From assembly GCF_000003815.2 (NCBI RefSeq), contig NC_049992.1, positions 15,820,060 through 15,884,059 of the forward strand: DNA of 64,000 nucleotides, written 5' to 3'. Positions 1-64,000 of this stretch are shown one piece after another; the stretch's first letter is position 1; the number at the start of each line of letters is the position of its first letter. The position numbers were made by a program, and so were the translations under genes. The DNA is from Branchiostoma floridae (lineage: Eukaryota > Chordata > Leptocardii > Amphioxiformes > Branchiostomatidae). The notes beneath the pieces were generated by a model, which saw only the letters and a list, made by a program, of their open reading frames with translations, did not search any database and had not been told where the DNA came from.

Positions 1-777
1 CGCTTTCCCATAATGCCGCTGCTGTGTCTGTGTGCAGCCTGCTGCCGCTGCCTCACACATGCTCATGACATGGACTGTTGTCTGTCTTCTGTCCTGTCTG
101 GGCAATACTCATTCTTTCACTTGGTTCTAAGGTTTCACTTTTCTGTCTTCTGCCAAAAAGTGTATGAGATGTTGGAGCCAAGTTACGAATAGTATGCCCA
201 TATGACATTACCTCCATTGCGCCCACTTGCCCCAGTTGTACAGGGTATCGTCTTTGCTATATGTTTACATGGTGATTTTTAGTTTCATTTTTTTTTTGGT
301 CTCCATTTTCATTTCAGGCTGTAGATTAGAACGCTATACAGGGTGAAGGATAAACATGTATGTGTACGTAGTGTTTAAGACATGCTGTAATGAGAAGTAA
401 GTAAGGATCCTGTAAGGATTATGAAGCTTATACATTTTATAGATGTATGCTACATGATTCAGTGTCACAATTGCCAATTTTGCTCTCACGCTTCACCTCA
501 GATTGTACTAGCATCACAAGCACTTTAAAACTGCACTGACTTGCTGTACTTTGGACCAGGAATGTTCCCACAACCTGTTCTTTAGGATAGGAAGAACATT
601 AGAGTTTAATGGATCTGAACTTGGACATGAAAATAATGATTCTTTGATTTTCCTGAACCTAAGAAAAACATTTGGAGGTTCTGCCCAAGGACAGTTGGCC
701 ACCAAAGACGAGGACATTCCTGGTGTAGAAGTGTACCATGTTTTCAGGGTTCTCATCCAAATATGCTTTTTGCACAG

Positions 778-3700
778 AGAACAACTGTCAATGTAATGAT
801 GCTGGCAGCTTCTCAGCTGACTGCGATGCCAATGGACAGTGTAACTGCAAGGTAGGTTTGTCCTTTTGTATGTCCTGACAGTGTTTGTTATTAGAGTAAT
901 GTTTTTTTTTCCAGGCTACAGTCCTAGAAAAGACATACAGTTTAGCCTCCTTCACAGACTTTGCCCTACATACAGTTACAGGTAGTCAGCAAATTGTTAC
1001 AGTTAATTTTGCCAAGAAGACCCCTCAATCAGGGGACCAGTAAAATCTGGTCTATGTATATGGATAGGGGGTCACTGTACCAGAATTCTTTATGTTTGTG
1101 TCAATGGAAAAAATATCCAAGACATGCCAAAAAACAGTGGCCAGGTGGTAGACTCTACCAGGCTTCGTGGATCGGTGGTCTAATTGTAGAAATTGGACAA
1201 ATAGAATCTATAGTACGCTAGGGAAGTTAGCCGGCCAGAAGAGTACGTTTCCTCACCACGAAGACTGTGCGGGGTCGCTATGTTCTTTGAAGTCCACTAA
1301 TCGCTATCTAATAGGTGCGAAGTGGTTTATTGCTTTCCGACTCCGTGACGGGTCTTGACTGCAGCGGCCGGGACTTCTCACGGTTATCGTCATAAGCCCT
1401 CGGGTCGGCCATTGCATCCCAAAATGAGTCCTTTTTGCCTCCAAACTTCACCAAAAAGGTACAGCTTGGCCACACTCAACAGGGAAAAAATGCAATCTCT
1501 TTTCGCGACCGATTGCTGCAGATTGACCGCACAAGAATTTACCTATAGCGTAAACTGTTATCATGTTACATTTCATCGCAAAATTAACCTCACTCTAGCC
1601 TACATTGTTTCAAAAGCATTTATATTTTAGCAAAAAAACGGCGTCCAAAACATCATTTTGCCGCGTTTTGTTGTCGATCCCAGTTTGACCTTGTCCCAAA
1701 CCGAGCTGTTTCCCACTGGGCGCTGGCCAATTTATGACTTAAATTATCTCCAGCGCTGAGCTACTTCCTTTGTACAAATAACGGCGGGATTAATTCTCTG
1801 TCGTTTGTTCTTAGCGACCCCGCACAGGCTTCGTGGTGAGGATAATGATTCTACCGATCCACGGAGCCTGGTAGAGGCTAGCCAGGTGGTTCTTATGTAG
1901 AGGTTGTCACTTGTAGAGGGTTGACTGTATCTTGATATTCTTCTTAGGATGGATTGACTGGGCTGCGATGTGACCAGTGTCTTCCTGGCTACTTCTTCCT
2001 GAACCCGCGGAACCCTGACGGCTGCATGGAGTGCTTCTGTATGGGGGTCACTGATCAGTGCAACAGCTCCCCCTACTTCAGGGATCAGGTATGGCAGCTG
2101 TTGTCTTTAATTTGCACCATTTTATACATACATTGTAAATTGTTTACAGTAGTGTTTGTGTCTTAATGACAGGACCCATCCCTCTGTCCCAGGACAGAAA
2201 TTTGCTTGTTGGGATGGACAAGCTTTTACCCCTTCCGTTTAAGAACTTCATTACCTGAAGTTGATCAAAATGTACTTTAGAATAAACTAAACATAACAGA
2301 TGTAACAATGAAAATTAATGATATACATTAAGCTTTCCAAATGATGACAGGGACAGGAAGAGAACTTAAAGCCAGAGAGTGCTCTGCTTATGGATGCAAT
2401 GAATCAAATATACCTCTTTCCATTTGACATTTTGATATACCCTTATCATTAAAAGTAAATTCCTTTGCATTTTAACATCATATAGATAGAAAAACATGTT
2501 GGTTCAATACGTAGAAACAATCTTCAGGTTCAGACAAATGCCTCAGTCACTCTAGAGGTTCAGAGAAATGTCCCTGTCACTCAAGTACTGCCTTATTTGT
2601 TTCAAAGGTGGAGGCGACGTTCTTGCAGCAAGGAAACTTCCAGGAGTTTGCTCTGGTGAACATGGCCATGACACGACGTGTCACCACAGGTTTCCGAGTC
2701 AACCCCTCCTCCCGTGACCTGCAGTACCAGGGCTTCAGCCAGCTGGACAGCGACCCGTACTTCTGGCAGCTGCCCTCTTCTTTCCGGGGCAATAAGGTTT
2801 GTTTGTTTCTCATAACAGGTGGTTTGTGCAGGAAGTCTATAACGCTAGTTCACCTATATCCATGGGGTAACCTATATCTATTGCTTTTGAATAGGGGGTG
2901 TTTATGGATATCAAGTGCGGACGGTGGCTTCTAATTACAATTCTTTCAAACTACTGCAGTTTGAAACCACCATCTGTCAACTTGACATCCTGAAATATGT
3001 AAAAGTATGTAAAAGCAACGGATATAGGTTACCCCACGGATAAAGGTGAAATAGCATTTTGACATACTCAATGTATCTCTCCTCAACTTGGAACCTCCAG
3101 CTTTGTCCCATCTGAGAGGACTTCCGTAGAAGGAACCAGGTATTCATTTTCACCTAAAGTTGATTGAGGAAATAGTTGTTAATTGCCATTGACGAGTGGC
3201 AAATTTGGGGCCTGCTAGGCATGCGAACCCAGAGTCAACAAGTACTGTTTCAGTTTGAAACCTGGTGCTCAGTCCTTGACATCTTCTCCTATAGCATTGG
3301 CAGCCTTTTAGGCCTGAATATATTTTGGTTACAGAGTTAGGCAGAAAGGAAAGGAAATTAGGGTTTATGATGCAGGTTGGCACCTACAGAATGTTGCAGC
3401 CATCGCATTTCATTTTTATCTTGTGCTCTTCTTTTACTTCTATCCGTTACTTGCTACTAGTATGTTCCAGGTACAATAAGTAACACAAAACTGTGTTGTA
3501 TTCTGCCCACAGGTGACAGCCTATGGAGGAAGGCTGGTGTACAGTGTGTCACATGTCCCCACTCCAACTGGCAGGCCCTTGGTGGGACTGGTTGATGTAG
3601 AACTCATTGTAAGTACAATGCCATGTACATTTGATTTAACTGTATAAACTTAATGGTAAAAGTCTAAGTCAATAGAATAATTGTTCAATCTGTGACTCTT

Positions 3701-6700
3701 GTAAACACGTAAAACAAGTTTCTCCAAATTAACCTTTTACAATAAAAAGTTGAAGTCTTGCCATTTTATGGCAGTAAGGCAGTGTGTTATTGATCTGCTG
3801 TGTCAAGGGCACGGAGTTTGAGGGCAGAGCTATCCTCTCTCCTTCCACCACATTTTACCACAACAATCAAAGTCAGGAACCTATTTTTACACCTGGGTGG
3901 AGGAGAGTTGTGTGTTTAGTTGTGTAATGTGCCTTTCCCAAGGACACAACATCTTGTCAGAAATAACAGGAATTGAACCTGTAACCTTCGGATCACGAGT
4001 TCTATAACCTAGCCACTTCACTAGACACATCACTGCATAATACTATGTGAGTGAACCAGTCTTCAGTACACACAAAGGCAAATATGTGTGTAATACAAGT
4101 GTTGCTGTGCTTAAAAGAAAGGTTGTTCCATTGTTTTGTGAAAATTGATTTTGTTCTTCTCTAGGGTAATGAGATCATGCTGATGTACAGACACAACCAA
4201 CAACTGACTCCCAGGGAATCCAGGACGTTTGAAGTTATCTTTAGAGAGGTAAGGAGCCGGAGGACTTACCATCCATGTATAGACTTTTGAGACTTTGAGA
4301 CATACATGTATATGCAGATACATCTGTTATATAAATGTTTTTAGATCTGTACATGCACTACAGTGCACTTTTTTTAAACTTCACTAGTATATCTACAAAA
4401 CTGCTGTGTTGTAAAGGAGTTGATATTGTCTGTTGAGATTGTGTGTTAGGTTAAGTCTTTATACTGTTGACTGATACAAATTCATAAACCAAAATGCTCC
4501 ATTAACCTGAAAAAGAAGCTACGATTAACAATTGTGAGTGAGTGTGAGTGACAATCATGGTCCGAAATACTATGTGCATATTCTTGATATTTATGTCAAA
4601 AGAAATGTTGTATTGCTTGTTGAAAATTAGCTTTAAGTTAGTTACCTATATTTCAAATTCATGCTGTAAAGAAAGGCAGTAAGGTTTGTAATGAAGTTTT
4701 GCTAACATTTTGCAGTTTTTATCTTAGGCCAAAATTTGTTCTGTACACCTAGATTTTAAAGATTTTTAGCATAGGTGCACAAGGTGCTCCAGAATGAATG
4801 TCTAGCCCTGTACAACTTGACTTCTCTCTCCTCTGCAGGAATACTGGCAGCGAGCTGACGGGGTTCCAGCCACGAGAGAGCAGATCCTGATGGCGCTGGC
4901 GGACGTGGAGAACATCCTGATCCGTGCCTCGTACAACAGCGAGATGCAGCAGTCGTCCATCAGGGACGTGAGCATGGACATCGCCGTGCCCCAGAACACC
5001 GGACAGCTGCTGGCAGTGGAGGTGGAGGAGTGCAGGTGCCCACCTGGCTACATGGGGCTCTCCTGTCAGGTGATCACAGAGCTTTACAATATTCAAGTTC
5101 TATGCTGAAAACTTCTTTCCTAGAACTATACCTTTATGGTACAGGTTACCTGATGTGTTACCTTAAAACATTTCAAGACTAAGGTGAACTGACATCTGCC
5201 ATCACAATCCAGTTATTGTAACCCAAAAGTGGTTTACAAGCTGTTTTACCAGCAAACAAACATCATTTGTAAGATATATACAACAAATAATCTGTTGACT
5301 TTGTGCAAGTTGTGACTTCTAGAATGGAGGCTGATCTCAACGTTTAACACAATAGTAGCACTTGTATATAATTTTTTGAGGCATCCATTTGTTATGATCT
5401 TGGCCTCCTTTCCACTGGATGGAGACAAGTTGATCAACCAGTAAGGTTTTGCATCAAGTGCCCTTAAGGAAGAGTCACCTTGTTCAGGTAGTTGAAGTAG
5501 AAAAATACAAACTTTTTACTAAGTGTACATGTGTCTCCAAGTGAGAAGAATTATTTACATTGATATTAATCATATAACCACATTCTTGTAATACAGGACT
5601 GTGCCCCTGGGTTCACCCGGAACGGAGAGGGGCTGTACCTGGGCATGTGTGCACCTTGTGACTGTAACGGCCACGCCTCTACATGTGACCCTGAGACAGG
5701 TGCCTGTCAGGTAAGATAAGAAACACAAGATTATTGTCATAGATGCATCTACTTTTGCAGTGGCATTTGCAGTTGGAGGGGAAAGGAGATATGTGAAGTT
5801 TGCTGTTGAAACAATTCTGTTAGTAGTACAGGAAAATTACAAAACATTTATTCCCAGCATGATGGTTCTGCATCAAGAGCTGACTGAAAAACAGCAAAAG
5901 TAAAATCCTACTTCAAGATTTACCTGCAATTGTTTGTTTGCTTGTTTTATTTTGATGTCCATTAGACTTAACAATATAATCATAAAATCTATTCTTCCTG
6001 GAGTCTAATAGTATATAAAATTACAATCAAATAACATAAGTCAACATAAGTGTACAACAAGTACAACATAAGAAGTATCAAATTTGTATTTCCTCCAGTA
6101 ATTACACAATGCACAAGGCCGCACCACAATCTGATATCCATGATTCTTATGTATATATCTCCAGGGCTGTAGAGACAACACCATTGGTGAATACTGTGAC
6201 CAGTGTGCTCCTGGTTTCTTCGGGGACCCGTCTAGTGGCAGGCCTGATGCCTGTAGGCCCTGTCCCTGCCCACTGCCATCTGTCAATAACCAGTAAGTTC
6301 ACCATTAACTTGGCCAAGGTGGAGACTGGTTCAGAAAAAAACAGACCTGAAAAAAATAAGTTGATCGATTTGAAAATTAACAGATTGTACCGGGTTTACC
6401 GGTTCAAGAAAATCAGAAGAGTGAAGTAGAGGAGAGTTGATAGTTATTTTTACCAACTTGAAGCTTCTACCTAGTGGAGACATTTTCTTGATCATTTGTA
6501 TATTTGATAATTTTATGAGCTGCTAAGGCCTTCTTTCCACTTAGGATTGAGACAAGTTGAGCGACCAACATTAGATTAATATGACCTGTAACTTTGTTAA
6601 TTAAGTATGATATATGATGTAAAAGAATGACTCAGAAGACAACAAAACATGCAAAATGTATACTATGTAATCTTCACTTCTTCATCAATGAGATTCATTT

Positions 6701-9700
6701 AAGATACTAATAGCAAGAGTTTTGGTTGAGCAATGGTCGCCACCTTAGTGAAAAGAACAATGGATAAAAAGATCTCAAGTTGTCGATGGATTTTTTTGTA
6801 TCTGTCTTCTGTTTAATACACGTCTGTATTTTCCAGGTTCTCCCCCACGTGTTTCTTGGATACCGACAGCAGACCCACCTGTGATGCCTGCCCACCTGGG
6901 TATTCAGGACGGGACTGTGGAGAGTAAGTTGTGTACATGTGACAGTCAGCTGCCGTTTCTACTTCTCATTGTCAGCTGCAATTTCAGACAATGATAGACC
7001 AAGCTTAGTACATGTGTACTAATGGTTAAAGGGGCATTCCACTCCACACGGGAGTGTTATTTTCCGATAGATATTGATTTTAGGAAGTGATAACTGCATA
7101 CTACATGTACTTCACATTATACGATAAAGTACCCAGTTGCTCCACATGAATCAAAAACATTCAGTCTTCTACTTAACTCCCCAAGTACCCTCTAATTTAA
7201 TTAATCCTATGGTTGAATACAATGCAAAAGTTTTAGGTAAGGTTACAAAACTAATTTCAGGTTCGCTAAGAAATCTCGTCTTGTTCTTGTATTTCTTTGC
7301 TATCTTATGAGCAATTTGCCTTTTCGGTGTGCTTAGCGTACCTCATTTATTCCGAAAATATGTACGATAAACAAAGTGTCTATGCGTATAGGAAATGCAT
7401 GGGTAGGGTCTGCATGGGTTTAGTGAGTGTCATTATTGTTTTATGAAACGCACATCACGTAATTCATCCCAAGGTGAATTCCACAAAATTCGGCTGATTA
7501 TGTATTCATTGACACATTATCTATTGGAAAACAAGACTCCCTTCTGGAGTGGAATGCCCCTTAACCTCATAGTATCACAGATTTTTTTTTCAAGTTGTCA
7601 AATTGTCAGTTACGTTTTCTTTTGCAATGGAATAGAAAAGTCATTTTGTTGCCACCCTTTCTTCAGGTGTTCACCTGGCTACAACGGCAACCCCAGAGTT
7701 CCTGGTGGTAGGTGCACCCCCATTGGAGTTGGCCCTGGACCTGGGGTTGGCCCTGGACCTGAAGTAGGCCCTGGCCCTGGCCCAAGTAAGTTGACTGTTA
7801 TGCAGGAACGTTATACATGTACATGACTGATGTGTTTTTCAACATATGTGTTGTTTATTGTGACTTTCAAATCAGTTGTGATGTAACGTTAGTTCACCTT
7901 TATCCGCAGAGTAACCTATATTTGCTGTTTTTTTAAACGGGTGATTCAGGGATAGCAAGTCGACAGACTGTGGTTTAAAACTGCAATATTGTGAAAATAT
8001 CGCAATATGAAACCACCGCCCGTTGACATGATATCCCTAAAATACTATGTTTTAAGAACAACGGATATAGGTTACCCTGCGGATAAAGGTGAATTGGTGT
8101 TACCAAATTTTTCCATTCATACATCTGTGTACTACATACATGTAGGTAACAACCATTTCATTCTATTTGTGTAATGTTTTGTTATTAACATGTGATTTGT
8201 ATATTATGAGCAGTTCTGTACATTTGATGTCAAAGCTGCATCAGCTGTTTCTTCACATCATCAGGACTAGACAGTTTTGTCAGAATGTGCTTTTAGGTGG
8301 AATTAAAATTGATTTTTTTATTAACAACACATGATGGAAACACACTCAAATCATTGATTCATGCAACCACCTAAACAAAGAAGAGTACCTTAGTTAATAC
8401 CAAGAAAATTATTCAGACAGAAAATAAGAGTTTATGAAATGAAAAAGTCTATTGAAGCAGATATATAGGGCGATGCTCAGAAATTAGTTATTATGAAAGC
8501 ATTATGTAAAGTAAGATTTGAGAATTGTTTGCTGTAGACAGAAAGAATTTAGGAAGATCCTCTTAGATTTCATGTAGATAGAATCAGTGTTATTGATTTG
8601 ATGGTGCTTAACTATAATATAAGACTTGTGTGTAGATCAAAAGACACAGTGTACTCTGTGGGGACATCCTTCACCCCCCTCCCCCCCACTCTGTACACTG
8701 GTCTTGTTACCACCCTGGTTAATGATGTCTCCTTCTGTGTGTCTGTGTGTGTAACAAAAACAGGCCGTTATCCCACATATGGAAACGTGCCTGAAAGGAT
8801 GACAGATGAGGGTAAGACTAAGAAGAATAGTGGGAGATGCCACAGTAGCCTTTAGCCCTACTGCATATTTCCTGCCCCTTTCCCCTGGCTATTTATGTGT
8901 TCATGTTCATCAACTATATGTACATGTATGTTGGCAACTGTAAGCTTGATAGTCTGTAGATTGACTGCATTTTGCCACCCTTTAGATGTGCTTCATTCAT
9001 TGTTGAGCTGAGGGAATAGGGGCAGAGCAGAATTTTGCTTAGTGTGGCTTTTCTTCTGCACGAAAATGACAAGCAGCATCCAAGTATAGTTCTGCAGTGT
9101 AAGCTGTGAAAACTAGGAAAGATAGAGATGGGAGCAGTTGGGCATGAAAGCCTGGAAAAGTGGAACTATAAAAGCATGATTAGCATCCTGCTTTGAAAAT
9201 GTCAGTGCAGTGCATTTTGTAAAGGAGAAAATGTTCAACAATGTGCATGTGTCCTATTTTAGAAGTGACAGTCTTAGTTTTTTTAATCAGTTAGTTTTGA
9301 GCTTTGCATGAACGTTCAATATGGTATGGTGCTGTTAGAATTCTTATGACTAAATTTTATGTTTCTTTTATAATCTAGTTGGCCCTGGTCCAGGCCCCAT
9401 CGCCCCTCAGCAGCCTTCCATCCAGATCTACCCACAACAAGCCACGGAGACCGCTGGACGTTCCGCACAATTCCGCTGTGACGTCTCTGGCGCTCCGCCG
9501 TTCCAGATTAGCTGGGGACGCAGCGACGGCCGCCCGCTCCCGCAGCGGTACAGGCTGTCCAATGAGAACTCAGTACTGACCATCAGTAACTTGGAGTCTG
9601 GCGACAGCGGTTACTTCATCTGTCGAGGCTCAAACTTGTACGGAACAGCACAGGCTCAGGCCCAACTGACAGTCACTGGTAAGTCACATGGTGTATTATT

Positions 9701-12700
9701 ATAATAGAAGTAATAGAAGCAGATACTAGACTGGGCATGCATCAGGATCAAACTGTTTCTATCTTTATAGTCATGTACTGGTACTGGCATTAAAGAGTGT
9801 TACCATCAGTTAGTTACTAAATCATGCTGTTAGCAGGCATTCTACTGGACAGGGCCCTGAAGAGAGGGTCCCAATGAGCCCCAGATAATAAGAGATTGTG
9901 TAACACAGGCTATGTTAGTTACAACATTAATGTTATAGTCAGTAATGATGAACTGTGACTTGTAATCTCCTTCTCCCTCTTGCAGCCCCAACTGTCCCCA
10001 TCAGAGTGATTGTAGATGAGCCCAAGACCCTACAAGCCACTCAAGGACAAACTGTGCAGTTCAAGTGTATTGCCTTCAGCCAGGTATGAAGATATACCCT
10101 CGGTATAGCCTTCTGTATGTGTGTATGTAGCCATTGTGACTGTTCCTAGCATTCCTCACTTCCTCAAGTTACATTGTATAACTATGAGCTTGCTTGTACA
10201 TGAATGAGATGCATACTTGAATGTTACTGATTTGTCATTGAAAGAACTTAAAGAGAAACATTGTCAACTGTGTCTTAGCAAGTCATGTCACTATCTACAT
10301 GTAGTTTCTACTCATTTGCAAAAGCATCTTTACACTTTTCTCCTCGTTGATGTACCAGGTCACATACACCCTGGTGTGGACGAAGAACGATGGCAGTGGG
10401 CTGCCTGCAGAAGCCACGGACTTCATGGGAATCCTCACCATTCCGAACGTCCAACAGCAGCACACTGGCGTCTACACGTGCACGGGCTCCAACATGTACA
10501 GTATTGCACAAGACTCTGCGCAGTTGTACGTCCAAGGTACGTGGTGGGGATAGAAGAGAGGCTTGGCCACACGAGAATCCTCTTTCTTGTATAACAGGCT
10601 CCTGCATGAGGACTTCAGTTTGAGACTGTAGCATTGCGAGTATGATATCACCTTGGCAAAAGGTGGAGGGAAATGCAGTGCATGTTGCATGTGGAAGGAA
10701 TGGCATGAAGGGACCATGCATGTGCAGTATTATGTTTATTGTTGTGTTGCATTGTTGTTGTCATGCTATTTTCTTAGTAGTTGCTGAATTATGTGTGCAT
10801 GACATAAAAGTTTATTTTAAGAAGTTAATGTTTGTGAAGAGTTTGTGTTTTTATCCTTAGTAATTTTAGGAATAACTTCTTGTTCAGTTCAAATTTCCCT
10901 TCCTTGATCTATGACTTTTCTCCTTTTTCTCGTGTTCCATTTGTGTTCTTGTTGTTCATAAATGACTCACATGTAAATGTGGACTCTAGATCAACTTGCT
11001 GTAGATCTATAAACTCAGGTATACAAAACTGCCTCATTTTCCCACAAAAGTTGCTAACTCTTGTATGGTGAGAAGTAAACACAAAGAGGCAGAATATAAA
11101 AGCTGAAATATTACATAGAATTATGACTGTACTACTATATGATCTAGATATATTTGATTCTTAACAAATTTGTATTGAAATTTTTTACTCCTATCAAAGA
11201 AATAATTACTAGTTTTATATCTGCATGGTGTCTGTAATACACAAAGTGTACTGTCTCACATTTATGTTGCATTTGTATGAGATTTGTGTGTTGCATAATA
11301 TGTTCCTTGTTGTTGCTACAAAGAAAACTGCATGTACATGTGCATTGTTGATGCTAAATAATAGTTGGGTGTCAGTTATATCCATGTGTGGCAAATAGTA
11401 CATGTAGTAGCAGATGTCTGTATACTACAGTATAGTCTACAAATGTATATTTCCTGGCTGTTGTGACATGAACATCAATAAAGTATCTAACAGCAACAGA
11501 ATCATATTCCGATTAAACTGTTTTACGTCTTGTATAATTTGTGGTGTAAAATTACTAAACCCACGAACATGTGTTGTAACAAAATGGGACTTACAAAATT
11601 TTGATACATCTGCTTCTATGGGCCTTCAACAAAGTTTGATTTGATTTTATGCATCTTGTTTTGATTTTACTACATGTACATTTATGTAATGCATGTTGCA
11701 CGTAAGGGTGGGGAGGGGGGCAAGGTTTGCTGATGTATGTTGTTGTATGCTACACTGGCCACTGAAATGCATGTGTTGTCCTGGTCTTGTGTTTGTGTGT
11801 TCCACCCGCCTGTGTGACACGTTACGTTGTGCTGTGATACTGCATTGCTGCATGGCGTGCAGCTCGTTGGGAGGAACCACTCTCTCAGGGGGACCTTCCT
11901 TCTGGAGTCCAGAACGTGGACAGTGGTAATGTGCAATGTGTACCCTGTAAATGGGATATTCTTAAACACCTAGCTAGGTGTTATCAAGAGCTGCAACAGA
12001 GCTTTATACATATTGTTAATGATAATATACACAGGCATTTTTAAGAATAAGCAAGTCACGTTACATGTAGCGGCAATGCAATAAATGGAAATGAAGTATA
12101 GTCAGCCTTACAACTGATAAAACACATACTGTACAGAACACAGCTTAGTGCTGAACTGCTTTCCACCCTTTTGACTGCAATGCGGCACAACTAGTTTTAC
12201 GTCACACATGTTAAAGCTTATACTGCCTTTCTCTTAGCCACCAAATATTGTCGTATCAAAAACCATTTCAAGTGCAATTAATGTGCATATGGCATATTGC
12301 CTTCGTTCTCTGTACAACTGTCTACTTTGCTCTTTGACTTCTTTTGCATTCCTTTTTCTGCAATGTCCTGTCTGTGTACTGTATGGTGTATATCTATTTA
12401 GCAAGGCCCAGGCGAACAATTATGCATGTATTGATGACATAATGTTTTCTGACCAGCATTGTCCCAGAGTGACGTCAATCCACCAGAGGTTCGCATCGAG
12501 CCTCGCTTCCAGACCGTTAACATCGGTGACCCCGTGCAGTTCCGCTGCATCTCGTCAGGATTCCCGCCACCGCAGGTGGAATGGACGGGCGGCCACCGCG
12601 GCATCCTCAACCCCACGTCATCGTTTGTGGATGGAGTCTTCAGGTTAGTTTGTCAGTTAGAATGGAATCTGATACAAAATCTACAATGTTGTTTAAGGTA

Positions 12701-15700
12701 GAATACAGAATAGTCACTGTGACAGGTGTTCCTTCTTTGTTTTTTTTTTGTCTATTGCAGTGTGTATTCGAAAACATCACCATAAACACTCGATAACTTG
12801 AGTTGTGACAGCACAACCAAAACTTTTTCATCGGCTATTCCAAGATCAGAGTGTTGTATCCTGCATCGTTATAGCATTCTAAGACTTGCTTTGTATTTAC
12901 TAGTATTACATTCTGTTGTCATTTATCAAACAAATTATTCATATACTATTTTCCAAACAATCCTGAAGATTTTGAAAACATTATGCTGTGATCACAAACT
13001 TAATGCCAGAAATTAGGATAGAATTCATGACTTTGGACAGTGCAATTTCTGAAATAAGCTTTTCAGCATTTCAGACCAAACATTGAATTTGAAATGAATT
13101 GAATTTTCTGTTTTGCCCCCAGCATCCCTGCTGCTATTAGGCAGGATGAGGCTGAGTACTTCTGCAAGGCCAGGAACTCTGCTGGAGAAACTAGTGTTCG
13201 CACTGTGCTGTATGTACGATGTAAGTATCATCTTTGTTGAAAGGCATTTTCTGTTCTGTTAGCTGCATTAGTTTACCAAGGCATCTTGAATAGAATTTTT
13301 AAAGCAGTCTGTTGTAAAAAGTTTCTGATAGTTAGTAGCAATATCTGTTTCAACATCTTGATCATGTACTGAAGCAAATACACAAACTCATAATGTAATG
13401 AAAACTTAAGTCTTTCATTGTTGCTTAAGACAATCATATACAATGTATCTTCTTGTTCAGCTGAGCACTCATGCTGTAAAACATGGCTTAATAACTGTTA
13501 CAGTAAACCGTAAACGTGTCACAGGCAATTTTCTTACTGGGCTTCATAAAATTGTGAACTGCAGCTTTATGCATTCAGAATTGCGACAATTTCTCCAACA
13601 AATAAGGTTTTACTAGTGCTTTGTGCTTTTCTGACTTGTTTGCTCCTTGGCAAAGCCCTAATGAATAAGACTGTAAATAATTTGTTTTTCCTGCTTTGTA
13701 CTAGTCTTGTTTTTTTTCCNNNNNNNNNNNNNNNNNNNNNNNNNNNNNNNNNNNNNNNNNNNNNNNNNNNNNNNNNNNNNNNNNNNNNNNNNNNNNNNNN
13801 NNNNNNNNNNNNNNNNNNNATCGATTTTTTCCTTTTCTGACTAGTGTTTGGAACTAGAGACTTAGTACAGGGTGATTCAGGGTACTATATTATTGACAAG
13901 GACATGTCAACAATTGAGGAATGCACACATGGCCATAAGTCACCATCCTGTGGCAAGTCGAATATGTCTGGTAGGAAGGCTGTGATTGGTCGTTTTGACT
14001 TTTGTGTTCTTGTTTCTGGTTGGTGTGCTTGGTGTGATATCAGTTTAGGAAGAAATCTGACATCAGCTGACAGCGTATGTAGTATGATGGTTAAGAAAAC
14101 AAAGCCTCTTGACAAATGGTAATTTAGGAAAGAAAAACTGCTTGAATGTCACATTCCATGTCTTTAAAAATGACACTTGTAAGGTTTGCAAATCATGAAC
14201 TGTTAATGGTCTTATTCTAATCCACAATGTGATGTATAAAATTGTAAAACATTGTTCATTGTTAAACTGATATCCCAGCCAAATAGATTCAATGTTAGGG
14301 CTAGCGCTGGAATAATGATTTAATTAGAAAGTTAGACCATTCCTTTGGCAATATCAATACAGAAATTAATATTTCTAAAACATGAGACGAAACCATTTCT
14401 ACTCCTTACAAATGTCACTTTTTAAGTACATGGAGACAGAGACTGTGGAATAAAGGTTTAAAGAAGTGCATCTCCAAGGACGTTGCTGCAATGAAGCACT
14501 TTGTGGACCTACATGTACATCTAACTTTATGCCTGGACAGAGACTGACTTGCTGCTTTTTTTACTTTCTTGTTACTGTTCTTGAGTGCCTGATGTACTGT
14601 GGTTATAAAGAACTATGCACTTGCATATGAAGTTGGAAGTGTAGACCAATAAACTAACCGTCAGAGTGAGCTAAGAGTGATAAAACAAGATGCATAATAA
14701 GCTTGTGATAACATCAGTACTATTCAGCCTTCTAAGAAAATTGCCTGACACTCTTATAATACCTTCCTTCTGATGTCTACCCCAACACCGGTTATTCCAG
14801 TTGAATGTTAAGAAAGACGTTTGACGATCTTCTTTTTCAGTACAAGGAGCACCCGAGGTCACAGTGAGACCAGAAGTGATGGAGGTACCCGAGGGAGAAC
14901 GTGTTGTGTTGGAGTGTAACGCGAGGGGCAACCCAACTCCCACGCTATCCTGGAACAAGTACAATGACCCCATACCTGTTGGAGCAGTGGAAAGTAATGG
15001 AGTGCTGACCATTCCTCAGGCGCGGTTGTCTGACTCTGGGCACTACGTGTGCACTGGGTCCAACAGTGTGGGAACGGAACAGAAGAGAGTGGAGCTGAGA
15101 ATTTCAAGACGTGAGGGGCTATTTGAGTTTATCTTCCTGAGACATTTCGCTATGTATAATCTGCCTAAATTTTCTATTTTGTAGGTAACAGTCACATGTA
15201 CCCGTCACTAGTGTTCTGGTTCATTGGGTACTGGTTAAGATTTAAAAACTGCCAATTTTAAGACGTAAGATTCTATTTGAGTTTATCTTCCTGAGACATT
15301 TTGCTAGTATGTGTAATCTGCCTAACTTTTCTATTTTGTAAGTGACAGTTACATGATTTTGTCACTAGTGTTCTGGTTCAGTAGGTATTGGAAAGACTTA
15401 GAAAATGCCAGTTTAGCTTTATTGGTGTTCGCAAAAAAATGATGAATGGCACAACAAATTGTTGTCCTCATTTGACCCAAGGCCTGGAAAATGCTAGTTA
15501 GATTAGATACTTAACAGAAAGAAATTAAGAAACATTCAAATGCTGTTGTTTTAGATAAAAGTTAACTCCCTCCCTTGCACCGATATTTTGAAGACTACGA
15601 AAATACAGAATCTTTTACATGTACTTAATGGACCGTTACTCATTACCCCCTTCCAGTGCTGCAGAGGCCGCCCACAGCTGCCATTGAGACGGTTGGTCCG

Positions 15701-18700
15701 GGTGGGCAGGTGTCGCAGCCGAACCTCCTCACAGCTACAACAGGGCAGACTGTACAGCTGCGCTGTGTGGTGTCAGGTGAACCTGTGCCAACTATCACCT
15801 GGGGCAAGCATGGAGGAGCACTGGCACAAAACCATCAGGTAATTTCTATATAGTACACGTCTTACCTCCCACAACACTGTTGCATCGGTCAGCTCAGTAC
15901 GCGTACTTTTTCCATAGGGTGCAGTCTAAATGATACATGCATTTAGGTAATATCTATATATAAAATTTCTATATGATGGATAAATGGCTGTACATCTATG
16001 AAAATGCATGTAAGATATCTATGATTTAAATCAACTTGAAAGTTAAAGTCCTTTCCACACCATAAAGTGTTTGGGGTGGCACCCATCTCAGTTTGGCAGA
16101 TTTGTCACTATAGCAGAGGGCTAACGAACTAGTAGCACTGTATTCAACTCCCATGCTCTGATTTCATAAGTTCTCGAATCTGCAACCAACAGCATGTAAA
16201 ACAAGCAGTCTTTTTGTATTATTGGTATACTTTTTTCATGTCTGAAAGCTGTGAGACTGTTGTCCCTGTCCTAGGTGCTGAATGACGTGCTGCGGATTGT
16301 GAGGGTGTCCAGTGCAGACCGTGGCATGTACGTCTGCACAGTAGACAACATGGCCGGGGTGTCCTCTGCTTCCATCATGCTGGAAGTGGAATGTAAGATC
16401 TTACACTTTGTTAAGATTTGAAACTACTGTCTATTACATGTGTTTCCATACCTTGTATCCATCTCTAACTTCTTTATCCAAGGTCAAGTGACACCCAAGT
16501 AACTACCTTTGGTTTGTCTGTAATTTTAGAAATGTGAACATAACCTATCTCAATGCTAAAGAATAGTGAATGCTGTATTGCCAGCTCTGTAAGATAGTGT
16601 TAGGCTCTCATTACATCAATTATTGAGAATTTATTCAAAACTCTCTGTAATTTTTTATACAACTTTTGGATTCAACATCTGTCATGCTTGATAGCAATCA
16701 TTATTTCAAAACTGAGCTCTGTGTAACCTTCTTTGAAGTACTTTGTAGCAAGGCATTTATTTCAGAGGTTGAGTCATTTTTTTTTTCTGTATAACAGCTC
16801 GAGACCTACCAGCCGTTCAGATCTTCCCGACTGCAAACATGGACCTACAGATCGGACAGTCGACCCAGTTGCAGTGTCAGGCGACAAGCGGCCGCCCGGC
16901 GCCAACCATCGTGTGGAGCAGGGCTGGGAATGAGGAGTTTACAGGTAACCTTTGCAGCTGGTTATCTAATCTTCTGAAAGTGCTTAAAGGCAACCTAAGC
17001 AATATCATATTGTTAAAAGTGGAAATATTCTGAATAAGGCCGTCTGTATAATATGGACATCTGATGCACTATTTTAGCACGTTTACATCATTATTTCATA
17101 AATTGAGCCGTTAAAAACAGCACAGGAATGAGTTGCACAAGGATTCCAGATCAAGTCCTTATTTTGGGGGGGTACAATAATAAGGAATATCCTCGTGCAA
17201 CTTGTCTCTGGGCTGTTTTTAACCGCTCAAAGTATCAAATTATGATGTAAATGTGAGATTACAGTGCAGTAGATGTCAATATCATGCAGATTGCCTTCTC
17301 AGCAGCCGTAAGGTTGCCCAGAGGGTATGTACAGTGATTTTCAAGACCTTGTCTGAAAACTGCCATAACTCGGCCATAAATGATACAGAATGGTTCAAAC
17401 TTGACAGAAAGGTAAAATAGAGTGTTATGGTTGTAAAAATGATAATTCTATGATGGAAATTATCAAATATTTTTATAATTTCATATATAATATAATGTAT
17501 ATTTTTTTCACAAAAAAAGGCAATCTGAGGACCCATTCCCAGCATTAGAAACGTATGATTTTTTGAGGGTACATACTTTGATCTACTCCCGTTTCGGAAC
17601 TGTTTAGCAACATTGAAAATATTATTCCTGTTTTAGTAAAAATATGATTTTTTTCTTTTCCAGTGACATAGTTCGGGGGTGTCCCTGTCTTTGTTGCCTT
17701 AAAGCATAAGACACCTAATGATAAGTAAAATGTGTAACACAGGTTCGTCTAGCACAGGTCATTACAAATCATTCTACTTCAAATCTAATCTTCCTTAGAG
17801 ATTGCTAGGTGTCCTCAGAACGTTTTAAAGTTTAGATTATAAATATTTCCCTTCAAGAGAAAATCTTGCTGTCAATCAAGCCAAGGAGCTAATGAATAAT
17901 GTCCTTCGCACCCCTATGAGATGTAATTATCTGTAATTTGCGCTTTCTACAAAACAAAAGGTCTAATGATTACAAGTCTTTTGTTTTGTAGTCTTTTGTT
18001 ATGCAGTGTGTCTATGTTGTTTCAAGGAGGTTGAAAGAGGGAAGTCCTTGGTTGTTTATACTACAGGGTCAGCATTAGCTTTCTTGTTTTCAGTGACATC
18101 AAGATCTTGACTAACATGTTTTTTACTAATAAACACACACACACACAATGATCCTGATGCAATGGAAGATTTATACAGGTCCATATTTAGGTGAATTTTC
18201 ATAGATAAGGCAGAAGCATTTCAGAAAAAAATGCATCGGAAGCAACATTTTCCAAGGAGATTATACCTCCTTGCTACCGGCAAACAAAGAACCCAAGCCA
18301 GTGCACACTGTAGAAGGGGTCAGCATACTAGTACAAAGTATTGACTCTCAGACTGGTTGTTTGACTTTGACTTCAAAGACATTGAGTCAAAACTCGTGTA
18401 ACAGTGGGGCTCAAGCGCTGCTAAACCAATCACGGCAACAGCTCCGAGCTTGTGGTGTCGTGGTTTGCACGTTGGATTTGTAATCTGCCGCCCGGGTTCC
18501 ATTCCGGGTGTCCGAATGTAGTACTAGTAGTCTGCATGTTGTTTCTTTCTGTTCCTACTCGCCCCTCGAATGTCTACATTGATTTCCACGCCGACCTTGT
18601 ACACGTAACAGGCTGAATGCGTCACACAGTGAGTAACAGGCTAGCAGATGTGTCATACTGTGAGGTTTGAGTATGGCGTAAGTTTACACAGGAATATCGA

Positions 18701-21700
18701 TCTCACAGATTCCAGGACCAATCTTGAAAGAAAAGGGGAAGTATTAAAGTGTCACAGTGGGGTTCAAGCGCTGTCAAACTAACCACACGAACAGTATAGC
18801 TTGTATAGGTGTTGTGGTTTGCATGTTGGACTTGTAATCTGCCACCCCGGGTTCCATTCCGGGTGTCGGTATGTTGTTTTGTTCTGTTCCTACTCACCCC
18901 ACTAATTCCTACACTTGTTTTTTTTTTTTGAAATCCTATTAATCTCATACTTAACTTAAACTCATCCAAAGAATTTTTGGATCGTCAATGGTCCAACCAA
19001 AATGAAAGAAAACACAAACTCGTATAAGTCAGAGAGTGTGAAGAAATAATCACAATCTTGTGTTGTCTACACAAGTGACAAACGTTTTACAGGGAACTTG
19101 CCTCATTCAAGGATTTTTGCTTTGTTATATGAATGTGTATTATGCGTAGTACTTCAAATGCAAGTTGTTTATGTGTAGGTAATCAAACTCACTTTTGTAA
19201 AAGATTTTGGCTCAGTAACTGTCTTGAATATCACATAGTATATATATATTTTGTTCTCTCACCCTACAGCCCTACATGTTTTGGTACTCCTAAAGAATTT
19301 CAAAGGAAAGTAACTTTTGAAGTCCTTTGAATACAATACCTATTATCTAGTTTTACTGTTGGCATATGACGGGGTACACCAATTATCTCACTAGGAAGAA
19401 ATTAGCGCGCGATTCAAATTCAGAACAGAGGCGGGACAGAGGGCGGGGAAGGTCTGGCAATTATCAGCCAAACTCCTGCATATTAGCAAGGGCCTAGGCT
19501 GCACTGGGTTCATTACAATATTACAGTAGCTTATTATCATATTCAAATGAGATCTTTGCTGGGGGTAACTCTGGGCAACCTTACGGCAGTGGAGTTATTC
19601 GGAATATTTCCACTTTGACGCTGTAATATTGTTTAGGTTGCCTTTAAGTCGAAACATGTTTATTCATTATCTCTGGAGATTAGTGACTTCTGATAGGGGT
19701 ACTGTTTCTGTTTGTGTGTTCACATCTAAAACTCAAATGCAAGATTCTTCAGATGTATTGAATTTTGGCTTTTTGGTAGTTACTGATTTCCAGAGGACAC
19801 ATGACAACTTTTGGAACAGTTTTTCAGTATTTTTAGGTTTTGGAGACATATAGGTCTTATGTATCTTGCCTATTGGTAGAATGTATGATGCAAGCTCTTA
19901 CTGGAATATATTAATACGATAGTCTCCAAGCAGAGGCTTCTTACTTCACAAAGGTTTGTGTTCGATTCACTCTTTTTTTAAAGTCGTCATGAATTTGATC
20001 TTTTTACAGACAGAATAGATGTCAGGGATGGAGTCCTGACCATCCGTGACGTGACCCCTGCAGAACAGGGTGCCTACGTCTGTACCGCTAACAATGATAT
20101 AGGGTCTATCCAGGCTACAGCAAACATCAGGGTGCAAGGTAAGTACTTCAGATTCTTTTAACAAGTTTCCAATGCCCTAAGAATTAAAAGGAAATACCAA
20201 GCTATACATATATTGATATATAGTGTTTTGATGAGGAGACATCATACCAAGGACAGTTTCATAAGGATCTAGTGCTTAAAATGTATGCATGCCTAGGCTG
20301 ACCCAGTGTAATGACTTTGTTGTCGTTTTCAATAAAAACATACAAGTACAAAATGCAAAACTCTGTTTCCATCCTTTTTTAGATTATATTACTAGAAATG
20401 GGGTATATCTACATTGTAAATATGAAAAATTCTGGGAAGGATATGATGAATCAAAACTGAAGGGATTTCTCTGCTACCTTGTCCACCCTAGGATATCCAC
20501 GGGTGACCATCAGTCCCGCTGGACCGGTCAGCGTTGGGCTGGGTGAGCGGCTGTACCTGGAGTGTGTGGCCACAGGTGACCCCGCACCAGTAGTCAGGTG
20601 GACCAGGTCCGGACAACCCACAACAAGAGCCAGGGTGGAAGGTGAGTCAGAATCTGATGTACAACTTAACTACTGGTAGTAGATATTGTTATTAGGTTAT
20701 TGGGTGGGCTGGCTACACTCTTTTCGCAGCTAGGGTCTGAATAACGAGGAGCTTACAGTAGGTGGGGCTAACTTGCAAGGGACTGGAGCAGCTGCCATTC
20801 AGGGCTAACTCAGGTGACCTTAATGCAACAGTAATTGCCCCAGGTGCAGCCATAAAACTGTAGGTTTTGAACCACTCACACTGGGAAGGAACCCTATTCT
20901 TAAGGTGGGATGAGTTCCTTTACATGCTGAAGTCGTGGCTCTCCTCAAATAAAGGACCTCCATTTAATGCCCTATCCGAGGTACAGTCAAACTCCAAATG
21001 GTACCCCTAGACATGGTGCAATTTTATTATGCCCTGCCAAATTCTATGGTTGAAAAGGTGGCCATCAAAGTGCTAGAGAGTGCCCAATACCTCTTAGTAC
21101 GACATACATTTCTCATTTGTCTTCACCCAGGACAGTTTGTGTTTGTTGTAGGAAGAAAGCAGATAGCTCAGATTCATCTTATCTCATTGTCCTTCCCAGG
21201 AGGTGACACCCAGAACAGTGCAGTGTTGGAGATTGACCGTGTGTCTGTGGAAGATTCGGGAGTCTACACCTGCGAGTCTAACAACAATATCGGCATCTCA
21301 GAGTCTTCTGTTCAAGTTATCGGTAACAATAATGCCCTATTTCATTAATAGTATTAGTGTCAGTAAAAGTTATTAGGGTGAAAAATGAATGCTTTAGATT
21401 TTGATAAGATTATACCAACAGTGAGTGGCAATGCACAGTCTACCCTGTCTGTAATTGTTCTGTTATCTCGGCACATACATGTGTTAATGTACTGGAAGAA
21501 GACCATTTTTATGTTTTTTGAGTTGTGTCTCCTTTTTTTTGCAGTTTCTGAATCACCAGTACGACCAGACGAGGTTCCAGTGGTGACCATCACTCCTCCA
21601 TTCTCTACTGTTGTAGAAGGAGACCCTGTAGAGTTTAAGTGCACTGCCACAGGTAATGGCTTGTTTTTGTCTTGCCTTTGTCTTTATTTGTACCAGAATT

Positions 21701-24700
21701 AAGTGGAAAAGACTACATGCTAGCATTGCTTAAGAGATGTTCAAAGTGACTGAATTTGTGAGTTTGAAAGTTGGTAACCCCAATGAAGCCATGGATTATA
21801 AACTATGTTAGTAATCAAACTTCCAGACACATAGGCTCCTCTCTTCACCCTTTGGCATTGTATAGCTGCAGAAGTTTTATACTAAATGGCCTACTTTGAA
21901 TTAGCCTTGGTACCATCCAGGTAGTATTTCAGTCCTATGTTCGCTTCTGCTACCTGTCAGGAGAACTGCACATTCAAACCTTTTGGTGGTGACATCAGTT
22001 AATAAGCGAATTAAGGAATGGATTCTAGAGTGCTAGTTCGATGTTGAATACGGAACCAAAAGTATTAACTGACAAGATTTTGTTCTTGTGCATGCAGGCT
22101 CCCCACCCCCACGGCTCCGCTGGCAGAAGATCGGAGGTGCCCAGCCCCCCAGGTATCAGGTTCAGCAGGGTACACTTACTATCCCCAGTGTTCGCAGAGA
22201 GGACGAGGGAGAATACTCCTGCACTGCTGTGAACTATGCAGGGGAAGCTAGTCTGGCTGCAAGACTTGTGGTGCAAGGTACGGTAATAAAAGGGTTTATG
22301 TTAAGAAAAAGACACAGAAACAGCCTTGTGCCCAATAGAAGCTAGCTAGGCTGCAAGGCATGTGGTGCAAGGTACGGTAGTGAAAGGGTTTATGTTTACA
22401 ACAAAACACAGAAACAGCCTTGTGCCCATCAAGGCAATAGCTGTTAGTCTGACTGCAAGACCATAGAGTAACATGTCGGCTGGAACAGGAGAACAGAATC
22501 GGATGTTTTTGTTTAATTAATAAGGCTGTATGGATTGGAAAATCCACTCCTGTGATGAAGGGGAATAAAGACTTAGTCATGGGATTGCATTCTTAAGAAG
22601 TAACTGTCAATTGTTTAGTATCTCTTTAATGTTGCGTTACAATATCGGTGTTTGAGACAATACTTTACTTTTGGGACGATTAGCAGTGACACACATAGCT
22701 GAGATGGAAGTAAACCAGTCTGTTCTGTTACTCCCTGGAGAATAAATAATGTTGTTATTTTATCATTCTCCAACCTGATGAAATTTTCATGACAGTCTAC
22801 ATTTATGAATGTAAACAATATTCAAATACAATTCAATCCCTATAGCTATAACTGGATAAAAAAAAGGAGATTTACTTTTAGACGTTTTGAGTGACATCCA
22901 TCACTCTTCTTCAGCGTGACTAGAATGATCTGGCAAAACGATTCAATAATACAAGTATAGCTAAGTAGATGAACTGGTTGAACATGTCAATTCACAAATC
23001 TTATGGTGTCTTCTCATTCCCCCAGTGATTCCCATGGTCAGTATTGACCAGGAGACGATGACCGTCTCTCCTGGAGAGGAGGTCAGACTGAGGTGCGAGG
23101 CGGAGGGGACAGAACCCATCATGTACGAGTGGACGCGTGTGGACGGGGACATGAGCACGCGGGCCACCACCAGTGGAGGACTCCTGATCATCCAGCAGGT
23201 GACGACAGAAGACATGGGACAGTACAGGTGTCTGATCACCAACCCTGCTGGCATAGCGGAGGGCTTCACCAATATCATTGTCACAGGTGAGACAATTCTT
23301 ATGTTTGGCTTATTTACAGATGAACTACTAAGTCAAGTTATGTCATGTTATGCTGGTAGACATGTTTGTTTCTTTGTGCCTCTTCAGGAAATTTAATTTA
23401 ATTTGAAGGTTAGGTGTGACGGGTCCTTCGGTGTAATATAACCAGCTGCTGCCGTGCCGCGTGCCTGCGAAGCTGGTGTGTTACGCCAAAGGGCGGTTAT
23501 ACCGGCTATATAGATACAGATACAGGTTTCCTTTACAATGAATCAAGAATTGTTTTGGCCCTATGAGAAAATGTCTGCATTCTTTTTTTCAACTTGTGTT
23601 CTTCGAATTCTTTGATTATCATTCTTAGTCTTTTAGTGCAGGTTGTTAGTTTTGGCTATGAATGGCACGTACATAGGAATATCTCATTGTTCATGTTAAC
23701 TTGCAGCATCTTACATGCATGGCTTAACTTGAATCTGCCTAGAAACAAAATTCTAACTAAAGATCCCACAAATTTTGTTCACAGCACAACCCACAATAAA
23801 GACGATCTCCCCTAAGGAGTCGATGCGAGAGGCCGGCTCCACAGCTGAGTTTGGCTGTGCAGCTGCAGGGTTCCCTGTGCCCAGGATACAGTGGAGGAAG
23901 GAGGGAGATACCCTGCCTGAACAACATGTCATCTTTGGCAATGTCCTAAGGTTAGGGGATGAGATCAAGCACTTTATTATAGCTACAACGGTGTCCTTTT
24001 CATCATCATCATGGTTGCTGCATATCCTGAGGCAGGCTATCATTGTTCTCATTTGTCTTTTGCCAGCTGCTAGGCGTTGTTTTTAGGATATCTGACAATT
24101 CTCTTTATGTTTTAAGGCTATTTTGTTTCATGCATTGTGAAGGGTACAGTCAGATACAGATCTTTGATGCAGTACCCAGAAGTGGTGTCCTAGCCTTGCC
24201 CTGAGCAATGTAGTAAAAAAAGAAAAGATTTGTATACCTCCAATCATGTCATCACTTGTTTGTCTCCCCCATTTAATGAAGTTGTTTTTCTTATGCAAAA
24301 CTCTAATACACCAGTTATAGAAATGATTGCCCAGAGTACCCAGAAGTGGTGTCCTAGTAAAAAAAGAAAAGATTTGTATACCTCCAATCATGTCATCACT
24401 TGTTTGTCTCCCCCATTTAATGAGGTTGTTTTTGTTATGCAAAACTCTAATACACCAGTTATGAAATGATTTTTTTTGCCTCTTAAAATACCAATATTTT
24501 ATCTTGTTACTGTCCAGAATTCCAAATCTTAAGCCAGAGGATGCTGGGACATATGTTTGTGTGGCATCCAATGAGCTGGGGTCCACTGAAGAGAAGGCCA
24601 CCTTGAGTGTAGCTGGGGAAGGTAAGACATTCAAGAAACATACTGCTTGACATTTCAGCTACCACTTAATATAAAGATGGCTAACAAGGACAGGTGCTTT

Positions 24701-27700
24701 CTTAATAGTGTTAATGCCATGTCAGTACCAAGTGCAAGAATATGCTTGCTGATTTTAACACAATTTCAGTACCAAGGAGAGGTTCACGCTAGTTAGTGTA
24801 AACACACTTTCAGTACCAATGACAGGAATATGCTAGTAACTTTTAAAATGTTTAGAGTACCAAGAACAAGAGCTAGTTAAATAGTGTGAAAGCTATCATA
24901 GTACCATAGTACCAAGGATAGGAGTATGCTAGATAATGTTAACATAATTTCAGTACCAAGGAGAGGTACATGCTACTTGCTGTAAACACAGTTTCAATTA
25001 AGATACATTTTGTAGTAACAAGAACAGTAAGAGGCTAGTTTTAGTAAACACATTTTCAATACCAATAACATGTCATGCTAGTTGGGTGAAAACATTTTCA
25101 GCACCAAGATCAGTATCATGTTAGTTTGGAGAACACATTTTCAGCACCAAGATCAGTATCATGTTAGTTCGGAGAACACATTTTCAGTACCATGGTCAGT
25201 AATATGCATGGTGGATGAACACATTTTCAGTGCCAAGGTCAGTAAGATGTTAGTTGGGTGATCACATTTCATCATCATCATATTAGTAGCAAGGACAGTT
25301 ACATGCAAGTAAATGTTATTTTATTACTAAGGACAGGATAATGTCAGTTACTGACTGTTTAATGTGGTTCATTTTCCTTGCAGAAGCACCTCCTGCAGTA
25401 GAAATCAATCTGAAGACAGCAGCACAGATGGTGCGTATAGGAGAGAAGGTGGAGTTTGACTGTGCAGCCTCTGGGGAGCCCAGGCCACTGATAGAGTGGA
25501 CAAAGGTATTTGCTCTTTCCTCGCACTCTGTTGTGTGGCAGACATTTGTTTATGGTACACATTGTGTCAAATGGCATACCTTCGTCATTGATTTTTGCAA
25601 CCTAATAACAGTGGACGGTCATATGGACAGCTAAAGCCAATATGCTGTTCACTAACTTATTCCCTTCCAATGTTATACATTGTGTACCGGTATGTGCACT
25701 CAATAGGACACTGGGGAAATAATCATTGCCCAAGAAGGAGAAAAAAAGGAATTAATGTAATGTTTGAACTTTTGTGGTGGTTTTATTTTCCTGCTTTTTG
25801 CAGTAACATTGCCACTGGATATTCATGACATCTCAAATGTGTCTTACATTCGCATGACTAGTGTACTACATACATGTAATTGTTTCAACTGCAAGTCTGC
25901 AAATTGGAGAAAATCGGCTTTTGCCACCTGTCGGTAAATGAAACCATCCCAAAAGTAAAACTTGTCCAAAAATGTACATGTAAAGTGTTTTAGATAGAAT
26001 GGATACACTCCTAACATGCTAAAGGTTAAACAAGTTTGCCTACCCTGGCAGGTGGATGGGAGGCTACCTGACAATGCTGAGGTTCGAGACGGCATCCTGA
26101 CCATCCCTGCAGTAAGGCCTGGAGACGAGGGGCGGTACAGGTGCAAGGCCTCCAACAGATTCGGGGCATCTGAGCAGGAAGTGTCCCTCAGCCTGGAAGG
26201 TAGGAGTTGAATTTGGGTCATGAAATTTACATATCTAGTTCAGAAATGATAAATAATCCTGAAGAATTGAGTAATGAAATCTGAGTCTGCTAATTAACTA
26301 TGCAAAAACACTATATTTTCCCTCTCCTTCAAGATACAAGAAAAAAATGGTTTACAGAGGTTTTGGCACATGCCGAATACAAATCTGACCTCAAAAATGG
26401 GTCATGGTTCTGCATGCAAAGGAATTAAATCAAGATCAAGTTTTCATGTGCACAGTTACAGACATTTGTAAAGTTGATGTTGTTAGTTTACAGAATATCT
26501 TTTGCATCCCACTACATGTACTTTAACATGGACTTATCCCGCACATAGACTGCACTGCCATGTACAGGGCTTGGATGGTAGATCGCCAGATCCATGCCAG
26601 GGATTTTATATGGCACAGCTTCCTTGTGAGTTTCTTACTTTAACATGATTTTTGATATGTATCCCCTCCCACTCTAGCTGCGCCGACCATGACAGTAAAG
26701 CCAGAGGTGCGTAATGTGATGCTGGGTTCCACAGCTGTCTTCACCTGCCTGGCAAGTGGTTCTCCGCCACCTGAAATCACCTGGAGAAAGGAGAATGGCG
26801 ACCTACCTGATGACCACATGATCGATAATGGTGTCCTCACCATTCCTTCGGTAAGCAGTCCTTCAAGATGTGACAATGTTGCAATGTTGAAATAATGGCT
26901 ACTGTCCTTGGTACTGAAAATGTGCTCACTTACTGTTTCACATATGTGATAGAAAGTCTGATAGGAAATGATTTGCATTTTTGGGTTTGATAAATGTGAA
27001 ACAGCAAGTGAGCACATTTTCAGTACCAATGACAGTAGCCATCCTTTCAATGTTGTAAATTGAAAATTCCTTCATTGTTGAAGATAGAAAAGCCAAGAAG
27101 ATATCTTTGGCACTAATTTCTCTTTCTTCTGTTTTGTTTCTGCATGGGTTGGCCTCCTTGGCAATTGGCTAGCATAACCAAACAGCTCTTAAGTTACATA
27201 TATGGAGTTGAATGTGTGCATTGGTAACAAAATACTTCCAAGTACTTCAGTGCTTTGTATCAAGTGATGAATGATTGTACTTTGTGTCATCATGCAGATA
27301 ACAAAAGAAGATGCAGGTGCTTACATCTGCTCTGCCTCAAATGAAGAAGGAGTGGCAGAGTTCCGTGCTCTTCTGAATGTCGGAGGTTTGTTTTCTGTAC
27401 ATTGTACTCTTGCACAATCGCAGGGAACCACATACTTGTTATTAGTGCCCAACATTCTTTGTGACCTTTTTGACTAGACACTTCGTAAGTTGTAATGTCA
27501 CCTTAGTACATTTAAGGTACACACACACAAGCACATATGTATATAAACATGTAGGCACTAGTGTCACAAGTATACATAGACAGCAGTATATATAGAGTGT
27601 CGCTATTTATACACCTTTGTTTGTTTGTTTCTTTCCTTGTTTTCCTTCATTTAAACTCCATAGCACTCCATACGGCTCTAGGGGTTGTGTAATGTTTATG

Positions 27701-30700
27701 AGACATTTATTATGAACCAGACTATCACTCCTTTATACCAAGTATTTCTAGAGGTCATGAGAGAACTTGCAATAACAAATGCTACTGTTTTTCCTCCAGA
27801 GTTGATCCCGTACTTCACCCAGACTCCCCTGTCCTACATGACCTTCCCCACACTCCGTGAGGCCTACCTACAGTTTGACATTGAAGTGTCCTTCAAGCCT
27901 GAAAGCACAGAAGGTAAAGAGGTTATATATATCTTTCCAAATGACTTAATTACAGTAGGGTAATAACTTGTAAGTTTAGTTATGGATAAAAGATAGAAAG
28001 AAGGGACACACACTTGAAGTGCACGTACTTTCAAATATCAAACATGACTCAAGGCCATTAGTCTTGCACCATGTTTTTTATTGCTGTGGTAGAGAAAGGT
28101 GAAAATACCTACAGTAGATATAGATGCCTCTAAAAGGTAGAAAAGACTCCAACTTTCACTAATGTAACGTTACTTCCTTTGTTGTATATTTTCATTAATG
28201 TACTTCCTTTTTCCAGGGTTGATTTTGTACAATGGACAGAAGAACGGAGGTGCAGGTGACTTCATGTCGTTGGGACTGTCGGAGGGGTACGTGGAGTTCC
28301 GCTTCGATGTGGGTTCTGGAGCGGCCGTCATCCGTAGCAAGAACGCCCTGGAGCTGGGCAGGTTCCACACTGTGGTGCTGAAGAGGTAGGGCATGGGAGT
28401 TATCTATATGTAACGCTAGTTCACCTTTATTCGGGGGGTAACCTTTATCCGTAGTATTTAACACCGGGCTATTTCGGGATATCAAGTCTACTGACGGTGG
28501 TCTCAAACTGCATTATAATGAAAAAAAGCAATTTGATCGTCTATCTACGTGATATCCCTAAATATCCTGTTTTTAGGTACAACGGATATAGGTTACCCCG
28601 CGAATAAAGGTGAACTACCGTTACATCACTTATTGATTTTATGGAAAAGGGAAAAATGTTACCTCAGCTGTACATTTCTTATAAATCAAACAGTAACACA
28701 CAAACATTGTGACAAATATATTGTAATGAATGGCAGGACCCACACTGTGGTGCTGAAGAGGTAGGGCATGGGAGTTATCTATATGTACATCACTTCTTGA
28801 TTTTATGGGACATGTACCTGTACATTGTTACCTCAGCTATACATTTCTTAAAAATCAAACAGTATCACACAAAAATTGTGACAAAACAAATATATTATAA
28901 TGAATGGCAGGTTCCACACTGTGGTGCTGAAGGGGTAGGGCATGGGAGTTATCTATATGTACATCATATATTGATTTTATGGCAAATGCACATTGTTACC
29001 TCAGCTATACATTTCTTAAAAATAAAACAGTATCACACAAAAATTGTGACAAATATATTATAATGAATGGCAGGTTCCACACTGTGGTGCTGAAGAGGTA
29101 CAATGTAGGGCATGGGGGTTATCTACATCACTCTTTTATATCAGTTTTATAGGAAATGTTGTACATTGTTACATCAGTTCTACATTTCTTAAAAATCAAA
29201 CTGTATCACACAAAAATTGTGACAGATAGATTGTAATGAATGACAGGTTCCACACTATGGTGCTTGGGGCTTGGGGTTTATCTGCATCACTTTTATAGGA
29301 GATGTTGTACATTGTTACTAGTACATCAGCTCTAATTTTTTTGTTTAAATCAAATGGTATCACACAAAAATTGCGACAAATATAATGAATGAACAAAATT
29401 TGTACAGGTACAATCATAATTGGGGCTTGTTACATGTATATCACAATGAAAGTCAATGTCATGTTAACATTGTAGTTAGAAGAAAATTTTCTTTCATGAA
29501 ATCTGTCAGGCCTAAAGTGTTAGATTTTTATGAGTACAATAGAGAACAGCAGTCACAAAAATTCTATTATTTATGTGAACAGGAACAGCAGGTTTGGTTC
29601 CCTGTCTGTGGACGGTCTCCCGGCCGTTAACGGCACGTCTCAGGGCAACTTCCGCGGGCTGGACCTGATCGAACCTCTGCACGTGGGCGGGGTCCCTGAC
29701 TACGCTGCCATAGCAACAGCCTCTGGGTTGAAATCTGGCTTCATTGGTAAGCTTTCTCCTTACTTTGTCTCTCAATAAACATCTTTTATTGTACAATCTT
29801 AAATATTCATCTTGTCTCTCCCCTAACTTTCACCTATTATACTTATAGGCTGATACCAGTATAAAATATTGTGTTAAAGTCTGACTCAGCAAAAAGGTTG
29901 AATATGTTTCTTACAAGAAAGCTAGTACCCCTACTTCTGGGCACTCATTGTCTTGTATGTTTGTGTTCATCTCAAAACATCTTAGTTCCATGTCGGTACA
30001 ATCTTGCAAGTGTTGTGTTCAAGTCACTAGTACAAAACAACTAATCCATATGACCTGTTTGTGAATTGTAGGCTGTCTGAGCAGACTGGAGATCAGTGCT
30101 GCCAGTGTAAACCTGGCCAGTGATGCCATCAACATCGTGGGTGTGTCCGACTGTCCCACCTGCGCCGACAAACCCTGTAAAAATGGAGGAACCTGCGTGG
30201 AGGCAACAACGGAGTATGGCTTCAGGTCAGCAGTCTTGATGAAGAAAATTAAACCTCTCCTGATAGATACAAAGTTATAGTGATATTTGTATGAGATGGT
30301 TTGTCTATTTTTGAGATGGAATGGCCTTCACTATTGTTTATCTCAACTCTTATCTTATCTACTCTTTATTTTATTGTTGGTTTACCGCAGAAGATCTGTC
30401 AATCAGTTTTCTCCACCTTCACTTTTTTTCTGTTTTTATTAGTGTTTTACTTAGTGTCATGTCTGCTTCAATTAGTGTTATGTCTGCCCATTTTTCTCAA
30501 CTGTATTGTAAATAGCATGGCAGAACACTGACAATATAGGTTGTTATATGCATTGTGTTACACGTAAAGTTAGCAGTAAAAGATAAACTTATTGTATAGT
30601 TTAGTTTACTCAGTGAATATTGAGTGTGTGTGAGTGATGTTTAATGATCTTTGTCTTATTGACCTTGAGCAAAGTTGAATGGCCTGGTCAGTGTTATTAG

Positions 30701-33700
30701 TCATACTGCCAATTGATTCACATATTTTGTTCACAGAAAAAAGCAGGATACAAAAAAAAATCAATGATGATAACAAAGATCAGTGGTTGGTGAATGATAT
30801 TTTAGTTGAATAGGCTGACCTCGCCCGCTGCAAAGTGAAATGTTAAAAAATATGCATTTTGTGAAGTTCATATACTGAAAACCATTATTTTACAAAATGC
30901 ATGTACAATATCTTACAACAAACAAAAACATTACTCTTTGTATTTGAATTATAATATTAGAGACATGACAAAAAATTCTCATTATTGGCTTAAACTTGAA
31001 ATTCTACCCTAATTTAGAAAGATTTTCTACCCAAAATGTGTGGAAATGAGTTTTTCCTTCCGTATGACACCACATCTTAAGACTACAATGGTCTAAGCAC
31101 CGTAAACAATGATCTCAAACCCCTTCTAGATTTGATTCCCGCTAAAAGTCACAGACGCAAGGAAGAATTATATGAAAGCTTGTGCCAATTGTTTTCATAT
31201 TCAACATTTTTGTCCAGTGTAGAAATTCCATCCATTTTCGTTCATTCTGAAACTCTCCCGTTATCCACCTTATCAGAAATGTGCCAATACAGCTTGTCCC
31301 ATAATTTCTTCTTTTACAGTTTTTCTAAACATTATCTTCCCTGTGTGGAAATCTTGTCCATTTCATCCACTGTCACAATCTTTCATTGCCCATTCATTGG
31401 TTAACACTAGTTGACGGTTATGATAGTTCTAAAGATATAGATACAGAAGAGTTTTGATAAACACATTCCCCCTTTACAACCTGCCCTCTTGTGTCCCCCA
31501 GATGCGAGTGTCCTGAGGGTTACAGTGGGCGGACGTGTGAAGGTGTGGGAGAGAGGTGTTATCCAGGTGCCTGTGGACCAGGTGGCAAGTGTAACAACGA
31601 TCCTGGCCCCACAGGATTCACCTGCTCATGTCCCATTGGCAGGACAGGTGTCAGGTGTGGCACAGGTGAGAATACTGTAAATGCATTTAAGTTCGCGGGG
31701 ATTTTATGTCGCGGTAGCGGCAGAAAGGACTTTTCGCGATGGTTTTAAGTTCGCGGTAACACCATAGACTGCAGTGTAATACTATAGTACAAAAATGTTC
31801 GCTGTGGTTTTAAGTTCACAGTGAAGTGGTCACCACGAAAACCGCGAACATTAATCCACCTTGAACATTTCTGCATTTTCATGTGTACAGTACTGTGAAT
31901 TTTTCACAAAAACTTAATCTTGCAGTAGAAGAGGAAAGGGCGTTTTCGCAGTGTTTAATTTATGCAGTTAAAAAGATTCTAGTAAAGTAGTTATACATTA
32001 AAAAATCAAATTCACCGTTTCATGAATTCCCGGAGGAAAGCATTTAGAACTTACATGTACTTTTTGAACTGTTTTTCTCCTCAGGTATTGTGATTGTTGA
32101 GCCAGCCTTCAGTGGGAACTCCTTCATTGCCTACCAGACCATGCAGAACGTCCAGCGACAGACCCGCATCACCATGGAGTTCAAGTTGGACAGTCTTACA
32201 GATGGACTGCTGCTGTTTAACGGGCAGAGGCTGGCTGGTAGTGGGGACTTCATCTCTCTCGCAGTAAAGGATGGAGCAGTCGAGTTCAGATTTGATAGTG
32301 GATCAGGTACAAGGAACTTCTGAATCTAAGAATCTTTTTATGTTGTGATCTTTTTTACCATTTACTACAAGGTAGAGTCAATAGATGTTGTGTAGCACTA
32401 GTAGTTACTGTAGTAAAATAAGTAGTAGTAATAGTAGTATCCAGTATTTGATTATACTGTTGGGGTCCCTGATACAGGGTTAGACAGCAGTCGGCTAGTC
32501 TTCACACTGCGCTTCCATGTGGCTCTGTCCAGTGGGTTTACCCTAGTTAGACTGCACATTTTGATGTCTCTCCTAACACATTCCATCCAAGATTTCCTTT
32601 GGTCTCCCATGACCTCTGTAGCCTGACAATGTGTTACCAATGTAAACAAAGGTTGATGTGTTGCACAGTTTTACTGTAATTTCTGTTGTGAGAACATGGC
32701 TAAATTTTCTACTCTTTGTATACCACAGGTCCGGCCGTCATTAGGAGTTCTAAGAATGTGAGCTTGGACACCTGGCACACCATCAAGGCTGAGCGAGACC
32801 TCAAGGATGGGTCCTTAAGTCTGGATGGACTGGAAGCTACAAAGGGCCAGTCACCAGGAAACACTCAGGTACAAAATAATTTGGCTGGTTATCTTATAAT
32901 ACCGAGCGATACAGATATCTTCTTTATCTGACAGGATGTGAACTTGAGACAAGGGCATAAACATATAGCAAAGGCCTTTCATTCATTTATTCATTGTACT
33001 ATCTAGAAAGTGCCAGTATTCATAACGTAGCATTAGCATATTCTGAAACTGTGTTATCAGAATGTACATGTAAATCTTCTTTGTCTGACAGGGCGTGAAC
33101 TTGAGAATGCCTCTGCACTTGGGAGGGATGGAGAGCTTCGACGACCTTCCTGACAGAGTGGGAGTCACTAAGGGCCTGTTCGGCTGCATTGCTTCTGTGA
33201 GTAACTAACCTTTTCTGTCATAGCAATGCAAGTGTGTTTATACTCGTTATTCCTTCTTATATTGGTCACTCCATAAGCAAATTGAAAAAGGTCCTATTGG
33301 TACATTGTATATGATGTTTATTGATTATAGTTATTTACTTGTAAGTAAAAAACTACTACTCATAGCAGCTAAATTTCTATCTACTACCTACCTACCTACC
33401 TACCTACCTAGCTAACAGGAAAAATTAAGTCATTGCATGTACATCTAAGCACAATACAGTAGTCCATAATTATGCATTTATGGAGACTACCTTCCACAGC
33501 TTTTCGATGTGAGATAAGTATACGAGGGACGTTCAATAAGTAATGCCCCTGACCCATTTTCCATAGCAGGAGATTAATGAAACTTGGCACAGTTATTAGT
33601 CCTTTTCTACATAGGAACCACCCAGAGTTATGCATTTCTCCCATCGTTTGATGCAACTCTGGACACCGTTTTTGTAGAACACCCCTGGTTGATCCTCCAA

Positions 33701-36700
33701 CAGATGCCTGATCAATGGCAGAAGAGGGACGACCAGGTCTGGGAGCTGTTTCCACAGACTTCCGGCCATGTTTGAATTCACGATGCCAGCGTTTTATAAG
33801 GCCATATGATGGGGCATCATCACCATAAGTTTCTTTCATTTCATCAAAAGTCTCCTTTGGTGTGGGTCCTTTCAAATACAAAAACCGGATCACTGCGCGA
33901 CACTCAACTGGCTCCATTGCACACCTGACTCCATTGCACACCTGACTCAGTTCAAACAGCTGTAAATCAAAAACCACAATTAGTTCAGAGCTGTTTTTTG
34001 CAAGATAACCCATATAGATATAAATCATTACACACGCCAAATTTCATCTAGATCAGACAACTGTAAGTGGGTCAGGGGCATTACTTATTGAATGCCCCTC
34101 GTACTAATGAATAATTGGCCCTATTTATTTGCACAGGTTGAAGTGAACTCGATCTCACTGGACCTGGTCAATGCTGTACTGGACAGTGCCAACATCCAGG
34201 ACTGTGGGGAGAGGACGTGTGACCGAGGGCCGTGTCAAAACGGAGCCACGTGCATCCAGATGGGCGACAACTACGTCTGCAGGTGCTCTCCACAGTTTGA
34301 AGGTACAGTACTTCTTTAGCCTCTTGACTTGAAAACTTCCCAAGATTTGATCATCTTTGCCACTTAGGAAGAGGAAATGGAAAGAAAGAAATTGCTGCCC
34401 TTGATAGAGAAACAATCTCTACATACATTGTATATTTGGTACTTGGCCCTGTGGGGGATTGTGAATCAAATTGACCACATATACACATGTACAATGTTTT
34501 GTATATATGTCCATGCACTAGTGTACTTTTGTGTGGTTTGGGCTAAATGTTTTCCCCAATCACTTGCCCTGTGGGGGATTGTTAATTAATACCTTTGACC
34601 ACATATACAACGTATATATGTGCATACACAAGTGTACAAATATGATTTATATGTCATGATCTACATGAAGTTTTGGCTAAAATTTCCCTAATCACCTTCA
34701 GTACATGTAAGACTGCTAGAGCCAACATGAAACAACAGTGTTCAGAACAGAACGATAACAGAGGTATGCCTATTCACTCCAGGTCGTCATTGTGAGACAG
34801 CCCTGAACCCCTGCCAGGTCCTGAAGCCGTGTCTGAACGGAGGCAAGTGTGAACAGCAGGGCAGCGACTACCTCTGCATGTGTCCTCTGGGCTTCAAAGG
34901 TAAGGACTGCGAGGAGAAGGTGGAGCTGGCCGACTACACGGCCGCCTTCGACAGGGACGGCTACATCCAGCTGCCCAACAAGATGATGGGGAGGGGCTGG
35001 TGGTCGGAGCCTGAGTACATCGAGTTCTACTTCAGAACAACCATGGGGAACGGAGTCATCTTCTGGCAGGGTGTGGTGAGTGGGGTCATGTCTTTATTTA
35101 TTTATTTATTTATTCATTTATTGGTTCGGCTGATATTACAGTCAGCCAAGGTCGCCCAACTTAGCCATGGCTATTACAAAGGGCTGGCCTTGGGGAAGAA
35201 ATACAGATACATTAGATAACAAATCAAGTACAACAATAGTCCAGCGGCATAGCTGAAAAATTGTGCAAATTTGTCTAAAAGCACCAAATTTGGCACACAT
35301 ACAGTTGAATGTATTCTAAACAAAAATAGATATGGAGGCATCTCAAATTCTGCCCAGAATTGGTTTTATGGCCCTTTTTGGGCATTTTTCGACCCAAAAT
35401 GTATTTTTTTGGCTTCTCCTTTGTGAAAATTCAAGCGTCCCAGACGGTGAAACGCCGTTTGCGACAACCGTCCAATGCGTCTCAAATTATTGGGACGCTT
35501 TGGACGGTTACGGCAGCGGACGGCATGGGACGGCCTTTAGAACGCCCGAAGAAACGTCAAAGACGGCCCGAACGGCATAAAAAACGCTTGGACGCGTCTA
35601 GATTGGCACTTTTGACGCGTCCAGAGGGACGTCGGGGCCGTCCGAAACGGCGTCTGAAAGCGGGCACCCAGACGCTCCCGCGTCCGTAGGGCGGCCCCCC
35701 CGCTGGGAACAGACGTCTCCGCGGACGAACCGGACGCCGATTGCGACGGACATAGATGACGTAATCCAGGCTGCTGGGACGGTCCGGACGCCGATTGGGA
35801 CGGTCGTAGATTACGTGATCCAGGCTGCCAGGACGAACTGTAGCCTTCGCCAGGCCATCCCACGGGGGTATGGATCGTAAAATTCGACAGAAAATGGAAT
35901 AGCCAAGGAATAGCCAATAGAGTCAGTCATCGCCAAGGTTAACATCTGGACCAAACGTCTAGCAAACTTTTCTCCTTCAAGACGCAACTTGTAGTTTAAT
36001 AGTCAGGCAGTATGGGAGGGGCATTTGGAACGTGTGCAGACGGCTGTCCGGACGCCGTTTCTGACGGCGTCCGGTCACGGCTATGATTTTATGGCCTCTA
36101 GGGATACTAAGTAAGCGTTCCCACATACCAAACAAACAAATATTCAGCCAGGCAGTGAATTGTAGAAGACCACCCACCACCGGGCCGTCAGGTTTAGCTA
36201 AAATCAAACACAACTTGAACAAATTTCTTCGTAAATTCAGACATACACGTACTCCGCGGCGTTTAATCAACTTTGCTACATGTACGAAATTCAATCCGGC
36301 CTTCAATCGTGTCCGCGGCTTTTTGTGCCGCCGTGCCGACACGTGCGTTACATCAGAATGGACGAGCCCACATAACATCAAGGGTAAATACAGGACGTTT
36401 GAAATTTTCTATCGTAAATTTTAATTGCACCAGTATTTATTAAAGACTGGATATATAAATGTGAAATAACGTTAAATTTTCTACAAAGATCATAAGTCAT
36501 TTTTATTTCGAGGTAGCGAAATAAAGTCTTCCGTTTCATAAGTTCCTAACCCCAAGTAGTTGGAAGAGCCGACTAAGATTTTGATTGGCACCGGCAAAAT
36601 CGGTAGGTGCTATCTCAATATCTGTTGTCTAAATCTACATTTTAACAGCATTATCATTCTTAATAGAAACAACAGATATTTTTACAAGTATTCTACAACG

Positions 36701-39700
36701 TGTTCATAATTCTTTTTATTGTGTGGCATCAAAACAAGATCCTAAATTTTATCATTTCTTCGCGTATGTGGGGAGGGCACCCGTAACAACAAGTCGTCTG
36801 TAAACTTTGCAACAGATGAATGTACAAAAAATGAGGATAAAATGCGAAGTATTCACTTACCGGCGCCTGCAAAGTATCGACAATCAGCTAACTGAAGAAC
36901 CGCTGCTTCTTTTGACGTCTGTCACATCTGTGATTTCTGCTGTCCAAGGTTTGCTGCTTCGAGTAAGTAGTATAATTTTTCCCCCTTGTCGGCGCACGAC
37001 AAATAATTTTTGTACATTCTTTTTAGTATAAATAGCAGATACAGTCATCGCCGTAAACCCAACCTCAGCACAATGTCGTACAAACATCAGCTGCTACGTC
37101 TAGACGTGAAGTCCTTGGTCCAAAAGTGCGCAAAATTTAACAAACGGACATGAAATCCACAGAAATAGTCACCTTCTGAACATAAGTCCTGCAACCGCCG
37201 GAGTGTTCAACGGTCTGAAATTCGAATTCACCCGCTGAAATTGGCGCATGTGCAGAAGTTAAAACGTCATGTTTCCCGTGGGGATCATAAGAAAAGACGC
37301 AGCCGTCTGCCGGCGTCGGGTGACTAAGTATTTTATAGCCCCATCAGTGGCCGTCTCCGACGGCAATGGAAGGTCTTTCAGCCGTTCGGGCGTTCACCAT
37401 AAAAACTGACAGAACGGCACGGACGCTCACGATGTGTCCGCGGCCGTTTCGGACGGCAATGAACGCGTCCAGAACGTCTGAAACGCGCTCGGACGCCATT
37501 GGACGCTTGTAGACGCCGTCCGGGCAGTTTCGGACGCTTGAATTTTCACAGAGGCACAGTGTGCCCATGTTTTTAACCAGAATGACCTGAAATTTGGCAT
37601 GGAGGTGCATTAAATTACACAAAGTATAATACGAGGTATTTACATAATAATAGTAACTGTTGAGCTAAACATTTCGTCTGAAGTACTATCTCCATTATTA
37701 AGTTTTTACACAGAGAAACTGTCCTCAAGCGTGAGGTTTCTTTTGATAATAGACATGTATAGGGAAAAATAACACAATCATGTCACATGATTTGGAAAGA
37801 CACTGGGAAGTTGAAGGATCTACTTTATGATAAGAGTCAGATATCTTTGTAAATGTTAAGTTAAGATAGCAATGAAGATGCTGTAATATTGATATGAAAG
37901 TGCACTGAACAAGTCTACATACAGCAATTGGTTGAAATATTGGGCATTAAAATTTATTAGATTTTGCATATTCTCTTCAAATCTTAAGTGATCACTAGTG
38001 TAACTTACCTTTCCAAAGTATAGTACAGTACAGTAGAATGAAATCTAGGGATGTGTATGTACAAGGAGGATGCCAGTTCTTGATATAATGTGTACTGTAA
38101 TAAACAATGCTAATTTCTTCTGATGTTTTATTCTACCCAGGAGGAAGGCAGCACTGGCAGAAATATGGACTTCATCTCCATTGCTGTGAGCGATGGATAC
38201 CTGGTTTTCAGGTGAGCACATTTGTATTGAATATATCGAACCTTCAACGCCTCTACATTTGTGTATTTCAGAATGTTTTTTGTACAAGAATATGAATTCT
38301 AAATCTACTGTAAATTTATTTAGTTTTAGATAGGAGGAAGAAGATAGTGACAGGATCCAGCAAAGTAATTCTGTGTTCCTCTATTTTCAGCTATGAACTG
38401 GGTAGTGGCGAGGCCAACATTCAGTCTGAGGAGAGAATCAATGATGGAGAATGGCACCACGTCAAGACTGTCAGGTTAGTGCTGTTTACTGTTTTGTTGT
38501 TTTGTTGTTGTGGCTTTTTTCATTTCTTAGTACCAGGAGCATTGTTTTGCCTTTACTTTCATTTAGTGTTTGCCGTTAGACATTAAAGCACGTCGTCTGA
38601 TGATGATAATGATTAGACATAAAAGTCTTGTCTTGTCTATGTGGATTACATACAAGGAGCACACAGGTTTCTCAGTATCTCAACTATACAGTGTTTACAT
38701 TCATGTGCTGTATGTTTGCATGTACATTTATTGATCTATATAACCTTACATGGTGTGTTGAATCAATAATACTGTACCAACAACATACTATAGTGTTATA
38801 CAAAGTTATATACAATGTACTAGGATTCTTTGTTTCCTTTGTATATGGAATATGTGTGTGTCAAATCTAACTAGTAATTTCCCTAGAACAATCTATTTTC
38901 CAGATATAGATTATATGAGATATACGTCCAGGTAGTGTAAAGGTATCATCATAAAAAATCAGTTGTGAAGGCCATTTTTAAAACAGTGTCTAATCCATTC
39001 CCCACAGAACTGGTCAGAATGGAGAACTCACAATAGATGAAGGACGACCCATCCCTGGGAAGTCAGGTGGCAGCCTTCAGAGTGTAAATGCAAAGGGCAG
39101 TGTATACATAGGTATGCTTCTTGTTCTTACTTCCTACAATGTAATGCTAGTTCACCTTTATCCGCAGGGTGACCTTTATCTGTTGTTTGTTTTTAAATGT
39201 GGTGTTTTAGGGATGTCCAGTTGTCAGACTGTTGTTTCAAATTGTAATACTTTCAAATCATGCAGTTTGAAACCATCCTCCGTCGATCTGATCCCTGAAT
39301 ATCCTGTCATTAAGACCAACGGATATAGGTTACCCCGCGGATAAAGGTGAACTAGCATTAAGTGTTATCAACTGTATGCAGAATGATAAATGTGATTGCC
39401 ACCATAGTTAATAGTAGGAGCATTTTTGCATGTATTGTCTGCTTTATGTACATGTACATCATGTACTTTACAGTGTTTTGAACGTATATGAAACAGAACG
39501 AAGCCATTTGTTGTACAGTTGTAGGTTGTCCTTCAATTTTGATGCGTTAGAATTTTCAAGCAGGCTGTTACAGAACCAACTGCTGACAAGGATGTGATTA
39601 TAAAACAGCTTTTTCTGAGCTTAATTTTGCACATGTGCACAACTATCCTGTAAATTCCCTTGGTATGCCATCATACGACGATCACACAACGTACGTGACG

Positions 39701-40266
39701 GAGCGCTGAGTTAAGAAGCCTTACCCGATGTGATAAATTTCTGTTTGCATAGATTGTACAATTAAGATTATCATTGTAATAGTAGAACAATTGTTAAGTT
39801 GAGATGAAATTTTGAGATGGTTGAAGATACTTAAGATTTGTGTAATGTGAATTTGTTTTGTTATACAGTAGAAGCCGCTTAATTGCACGGCCTTTTTGCC
39901 AGTGAATTTCGTGTAATTATCCGGCTGGTGCAATTATGCGAAGTTATCTTGCAGGACCACACCATCTTGGGATTTGGGGATTCCGTGCAGTTAACAGAAG
40001 TGTGCGTTAATCCGTAGTGCAATTAACTGGCATCTACTGTAGTGTAAAAGAAACGTGTCTGACTCCTGTATGTTTGTGTTTCCCCAGGTGGTATGCCAGA
40101 CATCACCAAGCACACAGGTGACAAGTACCGGACCGGGATGGTCGGCTGTGTCTACAACCTCAGGTTACAAAACCGGCCTCCTATAAACTTACTACTGGAC
40201 AACATAGGGGGCTCCAATGTCCTACCATGTCCCACCCAACCCCCACCTCTACAGGAGCTACCCTAG
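778..40266 (+). CDS. HSPG2: Perlecan-like heparan sulfate proteoglycan core protein, 3' part of gene (46 exons, 5' end outside window)
   Basis: This encodes the C-terminal 2,255 or so residues of a large basement-membrane proteoglycan. Domain order read from the exons is laminin-EGF, laminin IV (L4), laminin-EGF, Gly-Pro linker, 12 Ig modules, LG1-EGF-EGF-LG2-EGF-EGF-LG3. Among known families this order is diagnostic of perlecan domains III to V. All exons have AG/GT boundaries and join in one open frame: exon lengths sum to 6,770 nt, that is 2 nt of a split codon plus 2,256 codons including the TAG at 40264-40266. The Ig modules have the usual Cys-Trp-(YxC) pattern and start in phase 1, so exon pairs could be skipped without a frameshift. 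Perlecan is secreted and links laminin, nidogen and cell receptors; that role is family knowledge. I saw no exon in 1-777, so the preceding exon probably lies outside the window. The assembly gap at 13720-13819 is intronic and does not break the frame. Confidence 0.93.
1150..1880. mobile_element. Inverted-repeat element in intron after exon 778-851
   Basis: The ends are inverted copies. CTCTACCAGG with a CGTGGATCGGT block at the left matches ACCGATCCACGGAGCCTGG with GTAGAG at the right. Further in, CTCACCACGAAG...GTGCGGGGTCGCT matches AGCGACCCCGCAC...CTTCGTGGTGAG. The left arm has about 80 extra bases. GCCAGGTGGT occurs directly outside both ends (1140-1149 and 1881-1890) and may be a 10-bp target duplication, although related elements in this window carry the same motif internally. 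No transposase is visible; it is non-autonomous. Confidence 0.6.
2840..3058. mobile_element. MITE family A, copy 1 (TA target)
   Basis: Short palindromic element. The left end reads TAACGCTAGTTCACC and the right end carries the inverse GGTGAA(A)TAGC, with GGATATAGGTTACC inside the right arm. This copy is the most diverged at its right end. It lies in the intron after exon 2608-2796. Three further copies lie in introns of the same gene. Confidence 0.7.
3790..4030 (-). mobile_element. Diverged tRNA-derived SINE, reverse orientation
   Basis: Reading the minus strand gives a tRNA-like head (a B-box-like GGTTCAATTCC equivalent around 3970-3985) followed by the body word TGTCCTTGGGAAAGGCAC. The same body motif occurs in the SINE at 54820-55225. 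It is diverged and probably old. Confidence 0.5.
7026..7564. mobile_element. TTAA-flanked MITE
   Basis: Left end TTAAAGGGGCATTCCACTCC (7026-7045). The right end is the inverse, GGAGTGGAATGCCCCTTAA (7546-7564). The TTAA at both borders is the target type of Kolobok and piggyBac elements. The ORF reading across its right half is incidental. Confidence 0.8.
7667..9410 (+). other. HSPG2: Gly-Pro-rich linker with a symmetric 48-nt microexon
   Basis: After the last laminin-EGF cysteines, the 3' part of exon 7667-7785 encodes an imperfect GVGPGPGVGPGPEVGPGPGP tract. Exon 8764-8811 (48 nt) encodes SRYPTYGNVPERMTDE, and the next exon (from 9379) opens with VGPGPGPIAP before the first Ig module. Both microexon flanks are phase 1, so including or skipping it keeps the frame. 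The Gly-Pro motif lies on both sides, so the microexon interrupts one low-complexity hinge. This is probably a flexible spacer between domain III and the Ig region. It may be alternatively spliced; the sequence alone cannot show that. Confidence 0.75.
7884..8102. mobile_element. MITE family A, copy 2 (TA target)
   Basis: Same structure as the copy at 39142: inverted ends TAACGTTAGTTCACC and GGTGAATTGGTGTTA, with GGATATAGGTTACC in the right arm. It lies in the intron before the 48-nt microexon. Confidence 0.75.
13720..13819. other. Assembly gap (100 N) in an intron
   Basis: A run of exactly 100 N between the exons ending at 13220 and starting at 14841. The flanks are T-rich and share CTAGT/TTTTCTGACT words, so the gap may hide a short tandem repeat. 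The reading frame across the intron is intact (phase 1 to phase 1), so no exon need be missing, although a symmetric exon could be hidden. Confidence 0.9.
15100..15412 (+). repeat. Tandem duplication (period 154) spanning the 3' end of exon 14841-15110
   Basis: The first unit starts with the last 11 exon bases AATTTCAAGAC and its donor GTGAG (15111). The second starts at 15254 with AATTTTAAGAC followed by GTAAG (15265), a decoy donor. The two units share long runs such as ATTTGAGTTTATCTTCCTGA. A trace of a third unit follows 15400. Confidence 0.85.
16984..19647. mobile_element. TTAA-flanked inverted-repeat element(s), probably nested
   Basis: Left border TTAAAGGCAACCTAAGCAAT (16984-). The right border is the inverse, ending GTTTAGGTTGCCTTTAA (19647). 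The arms share about 50 bp including GTGGAAATATTC. A second right-type end, GTTGCCTTAA, lies at 17693-17702, so a 0.7 kb element (16984-17702) may sit within or beside a larger one. An internal GCCGTAAGGTTGCCCAGAG at 17305 repeats in inverse near 19572. The TTAA borders suggest Kolobok or piggyBac type. It lies in the intron that splits the sixth Ig module. Confidence 0.65.
18410..18900 (+). mobile_element. Two tRNA-like SINE units in direct orientation
   Basis: Units at about 18410-18545 and 18755-18900 share GTGGTTTGCA-GTTGGA-TTGTAATCTGCC and the T-arm-like CGGGTTCCATTCCGGGTGTC, with the flank CAGTGGGG(C/T)TCAAGCGCT upstream of both. They have a B box but no proper acceptor stem, so they are SINE heads rather than tRNA genes. 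Confidence 0.6.
20860..20990 (-). mobile_element. SINE-body fragment
   Basis: It contains ACTCACACTGGGAAGGA and GGACCTCCATTTAATGCC, then CTATCCGAGG. The last two match the SINE body at 55020-55085, and the first matches the inverse of the element at 59740-59760. Confidence 0.5.
22244..22463 (+). repeat. Tandem duplication (period 94) spanning the 3' end of exon 22098-22277
   Basis: Unit 1 carries the last 34 exon bases and the donor GTACGGTA at 22278. Unit 2 starts at 22338 and repeats the exon end as GTGGTGCAAG followed by GTACGGTAG at 22372. A fragment of a third unit (TAGTCTGACTGCAAGAC) ends near 22463. Both full units end with CAGCCTTGTGCCCA. Confidence 0.88.
23405..23505. repeat. Imperfect hairpin in an intron
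   Basis: CCTTCGGTGTAATATAACC on the left pairs with the inverse of GGTGTGTTACGCCAAAGG and CGGTTATACC on the right. It is about 100 bp, GC-rich against AT-rich surroundings, and MITE-like. No target duplication could be assigned. Confidence 0.4.
24172..24478 (+). repeat. Recent tandem duplication inside an intron
   Basis: TACCCAGAAGTGGTGTCCTAG and the following 130 bp (AAAGATTTGTATACCTCC to AATACACCAGTTATG) occur twice, from 24172 and from 24337, with very few differences. The first copy has a 20-bp insertion. The unit does not overlap an exon. Confidence 0.85.
24700..25345 (+). repeat. Diverged minisatellite, unit about 60 bp
   Basis: About ten degenerate units built on CACATTTTCAGTACCAAGG-ACAGTAATATGCTAGTT fill most of the intron between exons 24518-24621 and 25384-25505. 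The unit core CACATTTTCAGTACCAA also forms the arm of the palindrome at 26879-27062, pointing to a common source. Confidence 0.75.
26879..27062. mobile_element. Palindromic element, arms about 66 bp
   Basis: The left arm (GGCTACTGTCCTTGGTACTG, then AAAATGTGCTCACTTACTG) is the near-perfect inverse of the right arm, which ends CAGTACCAATGACAGTAGCC, around a spacer of about 48 bp. The outer parts (AATGTTGAAATAATGG and its inverse) are weaker. It lies in the intron that splits the twelfth Ig module. Confidence 0.7.
28357..29445 (+). repeat. Tandem array (period about 164-174) spanning the 3' end of LG1 exon 28217-28385
   Basis: Each unit begins with the last 29 or so exon bases (GGCAGGTTCCACACTGTGGT, GCTGAAGAG) plus the donor GTAGGG, followed by about 135 bp of intron. 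Units start at 28357 (the real exon), 28732, 28906, 29070 and 29242, with a worn copy near 29390. Units 2, 3 and 4 keep a GT at the decoy donor (28761, 28935, 29099); unit 5 has lost it. A MITE interrupts unit 1. Subtracting its 211 bp brings that spacing to 164, in line with the rest. Confidence 0.9.
28411..28623. mobile_element. MITE family A, copy 3 (TA target proven by an in-window empty site)
   Basis: Inverted ends TAACGCTAGTTCACC and GGTGAACTACCGTTA. It sits inside the first unit of a tandem array whose next unit (around 28780) keeps the uninterrupted sequence CTATATGTACATCAC. Here the same sequence is split at TA, which is duplicated. Net insertion is 211 bp plus the TA. Confidence 0.9.
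31670..31862. mobile_element. MITE-like repeat with TTAAGTTCGCGG ends
   Basis: The left part has TTAAGTTCGCGGGGATTTTA and internal TTTTAAGTTCGCGGT; the right part has the inverse CCACGAAAACCGCGAAC. It is in the intron after the EGF2 exon. A related inverse-oriented fragment (AACCGCGAAGTGAAAACC, CGAACTTAAATGCA) occurs at about 48210-48260. Confidence 0.55.
33380..33415 (+). repeat. (CTAC)n microsatellite
   Basis: Short tract of about seven CTAC/CTAG tetranucleotides in an intron. Confidence 0.8.
33521..34103 (-). mobile_element. Deleted mariner-type transposon
   Basis: The terminal inverted repeats are nearly perfect over about 36 bp: TACGAGGGACGTTCAATAAG at the left and its inverse ending GAATGCCCCTCGTA at the right, flanked by TA. 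The minus strand encodes an N-terminal helix-turn-helix piece (IRFLYLKGPTPKETFDEM, YGLIKRWHREFKHGR). In another frame it encodes a C-terminal mariner tail (FYKNGVQSCIKRWEKCI). The catalytic DDD core is missing, so it is a non-autonomous internal-deletion derivative with a frameshift. It lies in the intron before exon 34137-34302. Confidence 0.88.
34438..34690 (+). repeat. Tandem duplication, period about 122, within an intron
   Basis: CTTGGCCCTGTGGGGGATTG (34440) recurs as CTTGCCCTGTGGGGGATTG (34562). Each is followed by GACCACATATACA, a TATATG/TGCA stretch, and GGCTAAA near the end. It does not reach the exon boundary. Confidence 0.75.
35422..37550. mobile_element. 2.1 kb element with inverted ends and GACGG/GGACG-rich subterminal regions
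   Basis: The ends are inverted copies of TGTGAAAATTCAAGCGTCC (35422-35440 and, inverted, 37532-37550). Inside each end, 250-450 bp are packed with GGACG, GACGG, CGTCC and CCGTC words in both orientations, giving high GC and CpG. A smaller cluster lies at about 36040-36080; the central part (36400-37250) is ordinary AT-rich DNA. No protein resembling a transposase could be read; ORFs in the repeat zones are by-products of the repeated words. It fills most of the intron between exons 34783-35075 and 38141-38211. Superfamily unknown. Confidence 0.7.
39142..39360. mobile_element. MITE family A, copy 4 (best preserved ends)
   Basis: Outer inverted repeat TAATGCTAGTTCACC with its inverse GGTGAACTAGCATTA; the arms continue inward with interruptions (left TTTATCCGC, right GCGGATAAA). 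A TA target is consistent with copy 3. It lies in the last intron of the perlecan-like gene. The Tc1/mariner-superfamily assignment rests on the TA target only. Confidence 0.85.
39864..40042. mobile_element. MITE with TACAGTAGA ends (TA target likely)
   Basis: The left end, TACAGTAGAAGCCGCTTAAT then TGCAC, is matched by the inverse at the right, GTGCAATTAACTGGCATCTA then CTGTA. It is about 179 bp and ends 45 bp before the last perlecan exon. Confidence 0.8.
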
Positions 40267-41690
40267 CACACGTCATAGCCTTGTTGTATCTAATTTGTCA
40301 GTACTCCCCCTCCCCTCACTGGTGAAAATGTAAAAAAAAAGTGTACTTATCACTGTATTGGTATATTTAGAATCACTTTCATAAAAGAATAGAAAAATGG
40401 TGGTATATGTGTTTATGTTATATATATAGATACCATGTAGTTTTAGTTTTGTAGGTTATATATTCAGTCAACAAAAAATGAACCATGTGAACTCAAGTGG
40501 AAATTTTGTACAGAATAGTAGTATATGTAGTTAGTTCTTTGTATCATTTTTTACAATCAAAACTGTACCCCTTGCATGTTGGAACATTACGGCACTGAGG
40601 TTTTTATCCCTCATAAGGTTTTATGTGCTGTTTTTAAAACATGTTTTGTGTGTAAAAATGTGGTGCTTTTTTATGGTCTATACCGATGTGAGGTAGGCCC
40701 ATTTTTTAACTACATGGATCTGGTGTGATATAGAATTGTCAATTGATGTATGTAGGCTAAGAATGTGGTGCTAACTTCAGTGGTATTGCAATCCACAAAT
40801 GGTGGTACAGAGATGTGCTAGTACATGTATAAGCTTGTAGTTGTCCTGTAAATTGCTTTGGTTGAGAATGCAGAACCTTGAACAGCACTTTACAGGAACA
40901 TTTTATACTTTTAAAAACTTGTGTTGTTTCTTAGAAATGATTTTTATATGATGCAACATGCACTTTCATATTGAAAAACATCAACATAAATTATATGTTT
41001 AGCTGTGTTAATCCAGAACACCATTTAGACAATCACAGACAGTAATTGGTCTACAAGAGAAAAACTGTTATGTGGTGCGATTTCTTGGATTTTCTTTGGT
41101 CAGTTTGAATTTTCTGCTCTAGTGATAGCTTTAACTGCTGTAGTCGGGTTGTATGTGAATATTTTGCAGGTACATAGAGAAGGCTTTCACAACCCTTTGA
41201 TATCCATACATGGGGGAAAACTATTGAGAAGAAGCCATTTTATTTGTGGTGGATCACTTGATGTAGACAAGTACCAACTAAATCCATATCTACTTGTATA
41301 TTGTGTCTTATGTATTGTGATTTTTTTCAAACATAATAATGTAAAACAGAGGAAGAAATGTTTGGTAAACATCAAAACTATACAACATTCTCTTTTTGAG
41401 CAATTTTTCAAAATGGTGCAGCAGCAAGGGAATGTTCCTTTTAGCCAGGTCTTTTGATACAGACGTTTTTAACAGTTCCTAACTTATTGTATTTATGTTT
41501 TTAAAGATGCTCTTTGTCGTCCAAACAACCCCACACCTCATATGTACAATCTTGCCTTGTGACAAAATATATAGCTTGTGTTCTTCTTTACATTAGAAAC
41601 TAATGGATGGTTAATGCTACCTGAGATGAAGTACATTTTGTTACACTGATTGTCAACAATAAAAATGACAATGAAATATTGCTCTTGTCC
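40267..41690 (+). other. HSPG2: Probable 3' UTR of the perlecan-like gene with poly(A) signal
   Basis: AT-rich non-coding DNA follows the TAG stop. A canonical AATAAA lies at 41658-41663, followed within about 30 bases by a T-rich stretch, so cleavage near 41680 is plausible. No other AATAAA that looks better placed was noticed. The end is inferred. Confidence 0.5.
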
Positions 41691-43530
41691 TTTTTACTTT
41701 TCACTGCCTTCGTGTTTGAGATTACGTTTTAGGTGTTGTTTATGTGTCTGTGGATGGCATAATTCAAGAAAATGTGGATGGATCCTTATGATATTACATG
41801 TAGGTAGGGGTCATGAAAACGAAGGTCAAATTCGATAATCGGCTCCATAGCGGCTTTCTTTTAGCTTGAATCATCAATATACACATTTGGTTTTCACCAA
41901 ATTGGGAGCGGGCATCTTTTCGCACGACGATAAAATTCCTCTTTACACCGCAAAAAAACTGTCGTCGTGCCAATGTCGCAGGGCTTGATGTCGCAAAATT
42001 CGACATGTATAGTTGTCGAAAGAGATAATAGTTGGTATGACCGATCTATACATACTTTGGCTAGATCTTAGTTCTTACCCAACCTTGAATACTGCCGGCC
42101 TTACCCCCAAACTTCCCAAAGTCAGCAACATCTGTCAAACATGAAATCTTGCTGGCATTTTTCATATTAACGTGGTACGATAAAACTAAAGGGAGTGTTG
42201 CTTTATGTATATATGCCAGAAGACTGCAAGGGGCTAACACTAGCGGATTGACCAAAAAAGTGTTGGACTTTTCTAATTTGAAACTGATGCAATCGGCAAT
42301 GGCGGCGCACGTAACATTTGACTTCCTGTAAAGTCTAGTAAGTACCCATCACGTGATACTTGATAATGAGATGGTGAATTATCAAAAAATTACACGAACG
42401 CAGCCAAACGTACTGAGAAGTCGAAGAAATGCTTTACCCCCTCATTGAAATACTGCACGACGTTCGAAAGAATCGCAAAGAAAAGGACACGACGCATTTA
42501 ATTTCGTGTTCTTGAATGTTAAGCTATTAGAATAAGAGGCATGTTGTGGATGAATATCTGTAAGATTATTATAACATCACGTCGGTTGTTTGGTCGATAA
42601 CACACTAATAAAAACAGTAAACCCAGTTCACGTGAGTAGATCCGGCCGGGCTGTATTTCCGCCACGCTGGCAGATTGATTGTGGAAAGTCTGTCCGTCAG
42701 ACGTTTTCTGGCACGGAGAAGTCTCAGGACTCACAGACATTTCACAGTCGTACTTTGGGGACAAAGTCGTACCGTGTTAACATCCTGAAAGATTATAACA
42801 GATCGGTCCATTCAAGTTCTACTCTGGTGGTATTCAGAAGGTGGGTTTTGATCGCCTTATCTCTACTCTGATCGCCTGATGTTGTTGGCAAGTTATCATG
42901 TTGACAGGTTGTGCACTAAAGGGGACTGCGGTGCGTTGATGGCGTCGCTGTGTTGTGTTGCCATTTACTTGTTCATATCATGGGAATATCATGCAAAACG
43001 TACAAGTGTGACTTAAAAAAAAACGCGTAATGCGATTCTTCTTATCTTTTCTTTTTAATTTTTCTTACTCTTCGAACTCTGTCATGACGTCAACTCGCTC
43101 GACCGCAGTGACGCCGCCATCGTACCTCCGAAAGAATATACGAGTATTTCCCACTTGAATACGTTTTGAGGACATGAAAAAAAAACAGGTTCTGAAGTAC
43201 CTTGGAGTGGTTAGAATGTGTCCGCATACGTTTTCAGGTACAGAACTACCTGCTTCACACTAGACTCCGTAGCAGTCTTCGAACGGGGCTGGTTTTTATA
43301 TTGGGCGGGGGGCGTTGGTCCGCAATTTTCAACGTTGGCTGGGTTCTCTTGTGCCGGGAAAGGGAGTTTGCCGAGGAAGGGAGTTTGCCGTGATAGCGAT
43401 TATGCCCCGTCCCGACGTAAGCTATGTAGTGTTATTCAAACTGGAGAATGTGTTTCAGTCGAAGACACTCTTTTTTATGCAAAAAAATGCACACCGCTTC
43501 TAGTATATATGATTATCATCTAACGTTATC
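41691..43530. other. Intergenic stretch without a recognisable gene
   Basis: I see no ORF with a recognisable domain or a convincing splice chain. Near 41760-41830 there is a copy of a dispersed repeat (GATGGATC-TTATGATATT-ATGTAGGTAG-ACGAAGGTCAA) shared with about 45290-45350. The part 42600-43140 is richer in CpG and could hold a promoter or non-coding exon, but nothing decides this. Confidence 0.4.
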
Positions 43531-43540
43531 TGTAAAAAAT

Positions 43541-43850
43541 AAACAGGATATGTTTGTACGTGCCAGGCAGATCCAAGGTCACATGTGTACATGTTGTTAT
43601 CAATTAGTTATTAGATTAGTGCGTGAGTAGCTCAAATGGAATGATAAGAAACCAGAGAATGTTTCTGTTGAAAATATTGCTAAAGGGTTTTTTTTTTATT
43701 CGTCGCAAAAAAATACATAACGTCGTCTGGTATTCCTGATGATCTAGGTGATCATCAGGAATACCAGACGACGTTGTGTATTTTAGTATAAAAAAAAACA
43801 GGATATGTTTTATGTTCGAGGCAGCTCCAAGGTCGCATGTCTACATGCTA
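43541..43850. repeat. Near-perfect 33-bp hairpin flanked by direct repeats
   Basis: Arms 43712-43744 and 43750-43782 pair with one mismatch (G/T) around the loop TAGGT; the core of the arm is CGTCGTCTGGTATTCCTGAT. Outside it, an ACAGGATATGTTT-(C/G)AGGCAG-TCCAAGGTC-CATGT block occurs at 43543-43592 and again at 43798-43847. The layout resembles a small foldback element within duplicated host or element DNA. Confidence 0.75.
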
Positions 43851-44334
43851 GTAGTAAGCGATTTAGTAAACGCTAGAGTAGCTGAAGCAGATAGATGACA
43901 ATTCTTGTCAACTTTCGCTACTTGTGAATACTTCATACTTTAAGCTTGAGGAAAACCATCCCTTTGAATTGCAAATCGGAAACCCGTTCGTCTGGACTTC
44001 TATTTGAACATACAGGACGCCGTACAGCCTAGAAGACGGGGCATGTTATAAAGAACCAAAATGGCATCTTTTGACGTACGCGTATTGATAGAAATGTTCG
44101 ATGTGGGCAGACGAGGACTCGCCATCCCTAGTTAGGAGATTGATTCTTGCGTGCGGCTTTGCAAGACATATCAACATTTTTTGTTTGTCATCCTATTATC
44201 CACACAACAATACCGCACGAAACATCCGTGTGTATGTTGTTGCTTGCATTACTTCGTCCTTAGCGGGTACCCTGGGGGCCAGACAGGACCGGGTAGCTAG
44301 CGATCTAGCCAGCGATCTAGCTAGCGAGTTTTCT

Positions 44335-44475
44335 TCTGGGAGCCAAGGCAGCCAGCCCGCCAACCTCACATTAGCGCTCCGGGGGAGTTTAAGCCCGAAG
44401 CAGGTGGACCTAATCGGGCTTAAACTCCCCGGGGCGCTAATAGGAGCTCGGCGGGCATGACTGTCTTGGGCTACC
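44335..44475. mobile_element. GC-rich foldback (inverted repeat) element
   Basis: TTAGCGCTCCGGGGGAGTTT with AAGCCCGA pairs with TCGGGCTTAAACTCCCCGGG with GCGCTAA around a loop of about 14 bp. Weaker pairing continues outward (CCAAGGCAGCCAGCCCGCC against the inverse of GGCGGGCATGACTGTCTTGG). Upstream lies a short run of GCTAGCGATCTA words. No coding capacity. Confidence 0.7.
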
Positions 44476-45187
44476 GATAAACTGTCCAAGCTGCCCGACC
44501 CCAGATGTACTTACTTAGTACTTAGGTCCTCCTGTGCCGTGAGGCACATTGGGCAGCAAGTAGTTTCCATCGTCCTCTGTCAGACGCAGTCTGCTCTGCC
44601 ATTCCCCATGTGATGATACCATACCCCAGATGGCTCCCAGGGTATTAGCGGGTTGTAGTTGGTCGGTGCTACTCATACGGCACGTGGAACCAAGCAGTTG
44701 TATGCACACTTCAACCTTATTTTGAAAGGAGTGTCCTATCTTTTTACAGGGAGTGTTCTTTTGCCAAAATGGTCAAATCGCTCAGGCTTTCTTGCCATAT
44801 GAGATTTAAGAAAAAAATCGAATTGGCCTGAAAAAGGTTAATATTGATCGATCGATGGCTGACGCCCGTCTCCACACCAACAACAAACATCCCATGACCA
44901 AAACATTACTCTGACGTCAGACTTTGTCATTCCACCAGACGGTGATCGCACTGCGACCTCGCAGTGACCTAAACTGGATATGCGTAACCCTTGATTTCAT
45001 AATTTGAATATCATGCAAATGATTACTGAAAAAAAAAACACAAAACGGAAAAAAATTCATTGAGCGCTCTGCCAAATTTAGGTCACAGAGAGGGGCCGCT
45101 CTACTTGGTCGAACCATAAGGGGTTACTTCTAAGACACAATTGCAATAGTTATTATCTTCATGAAAAATGGAGATATAGTTTTGAGT

Positions 45188-45203
45188 CTGTCTGTGTGTG
45201 TGT

Positions 45204-45244
<41 letters not shown>

Positions 45245-45245
45245 T
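45188..45245 (+). repeat. (TG)n microsatellite
   Basis: TG dinucleotides with a few CTG/CG interruptions. The opposite strand reads as a poly-Thr/His ORF that is not a gene. Confidence 0.95.
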
Positions 45246-45249
45246 GTTT

Positions 45250-45960
45250 CCTGATATTTGTGGTCAGCATAACTGAAGAACCTCTGGATGGATTGCCATG
45301 ATATTTGGTATGTGGGTAGGTGTTGGAAAGACGAAGGTCAAGGTCAATTTTGGGCCCACTGGTATGTGACCTTGGTACTGCAGCACAAATTCGTTTTTTT
45401 TGTATCTTTTGACCTGGATGTGCTATGGTCTTGATTTTTTGGTGGCAGGTAGCTTGTGACGTAAGAAATAGGTGGTGTATGTTTGGGCCCCCTAGCAGGT
45501 TGCTCTGGAACTGCAGGGGCGTTTTTCTCAAAATCTTCTAAGGAGGATGACTGGACAAGGGAATGACAAATTTAGATGATATTTGGCATGTAGGTAGCTT
45601 AGAAAGAGATGTACACAATCAAGTGCAAGTTATGCAAACTGGCACTTAATTTGCATAATTAATGAGGGAAATCTATATTTGTAGTGTTTCCCATTGAAGG
45701 ACTCAAATACCTGCCATATATGTAGTTTGTGGCTGGTGGAACATTAACTGATATCAATTATGCAAATACTTTCCTAATTTGCATAATTAATGTAAAAGTA
45801 CTATAATTCTTCTAAATGGTAAAATATTGCGCAATCGATTAATCAACATTGTGACCAGTTTAAGTTATGTGTACATAACCAAGCATATATTATGTAAATG
45901 TGGAAATCATTTACATAATCAGACTATTTCATGGAGATATGAGGTCTCCGAACTCTTGTT
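45250..45960 (+). repeat. Dispersed repeat (GATATTTGG/TGTAGGTAG family), no gene
   Basis: It contains GATGGATTGCCATGATATTT-GG, GTGGGTAGGTGTTGGAAAGA and AAGGTCAAGGTCAATTTTGG, then GATGATATTTGGCATGTAGG again near 45577. The inverse of this family occurs at 60930-61140 in a PAF-acetylhydrolase intron, and a fragment lies at 41760-41830. I know of no function. Confidence 0.55.
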
Positions 45961-46294
45961 TATACAAGTTTTTCTTTGAGTGTTTCTAGTGTCCTTGTAC
46001 CATGTCTTAAGTCGTATATGCCTCCTCTCATGCTTTTGTACCCCCAAAAGATGGTACTTAAACCATCCCTAGTTGATAGATATTTTCCGAATGGTTGGTA
46101 GCTTTTACTACCCAATTACTGAATACCTTAGCAGTCCTTCGATTGGTCAGGCCCCTACGAGAGGAGGTCCAATCAGAGATTGTGTGAGACTTGTTTATGT
46201 TTTATAACTAAGGAAAAGAAGCACCAAAATTGATCTTTTCAACGTGGATCCTATTCCCTGTAGATTCCGTCTCTGTCGCCAGGCGGAGCCTTTG

Positions 46295-46300
46295 TATAAA
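46295..46300 (+). promoter_or_regulatory. TATA-like box upstream of the VWA gene
   Basis: TATAAA sits 238 bp upstream of the ATG at 46533. A possible intron acceptor (TTTTCATTCCAG, ending 46505) just before the start codon suggests that part of the 5' UTR may be spliced. This is position and motif only. Confidence 0.25.
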
Positions 46301-46532
46301 CACAGTTCGGTGGTAGAACAGGTCAAATCGCGATCAACCGAATAAAATCAACAGAAGAGAAGGTCATAGATAAAACAAGTTGTTTTTTATAATCTCATGT
46401 TTACTAGAGTCGACGCTTCAGTCACCGTCAGGGACACATTTGTGAGGGGTAGCTGACGTTGTTTAGCTTCTTAGTCGTAGTAAGTACAATCAGTTTTCAT
46501 TCCAGGTCCTCTTACAACCGGGCTCCAAGAAA

Positions 46533-49500
46533 ATGTGGTGGAAAAGTGTTCTGTTCATTTCCACCATGGCTGTGGCTATGAGAGGGGCAGACGGAGGTAT
46601 GTAAGTCATCCTCTTTGACAAGAACATTTTTGGTGAAATGAATTCCACTTTAGAATTTTATACACGTTTCGACGGGCCAATGTTTTGCTCGTCCCAAACA
46701 ATATTGTTACGCTTCGGGGTTGACAGAAGAAAACTTTTTAAAATTAGTCTTTCTCTTTCGCTCAGACTTTCACTTTGACGTAATACATAATACGAAATAC
46801 TGATTTAAGGTCCTCGGACATTGTGATGTGACGTTAGAATGTAGGTTGTTGGTAATCTATATCGGAAATATCATCACTTCATAGATAATCGGTATCTATC
46901 ATCAACACGAAAAGCATATATCTACAGGGCATTTGTGTTTCTACTCATTTCTGGAAAATAACACTTGCATCTTTTTATATACTTTGTAGGATATTTCGGA
47001 TGTATCGAGAGCCCATCGTTCCCCGGTGATGGGTTCGATAACGACTGTGACCTGCTAGTTGACGAAGAAATCCAGAACGGCATCGATGATGACGGAGACG
47101 GCCTGATAGACGAGGACCTGAGGTTCTGCGTCGCCCCGCAGAACGTCCCCGGAGACCAGGCCGACAACGACTGCGACGGTCTCATCGACGAGGAGGTGGA
47201 GAATGGTATAGACGACGACGGAGACGGACTGATCGACGAGGACCTGGCAATTTGTGTCGAGTCGCCGAGCTTCCCCGGTGATGGCGTGGATAACGACTGT
47301 GACGGTCGGATCGACGAGGAACTCGATAACGGCATCGATGATGACAGGGACGGCTTGATTGACGAAGATCTCCGCTTCTGCATCGCTCCCCAAAACGTCG
47401 CTGGTGACCAAGCCGACAACGACTGTGACGGTCGGATTGACGAGGAGATAGAAGACGGCAGGGACAATGACGGAGACGGCTTGATCGATGAAGATCTGTT
47501 CTTGTGTATCGAGTCCCCCGCCTTTGCAGGTGACGGGGTGGACAACGACTGTGACGGGCTGGTCGACGAAGAGTCTCAAAACGGCGTGGACGACGATGGC
47601 GACGGCCGTATTGACGAGGACACCAGCACGTGCTTCGGGGCAGCGCAGACTTACGGGGACGGAGTGGACAACGACTGCGATGGCGTCGTGGACGAGGAGG
47701 TACAAAACGGGATCGATGATGACGGCGACGGCTTGATCGACGAGGACACGGCAAGTTGTTCCCTGTCCGAAACCCTTCCTGATGACGGTATCGACAACGA
47801 CTGTGATTACCGTATAGACGAGGAACTTCCGAACGGACTGGACGACGACGGCGACGGTCGTATTGACGAGGACATAGTGATAGGTAAGAGGCAATATTGT
47901 GTTCTATAACATTAGACTGGGGAACTACAGGCATTTTGAGTGCCTTTTTTCTACTAGAGACGGTCATATTATGTGCCCGGTTGAAAAGGTGGTAGAAGTA
48001 AATAAAGAAAGATAAGGGAAAACACATGAGTCGTGTTAAAACGGCATAAAGGAGTAAATTTATTTGAAAAAGCACAATATTAGTGCTGTAAATACATACA
48101 TTTTGGCGGTAGTTATATATTAGAGTTATTCGCTAGGGGCCTGAGGACCGTCTCGGGTAGTTAGTAGGTGTGAGGCGGTGTACTACAGCTCGGTTTCCGT
48201 TCTACTTGTTTAACCGCGAAGTGAAAACCACCGTGAACACTCGAACTTAAATGCAGTTACTAATTTCTTACCACTAATAATATGGCTAACAAAAAAAATG
48301 ACAACTGAAATTTGCTACCTTTAGGCCGCCAAAAAGGTAGCCCCTCGAGCAGCACCCTGGCGCCCAATGTTATATTGCACCCTAACTGCAAGTAACCCAC
48401 ACACCTTACATGCGCTTTGAAATCAAAATGGGATCTTTTGATGGATAAAAAGTAAAAAAAAAAGCGTTTAATCAGCTCAACGTCTTCTCATTTCATAAAA
48501 TAATATTGAAAGTTGTATGTTGCAGGCCTTCAGAGAGAGCAGATATGTAACATTACACTTGATCACTTTAATTGGTAAATACGAAGGAAAAGTCATCATC
48601 TTTGAACTGATATCCTTTGTTTTTGTTTGTGGGACGTCTTGAACGTTGTCATTATCAGTTGTAACGGTTGCACTTGTGAAATAAAAGTCAAATAAACAGC
48701 CAAACTCCAAACCCCTTTGATGGCCTTTCACGATTTCCCCAATCCCGAAAACACTGAAATATGGCAATTTGACGGTCTCCTTTACCACTTTTCTCTCGCC
48801 GGCCGGGAGCAGTACTGCAGTTTGGGCTCTGTTAGGGTATATTGTACCGGCATGAAAAATGTGAATAAATGCGAGACATTAGACTTCAAGTCATTGAAAG
48901 CTTTCCCAAACAGGTCCCGACGTCTTTATGCACATTTAGAGTGACATGTAAGCCCTTTCAAAACACTAGTCGACACAAAAAGGATAGATTTTAACGCGCC
49001 ATTTTAGGAGACCATGTAACACCGTTTCCACCGTCGAAGCGCCACCTATATTCATGCACACATACTTTTTCGTACGCATTGAGCTAGGTTAAGGATATAT
49101 TAGGGCATCATCCGCTTTCTCTTTATTATTTTGGCCTTTTCGTCATCTGTTCATCGGCTTATATAATAGATACTGGACATTAGATCACCAAATGATACAA
49201 CAATAACACACAATAGATATAGGGTAATGGTTTCATGAAGTTCAATATAGTCAATAACTAATAAGTGTTTGTTGACTATCCGTTATAGTCTGTTCCAGCA
49301 AAACTTCTGAAGATACGTCTGTCATTGTTCCTTTACTTCAGGTCCTCCGGGATGTGAAATGGACTTGGTCTTCGTCCTGGACGGATCCTCGAGTATTGGA
49401 GCGGTCGTGTTTGACGAAGTGAAAGAATTTGTCCTGGAAACCGTTAATTATCTGGAGATAGAAGACCATGACGTCAGTGTAAGTGCACAGTTTGTCCTTC

Positions 49501-52004
49501 TGAGTTCACTGGTGTTTTTCCGAGGTTTTAATAGATATAGCTACACTCTGCTGGCTGGCTGCACACCTTGGGCTGCACATATCATGTAGTGTTTAAGATG
49601 CTGTGAAAATATCCCATTACGTCCATAACATAAGTAACGCCAATTTTTAACGGCACGTATGCCTCAAATATGATTCAAGAAAGAGTCTCATAATGCCCAT
49701 CGCTGTATGCTGCTAGTATAGTAATTTCAACACATACGGAGTAAAACATTTATCATCATTTCAAACTACTACTCCCACACACATTCTAGTACTCGTATGA
49801 TGGGATATTAGTTATATTCAGTAGTGAAGAGAAAGACGGGGATTTGACGGTTATCGTACTTTTTGGAGAGTCAGTTAGGGTTTGGTAGCGGTACAGAAAA
49901 GTAAGGTCCAGGTCCGGTTGAGGTCCAGAAGATCAGGTTCTGGACCCGAACCTGGACCTCATTCAGTGTGTGAGAACTTGTGAATGGACTCAAAACAATG
50001 ATCCATTTCGCAGCAAAACAAAATCCGTTTTTTGGAGTATTTGACTCCCACTGGCTTTTTAAAATCCTACAAGGCTGCCTCTGTACTACTGAATGTAAAA
50101 CTTGGTAGATATGACTATAGACTCTACTTCGCTCTTGTTATATATTTTCCTCGATCGGTAAGCCTCAAAACGTGTGAATGGGGGGAGAATGCCTGATCAT
50201 ATATTCTGTCCATTTTCCAATAGGTCCAACATCCGGCCCAACGATTTTTTCAGGTCCGTTTTTTCCGGACCGGTCCAATAAGAAAAACCGGTTCTGTATC
50301 GGTACACCGTACCGGTATCCACCCCTAGAGTCAATAAAACTTCTCCCTCTCCAGGTGGCAGTGATGACGTACGGGGGTGGGGGCGGAAACTGTATGCCTG
50401 AGATGGACATCACGCTGGGCGGGTACACCAACCAGACTGAGCTGGTAGAATTCCTCACGGCTAACATCAGCTATACCGGCGGGCTCACACGGACTACAAA
50501 GGCACTGCACGCCATGCAACACAGGGTACCAGCATAACTAGGATAAAGAATTAATCTAATTAACGTTATATGTTTATTGCAACCTTATTCCCGAATCGAA
50601 GCCAAATTGCAAGTACACGTATGATGACCTTACCTTAGACCCTCCCGCAACACTGTTGCATTGGTCGACTCGTCGAGCATATTTTCTCCAAAGGTAGCGG
50701 TCTTGAGCAGCTACTGCCATGCTTTCCATGTTGTTTAGCCCCATTTTCCTTCCATCACGTATGATGAAATATATAAATAAAAAGGACGGACAAACAATGA
50801 AGAACAATATAGCACGTGACACTTGTACATGTAGCTTAAATGCTGACTCTAAATTTGAACTCTTTTGGGTTGGTGGAAGGAAGTCGGAGAATTACGTTGT
50901 TTTTTTTTTTGTAAACTGGGTATTTTTTTGTAAACTGTAACTGGTGGTACCGGTGGAAAATCTACATTCTTTATTTTGCGTATTAAAGATATGATATCCA
51001 TTGTATTGGTTATATTGCAGTAGCTATGTATCTTCGAATCCACCAGTTGATGATTGTTCATTCTTGCGTTAACGTTCTAATACAGGTTGATATTATTTAA
51101 AGTATGTACATACACATATGCCCACTGTGTTTCCGGACAGATTTCTTACAGAGAGAACATGACGAAGATAGGAGTGATCTTCACCGACGGAAGGCCGCAG
51201 AGTTCGGTTACTGCCAGGGTAAGAACCCCTCTTAAATCTAAGCAAGTTGATATCATATTACGTCGTAATGAGACATTTTGCTTTCTTTCCGCGTTCAGAT
51301 ACATTTTCTCGTGGGTGGCTATTCCAGAAACTAAAGACATGATTTTAGGCCTTCTGGTGATGTGTTTCATATGCATATAACGCGTACGGACGTTACAGTC
51401 AAAACTGTCAAAGAAGGTCTATGTGGATGGACAGGATTCTTATACCTGAACAGTGTGTAAGGGACCACCAAAAAGTAGCCATATTAACCAGGTGGCCCTT
51501 CATCTAAATGTGGTCACTCTTACAGGTTTGACAGTATTCTGAAATACACGTGTCCTATTTGCCCAAGAAGAAAATTATTTCAGGACTATTATATATGGAG
51601 GTGTGAGGATCCCACACGATACCATACCTGACAATGTGTATATGTACACGTCGCAGTCATTTTTCTCCCCCATTGTAAGATAACACAAAATCTAAAACCT
51701 ATTATCTTTTGTAAGGCATGCAAGTCTTATTGACTAAAGTTTCATCACCACAAGAACATGAGATTCCCAACGTTTTACCCAGAACAATGTCGAAACGGAT
51801 GAGCTGCTGGCAGAGGAGGTGGAGGAGGCGATGTACGCCGGCTTCGGGCTGTACTCCGTGGGGGCCTCCAGAGTCGACGCCTTCGTGAGTACTGACGGAC
51901 TGGGCATCCTCACCAACTCTACTGCTGACCGTGTTCTCACCATCAGGGACTTCCCGCCAAAATACCTGGCCTTCAGGATCAGGCTCGACAACTGTGGTGC
52001 GTAA
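46533..52004 (+). CDS. Secreted protein with seven MopE-like/EF-hand-like acidic repeats and a C-terminal VWA domain
   Basis: Exons: 46533-46596, 46990-47883, 49342-49478, 50355-50525, 51141-51218, 51783-52004 (1,566 nt, 521 residues). Residues 1-20 form a signal peptide (MWWKSVLFISTMAVAMRGAD). One 894-nt exon then encodes seven units of about 42 residues. Each has a leading Cys, a GDGVDNDCDGRIDEE-type loop, and an NGIDDDGDGLIDED-type loop. The DNDCDG loop matches the bacterial MopE copper-site motif; the DDDGDG loop resembles EF-hand, dockerin and thrombospondin type 3 calcium loops. A VWA domain follows with a full MIDAS: DGSSS (DxSxS), the Thr in GGLTRT, and the Asp in IFTDGRP. The frame closes across all exons. 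The protein is probably extracellular, cation-binding and adhesive; ligand and metal are unknown. It may instead end through a further exon at 52547 (see findings). Confidence 0.85.
46990..47883 (+). other. Seven-unit metal-loop repeat array in one exon
   Basis: Units begin at the Cys of CIESPSFPGDG, CVAPQNVPGDQ, CVESPSFPGDG, CIAPQNVAGDQ, CIESPAFAGDG, CFGAAQTYGDG and CSLSETLPDDG. Each holds two Cys (leading, and in DNDCD) and two acidic loops, so 14 candidate cation sites. The first five alternate between an ESP(S/A)F type and an APQNV type, showing growth by duplication of a two-unit block. Codons differ synonymously between units, so the protein repeats are kept alike by selection rather than by very recent copying. 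Two loops are off-consensus: DNDCDLLVDEE in unit 1 and DNDCDYRIDEE in unit 7. Confidence 0.88.
48100..48270. repeat. Fragment related to the TTAAGTTCGCGG repeat, in VWA-gene intron 2
   Basis: AACCGCGAAGTGAAAACC, CCGTGAACAC and CGAACTTAAATGCA resemble the inverse of the 31670-31862 element. The rest of this intron (47884-49341) shows nothing else I can name. Confidence 0.35.
49880..50300 (+). repeat. Dispersed repeat B, copy 1 (VWA-gene intron 3)
   Basis: It starts with a small palindrome (AGGTCCAGGTCCGG...GAACCTGGACCTC). It continues through AACAATG-TCCATTT, TTTTAAAATCCTA, TTCGCTCTTGTTA, GTAAGCC-CAAAAC and GAATGCCTG, ending in GGTCC-CATCCGG. The same order of words recurs at 63570-63985, so this is a repeat family in the same orientation. 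Confidence 0.7.
51395..51540. mobile_element. MITE with TACAGTCAAAC-type ends (VWA-gene intron)
   Basis: The left end (TTACAGTCAAAACTGTCAAA) is matched at the right by the inverse, TTACAGGTTTGACAGTA. Internal CCAGGTGGCCC is shared with the sequence at 56920-57000, which also starts TACAGTCAAACCTGTCTATA. Confidence 0.6.
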
Positions 52005-52850
52005 AGCCGGGTTCACACGTGTTTATATGTTCAAGTCCGTATGAGGTATGTATGAATTCTTAGTCTCTACCAGGCTCCATAGGTCGCTGGAAAAAAGGAG
52101 AAATTGGAAATAGAGACACAGAACATGTCAGCGGAGTAAGCTGTCCGAAGAGTGCAGTTTGCGACCAGCATGTTATCTGGCTATATTTGTCCAATTTGTA
52201 TTCTTTTTCTGTAAAGCCTGGTATAGGCTAAGACTTCTATACGGACCTTATACGGACTTGAATATATACGCACGTGTGGGACCACCTTGAGGAACGTCAG
52301 CTCATTGGGCATAATCCGGTATCAAGATGTATGTAATCAGCCTTGGTGCTTATTTCACAAAAGCATGATAATAGCAGCTGATGTATCATTTTAAAGGAAA
52401 TCATACAACAAAACAACGGAGATATGGTCAAGACAAATTTCAGGTAAATGACAAGTACTCGCACACATTTCGTTCAGTAGCCATGATGCTCTGCAGTGGC
52501 GTTTTTGGTTTAAACCAACCGTTTTTGTCCCTTCTCCATACTATAGTTGAGGAAGAGGAGTGACGCCCCGGGTAGACGCAGGACAACACCATGGCCACTG
52601 ACGGGCCCGGACACCAATGCTTCTATCAGTTTTACGTCTGGAAGGTTTTGCGGCTAGTGTTTAAAGAAAACAGCTCTGAATGGTTTACGTGGAGGATGTC
52701 GTAACCGTACGTATAATTGCTAGACGCATGTGTGTTCAAAGAATTGCCCTGCGGAAAGAAAAAAAAATATCATATTTTCTACATCCTCATACTCTATATT
52801 TTCTTGCTACGAATGCACATAATAAAACTCACCCACTGAAATCACCCTAA
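52005..52850 (+). other. Probable 3' end of the VWA gene, with poly(A) signal and a foldback element
   Basis: AATAAA at 52821-52826 is the first good poly(A) signal after the stop at 52002-52004. The interval holds a palindromic element (52010-52285). It also holds a possible tiny terminal coding exon at 52547-52563, if the donor-like GTGCGT at 51997 is used. Confidence 0.4.
52010..52285. mobile_element. Palindromic MITE directly after the VWA-gene stop codon
   Basis: The left end GGGTTCACACGTGTTTATAT with TTCAAGTCCGTATGAGG is the inverse of the right part ACGGACTTGAATATATACGC with ACGTGTGGGACCAC. Further in, CTCTACCAGGCTCC and GAGAAATTGG pair with CCAATTTGTATTC and AGCCTGGTATAGG. The inner motif CTCTACCAGGCTCC is shared with the element at 1150-1880. 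Confidence 0.7.
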
Positions 52851-54215
52851 TGTCCACTAATATGAAGACAAAATGATTGTTAAGCTTACCACTTTGCTTT
52901 TCAGGACGACAATGAGATAAAAATAGTATGTGCTGTTTGTGTAGTACAGCAGAAGTAGTATAATATTTGCATTAGCTTATATATAGTACAGTTAAAGCAC
53001 TAGACAGAGCAAAGTGGAATGTGGTAAGGGAAGGTTCCTTATGTACAACAGCAATGTAGAATAATGATGAAAACACAATGATGCTGAATTAGTTACATCT
53101 AACAGTAAACCAGTATTGAAATCCAGCACACGAACAATATGCTTCTACAATACTTTATCTCTTCAAATACCCCTACTTCGTCTGTAACAGCAACTCAACT
53201 GTTTGGACTCCATCGTACAGGACTTCTGTACCTAAAAACAACATAATGATAAAATTTGCAGTTGATAAAACAATCCTGTTACATGTTTCGAGAGATGTGT
53301 CAACAATATGCTGCTATCGTAAAGATATGATCTAATACTTCCTATGGACTGATATTTTCCGTTCTGTCCTATCAATAAAAAAATCTGAAAAATCTTTTCA
53401 TGTACCTGAGCATTTTGTGTGAATGGTGTTTTTTTTTTCGTTTTACGAGACCTGAAATGGCAAATTTGACGGAAAACGCCCCGAGCTTAACCGCTCGCAC
53501 AACCCGTTCTGTGATTGCTTATCTCAAAATGAGTAAAAGTATGACTAAACTGTTTTATTCCTGACAAATTTGTGATATTAAGTTTGTTCGATTGAGCTTT
53601 AATCTCATGGACAAGACCAGGGAAGACTTGGAGTGAAAACCCCTTAAGAGCCCATCTCATGATCGTAATCAATCCATTTTTCATGAAGATAAAACCATTG
53701 CAAAATTCACCCCGGAGCTAAGACACACTTTGGTCCATCAGTCAGCAAGTTTGTAATCTTTGACCCCAACTTCCGACTGGAAAATGTAGTGTCGGCGTGT
53801 TTGTGTATTATCAAATTTACATGCATGTTTCAGTGGGGACACCTAGCGATCCAAGTTATGTTTACCTCTGCTCGATATGAGTTGCATATTGAGTAATATT
53901 ATGGAGGATAACTTTGAAAACACTATCTTGTGCTTCACATGCTCTTACCTATGACTGATGAAACTTACATGTGGATTTTTAGTTAAATTGTTAGAACCAC
54001 TGCCGCACCACAATTGAAGCCTCTGAATGAAGCTATCTCCCATAAATTATTATAAGTGTTATATTTATATTTATATTTCAGCCATACCACAGGTATGATG
54101 AAATATATTGTATTTGTAATGTTCCTTCTTACTGCTTCTTCTTTCTCCTGTCAAATCTTCAAAACGCGTTATCTCCGTCGTTCTACATTCATTTTTGGAC
54201 TTTGGTGATTATGTC
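52851..54215. other. Intergenic stretch without a recognisable gene
   Basis: AT-rich DNA between the VWA gene and the repeats ahead of the PAF-acetylhydrolase gene. Short ORFs here show no domain, and no splice chain is evident. I see nothing to annotate. Confidence 0.5.
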
Positions 54216-54217
54216 AA

Positions 54218-54510
54218 AGTCATATTTTAGCGGAAGTATTTTTGGACTGCTCCACTTTACATAGGGATATCAGAGGAAGAGTCCATTCTTGCATAGAGGA
54301 AGGATTGTTTTGAAAATTCAGTTTTAGATGGGCGATGATTCAAATGCCATTTTTTAGCGGAAGTGTTTTTGGACTGGTCTATTTTACCTTTTTACATGTG
54401 GTGCACTGGAAGAGTTTATTCTTGCATGTGAAGATTTTTTTAAGATTCTCTTTTTGTGTCATTTTAAGCAGAAGTGTTCCATTTTTGCAAATGGGCGATT
54501 TTGGGACGGT
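54218..54510 (+). repeat. Tandem repeat, period about 135
   Basis: TTTTAGCGGAAGT-TTTTTGGACTG occurs from about 54228 and again from about 54352, with a weaker third copy near 54460. Each is followed by TTTAC, GAAGAG-TTCTTGCAT and AGATGGGCGAT-like words. Confidence 0.65.
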
Positions 54511-54824
54511 CTAGTGTTGGAGAGAGATGGCTGCAATATGCTGTATTTGCTCTCAAGCAAATGTCGGCCTTTCTAGTTGGTACTATTTCACTGCATAAAA
54601 CACTGTACTGCAACAAATTTTGAGTGACTCATTTTGATCCCTAGGCCTTGCCAATTCAAACAGATTTGTACATTAACATTGCTTTTATTCTCTTCTCCTC
54701 GGAGGCCTTTGTATATTTCCCAAATTTATTTATTTATTTATTTATTGATCTTTAGGGTAGTCCCTTCAGTTAACGTAGTAACTGATTTCCAAGGGAGCCC
54801 TATATACATGTTCGCACATGTTCG

Positions 54825-55225
54825 CACAACGACGGGTTATACCGCCCCTTTCGGGGTGACACACCCGTCCGGGTGAATGATGTAGATCACCATGTGGCTG
54901 ATACGAGACAGAGGTCGCCAGGCCTCCATCCGGGTGATTTGTAGTGAATCACCAACTTCCGACAGAAGGATTTGCACCAACGCACACCGCACCATCGCAC
55001 GTGTGGGGGTTCTTTAACGTGCATGGGGTATGGCTCTCCCCTTACACGGGACCTCCATTTAACGTCCTATCCGAGGGACGACTCATTTTTCACTTGAGTA
55101 AAGTGAGGAAAGTCGTGTAAAGTGCCTTTCCCAAGGGCACAAGACCGGCAACACCGCAAGCGGATTCGAACCGGCGACCTCTCGGTCACGGGCCGAATAC
55201 ACTACCACTGTGCTACGCGGCCCCA
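54825..55225 (-). mobile_element. tRNA-derived SINE, reverse orientation
   Basis: On the minus strand the head reads GTAGCACAGTGGTAGTGTAT (A-box region) and GCCGGTTCGAATCCGC (B box). The body follows with TGCCCTTGGGAAAGGCACTT and AAATGGAGGTCCCGTGTAAG, then CACGTTAAAGAACCCCCACA. Related but worn bodies lie at 3790, 20860 and 59478. A (TTTA)n tract at 54727-54745 lies just beyond its tail end. It is the best-kept SINE in the window. Confidence 0.85.
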
Positions 55226-55576
55226 CATGCATCAAATTGACTTTTAATATAAACCAAATATAATCTCTATGTAATGCTGAGAAGGCAGAAAACAAAGACA
55301 AGTGTCAACATACACATTAGAATAATTACAATCAGTAAAAAGACATTTTATTTCATTTTAACAAGCTTTTGAATTTTCAGTTTTCTTTTGCATTTTATCA
55401 TCAACCTTGTCAGAACCTCTTGATTGTAAATGATTCTAAAATTTTGGGACATAAAGACAATAAACAAAGATGACCTCATTCACATCACCTATCAATACAC
55501 ATGTAACATAACATTAGCTAAAGTAGTTAGTTTATGTTAGTGATTAAAGTTACATGCTTTTGACTTTATGTGCATA

Positions 55577-55909
55577 TCAGGGCTCTAGCCAGCTCGAAAT
55601 TTTTGTCCGTCAGTCGATTCCCATTGTCGCAAAAATTAAGTTAGAAAGACGGAACTGAGACCTTGAAAAATGGGTTTTTAATGAGATTACCGTATGCAAA
55701 AGGGCGCCGACACACTAAGTCAACAATCATAACAATAGCAAAACAAACAGTGTGTGGCTTTCCGTCCGTGGACAGCGTCCCCAAGCCGCCTATAGCTTCC
55801 ACCAAGAATTTTTGTCCGTCAAGGTTGACGGATTGGTTTAAAAAAAATTCCGCCACACGCAGCAAATTTCTATCAATTGACGGAAAAACAGACGCTGGCT
55901 AGAGCCCTG
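55577..55909. mobile_element. hAT-type MITE with intact 8-bp target duplication
   Basis: The terminal inverted repeat is CAGGGCTCTAGCCAGC at the left and GCTGGCTAGAGCCCTG at the right. It is flanked by exact direct copies of GTGCATAT (55569-55576 and 55910-55917). CA-G-ending inverted repeats and 8-bp duplications are hAT hallmarks. It is 333 bp and non-coding. Confidence 0.92.
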
Positions 55910-56341
55910 GTGCATATATCAAGTGTCCATAACAATAGATCAGATGCTACTAGTACTTCCTTCCATCAAAATAAAGTATTTCTTTTGTAAATACAAACAG
56001 TAACATCAAAATAGATTTAATAACACAGATCTATGTACCTAAAGTCTTGTTACAGTTTATATACGCAGTGATCAATTTGGCTTCAACCCATGGAACATAT
56101 GGCACATTCATTTCTTCAAGTCTGTTGCAATAAAATATTGTCTTAGTTTATATCTAATAATGTTTAGTCAGTTTGTTTCACTCCATGTACAGATGCCCTG
56201 AGTTTGATACTGATTTTTATGTAAACATAGACAAAGATGTAATCGTGATGCATGATCCATTGTACTTATTTAATATTATTGTACTTAATATTACCATTTC
56301 ATGAATTTGAAATCCCACCATGGTTTACAAGTGTGCTAAAT

Positions 56342-56603
56342 TAATCTCCAAGCAGATCTTGCGTGGCATAAGACAGTATCATGCATAAGCTGGGGAAGGA
56401 NNNNNNNNNNNNNNNNNNNNNNNNNNNNNNNNNNNNNNNNNNNNNNNNNNNNNNNNNNNNNNNNNNNNNNNNNNNNNNNNNNNNNNNNNNNNNNNNNNNN
56501 TTGTAAATTGTCCTTCGCGTGGCCAATTTACTCCTCTGCCGGGTAAACTCCTTCCCCAGCTTATGATACTGTCTTATGCCACGCAATATCTGCTTGGAGA
56601 TTA
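56342..56603. mobile_element. Long-armed inverted-repeat element with an assembly gap inside
   Basis: The left arm (TAATCTCCAAGCAGATCTTG to AGCTGGGGAAGGA, about 57 bp) is the inverse of the right arm at 56549-56603. The 100 N lie between them. TA at both ends is consistent with a TA target. It lies just downstream of the PAF-acetylhydrolase stop. Confidence 0.8.
56401..56500. other. Assembly gap (100 N) inside an inverted repeat
   Basis: Exactly 100 N, located between the arms of the 56342-56603 inverted repeat. The hairpin probably defeated assembly; the true length is unknown. Confidence 0.9.
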
Positions 56604-56725
56604 CAAAATGTTGAAAAAAAAAAAAAATTCAGATATACCCTTGTAAAATCGTCAACATTTTCCAGAGCACTTTGACCAAGCAATGAACTTGGGTACACAG
56701 TTCTTGTACCACGTGAAGAGAAGAG

Positions 56726-59700
56726 TTACAACTTGGCCTCATCAGGAGTGGGCTTGTCCACACTTGTGTCCACCTGTTTCTCCTTGGCTGGTCTGGGGTC
56801 CAGTTTGACGTTTGTTCCCTGGATGAGATGTTCCCCCTCCAGTACAGTACTGTTGTAGTCATCTCCTGGTAAGTCTGAGAGGATGACACAAAATCTTAGA
56901 CTCAAGTTGTTATAAGTACAGTCAAACCTGTCTATAGAAATGTGGCCACTATAGACAGGTGGCCACTATAGAGAAGGTCTCATTGATGTTTTACTCCGAG
57001 TGGGTACCCTAAAATAGATCCGAGCCAAAACATAAACGGCTGCATGGACGCGTGTTTTTAGCAGTGAGAAATTCCCTTTTAGCTAGCGGAACTGATATCA
57101 AAAGTTAAATTGGTGACAGCTTGTATGTAACTGAAGAAATTAGCAAGTAAAGTTTTGCAGCCGCGCGCTAGGTCGGAGGTACACAGTCCCGGGTCCTGAG
57201 TGGTGCGGTTGTACACTAACAGCGAAAAGGTGCCTTTTTTTGGCATTGACTAATGGTAGTTTGTAATTGCTATAAAAAAAGAACCTATGTATAGTTCACG
57301 TTGGCAATTTTTTCCCACGATATAGGGTAAATGCGCTCAACATAGAATGAAAAATATGCTAAAATTTTACTTCATTATCTTCATTATGAACACGCCCATG
57401 TAAACCACGAATTACAACATAGAAGTCTATGGGAAGACAAAACTCATCAATTGACCAAGTAATATACTAATAAGCTACAGCACTGTTGTAGTGATCTCCT
57501 AGTAACTCTGAGAGGATGACAAAAATCTTAGACTCAAGTTGTTATCAGTATATGGAACTGGTAATGATCAAGCTTTCTTTTCTACACTCCCATTTGATTT
57601 TGCATCCTTCCAAATATTTGGGAGCTCTTACAAAATTATGAATGAATAAATGAGAAACCTTAACTGTATATTTATGCTCTTACAAGCTACATTGTAAGTA
57701 TATGTCAGCTATCTCTTGCTACATATACAATGACCAATGTATACTAGTCTGTACAGGTCTAACTTTTCACTTCATAAGATAGTTATAAATGTAGGGACAG
57801 ATGAAGTTTATGGTACATCTAATTGTTTAAGAAATATGAATTTTTTGTGCTATTCAAATATGAAAAAAAACTTGTATCTAAATAAAAAAGAGTTTGTTTT
57901 TGTTGTTGAATAAAGTACTGTAGTAATTGTCACCCATTCACATTACAACAACATAAAACAGATTAGTTACCCAGATGTTTTGCTAGGAAGGCCAGGGAAG
58001 CTTCATTGTTGATGTCTATGGCTACATGTGGGTCTAGCGCTCCTCTGCTATGGACTCGTGTACCAAAGAACTTTCCAAACAGGAAGGTGAAGTCTGACTG
58101 ACTCTGGTGAACAGTCCCCCTGTCAAGAAAACGGAGATCATACAGTCACATAAAACGTAAAAGTTTCTTGTTTTTGTTTGCTAATTATCTATTCACCAGT
58201 CATTTCATATTTGATTTGACTTTCTATGTTTTCTTGTTTCGGTGTCTACAAGCCCACGTGGGCTGGATGACATTCAGTGGCAAGACATGTTACGCCAGTT
58301 AGGGACACTAACGATGACTCAAGATGGGAATTGGCCACGAGGACAATTTAATGAAGACTTCAACAGTGCATACAAATGGAGACAAGATGGCGGACGAAAC
58401 GCACGAGGGCCCATGACCCGGAGGTCAAGGGTCATGACCTAATCCTAGCATACCATGTTGGCATTAAATAAACATTCATTCATTTGTTCATTCATTTACT
58501 GTGAATTTTAATGACCAGTACTAGTCTGTTGTTTTCTCCTTTACGAATGAATTAAACTCAACAATCACATTTAAACTTGATAATGCAGCAGAAACAGATA
58601 GTGGTTTGCTGAAAATACACTGTCTCACTTTATAGTGATCATCTTGCGGTCGACCCCCTCCTTTCCCATGAGTCTGTTCATGCGTACGATGTTCCCTGGC
58701 CAATGGAAGGCCTCCGTGTTGATGAAGAGGATTGGCTGGCTGATCTGTGGGTACATCTCTCTGTCTATGGGTAACATCCAGCCGTCCAGTATAACGGCAC
58801 ATCTGGGGAACATGATACACTGTTATCGTTGAACCAGGTTTGGGGTACATAGTGTACAGGGCACAGTTAGATTTAACAGACTACGCTGGTACAGCCACAT
58901 CCAAACAACGGAGGAGGAGGAGTGGCCCAGGAAGATCATAGAATTTTGCATGGAGGGAAAGAACCCTCGTGGTCGACCTTGAAAGAGATGGACGGACAAC
59001 ATAAGGGAAGACATACACTTCCTCAACCTAGCTGCCATCAGGCCCCCTCATCTACGTGCAAGCACGTCTAACCCCCACAAGATGGGGAACGACAGACGTT
59101 AAACCGGAGAGTGAGTGACTGTTACCGTTGCAACCCAGTACACATGTACAGCAGATATCCACTTGTATGATGTTGCCCCTTGTGACCAGTATCAGAAGGT
59201 CATTGCCCCATGTACAGTGCATATTAGAGTCGTTTGGGGTTGTTTGAGGTCATTTGAGGTGTTTAGGCAGACTCACCAGTATAGCTCAGGTATTGAACAA
59301 TAATGTACTGAAACAAATCATTCCCAACATACTGATGCCTATACTTTAAATTAGCTAAAACATCTATGCCAGGAGGCAGCTTAACAAAATAAGACAAACT
59401 TTGTGTCTTTGTAAAAGTTGCAGAACTTATAACTTGTGTACATTCTCACATCATGATGCAGCAAACAAGCCTGTACAATCACAGTGCCACGGTGGCCTTT
59501 TGGTAAGGGCTGTTGACTGAGGACTTGGAGGTACTGAGTTTGAATCCCTGAAAGTGTGGTCACAATGTTGTGCCCTTGGGAAAGACAATTTCAAACCGAC
59601 TCAGATATAAATAAGTAGCACTACCTAGCTTTGACTAGGTTTATTTCTAGAATAGGATGTTAAAAGGAGGTCCCGTGTTTGAGGAGAGGTACACATCAAG

Positions 59701-62622
59701 CATGTTGAAGAACCCACCAAATTCATCGATAAGAATAGGGGGTCCTTCCCAGTGTGAGTGGATAAAATAAGTCTGTCTGGATATGCATCTTGCACTGTCC
59801 AGTACAAACTTGGCATGTTACATAATGAGGCAGTTTATGGGTATGCAATACAAACAAACAATATAATATTGGGATGGAGGGAACTGTCTTTGCCACATCC
59901 TGGACATTTTTTAGCTCATTTAGGCATGCCTAAAGATGCCGAAACTTACATAAAAGAGGAACTCTGCGATCTACGTCTCTTAGACACTTCACACTCGAGA
60001 CAGAATGAGTCACGTGAGCCAGAGGGCAGAGGTCATGGCTCGTGCGCACTAAATTATCTGATTTGCGCATTTTAGCCCAAATCAACACAATGACCATGAG
60101 TGTTGTCACCCACCTTAACCTGGGATCTTTGTAGAGAGAGACCAGGGAGGAGGCACCACCAAAGGAGTGGCCCATAGCTGCAACCCTGTCCAAGTCCAGC
60201 TTATCCTGTGATAAATATGCAAACTTTATCACTCTTTTTTCTAACATAGCCTTCTGCGTTCCACAACCTTCTTTAATTCTTCAGTAAACGTTTCGACAAC
60301 CATCTGTCGGCTTCCTCAGTGCATGATAAAACGACTACTATCGGTGCTATGTGAACTAAACATGTCAGTCCAAACCAAAAGTGACCTATTGTGATGTAAT
60401 AACTTGAAGTGGAAATGTTCTCAAACCTGATAAACTACTTCTCCTTGCCACATAGCTTTGATAGTAAGTGTGTTATTATGCACTGAGGAAGACGACAGAT
60501 TGTTGTCAAAACGTTTCCTGTAGAACTAAAGAGGGTTGTAAAATGGTACATTCCTAGATCATACTATCATTCTGATTGGTGGAGACAATGCTGACAAAAA
60601 TTTCCTACAATGCAACAGTGTATTAAATCAAGGAGTTTTTTAAATCAAATTTACAGATATCTCAAAAGTCACCTTAAGAAACAAAAAGGTTTCTGACAAA
60701 AATTTTTTTTACAACATGTCGGTTACCCACCTTGAACTGTGATAGGTCCATGCCTGTCTGGCACAAGTTGTTGATGTTATTGCCCTGGTCCATACTGACC
60801 AGAAGGTCCAGCATGTGACCCAGCTCATCTGCACGCTGGTGGACCTGGTGTACAAGCAGATGTAAGGAATGTCAGAATCAGTAATTTACTACTATTCATA
60901 ACAAGCTGCTTCTTCCTTACATCACAAGCTATTTGCCACCAGAAAATGAAGACCATATCATGTCCAGGTCAAAAGATACAAAAGTTTTGCTGAAGTACCA
61001 AGGTCACATACTAGGGGGCTCAAAATTGACATTGACTTTTTTCCAACAACTATGTACATACCAAATATCATTGTAATCCATTAAGAGGCTCTTGAGTTAT
61101 GCTGACTACAAAAATCCAGAAATACAAATAGACACACACTCACACACACACCCACACCCAAAACAATATCTCTATTTTCATGGTATAATTACATGGCAGA
61201 GATGTTGACTGATCTGAAAGCAAACTTGTTTTGAAACAACATACAAAGTTGAGACCACCCCTTACCTGTTTATTCCTAACAGGATATTCGTCTCCCTCTG
61301 GTTTAGGAATCATGGGGACCCACTCTACTGTTTGAGTTTTCCCATCGTCCTCTTGCCTGATCACATGAGTTGCCGAGGCTGAACCATCTCTGTAGATACA
61401 GGGGCACAGCGGATGAAATAGAATATCATCTTCTTATCCGGAGATATCTTAACACATGGTATTACCCCGTAGGATGGAAGTAGTCATCAAAAGGAACAAC
61501 TGAAGTGTGAACATGTTTAACCCCTGGATCAGGTAGCAACAGATGGTAAACCAGGGAGTGTGTGTCTTTGTTTGTTTGTTTGTTTGTGTGTGTGCACATA
61601 TGTGCTTGAATGTGTGGTTCCTTCATTTAACAAAAAGCAGTTTCAGAACCTTTCAAGTTTAGCATGAAAAGGAAACAAGCTGACTTCAATGAAAGACTGT
61701 GGTGCTTTAAATCACTATCAGTAGAGGACACACACAGTACTTTGGATGACAAAACATTCAAATCAAACAGCTATGGCTCAATGGCTTACTATTATACACT
61801 TTGTATGTTTTATTCTCATAGTGGCTCTTCTAAGTAATGATATGGCATAGCAGATCATTGCCCTGATGTTGGATATTCATTAGCTTACCACAACTGGTCT
61901 AAAAGACTATATTAAATCATAAATGAGACATACCTGTGTTCAATAGAAGCGACTAGATACCCCCTTGATGCCATCTCTAAACATACAACAGTGTACGTTG
62001 TCCTCTGTCCGCCCAGTCCATGGGAGAAAACTATCACTGGGAACTTGGATGGAGTTTCCTTCTTTAAAAATGGGGCATTCGGGATGGCTGGGACCTTGGG
62101 ATTACCTACAAGGAGGAAAAAAATAAAAATGGAAGATAACTATTACCACTATAGACTCTAACTCTAAGCCTACAGAATTTCAATAATTTTCTCTATTCTA
62201 AATATGATGTGGGCAATGTCAAATGTCCAGATTTCTTGACTCTTTTTGCAGGTGAGGGATTGACTAAGAAGGATAGTAGATAGGGCAGTGGGGTTGGTGT
62301 GAAAATGGATGCAGCTTGAAAATTCAAAACGGCTTTTTAAAATTTGTTTCTGGCATCATTCTTAGCAGATTACCACTTTTTTTCTGACAATAACACAAGT
62401 ATGAGCTTCTTTACATTTATGTCACCTTTCCAATAGCCTTTAAACACAATATATATACCTACCCACTATCAATCTGCATAAAGAGTAAGTCCATTTTGGA
62501 ACACCAATGAACTTGAAGTAGCCATCTAAGTACTGACGACTTGGTGTCCATGTTGGCCAATCATGCTTCCTCTGTCTGATGTCACATGGTTCAGTTGGGT
62601 AGAACAGCCTCAGAAACACACC
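56726..62622 (-). CDS. Platelet-activating factor acetylhydrolase family (PLA2G7/PAFAH2-like), 3' part of gene (8 exons)
   Basis: Exons in transcript order: 62463-62622, 61934-62105, 61266-61389, 60731-60844, 60120-60205, 58629-58802, 57971-58119, 56726-56874 (1,128 nt, 375 residues to TAA at 56726-56728). The enzyme family hydrolyses the sn-2 acetyl or short oxidised acyl group of PAF-like phospholipids. Start of the visible part: GVFLRLFYPTEP. FSHGLGG is probably the oxyanion region. The triad is Ser in GHSFGG (exon 60120), Asp in ILDGWMLP (exon 58629) and His in GTVHQ (exon 57971). EHRDGSASAT, FINTEAFHWPGNI and AFLAKHLDL also match the family. All phases join. The N-terminal exons lie beyond the window, so secretion (PLA2G7) versus cytosolic myristoylation (PAFAH2) cannot be decided. 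The C-terminal tail is acidic and lysine-rich. Confidence 0.93.
57476..57550 (-). repeat. Duplicate of the acceptor and start of the last PAF-acetylhydrolase exon
   Basis: A 75-bp copy of 56843-56918, containing about 30 bases of exon start, the acceptor AG and the upstream intron. Shared words on the + strand are ACTGTTGTAGT-ATCTCCT, CTGAGAGGATGAC and ATCTTAGACTCAAGTTGTTA. On the minus strand this is a decoy acceptor 5' of the real one. Confidence 0.85.
58850..59105 (+). mobile_element. 3' fragment of a non-LTR retrotransposon (LINE)
   Basis: One + strand frame reads RFNRLRWYSHIQTTEEEEWP, RKIIEFCMEGKNPRGRP, a stop, then KRWTDNIREDIHFLNLAAI. This is the typical conserved tail after the reverse transcriptase of many LINE families (RLRW-GH, GRPRKRW-D). 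The in-frame TGA at the GRP-KRW join marks it as dead. It lies in the PAF-acetylhydrolase intron, opposite to the gene. Confidence 0.75.
59478..59770 (+). mobile_element. Diverged tRNA-derived SINE
   Basis: The head contains GGTGGCCTTTTGGTAAGGGC and GAGTTTGAATCCC (B box). The body has TGTGCCCTTGGGAAAGACA, AAAGGAGGTCCCGTG and TGAAGAACCCACCAAATTCA, then CCCAGTGTGAGTGG. Its parts match the SINEs at 54825 and 20860. Confidence 0.7.
60250..60540. mobile_element. Inverted-repeat element with GAAACGTTT hairpin ends
   Basis: Left CAACCTTCTTTA, AAACGTTTCGACAACCATCT and GTCGGCTTCCTCAGTGCAT pair with right ATGCACTGAGGAAGACGACA, GATTGTTGTCAAAACGTTTC and AAAGAGGGTTG. A small related hairpin, GACGTTTTGAGTGAC...GTGACT-like with CTTCTTCAGCG, lies at about 22880-22920. 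Confidence 0.75.
60905..61160 (-). repeat. Dispersed repeat, inverse of the 45250-45960 family
   Basis: It contains ACCAAGGTCACATACTAGGG, CAAAATTGACATTGAC and ATGTACATACCAAATATCAT, then GAGTTATGCTGAC and a (CACA)n tail. The word order is the inverse of the element near 45270-45370. It lies in the intron before exon 61266-61389. Confidence 0.65.
61561..61600 (+). repeat. TTTG/TG-rich simple repeat
   Basis: Short TTTGTTTGTTTG-TGTGTG tract in a PAF-acetylhydrolase intron. Confidence 0.7.
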
Positions 62623-63556
62623 CTACAGGTCAAAACACATGGTACAGTTGGGTAGAACAGCCTCAGAAACACACCCTACAGGTCAAACACAAGGTTCAGT
62701 TGGATAGAACAGTCTCAGAAACACACCCTACAGGTCAAACACATGGTTCAGTTGAGTAAAACTAAATTCTCAGAAACACACCCTACAGGTCAAAACACAT
62801 GGACAGTTGGATAGAACAGCCCCAGAAACACACCCTACAAGGAAAAATACATGGTTCGTCACGCAGGGTAGAGGAACAGCCTTAGAAACTCACCCTACAG
62901 GTCAAAACACATGGTTCAGTTGAGTAGGACCTCAGAAAGACACCCTACAGGTCAAAACACATGGTTCAGTTGAGTAGGACCTCAGAAACACACCCTACAG
63001 GTCAAAACACATGGTTCAGTTGAGTAGGACCTCAGAAACACACCCTACAGGTCAAAACACATGGTTCTGTTGGGTAGTAACACAGAAACACACCCTACCG
63101 GGTAAAACACATGGTTCAGTTGAGTAGGACCTCAGAAACACACCCTACAGGTCATAACACATGGACAGTTGGGTAGGACCTCAGAAACACACCCAACAGG
63201 TCGAAACACATGGACAGTTGGGTAGGACCTCAGAAACACACCCTACAGGTCAAAACACATGGTTCAGTTGAGTAGGACCTCAGAAACACACCCTACAGGT
63301 CAAAACACATGGTTCAGTTGGGTAGTAACACAGAAACACACCCTACAGGGTAAAACACATGGTTCAGTTGAGTAGGACCTCAGAAACACACCCTACAGGT
63401 AAAAAGACATGGTTCAGTTGAGTTAAAGACCTCAGAAACACACCCTATCAAAACACATGGTTGTCATGTTGGATAGAAGAACAGCCTTAGAAACATACCC
63501 TACAGGTCAAAACACATGGTTCAGATGGATAGAACAGCCTCAAAAACAAAGCCCAC
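62623..63556 (-). repeat. Minisatellite (50-53 bp units) built from the acceptor and start of exon 62463-62622
   Basis: On the minus strand each unit carries an acceptor (TTTTGACCTGTAG) followed by GGTGTGTTTCTGAGG and ACTGAACCATGTG. This equals the real boundary at 62622/62623 plus the first codons of the exon (GVFLRLFYPTEPC). I count about 17 extra units. Those nearest the exon are 53-bp and keep the full GGCTGTTCTACCCAACTG; distant ones are mostly 50-bp and read GGTCCTACTCAACTG. Regular spacing and sequence identity fit unequal exchange. Confidence 0.9.
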
Positions 63557-63569
63557 TACAGTAGGGGTG

Positions 63570-63985
63570 AGTACCGGTACTCAAACTTCAGGTCCAGGTA
63601 CGGTCCAGGTCCAGAGGATCAGGTCCAGGTCCTGAACCTGGACCTGAGTATCTGTGAAATCTTGTTAACGGGCGATACTAGCTAAAAACAATGGTTCATT
63701 TGACTACAAATGAATCTGTATCTGGATACCACTGGTGTTTTAAAATCCTATCATCATGTAAGCAACATTAACTGCATCTGTTCTGGACCTTGAAGTTTGA
63801 ATCAGTAGAAACTTGGTTAAAATGACTGCATGATCAACTATCTTGTACTTTGCTCTTGTTACTTTGTTATTTTCTTAGACCTGTAAGCCCCCAAACATAA
63901 GAATGCCTGCCGGTATTAGTTCATTTTCTAATTGGTCCAAAGTCCGGTTTTCAAGTCCTTTAGGTAAAACCACATTGTTCAGTTG
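63570..63985 (+). repeat. Dispersed repeat B, copy 2 (PAF-acetylhydrolase intron)
   Basis: It is collinear with the copy at 49880-50300: GTCCAGGTCC...GAACCTGGACCTGA, AACAATGGTTCATTT, TTTTAAAATCCTA, TTTGCTCTTGTTA, GTAAGCCCCCAAAC, GAATGCCTG, TTGGTCC. It runs towards the window edge. Confidence 0.7.
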
Positions 63986-64000
63986 GGTTAAGGACAGCCT

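Follow-up and report, generated by a model that had tools for sequence, protein, structure and literature searches.

Mirage-type duplications across exon–intron boundaries in a Branchiostoma floridae window and in a sample of the genome

Duplications joining the end of an exon to adjoining intron sequence cross six exon–intron boundaries in a window of 64,000 nucleotides of Branchiostoma floridae DNA (assembly GCF_000003815.2, contig NC_049992.1, positions 15,820,060 to 15,884,059, forward strand) and five more in an independent sample of the genome. Roughly 4–5% of exon edges (about 1 in 20) carry such a boundary repeat, a rate that extends only roughly to the whole genome, since the sample comprises 63 predicted exons and a single gene supplies three of its five cases. 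Our preferred reading, to which we assign a probability of about 0.65, is that these repeats, known as “mirages”, result from DNA-level tandem duplication at roughly random places and are tolerated at exon edges through proximal splicing. Local duplication is frequent in the genome and, on this reading, roughly random in its placement, and an ordinary tandem duplication would sometimes happen to begin in an exon end and finish in the adjoining intron. Duplications crossing one edge would survive because the proximal site is still spliced and the extra copies leave with the intron; frame-breaking ones within exons would presumably be lost. Some duplications would later grow as minisatellites, the copying step being presumably unequal exchange or slippage.

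The class is already known, and mirages have so far been reported gene by gene. What is new here is a set of further members, a first rough rate and a test of the idea that boundaries seed duplication. That rate, found with no coverage peak at the edge, suggests that mirages arise for the most part as a side effect of frequent local duplication combined with splicing tolerance. Even a rough rate makes the questions of seed bias and intron gain countable within one genome.

Six boundary repeats and the exons that carry them

The first host is a perlecan-like gene on the + strand, which the gene-finder model places from 778 to ~40,163. A domain scan of its pieces returned Laminin_B, laminin EGF, Ig (I-set) and laminin-G domains, and we take it to be a perlecan from the domain order. 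The second, on the − strand at 56,725–62,622, encodes a plasma-type PAF-acetylhydrolase (PAF-AH; PF03403, E 5e-107); its joined exons match a solved PAF-AH, 5jad, presumably the human enzyme, over residues 1–352 of 377 (E 1e-86). The exons concerned are as follows.

14841..15110, + strand: Ig exon of the perlecan-like gene, donor end (15100-15110) inside the repeat
22098..22277, + strand: Ig exon of the perlecan-like gene, donor end inside the repeat
28217..28385, + strand: laminin-G exon of the perlecan-like gene, donor end inside the repeat
33092..33196, + strand: laminin-G exon of the perlecan-like gene, acceptor duplicated (sixth case)
56725..56874, − strand: last PAF-AH exon, acceptor (56874, or 56865) duplicated
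62463..62622, − strand: PAF-AH exon starting GVFLRLFYP, its first 40 bp belonging to the repeat unit; 3′ end placed manually

The repeats at their edges are listed below.

15100..15414, + strand: donor mirage 1, 154-bp tandem duplication in two copies across donor 15110/15111, 11 bp exonic
22244..22428, + strand: donor mirage 2, 94-bp unit in two copies across donor 22277/22278, 34 bp exonic
28357..29393, + strand: donor mirage 3, units of ~164–173 bp across donor 28385/28386, 29 bp exonic
32917..32949, + strand: acceptor mirage 4, 33-bp copy (91%) of 33074-33106, 15 bp exonic
56843..56918, − strand: acceptor mirage 5, exon-proximal copy, acceptor 56874, 32 bp exonic
57476..57550, − strand: acceptor mirage 5, distal single copy, 75 bp, 92%
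62583..63556, − strand: acceptor mirage 6, ~50-bp unit at acceptor 62622, 40 bp exonic, the true acceptor plus 17 further copies
63962..64000, − strand: acceptor mirage 6, further unit copy, a remnant at the window edge

All five repeats that the initial annotation had placed at splice sites (three perlecan-like donors and two PAF-AH acceptors) are present. Acceptor mirage 4, absent from that list, was found by self-alignment 157 bp upstream of its original (score 51). Unit sizes in the window range from 33 to 173 bp, and the copies at 32917 and 57476 are single and spaced rather than arranged in tandem arrays, the two copies of mirage 5 lying 557 bp apart with a dispersed repeat in the spacer. 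By eye, donor mirage 2 has a decayed third copy reaching to about 22470. In donor mirage 3 the boundary recurs at 28732, 28906 and 29069, and a decayed one was seen by eye near 29240. Between the PAF-AH array and the copy at the window end lie ~400 bp (63557-63960) that are for the most part unrelated and include a stretch rich in GGTCCAGGT; the array of the ~50-bp unit may extend beyond the window edge. Chance similarity was ruled out as a source of the repeats, since the boundary-spanning pieces have BLAST self-scores of 107 to 979, and scores stayed at or below 28 when the window was randomised three times with a first-order Markov model.

The exon ends were assessed by homology, phase and domain limits. 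At 28385 the join is gapless in two neurexin LamG alignments, and a further one opens a single-residue gap next to it; at 33092 the joined protein aligns with an agrin LamG domain with no gap. Homology thus speaks against wrong exon ends in PAF-AH, as it does at the two LamG joins (28385 and 33092). The Ig-exon ends at 15110 and 22277 were set from frame, phase and domain ends: both exons close Ig domains and are phase 1 at both ends. For the start of the last PAF-AH exon the gene finder favoured 56865, and both AGs lie within the duplicated block. Together with the local duplications, these observations uphold the earlier claim that, in each of two unrelated genes, the repeats cross splice boundaries that are probably genuine.

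Splicing and sequence history of the copies

Reading on in the incoming frame from any decoy site that was tested (24 of 24: 17 at 62622, five across the three donors, and one each at 56874 and 33092) runs into a premature stop. At 62622 the stop falls inside the extension for 16 of the 17 decoys, and for the remaining one it follows a frameshift into the exon. Compared with the true exon, the PAF-AH copies carry 22, 17 and 23 differences at codon positions 1, 2 and 3, respectively; of the 61 changes that were scored, 21 are synonymous, with 26% expected at random. They drift like non-coding DNA. The stops and the even spread over codon positions rule out the decoys as coding material, and the stops together with the non-coding drift indicate that a normal mRNA needs the exon-proximal site. 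That site would accordingly be the one in use, as judged from reading frames: the first donor or the last acceptor. Exon definition would be the natural reason for such a proximal choice.

These figures also bear on whether selection maintains the repeats, be it as decoys that regulate splicing or for the protein variants that they could supply. The further acceptor positions of mirage 6 run from 62675 to 63499, and 16 of these 17 copies retain their acceptor AG, as selection would have it. However, the copies match the true unit at 89% on average over its intronic part and at 85% over its exonic part, which makes this retention unexceptional, and the even codon-position differences and the stops behind all tested decoys also speak against such selection. 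We regard it as very improbable.

The units themselves could have been copied from transcribed or spliced sequence, as had been suggested earlier; reverse-transcribed RNA, a lariat or a splicing intermediate would be examples. The inclusion of splice sites and the location of the copies within transcribed genes would suit such a route, but in all six window cases exon and intron are joined as in the genome, with no exon–exon join seen among them, and local duplications also occur between genes and within introns off the edges. Copying from RNA is not needed to account for copies that hold intron and exon in genomic order, and we give it only a few chances in a hundred.

Some of the history of the units can be read from insertions. 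The first unit of mirage 3 contains a 209-bp inverted-repeat element (28413..28621) with 40-bp ends that match at 37 of 40 positions and a TA target duplication, and copies 2 and 3 have an empty site where the first unit holds this element. The empty sites indicate that the duplication at 28385 is the older event; most likely it came first and the element was inserted later. The genome (513,431,437 bp in 431 contigs) was searched with two of the units, and the match counts should be considered lower bounds. For the 62583 unit, nine genome matches were listed, all at its own locus, and for the 56843 block the 40 scored among 1240 candidates gave no match to the block itself outside its own two copies. 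A dispersed-element origin is therefore unsupported for these two units, with own-locus matches only among those scored. The 62 bp that adjoin the 56843 block (56915-56976) are a dispersed repeat with a CACTATAGACAGG motif and at least 38 further genome matches, from which it appears that an insertion probably parted the two copies of the 56874 acceptor.

Other elements were noted in the same regions. On the − strand, 55151-55222 matches tRNA (Rfam RF00005, 39 bits) and by eye resembles the head region of a SINE derived from tRNA. An inverted repeat seen by eye at 56331-56600 surrounds a 100-N gap at 56401-56500. The perlecan-like intron between exon ends 33196 and 34137 holds a fragment of a Mos1/mariner-type transposase on the − strand (33411-34043; HTH_48, E 1e-9).

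Cases in the genome sample and known counterparts

The independent sample consisted of 25 stretches of 10 kb (L009-L033), with coordinates fixed before looking. Sample exons were our own gene-finder predictions; 69 were confident and 63 were kept after the removal of six that were copies of repeats or were coding repeats (L014 930, 1086, 1690 and 1846; L015 761; L017 8820). Local direct duplications with a score of at least 40 cover 12.5% of the 238,126 sampled bases. A duplication with an intronic partner crosses 5 of 126 edges in the sample (4.0%) and 6 of 120 in the window (5.0%). The sample cases are the following.

L012: gene with a methyltransferase domain, one edge
L014: gene without a Pfam match, three edges, arrays of 152, 108 and 93 bp
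L030: gene with RPEL motifs, one edge, 50 bp, ~26 copies

In the L030 case TRF gives only ~8 exonic bp, and the exon, which is rich in Glu, is a less certain prediction. Within L014, the same gene (116-8841) shows a weaker fourth mirage at acceptor 8262 (8243-8333, period 37), detected by TRF only.

Passages of PMC3087553 describe “mirages” in the amphioxus globin genes BflGb6 and BflGb9 as minisatellites spanning exon–intron boundaries, call their mechanism unclear and propose them as a route to intron gain; they also cite an Adh3 mirage with somatic instability and two references for other loci. Passages of PMC3902484 add PGBD5 and troponin C. The amphioxus Adh precedent mentioned in the initial annotation is thus real, being cited in both sources. 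Among the matches listed, we found no genome-wide survey of mirages in the open-licence literature.

Our cases share the following features with those described: in passages of both papers, a tandem unit of 10 to ~160 bp spans an exon–intron boundary at donors or acceptors. At the six window sites and five sample sites a unit likewise lies across the boundary with copies in the intron. Both 5′ and 3′ boundaries are affected (seven donors and four acceptors, window and sample together), and the tandem units measure tens to ~160 bp (33–173 bp here), the single copies at 32917 and 57476 excepted. Undisturbed regular splicing, length polymorphism and somatic instability also belong to the described class; as to the first, the decoys tested here would give stops. 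The hosts differ, the perlecan-like and PAF-AH genes in the window and the methyltransferase-domain, Pfam-less and RPEL-motif genes in the sample being new.

Two further systems are comparable. Human internal tandem repeats in segmental duplications, in the portion of PMC2812944 concerned, are likewise minisatellites across exon–intron boundaries that can alter gene structure. They differ in giving novel introns and variants in recent paralogues, whereas the tested decoys here carry stops and no change of mRNA is proposed. Intron gain from a tandem-duplicated exonic AGGT segment, as treated in a portion of PMC3443670, also multiplies splice-site sequence; here, in contrast, the segments span existing boundaries and the copies lie inside existing introns, with no new intron seen.

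Placement of duplications relative to exon edges

Window counts were based on 60 exons (46, 6 and 8 in the three gene regions) with 120 edges and on 57 modelled introns with a median of 533 bp. Weak exons of the perlecan region (11863, 33704, 35602, 36011, 36949 and 37552) and false pieces of the third gene (63587, 63292, 62894 and 54865) were left out, and the PAF-AH exons were set by hand (62463-62622, 57971-58123 and 56725-56874). The 11 genic, non-coding local duplications of the window exclude a between-gene pair (43535), a coding duplication (47001) and another that lies past the PAF-AH gene (54187). The listing of crossing cases, made over 242 boundaries, returned 29 cluster-edge rows, with certain clusters entered twice, once from each flanking exon. 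Coverage counts used 246 boundaries.

It had been argued that random duplication would rarely include a boundary. The counts do not support this: with these introns and units of 33–173 bp, ~1.9–2.8 of the 11 duplications are expected to cross one. Six do, against 1.9–2.2 expected under uniform placement (P 0.005–0.009) or 2.8 when larger units are used (P 0.036); for the five originally noted cases alone, P is 0.02–0.04. Note that this window test is post hoc, the window having been chosen for this pattern.

A proximal-edge test avoids the counting of copies. It takes clusters whose exon-side end reaches no more than one unit into the exon or falls in the nearest 150 or 300 bp of the intron. 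For window and sample together, with TRF periods, there were 11 crossings versus 5.3–7.6 expected (ratio 1.45–2.08, P 0.008–0.09); with BLAST-derived unit lengths for the sample, the expectation was 5.8–8.1 (P 0.014–0.13). The window alone gave 6 versus 3.0–3.9 (P 0.056–0.15). Pure randomness is not comfortable with a placement ratio of 1.45–2.08 and with six crossings in the window versus about two.

The excess of crossings, both in the combined test and among the 11 genic window duplications, favours the exon–intron edge as a preferred seed, at which a composition step, an R-loop or chromatin edge, or nicking would raise the rate of tandem duplication. Three results stand against such seeding. 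The sample alone is non-significant, with 5 crossings versus 2.3–3.7 expected (1.35- to 2.2-fold, P 0.055–0.29). There is no coverage peak at the exon edge in window or sample (5.0% and 4.0% of edges, respectively): intron points 15–400 bp from exons fall in duplications in 6.3% of cases in the window (1998/31,916) and 6.5% in the sample (2481/38,109), although these figures count every copy and could hide a roughly twofold excess of originating events at edges. Finally, the exonic extents do not look fixed: the fraction of the unit that is exonic has a seemingly uniform distribution (mean 0.43, KS P 0.45, n=11), which argues against a breakpoint fixed by the splice site. From the idea of a preferred seed, what survives is a possible bias of up to about twofold; sample edges do not stand above intron points.

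We therefore hold to roughly random duplication with splicing tolerance, which can account for most of the boundary repeats, and consider seeding possible at perhaps one chance in four. It is similarly doubtful that lancelet exon–intron edges are mild (about twofold) hot spots of tandem duplication, with about one edge in 20 bearing duplicated splice sites at any time. If they were, introns would find ready-made splice sites for sliding and gain constantly available across the genome.

Exon midpoints were also scored. With the partner required to be non-exonic, duplications covered none of 60 midpoints in the window and 1 of 63 in the sample; with no partner filter, they covered 1 of 60 and 10 of 63. 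Ten of these 11 unfiltered cases lie in coding-repeat exons (one in the window and nine in L032), and the other is in the L014 mirage exon. The low filtered figures are partly a product of the partner filter, so the loss of duplications inside exons is something that we infer.

VWA-domain and MopE-type repeat exons, belonging to one gene or two, occupy 46,506–51,996 of the window. Among them is a predicted 894-bp exon (46990-47883) with ~126-bp coding repeats that match the MopE-type metal-binding motif (PF11617, E 2e-17), which we take to be a bacterial-style motif, here in an animal gene; it lies near the VWA exons at 49342-51996.
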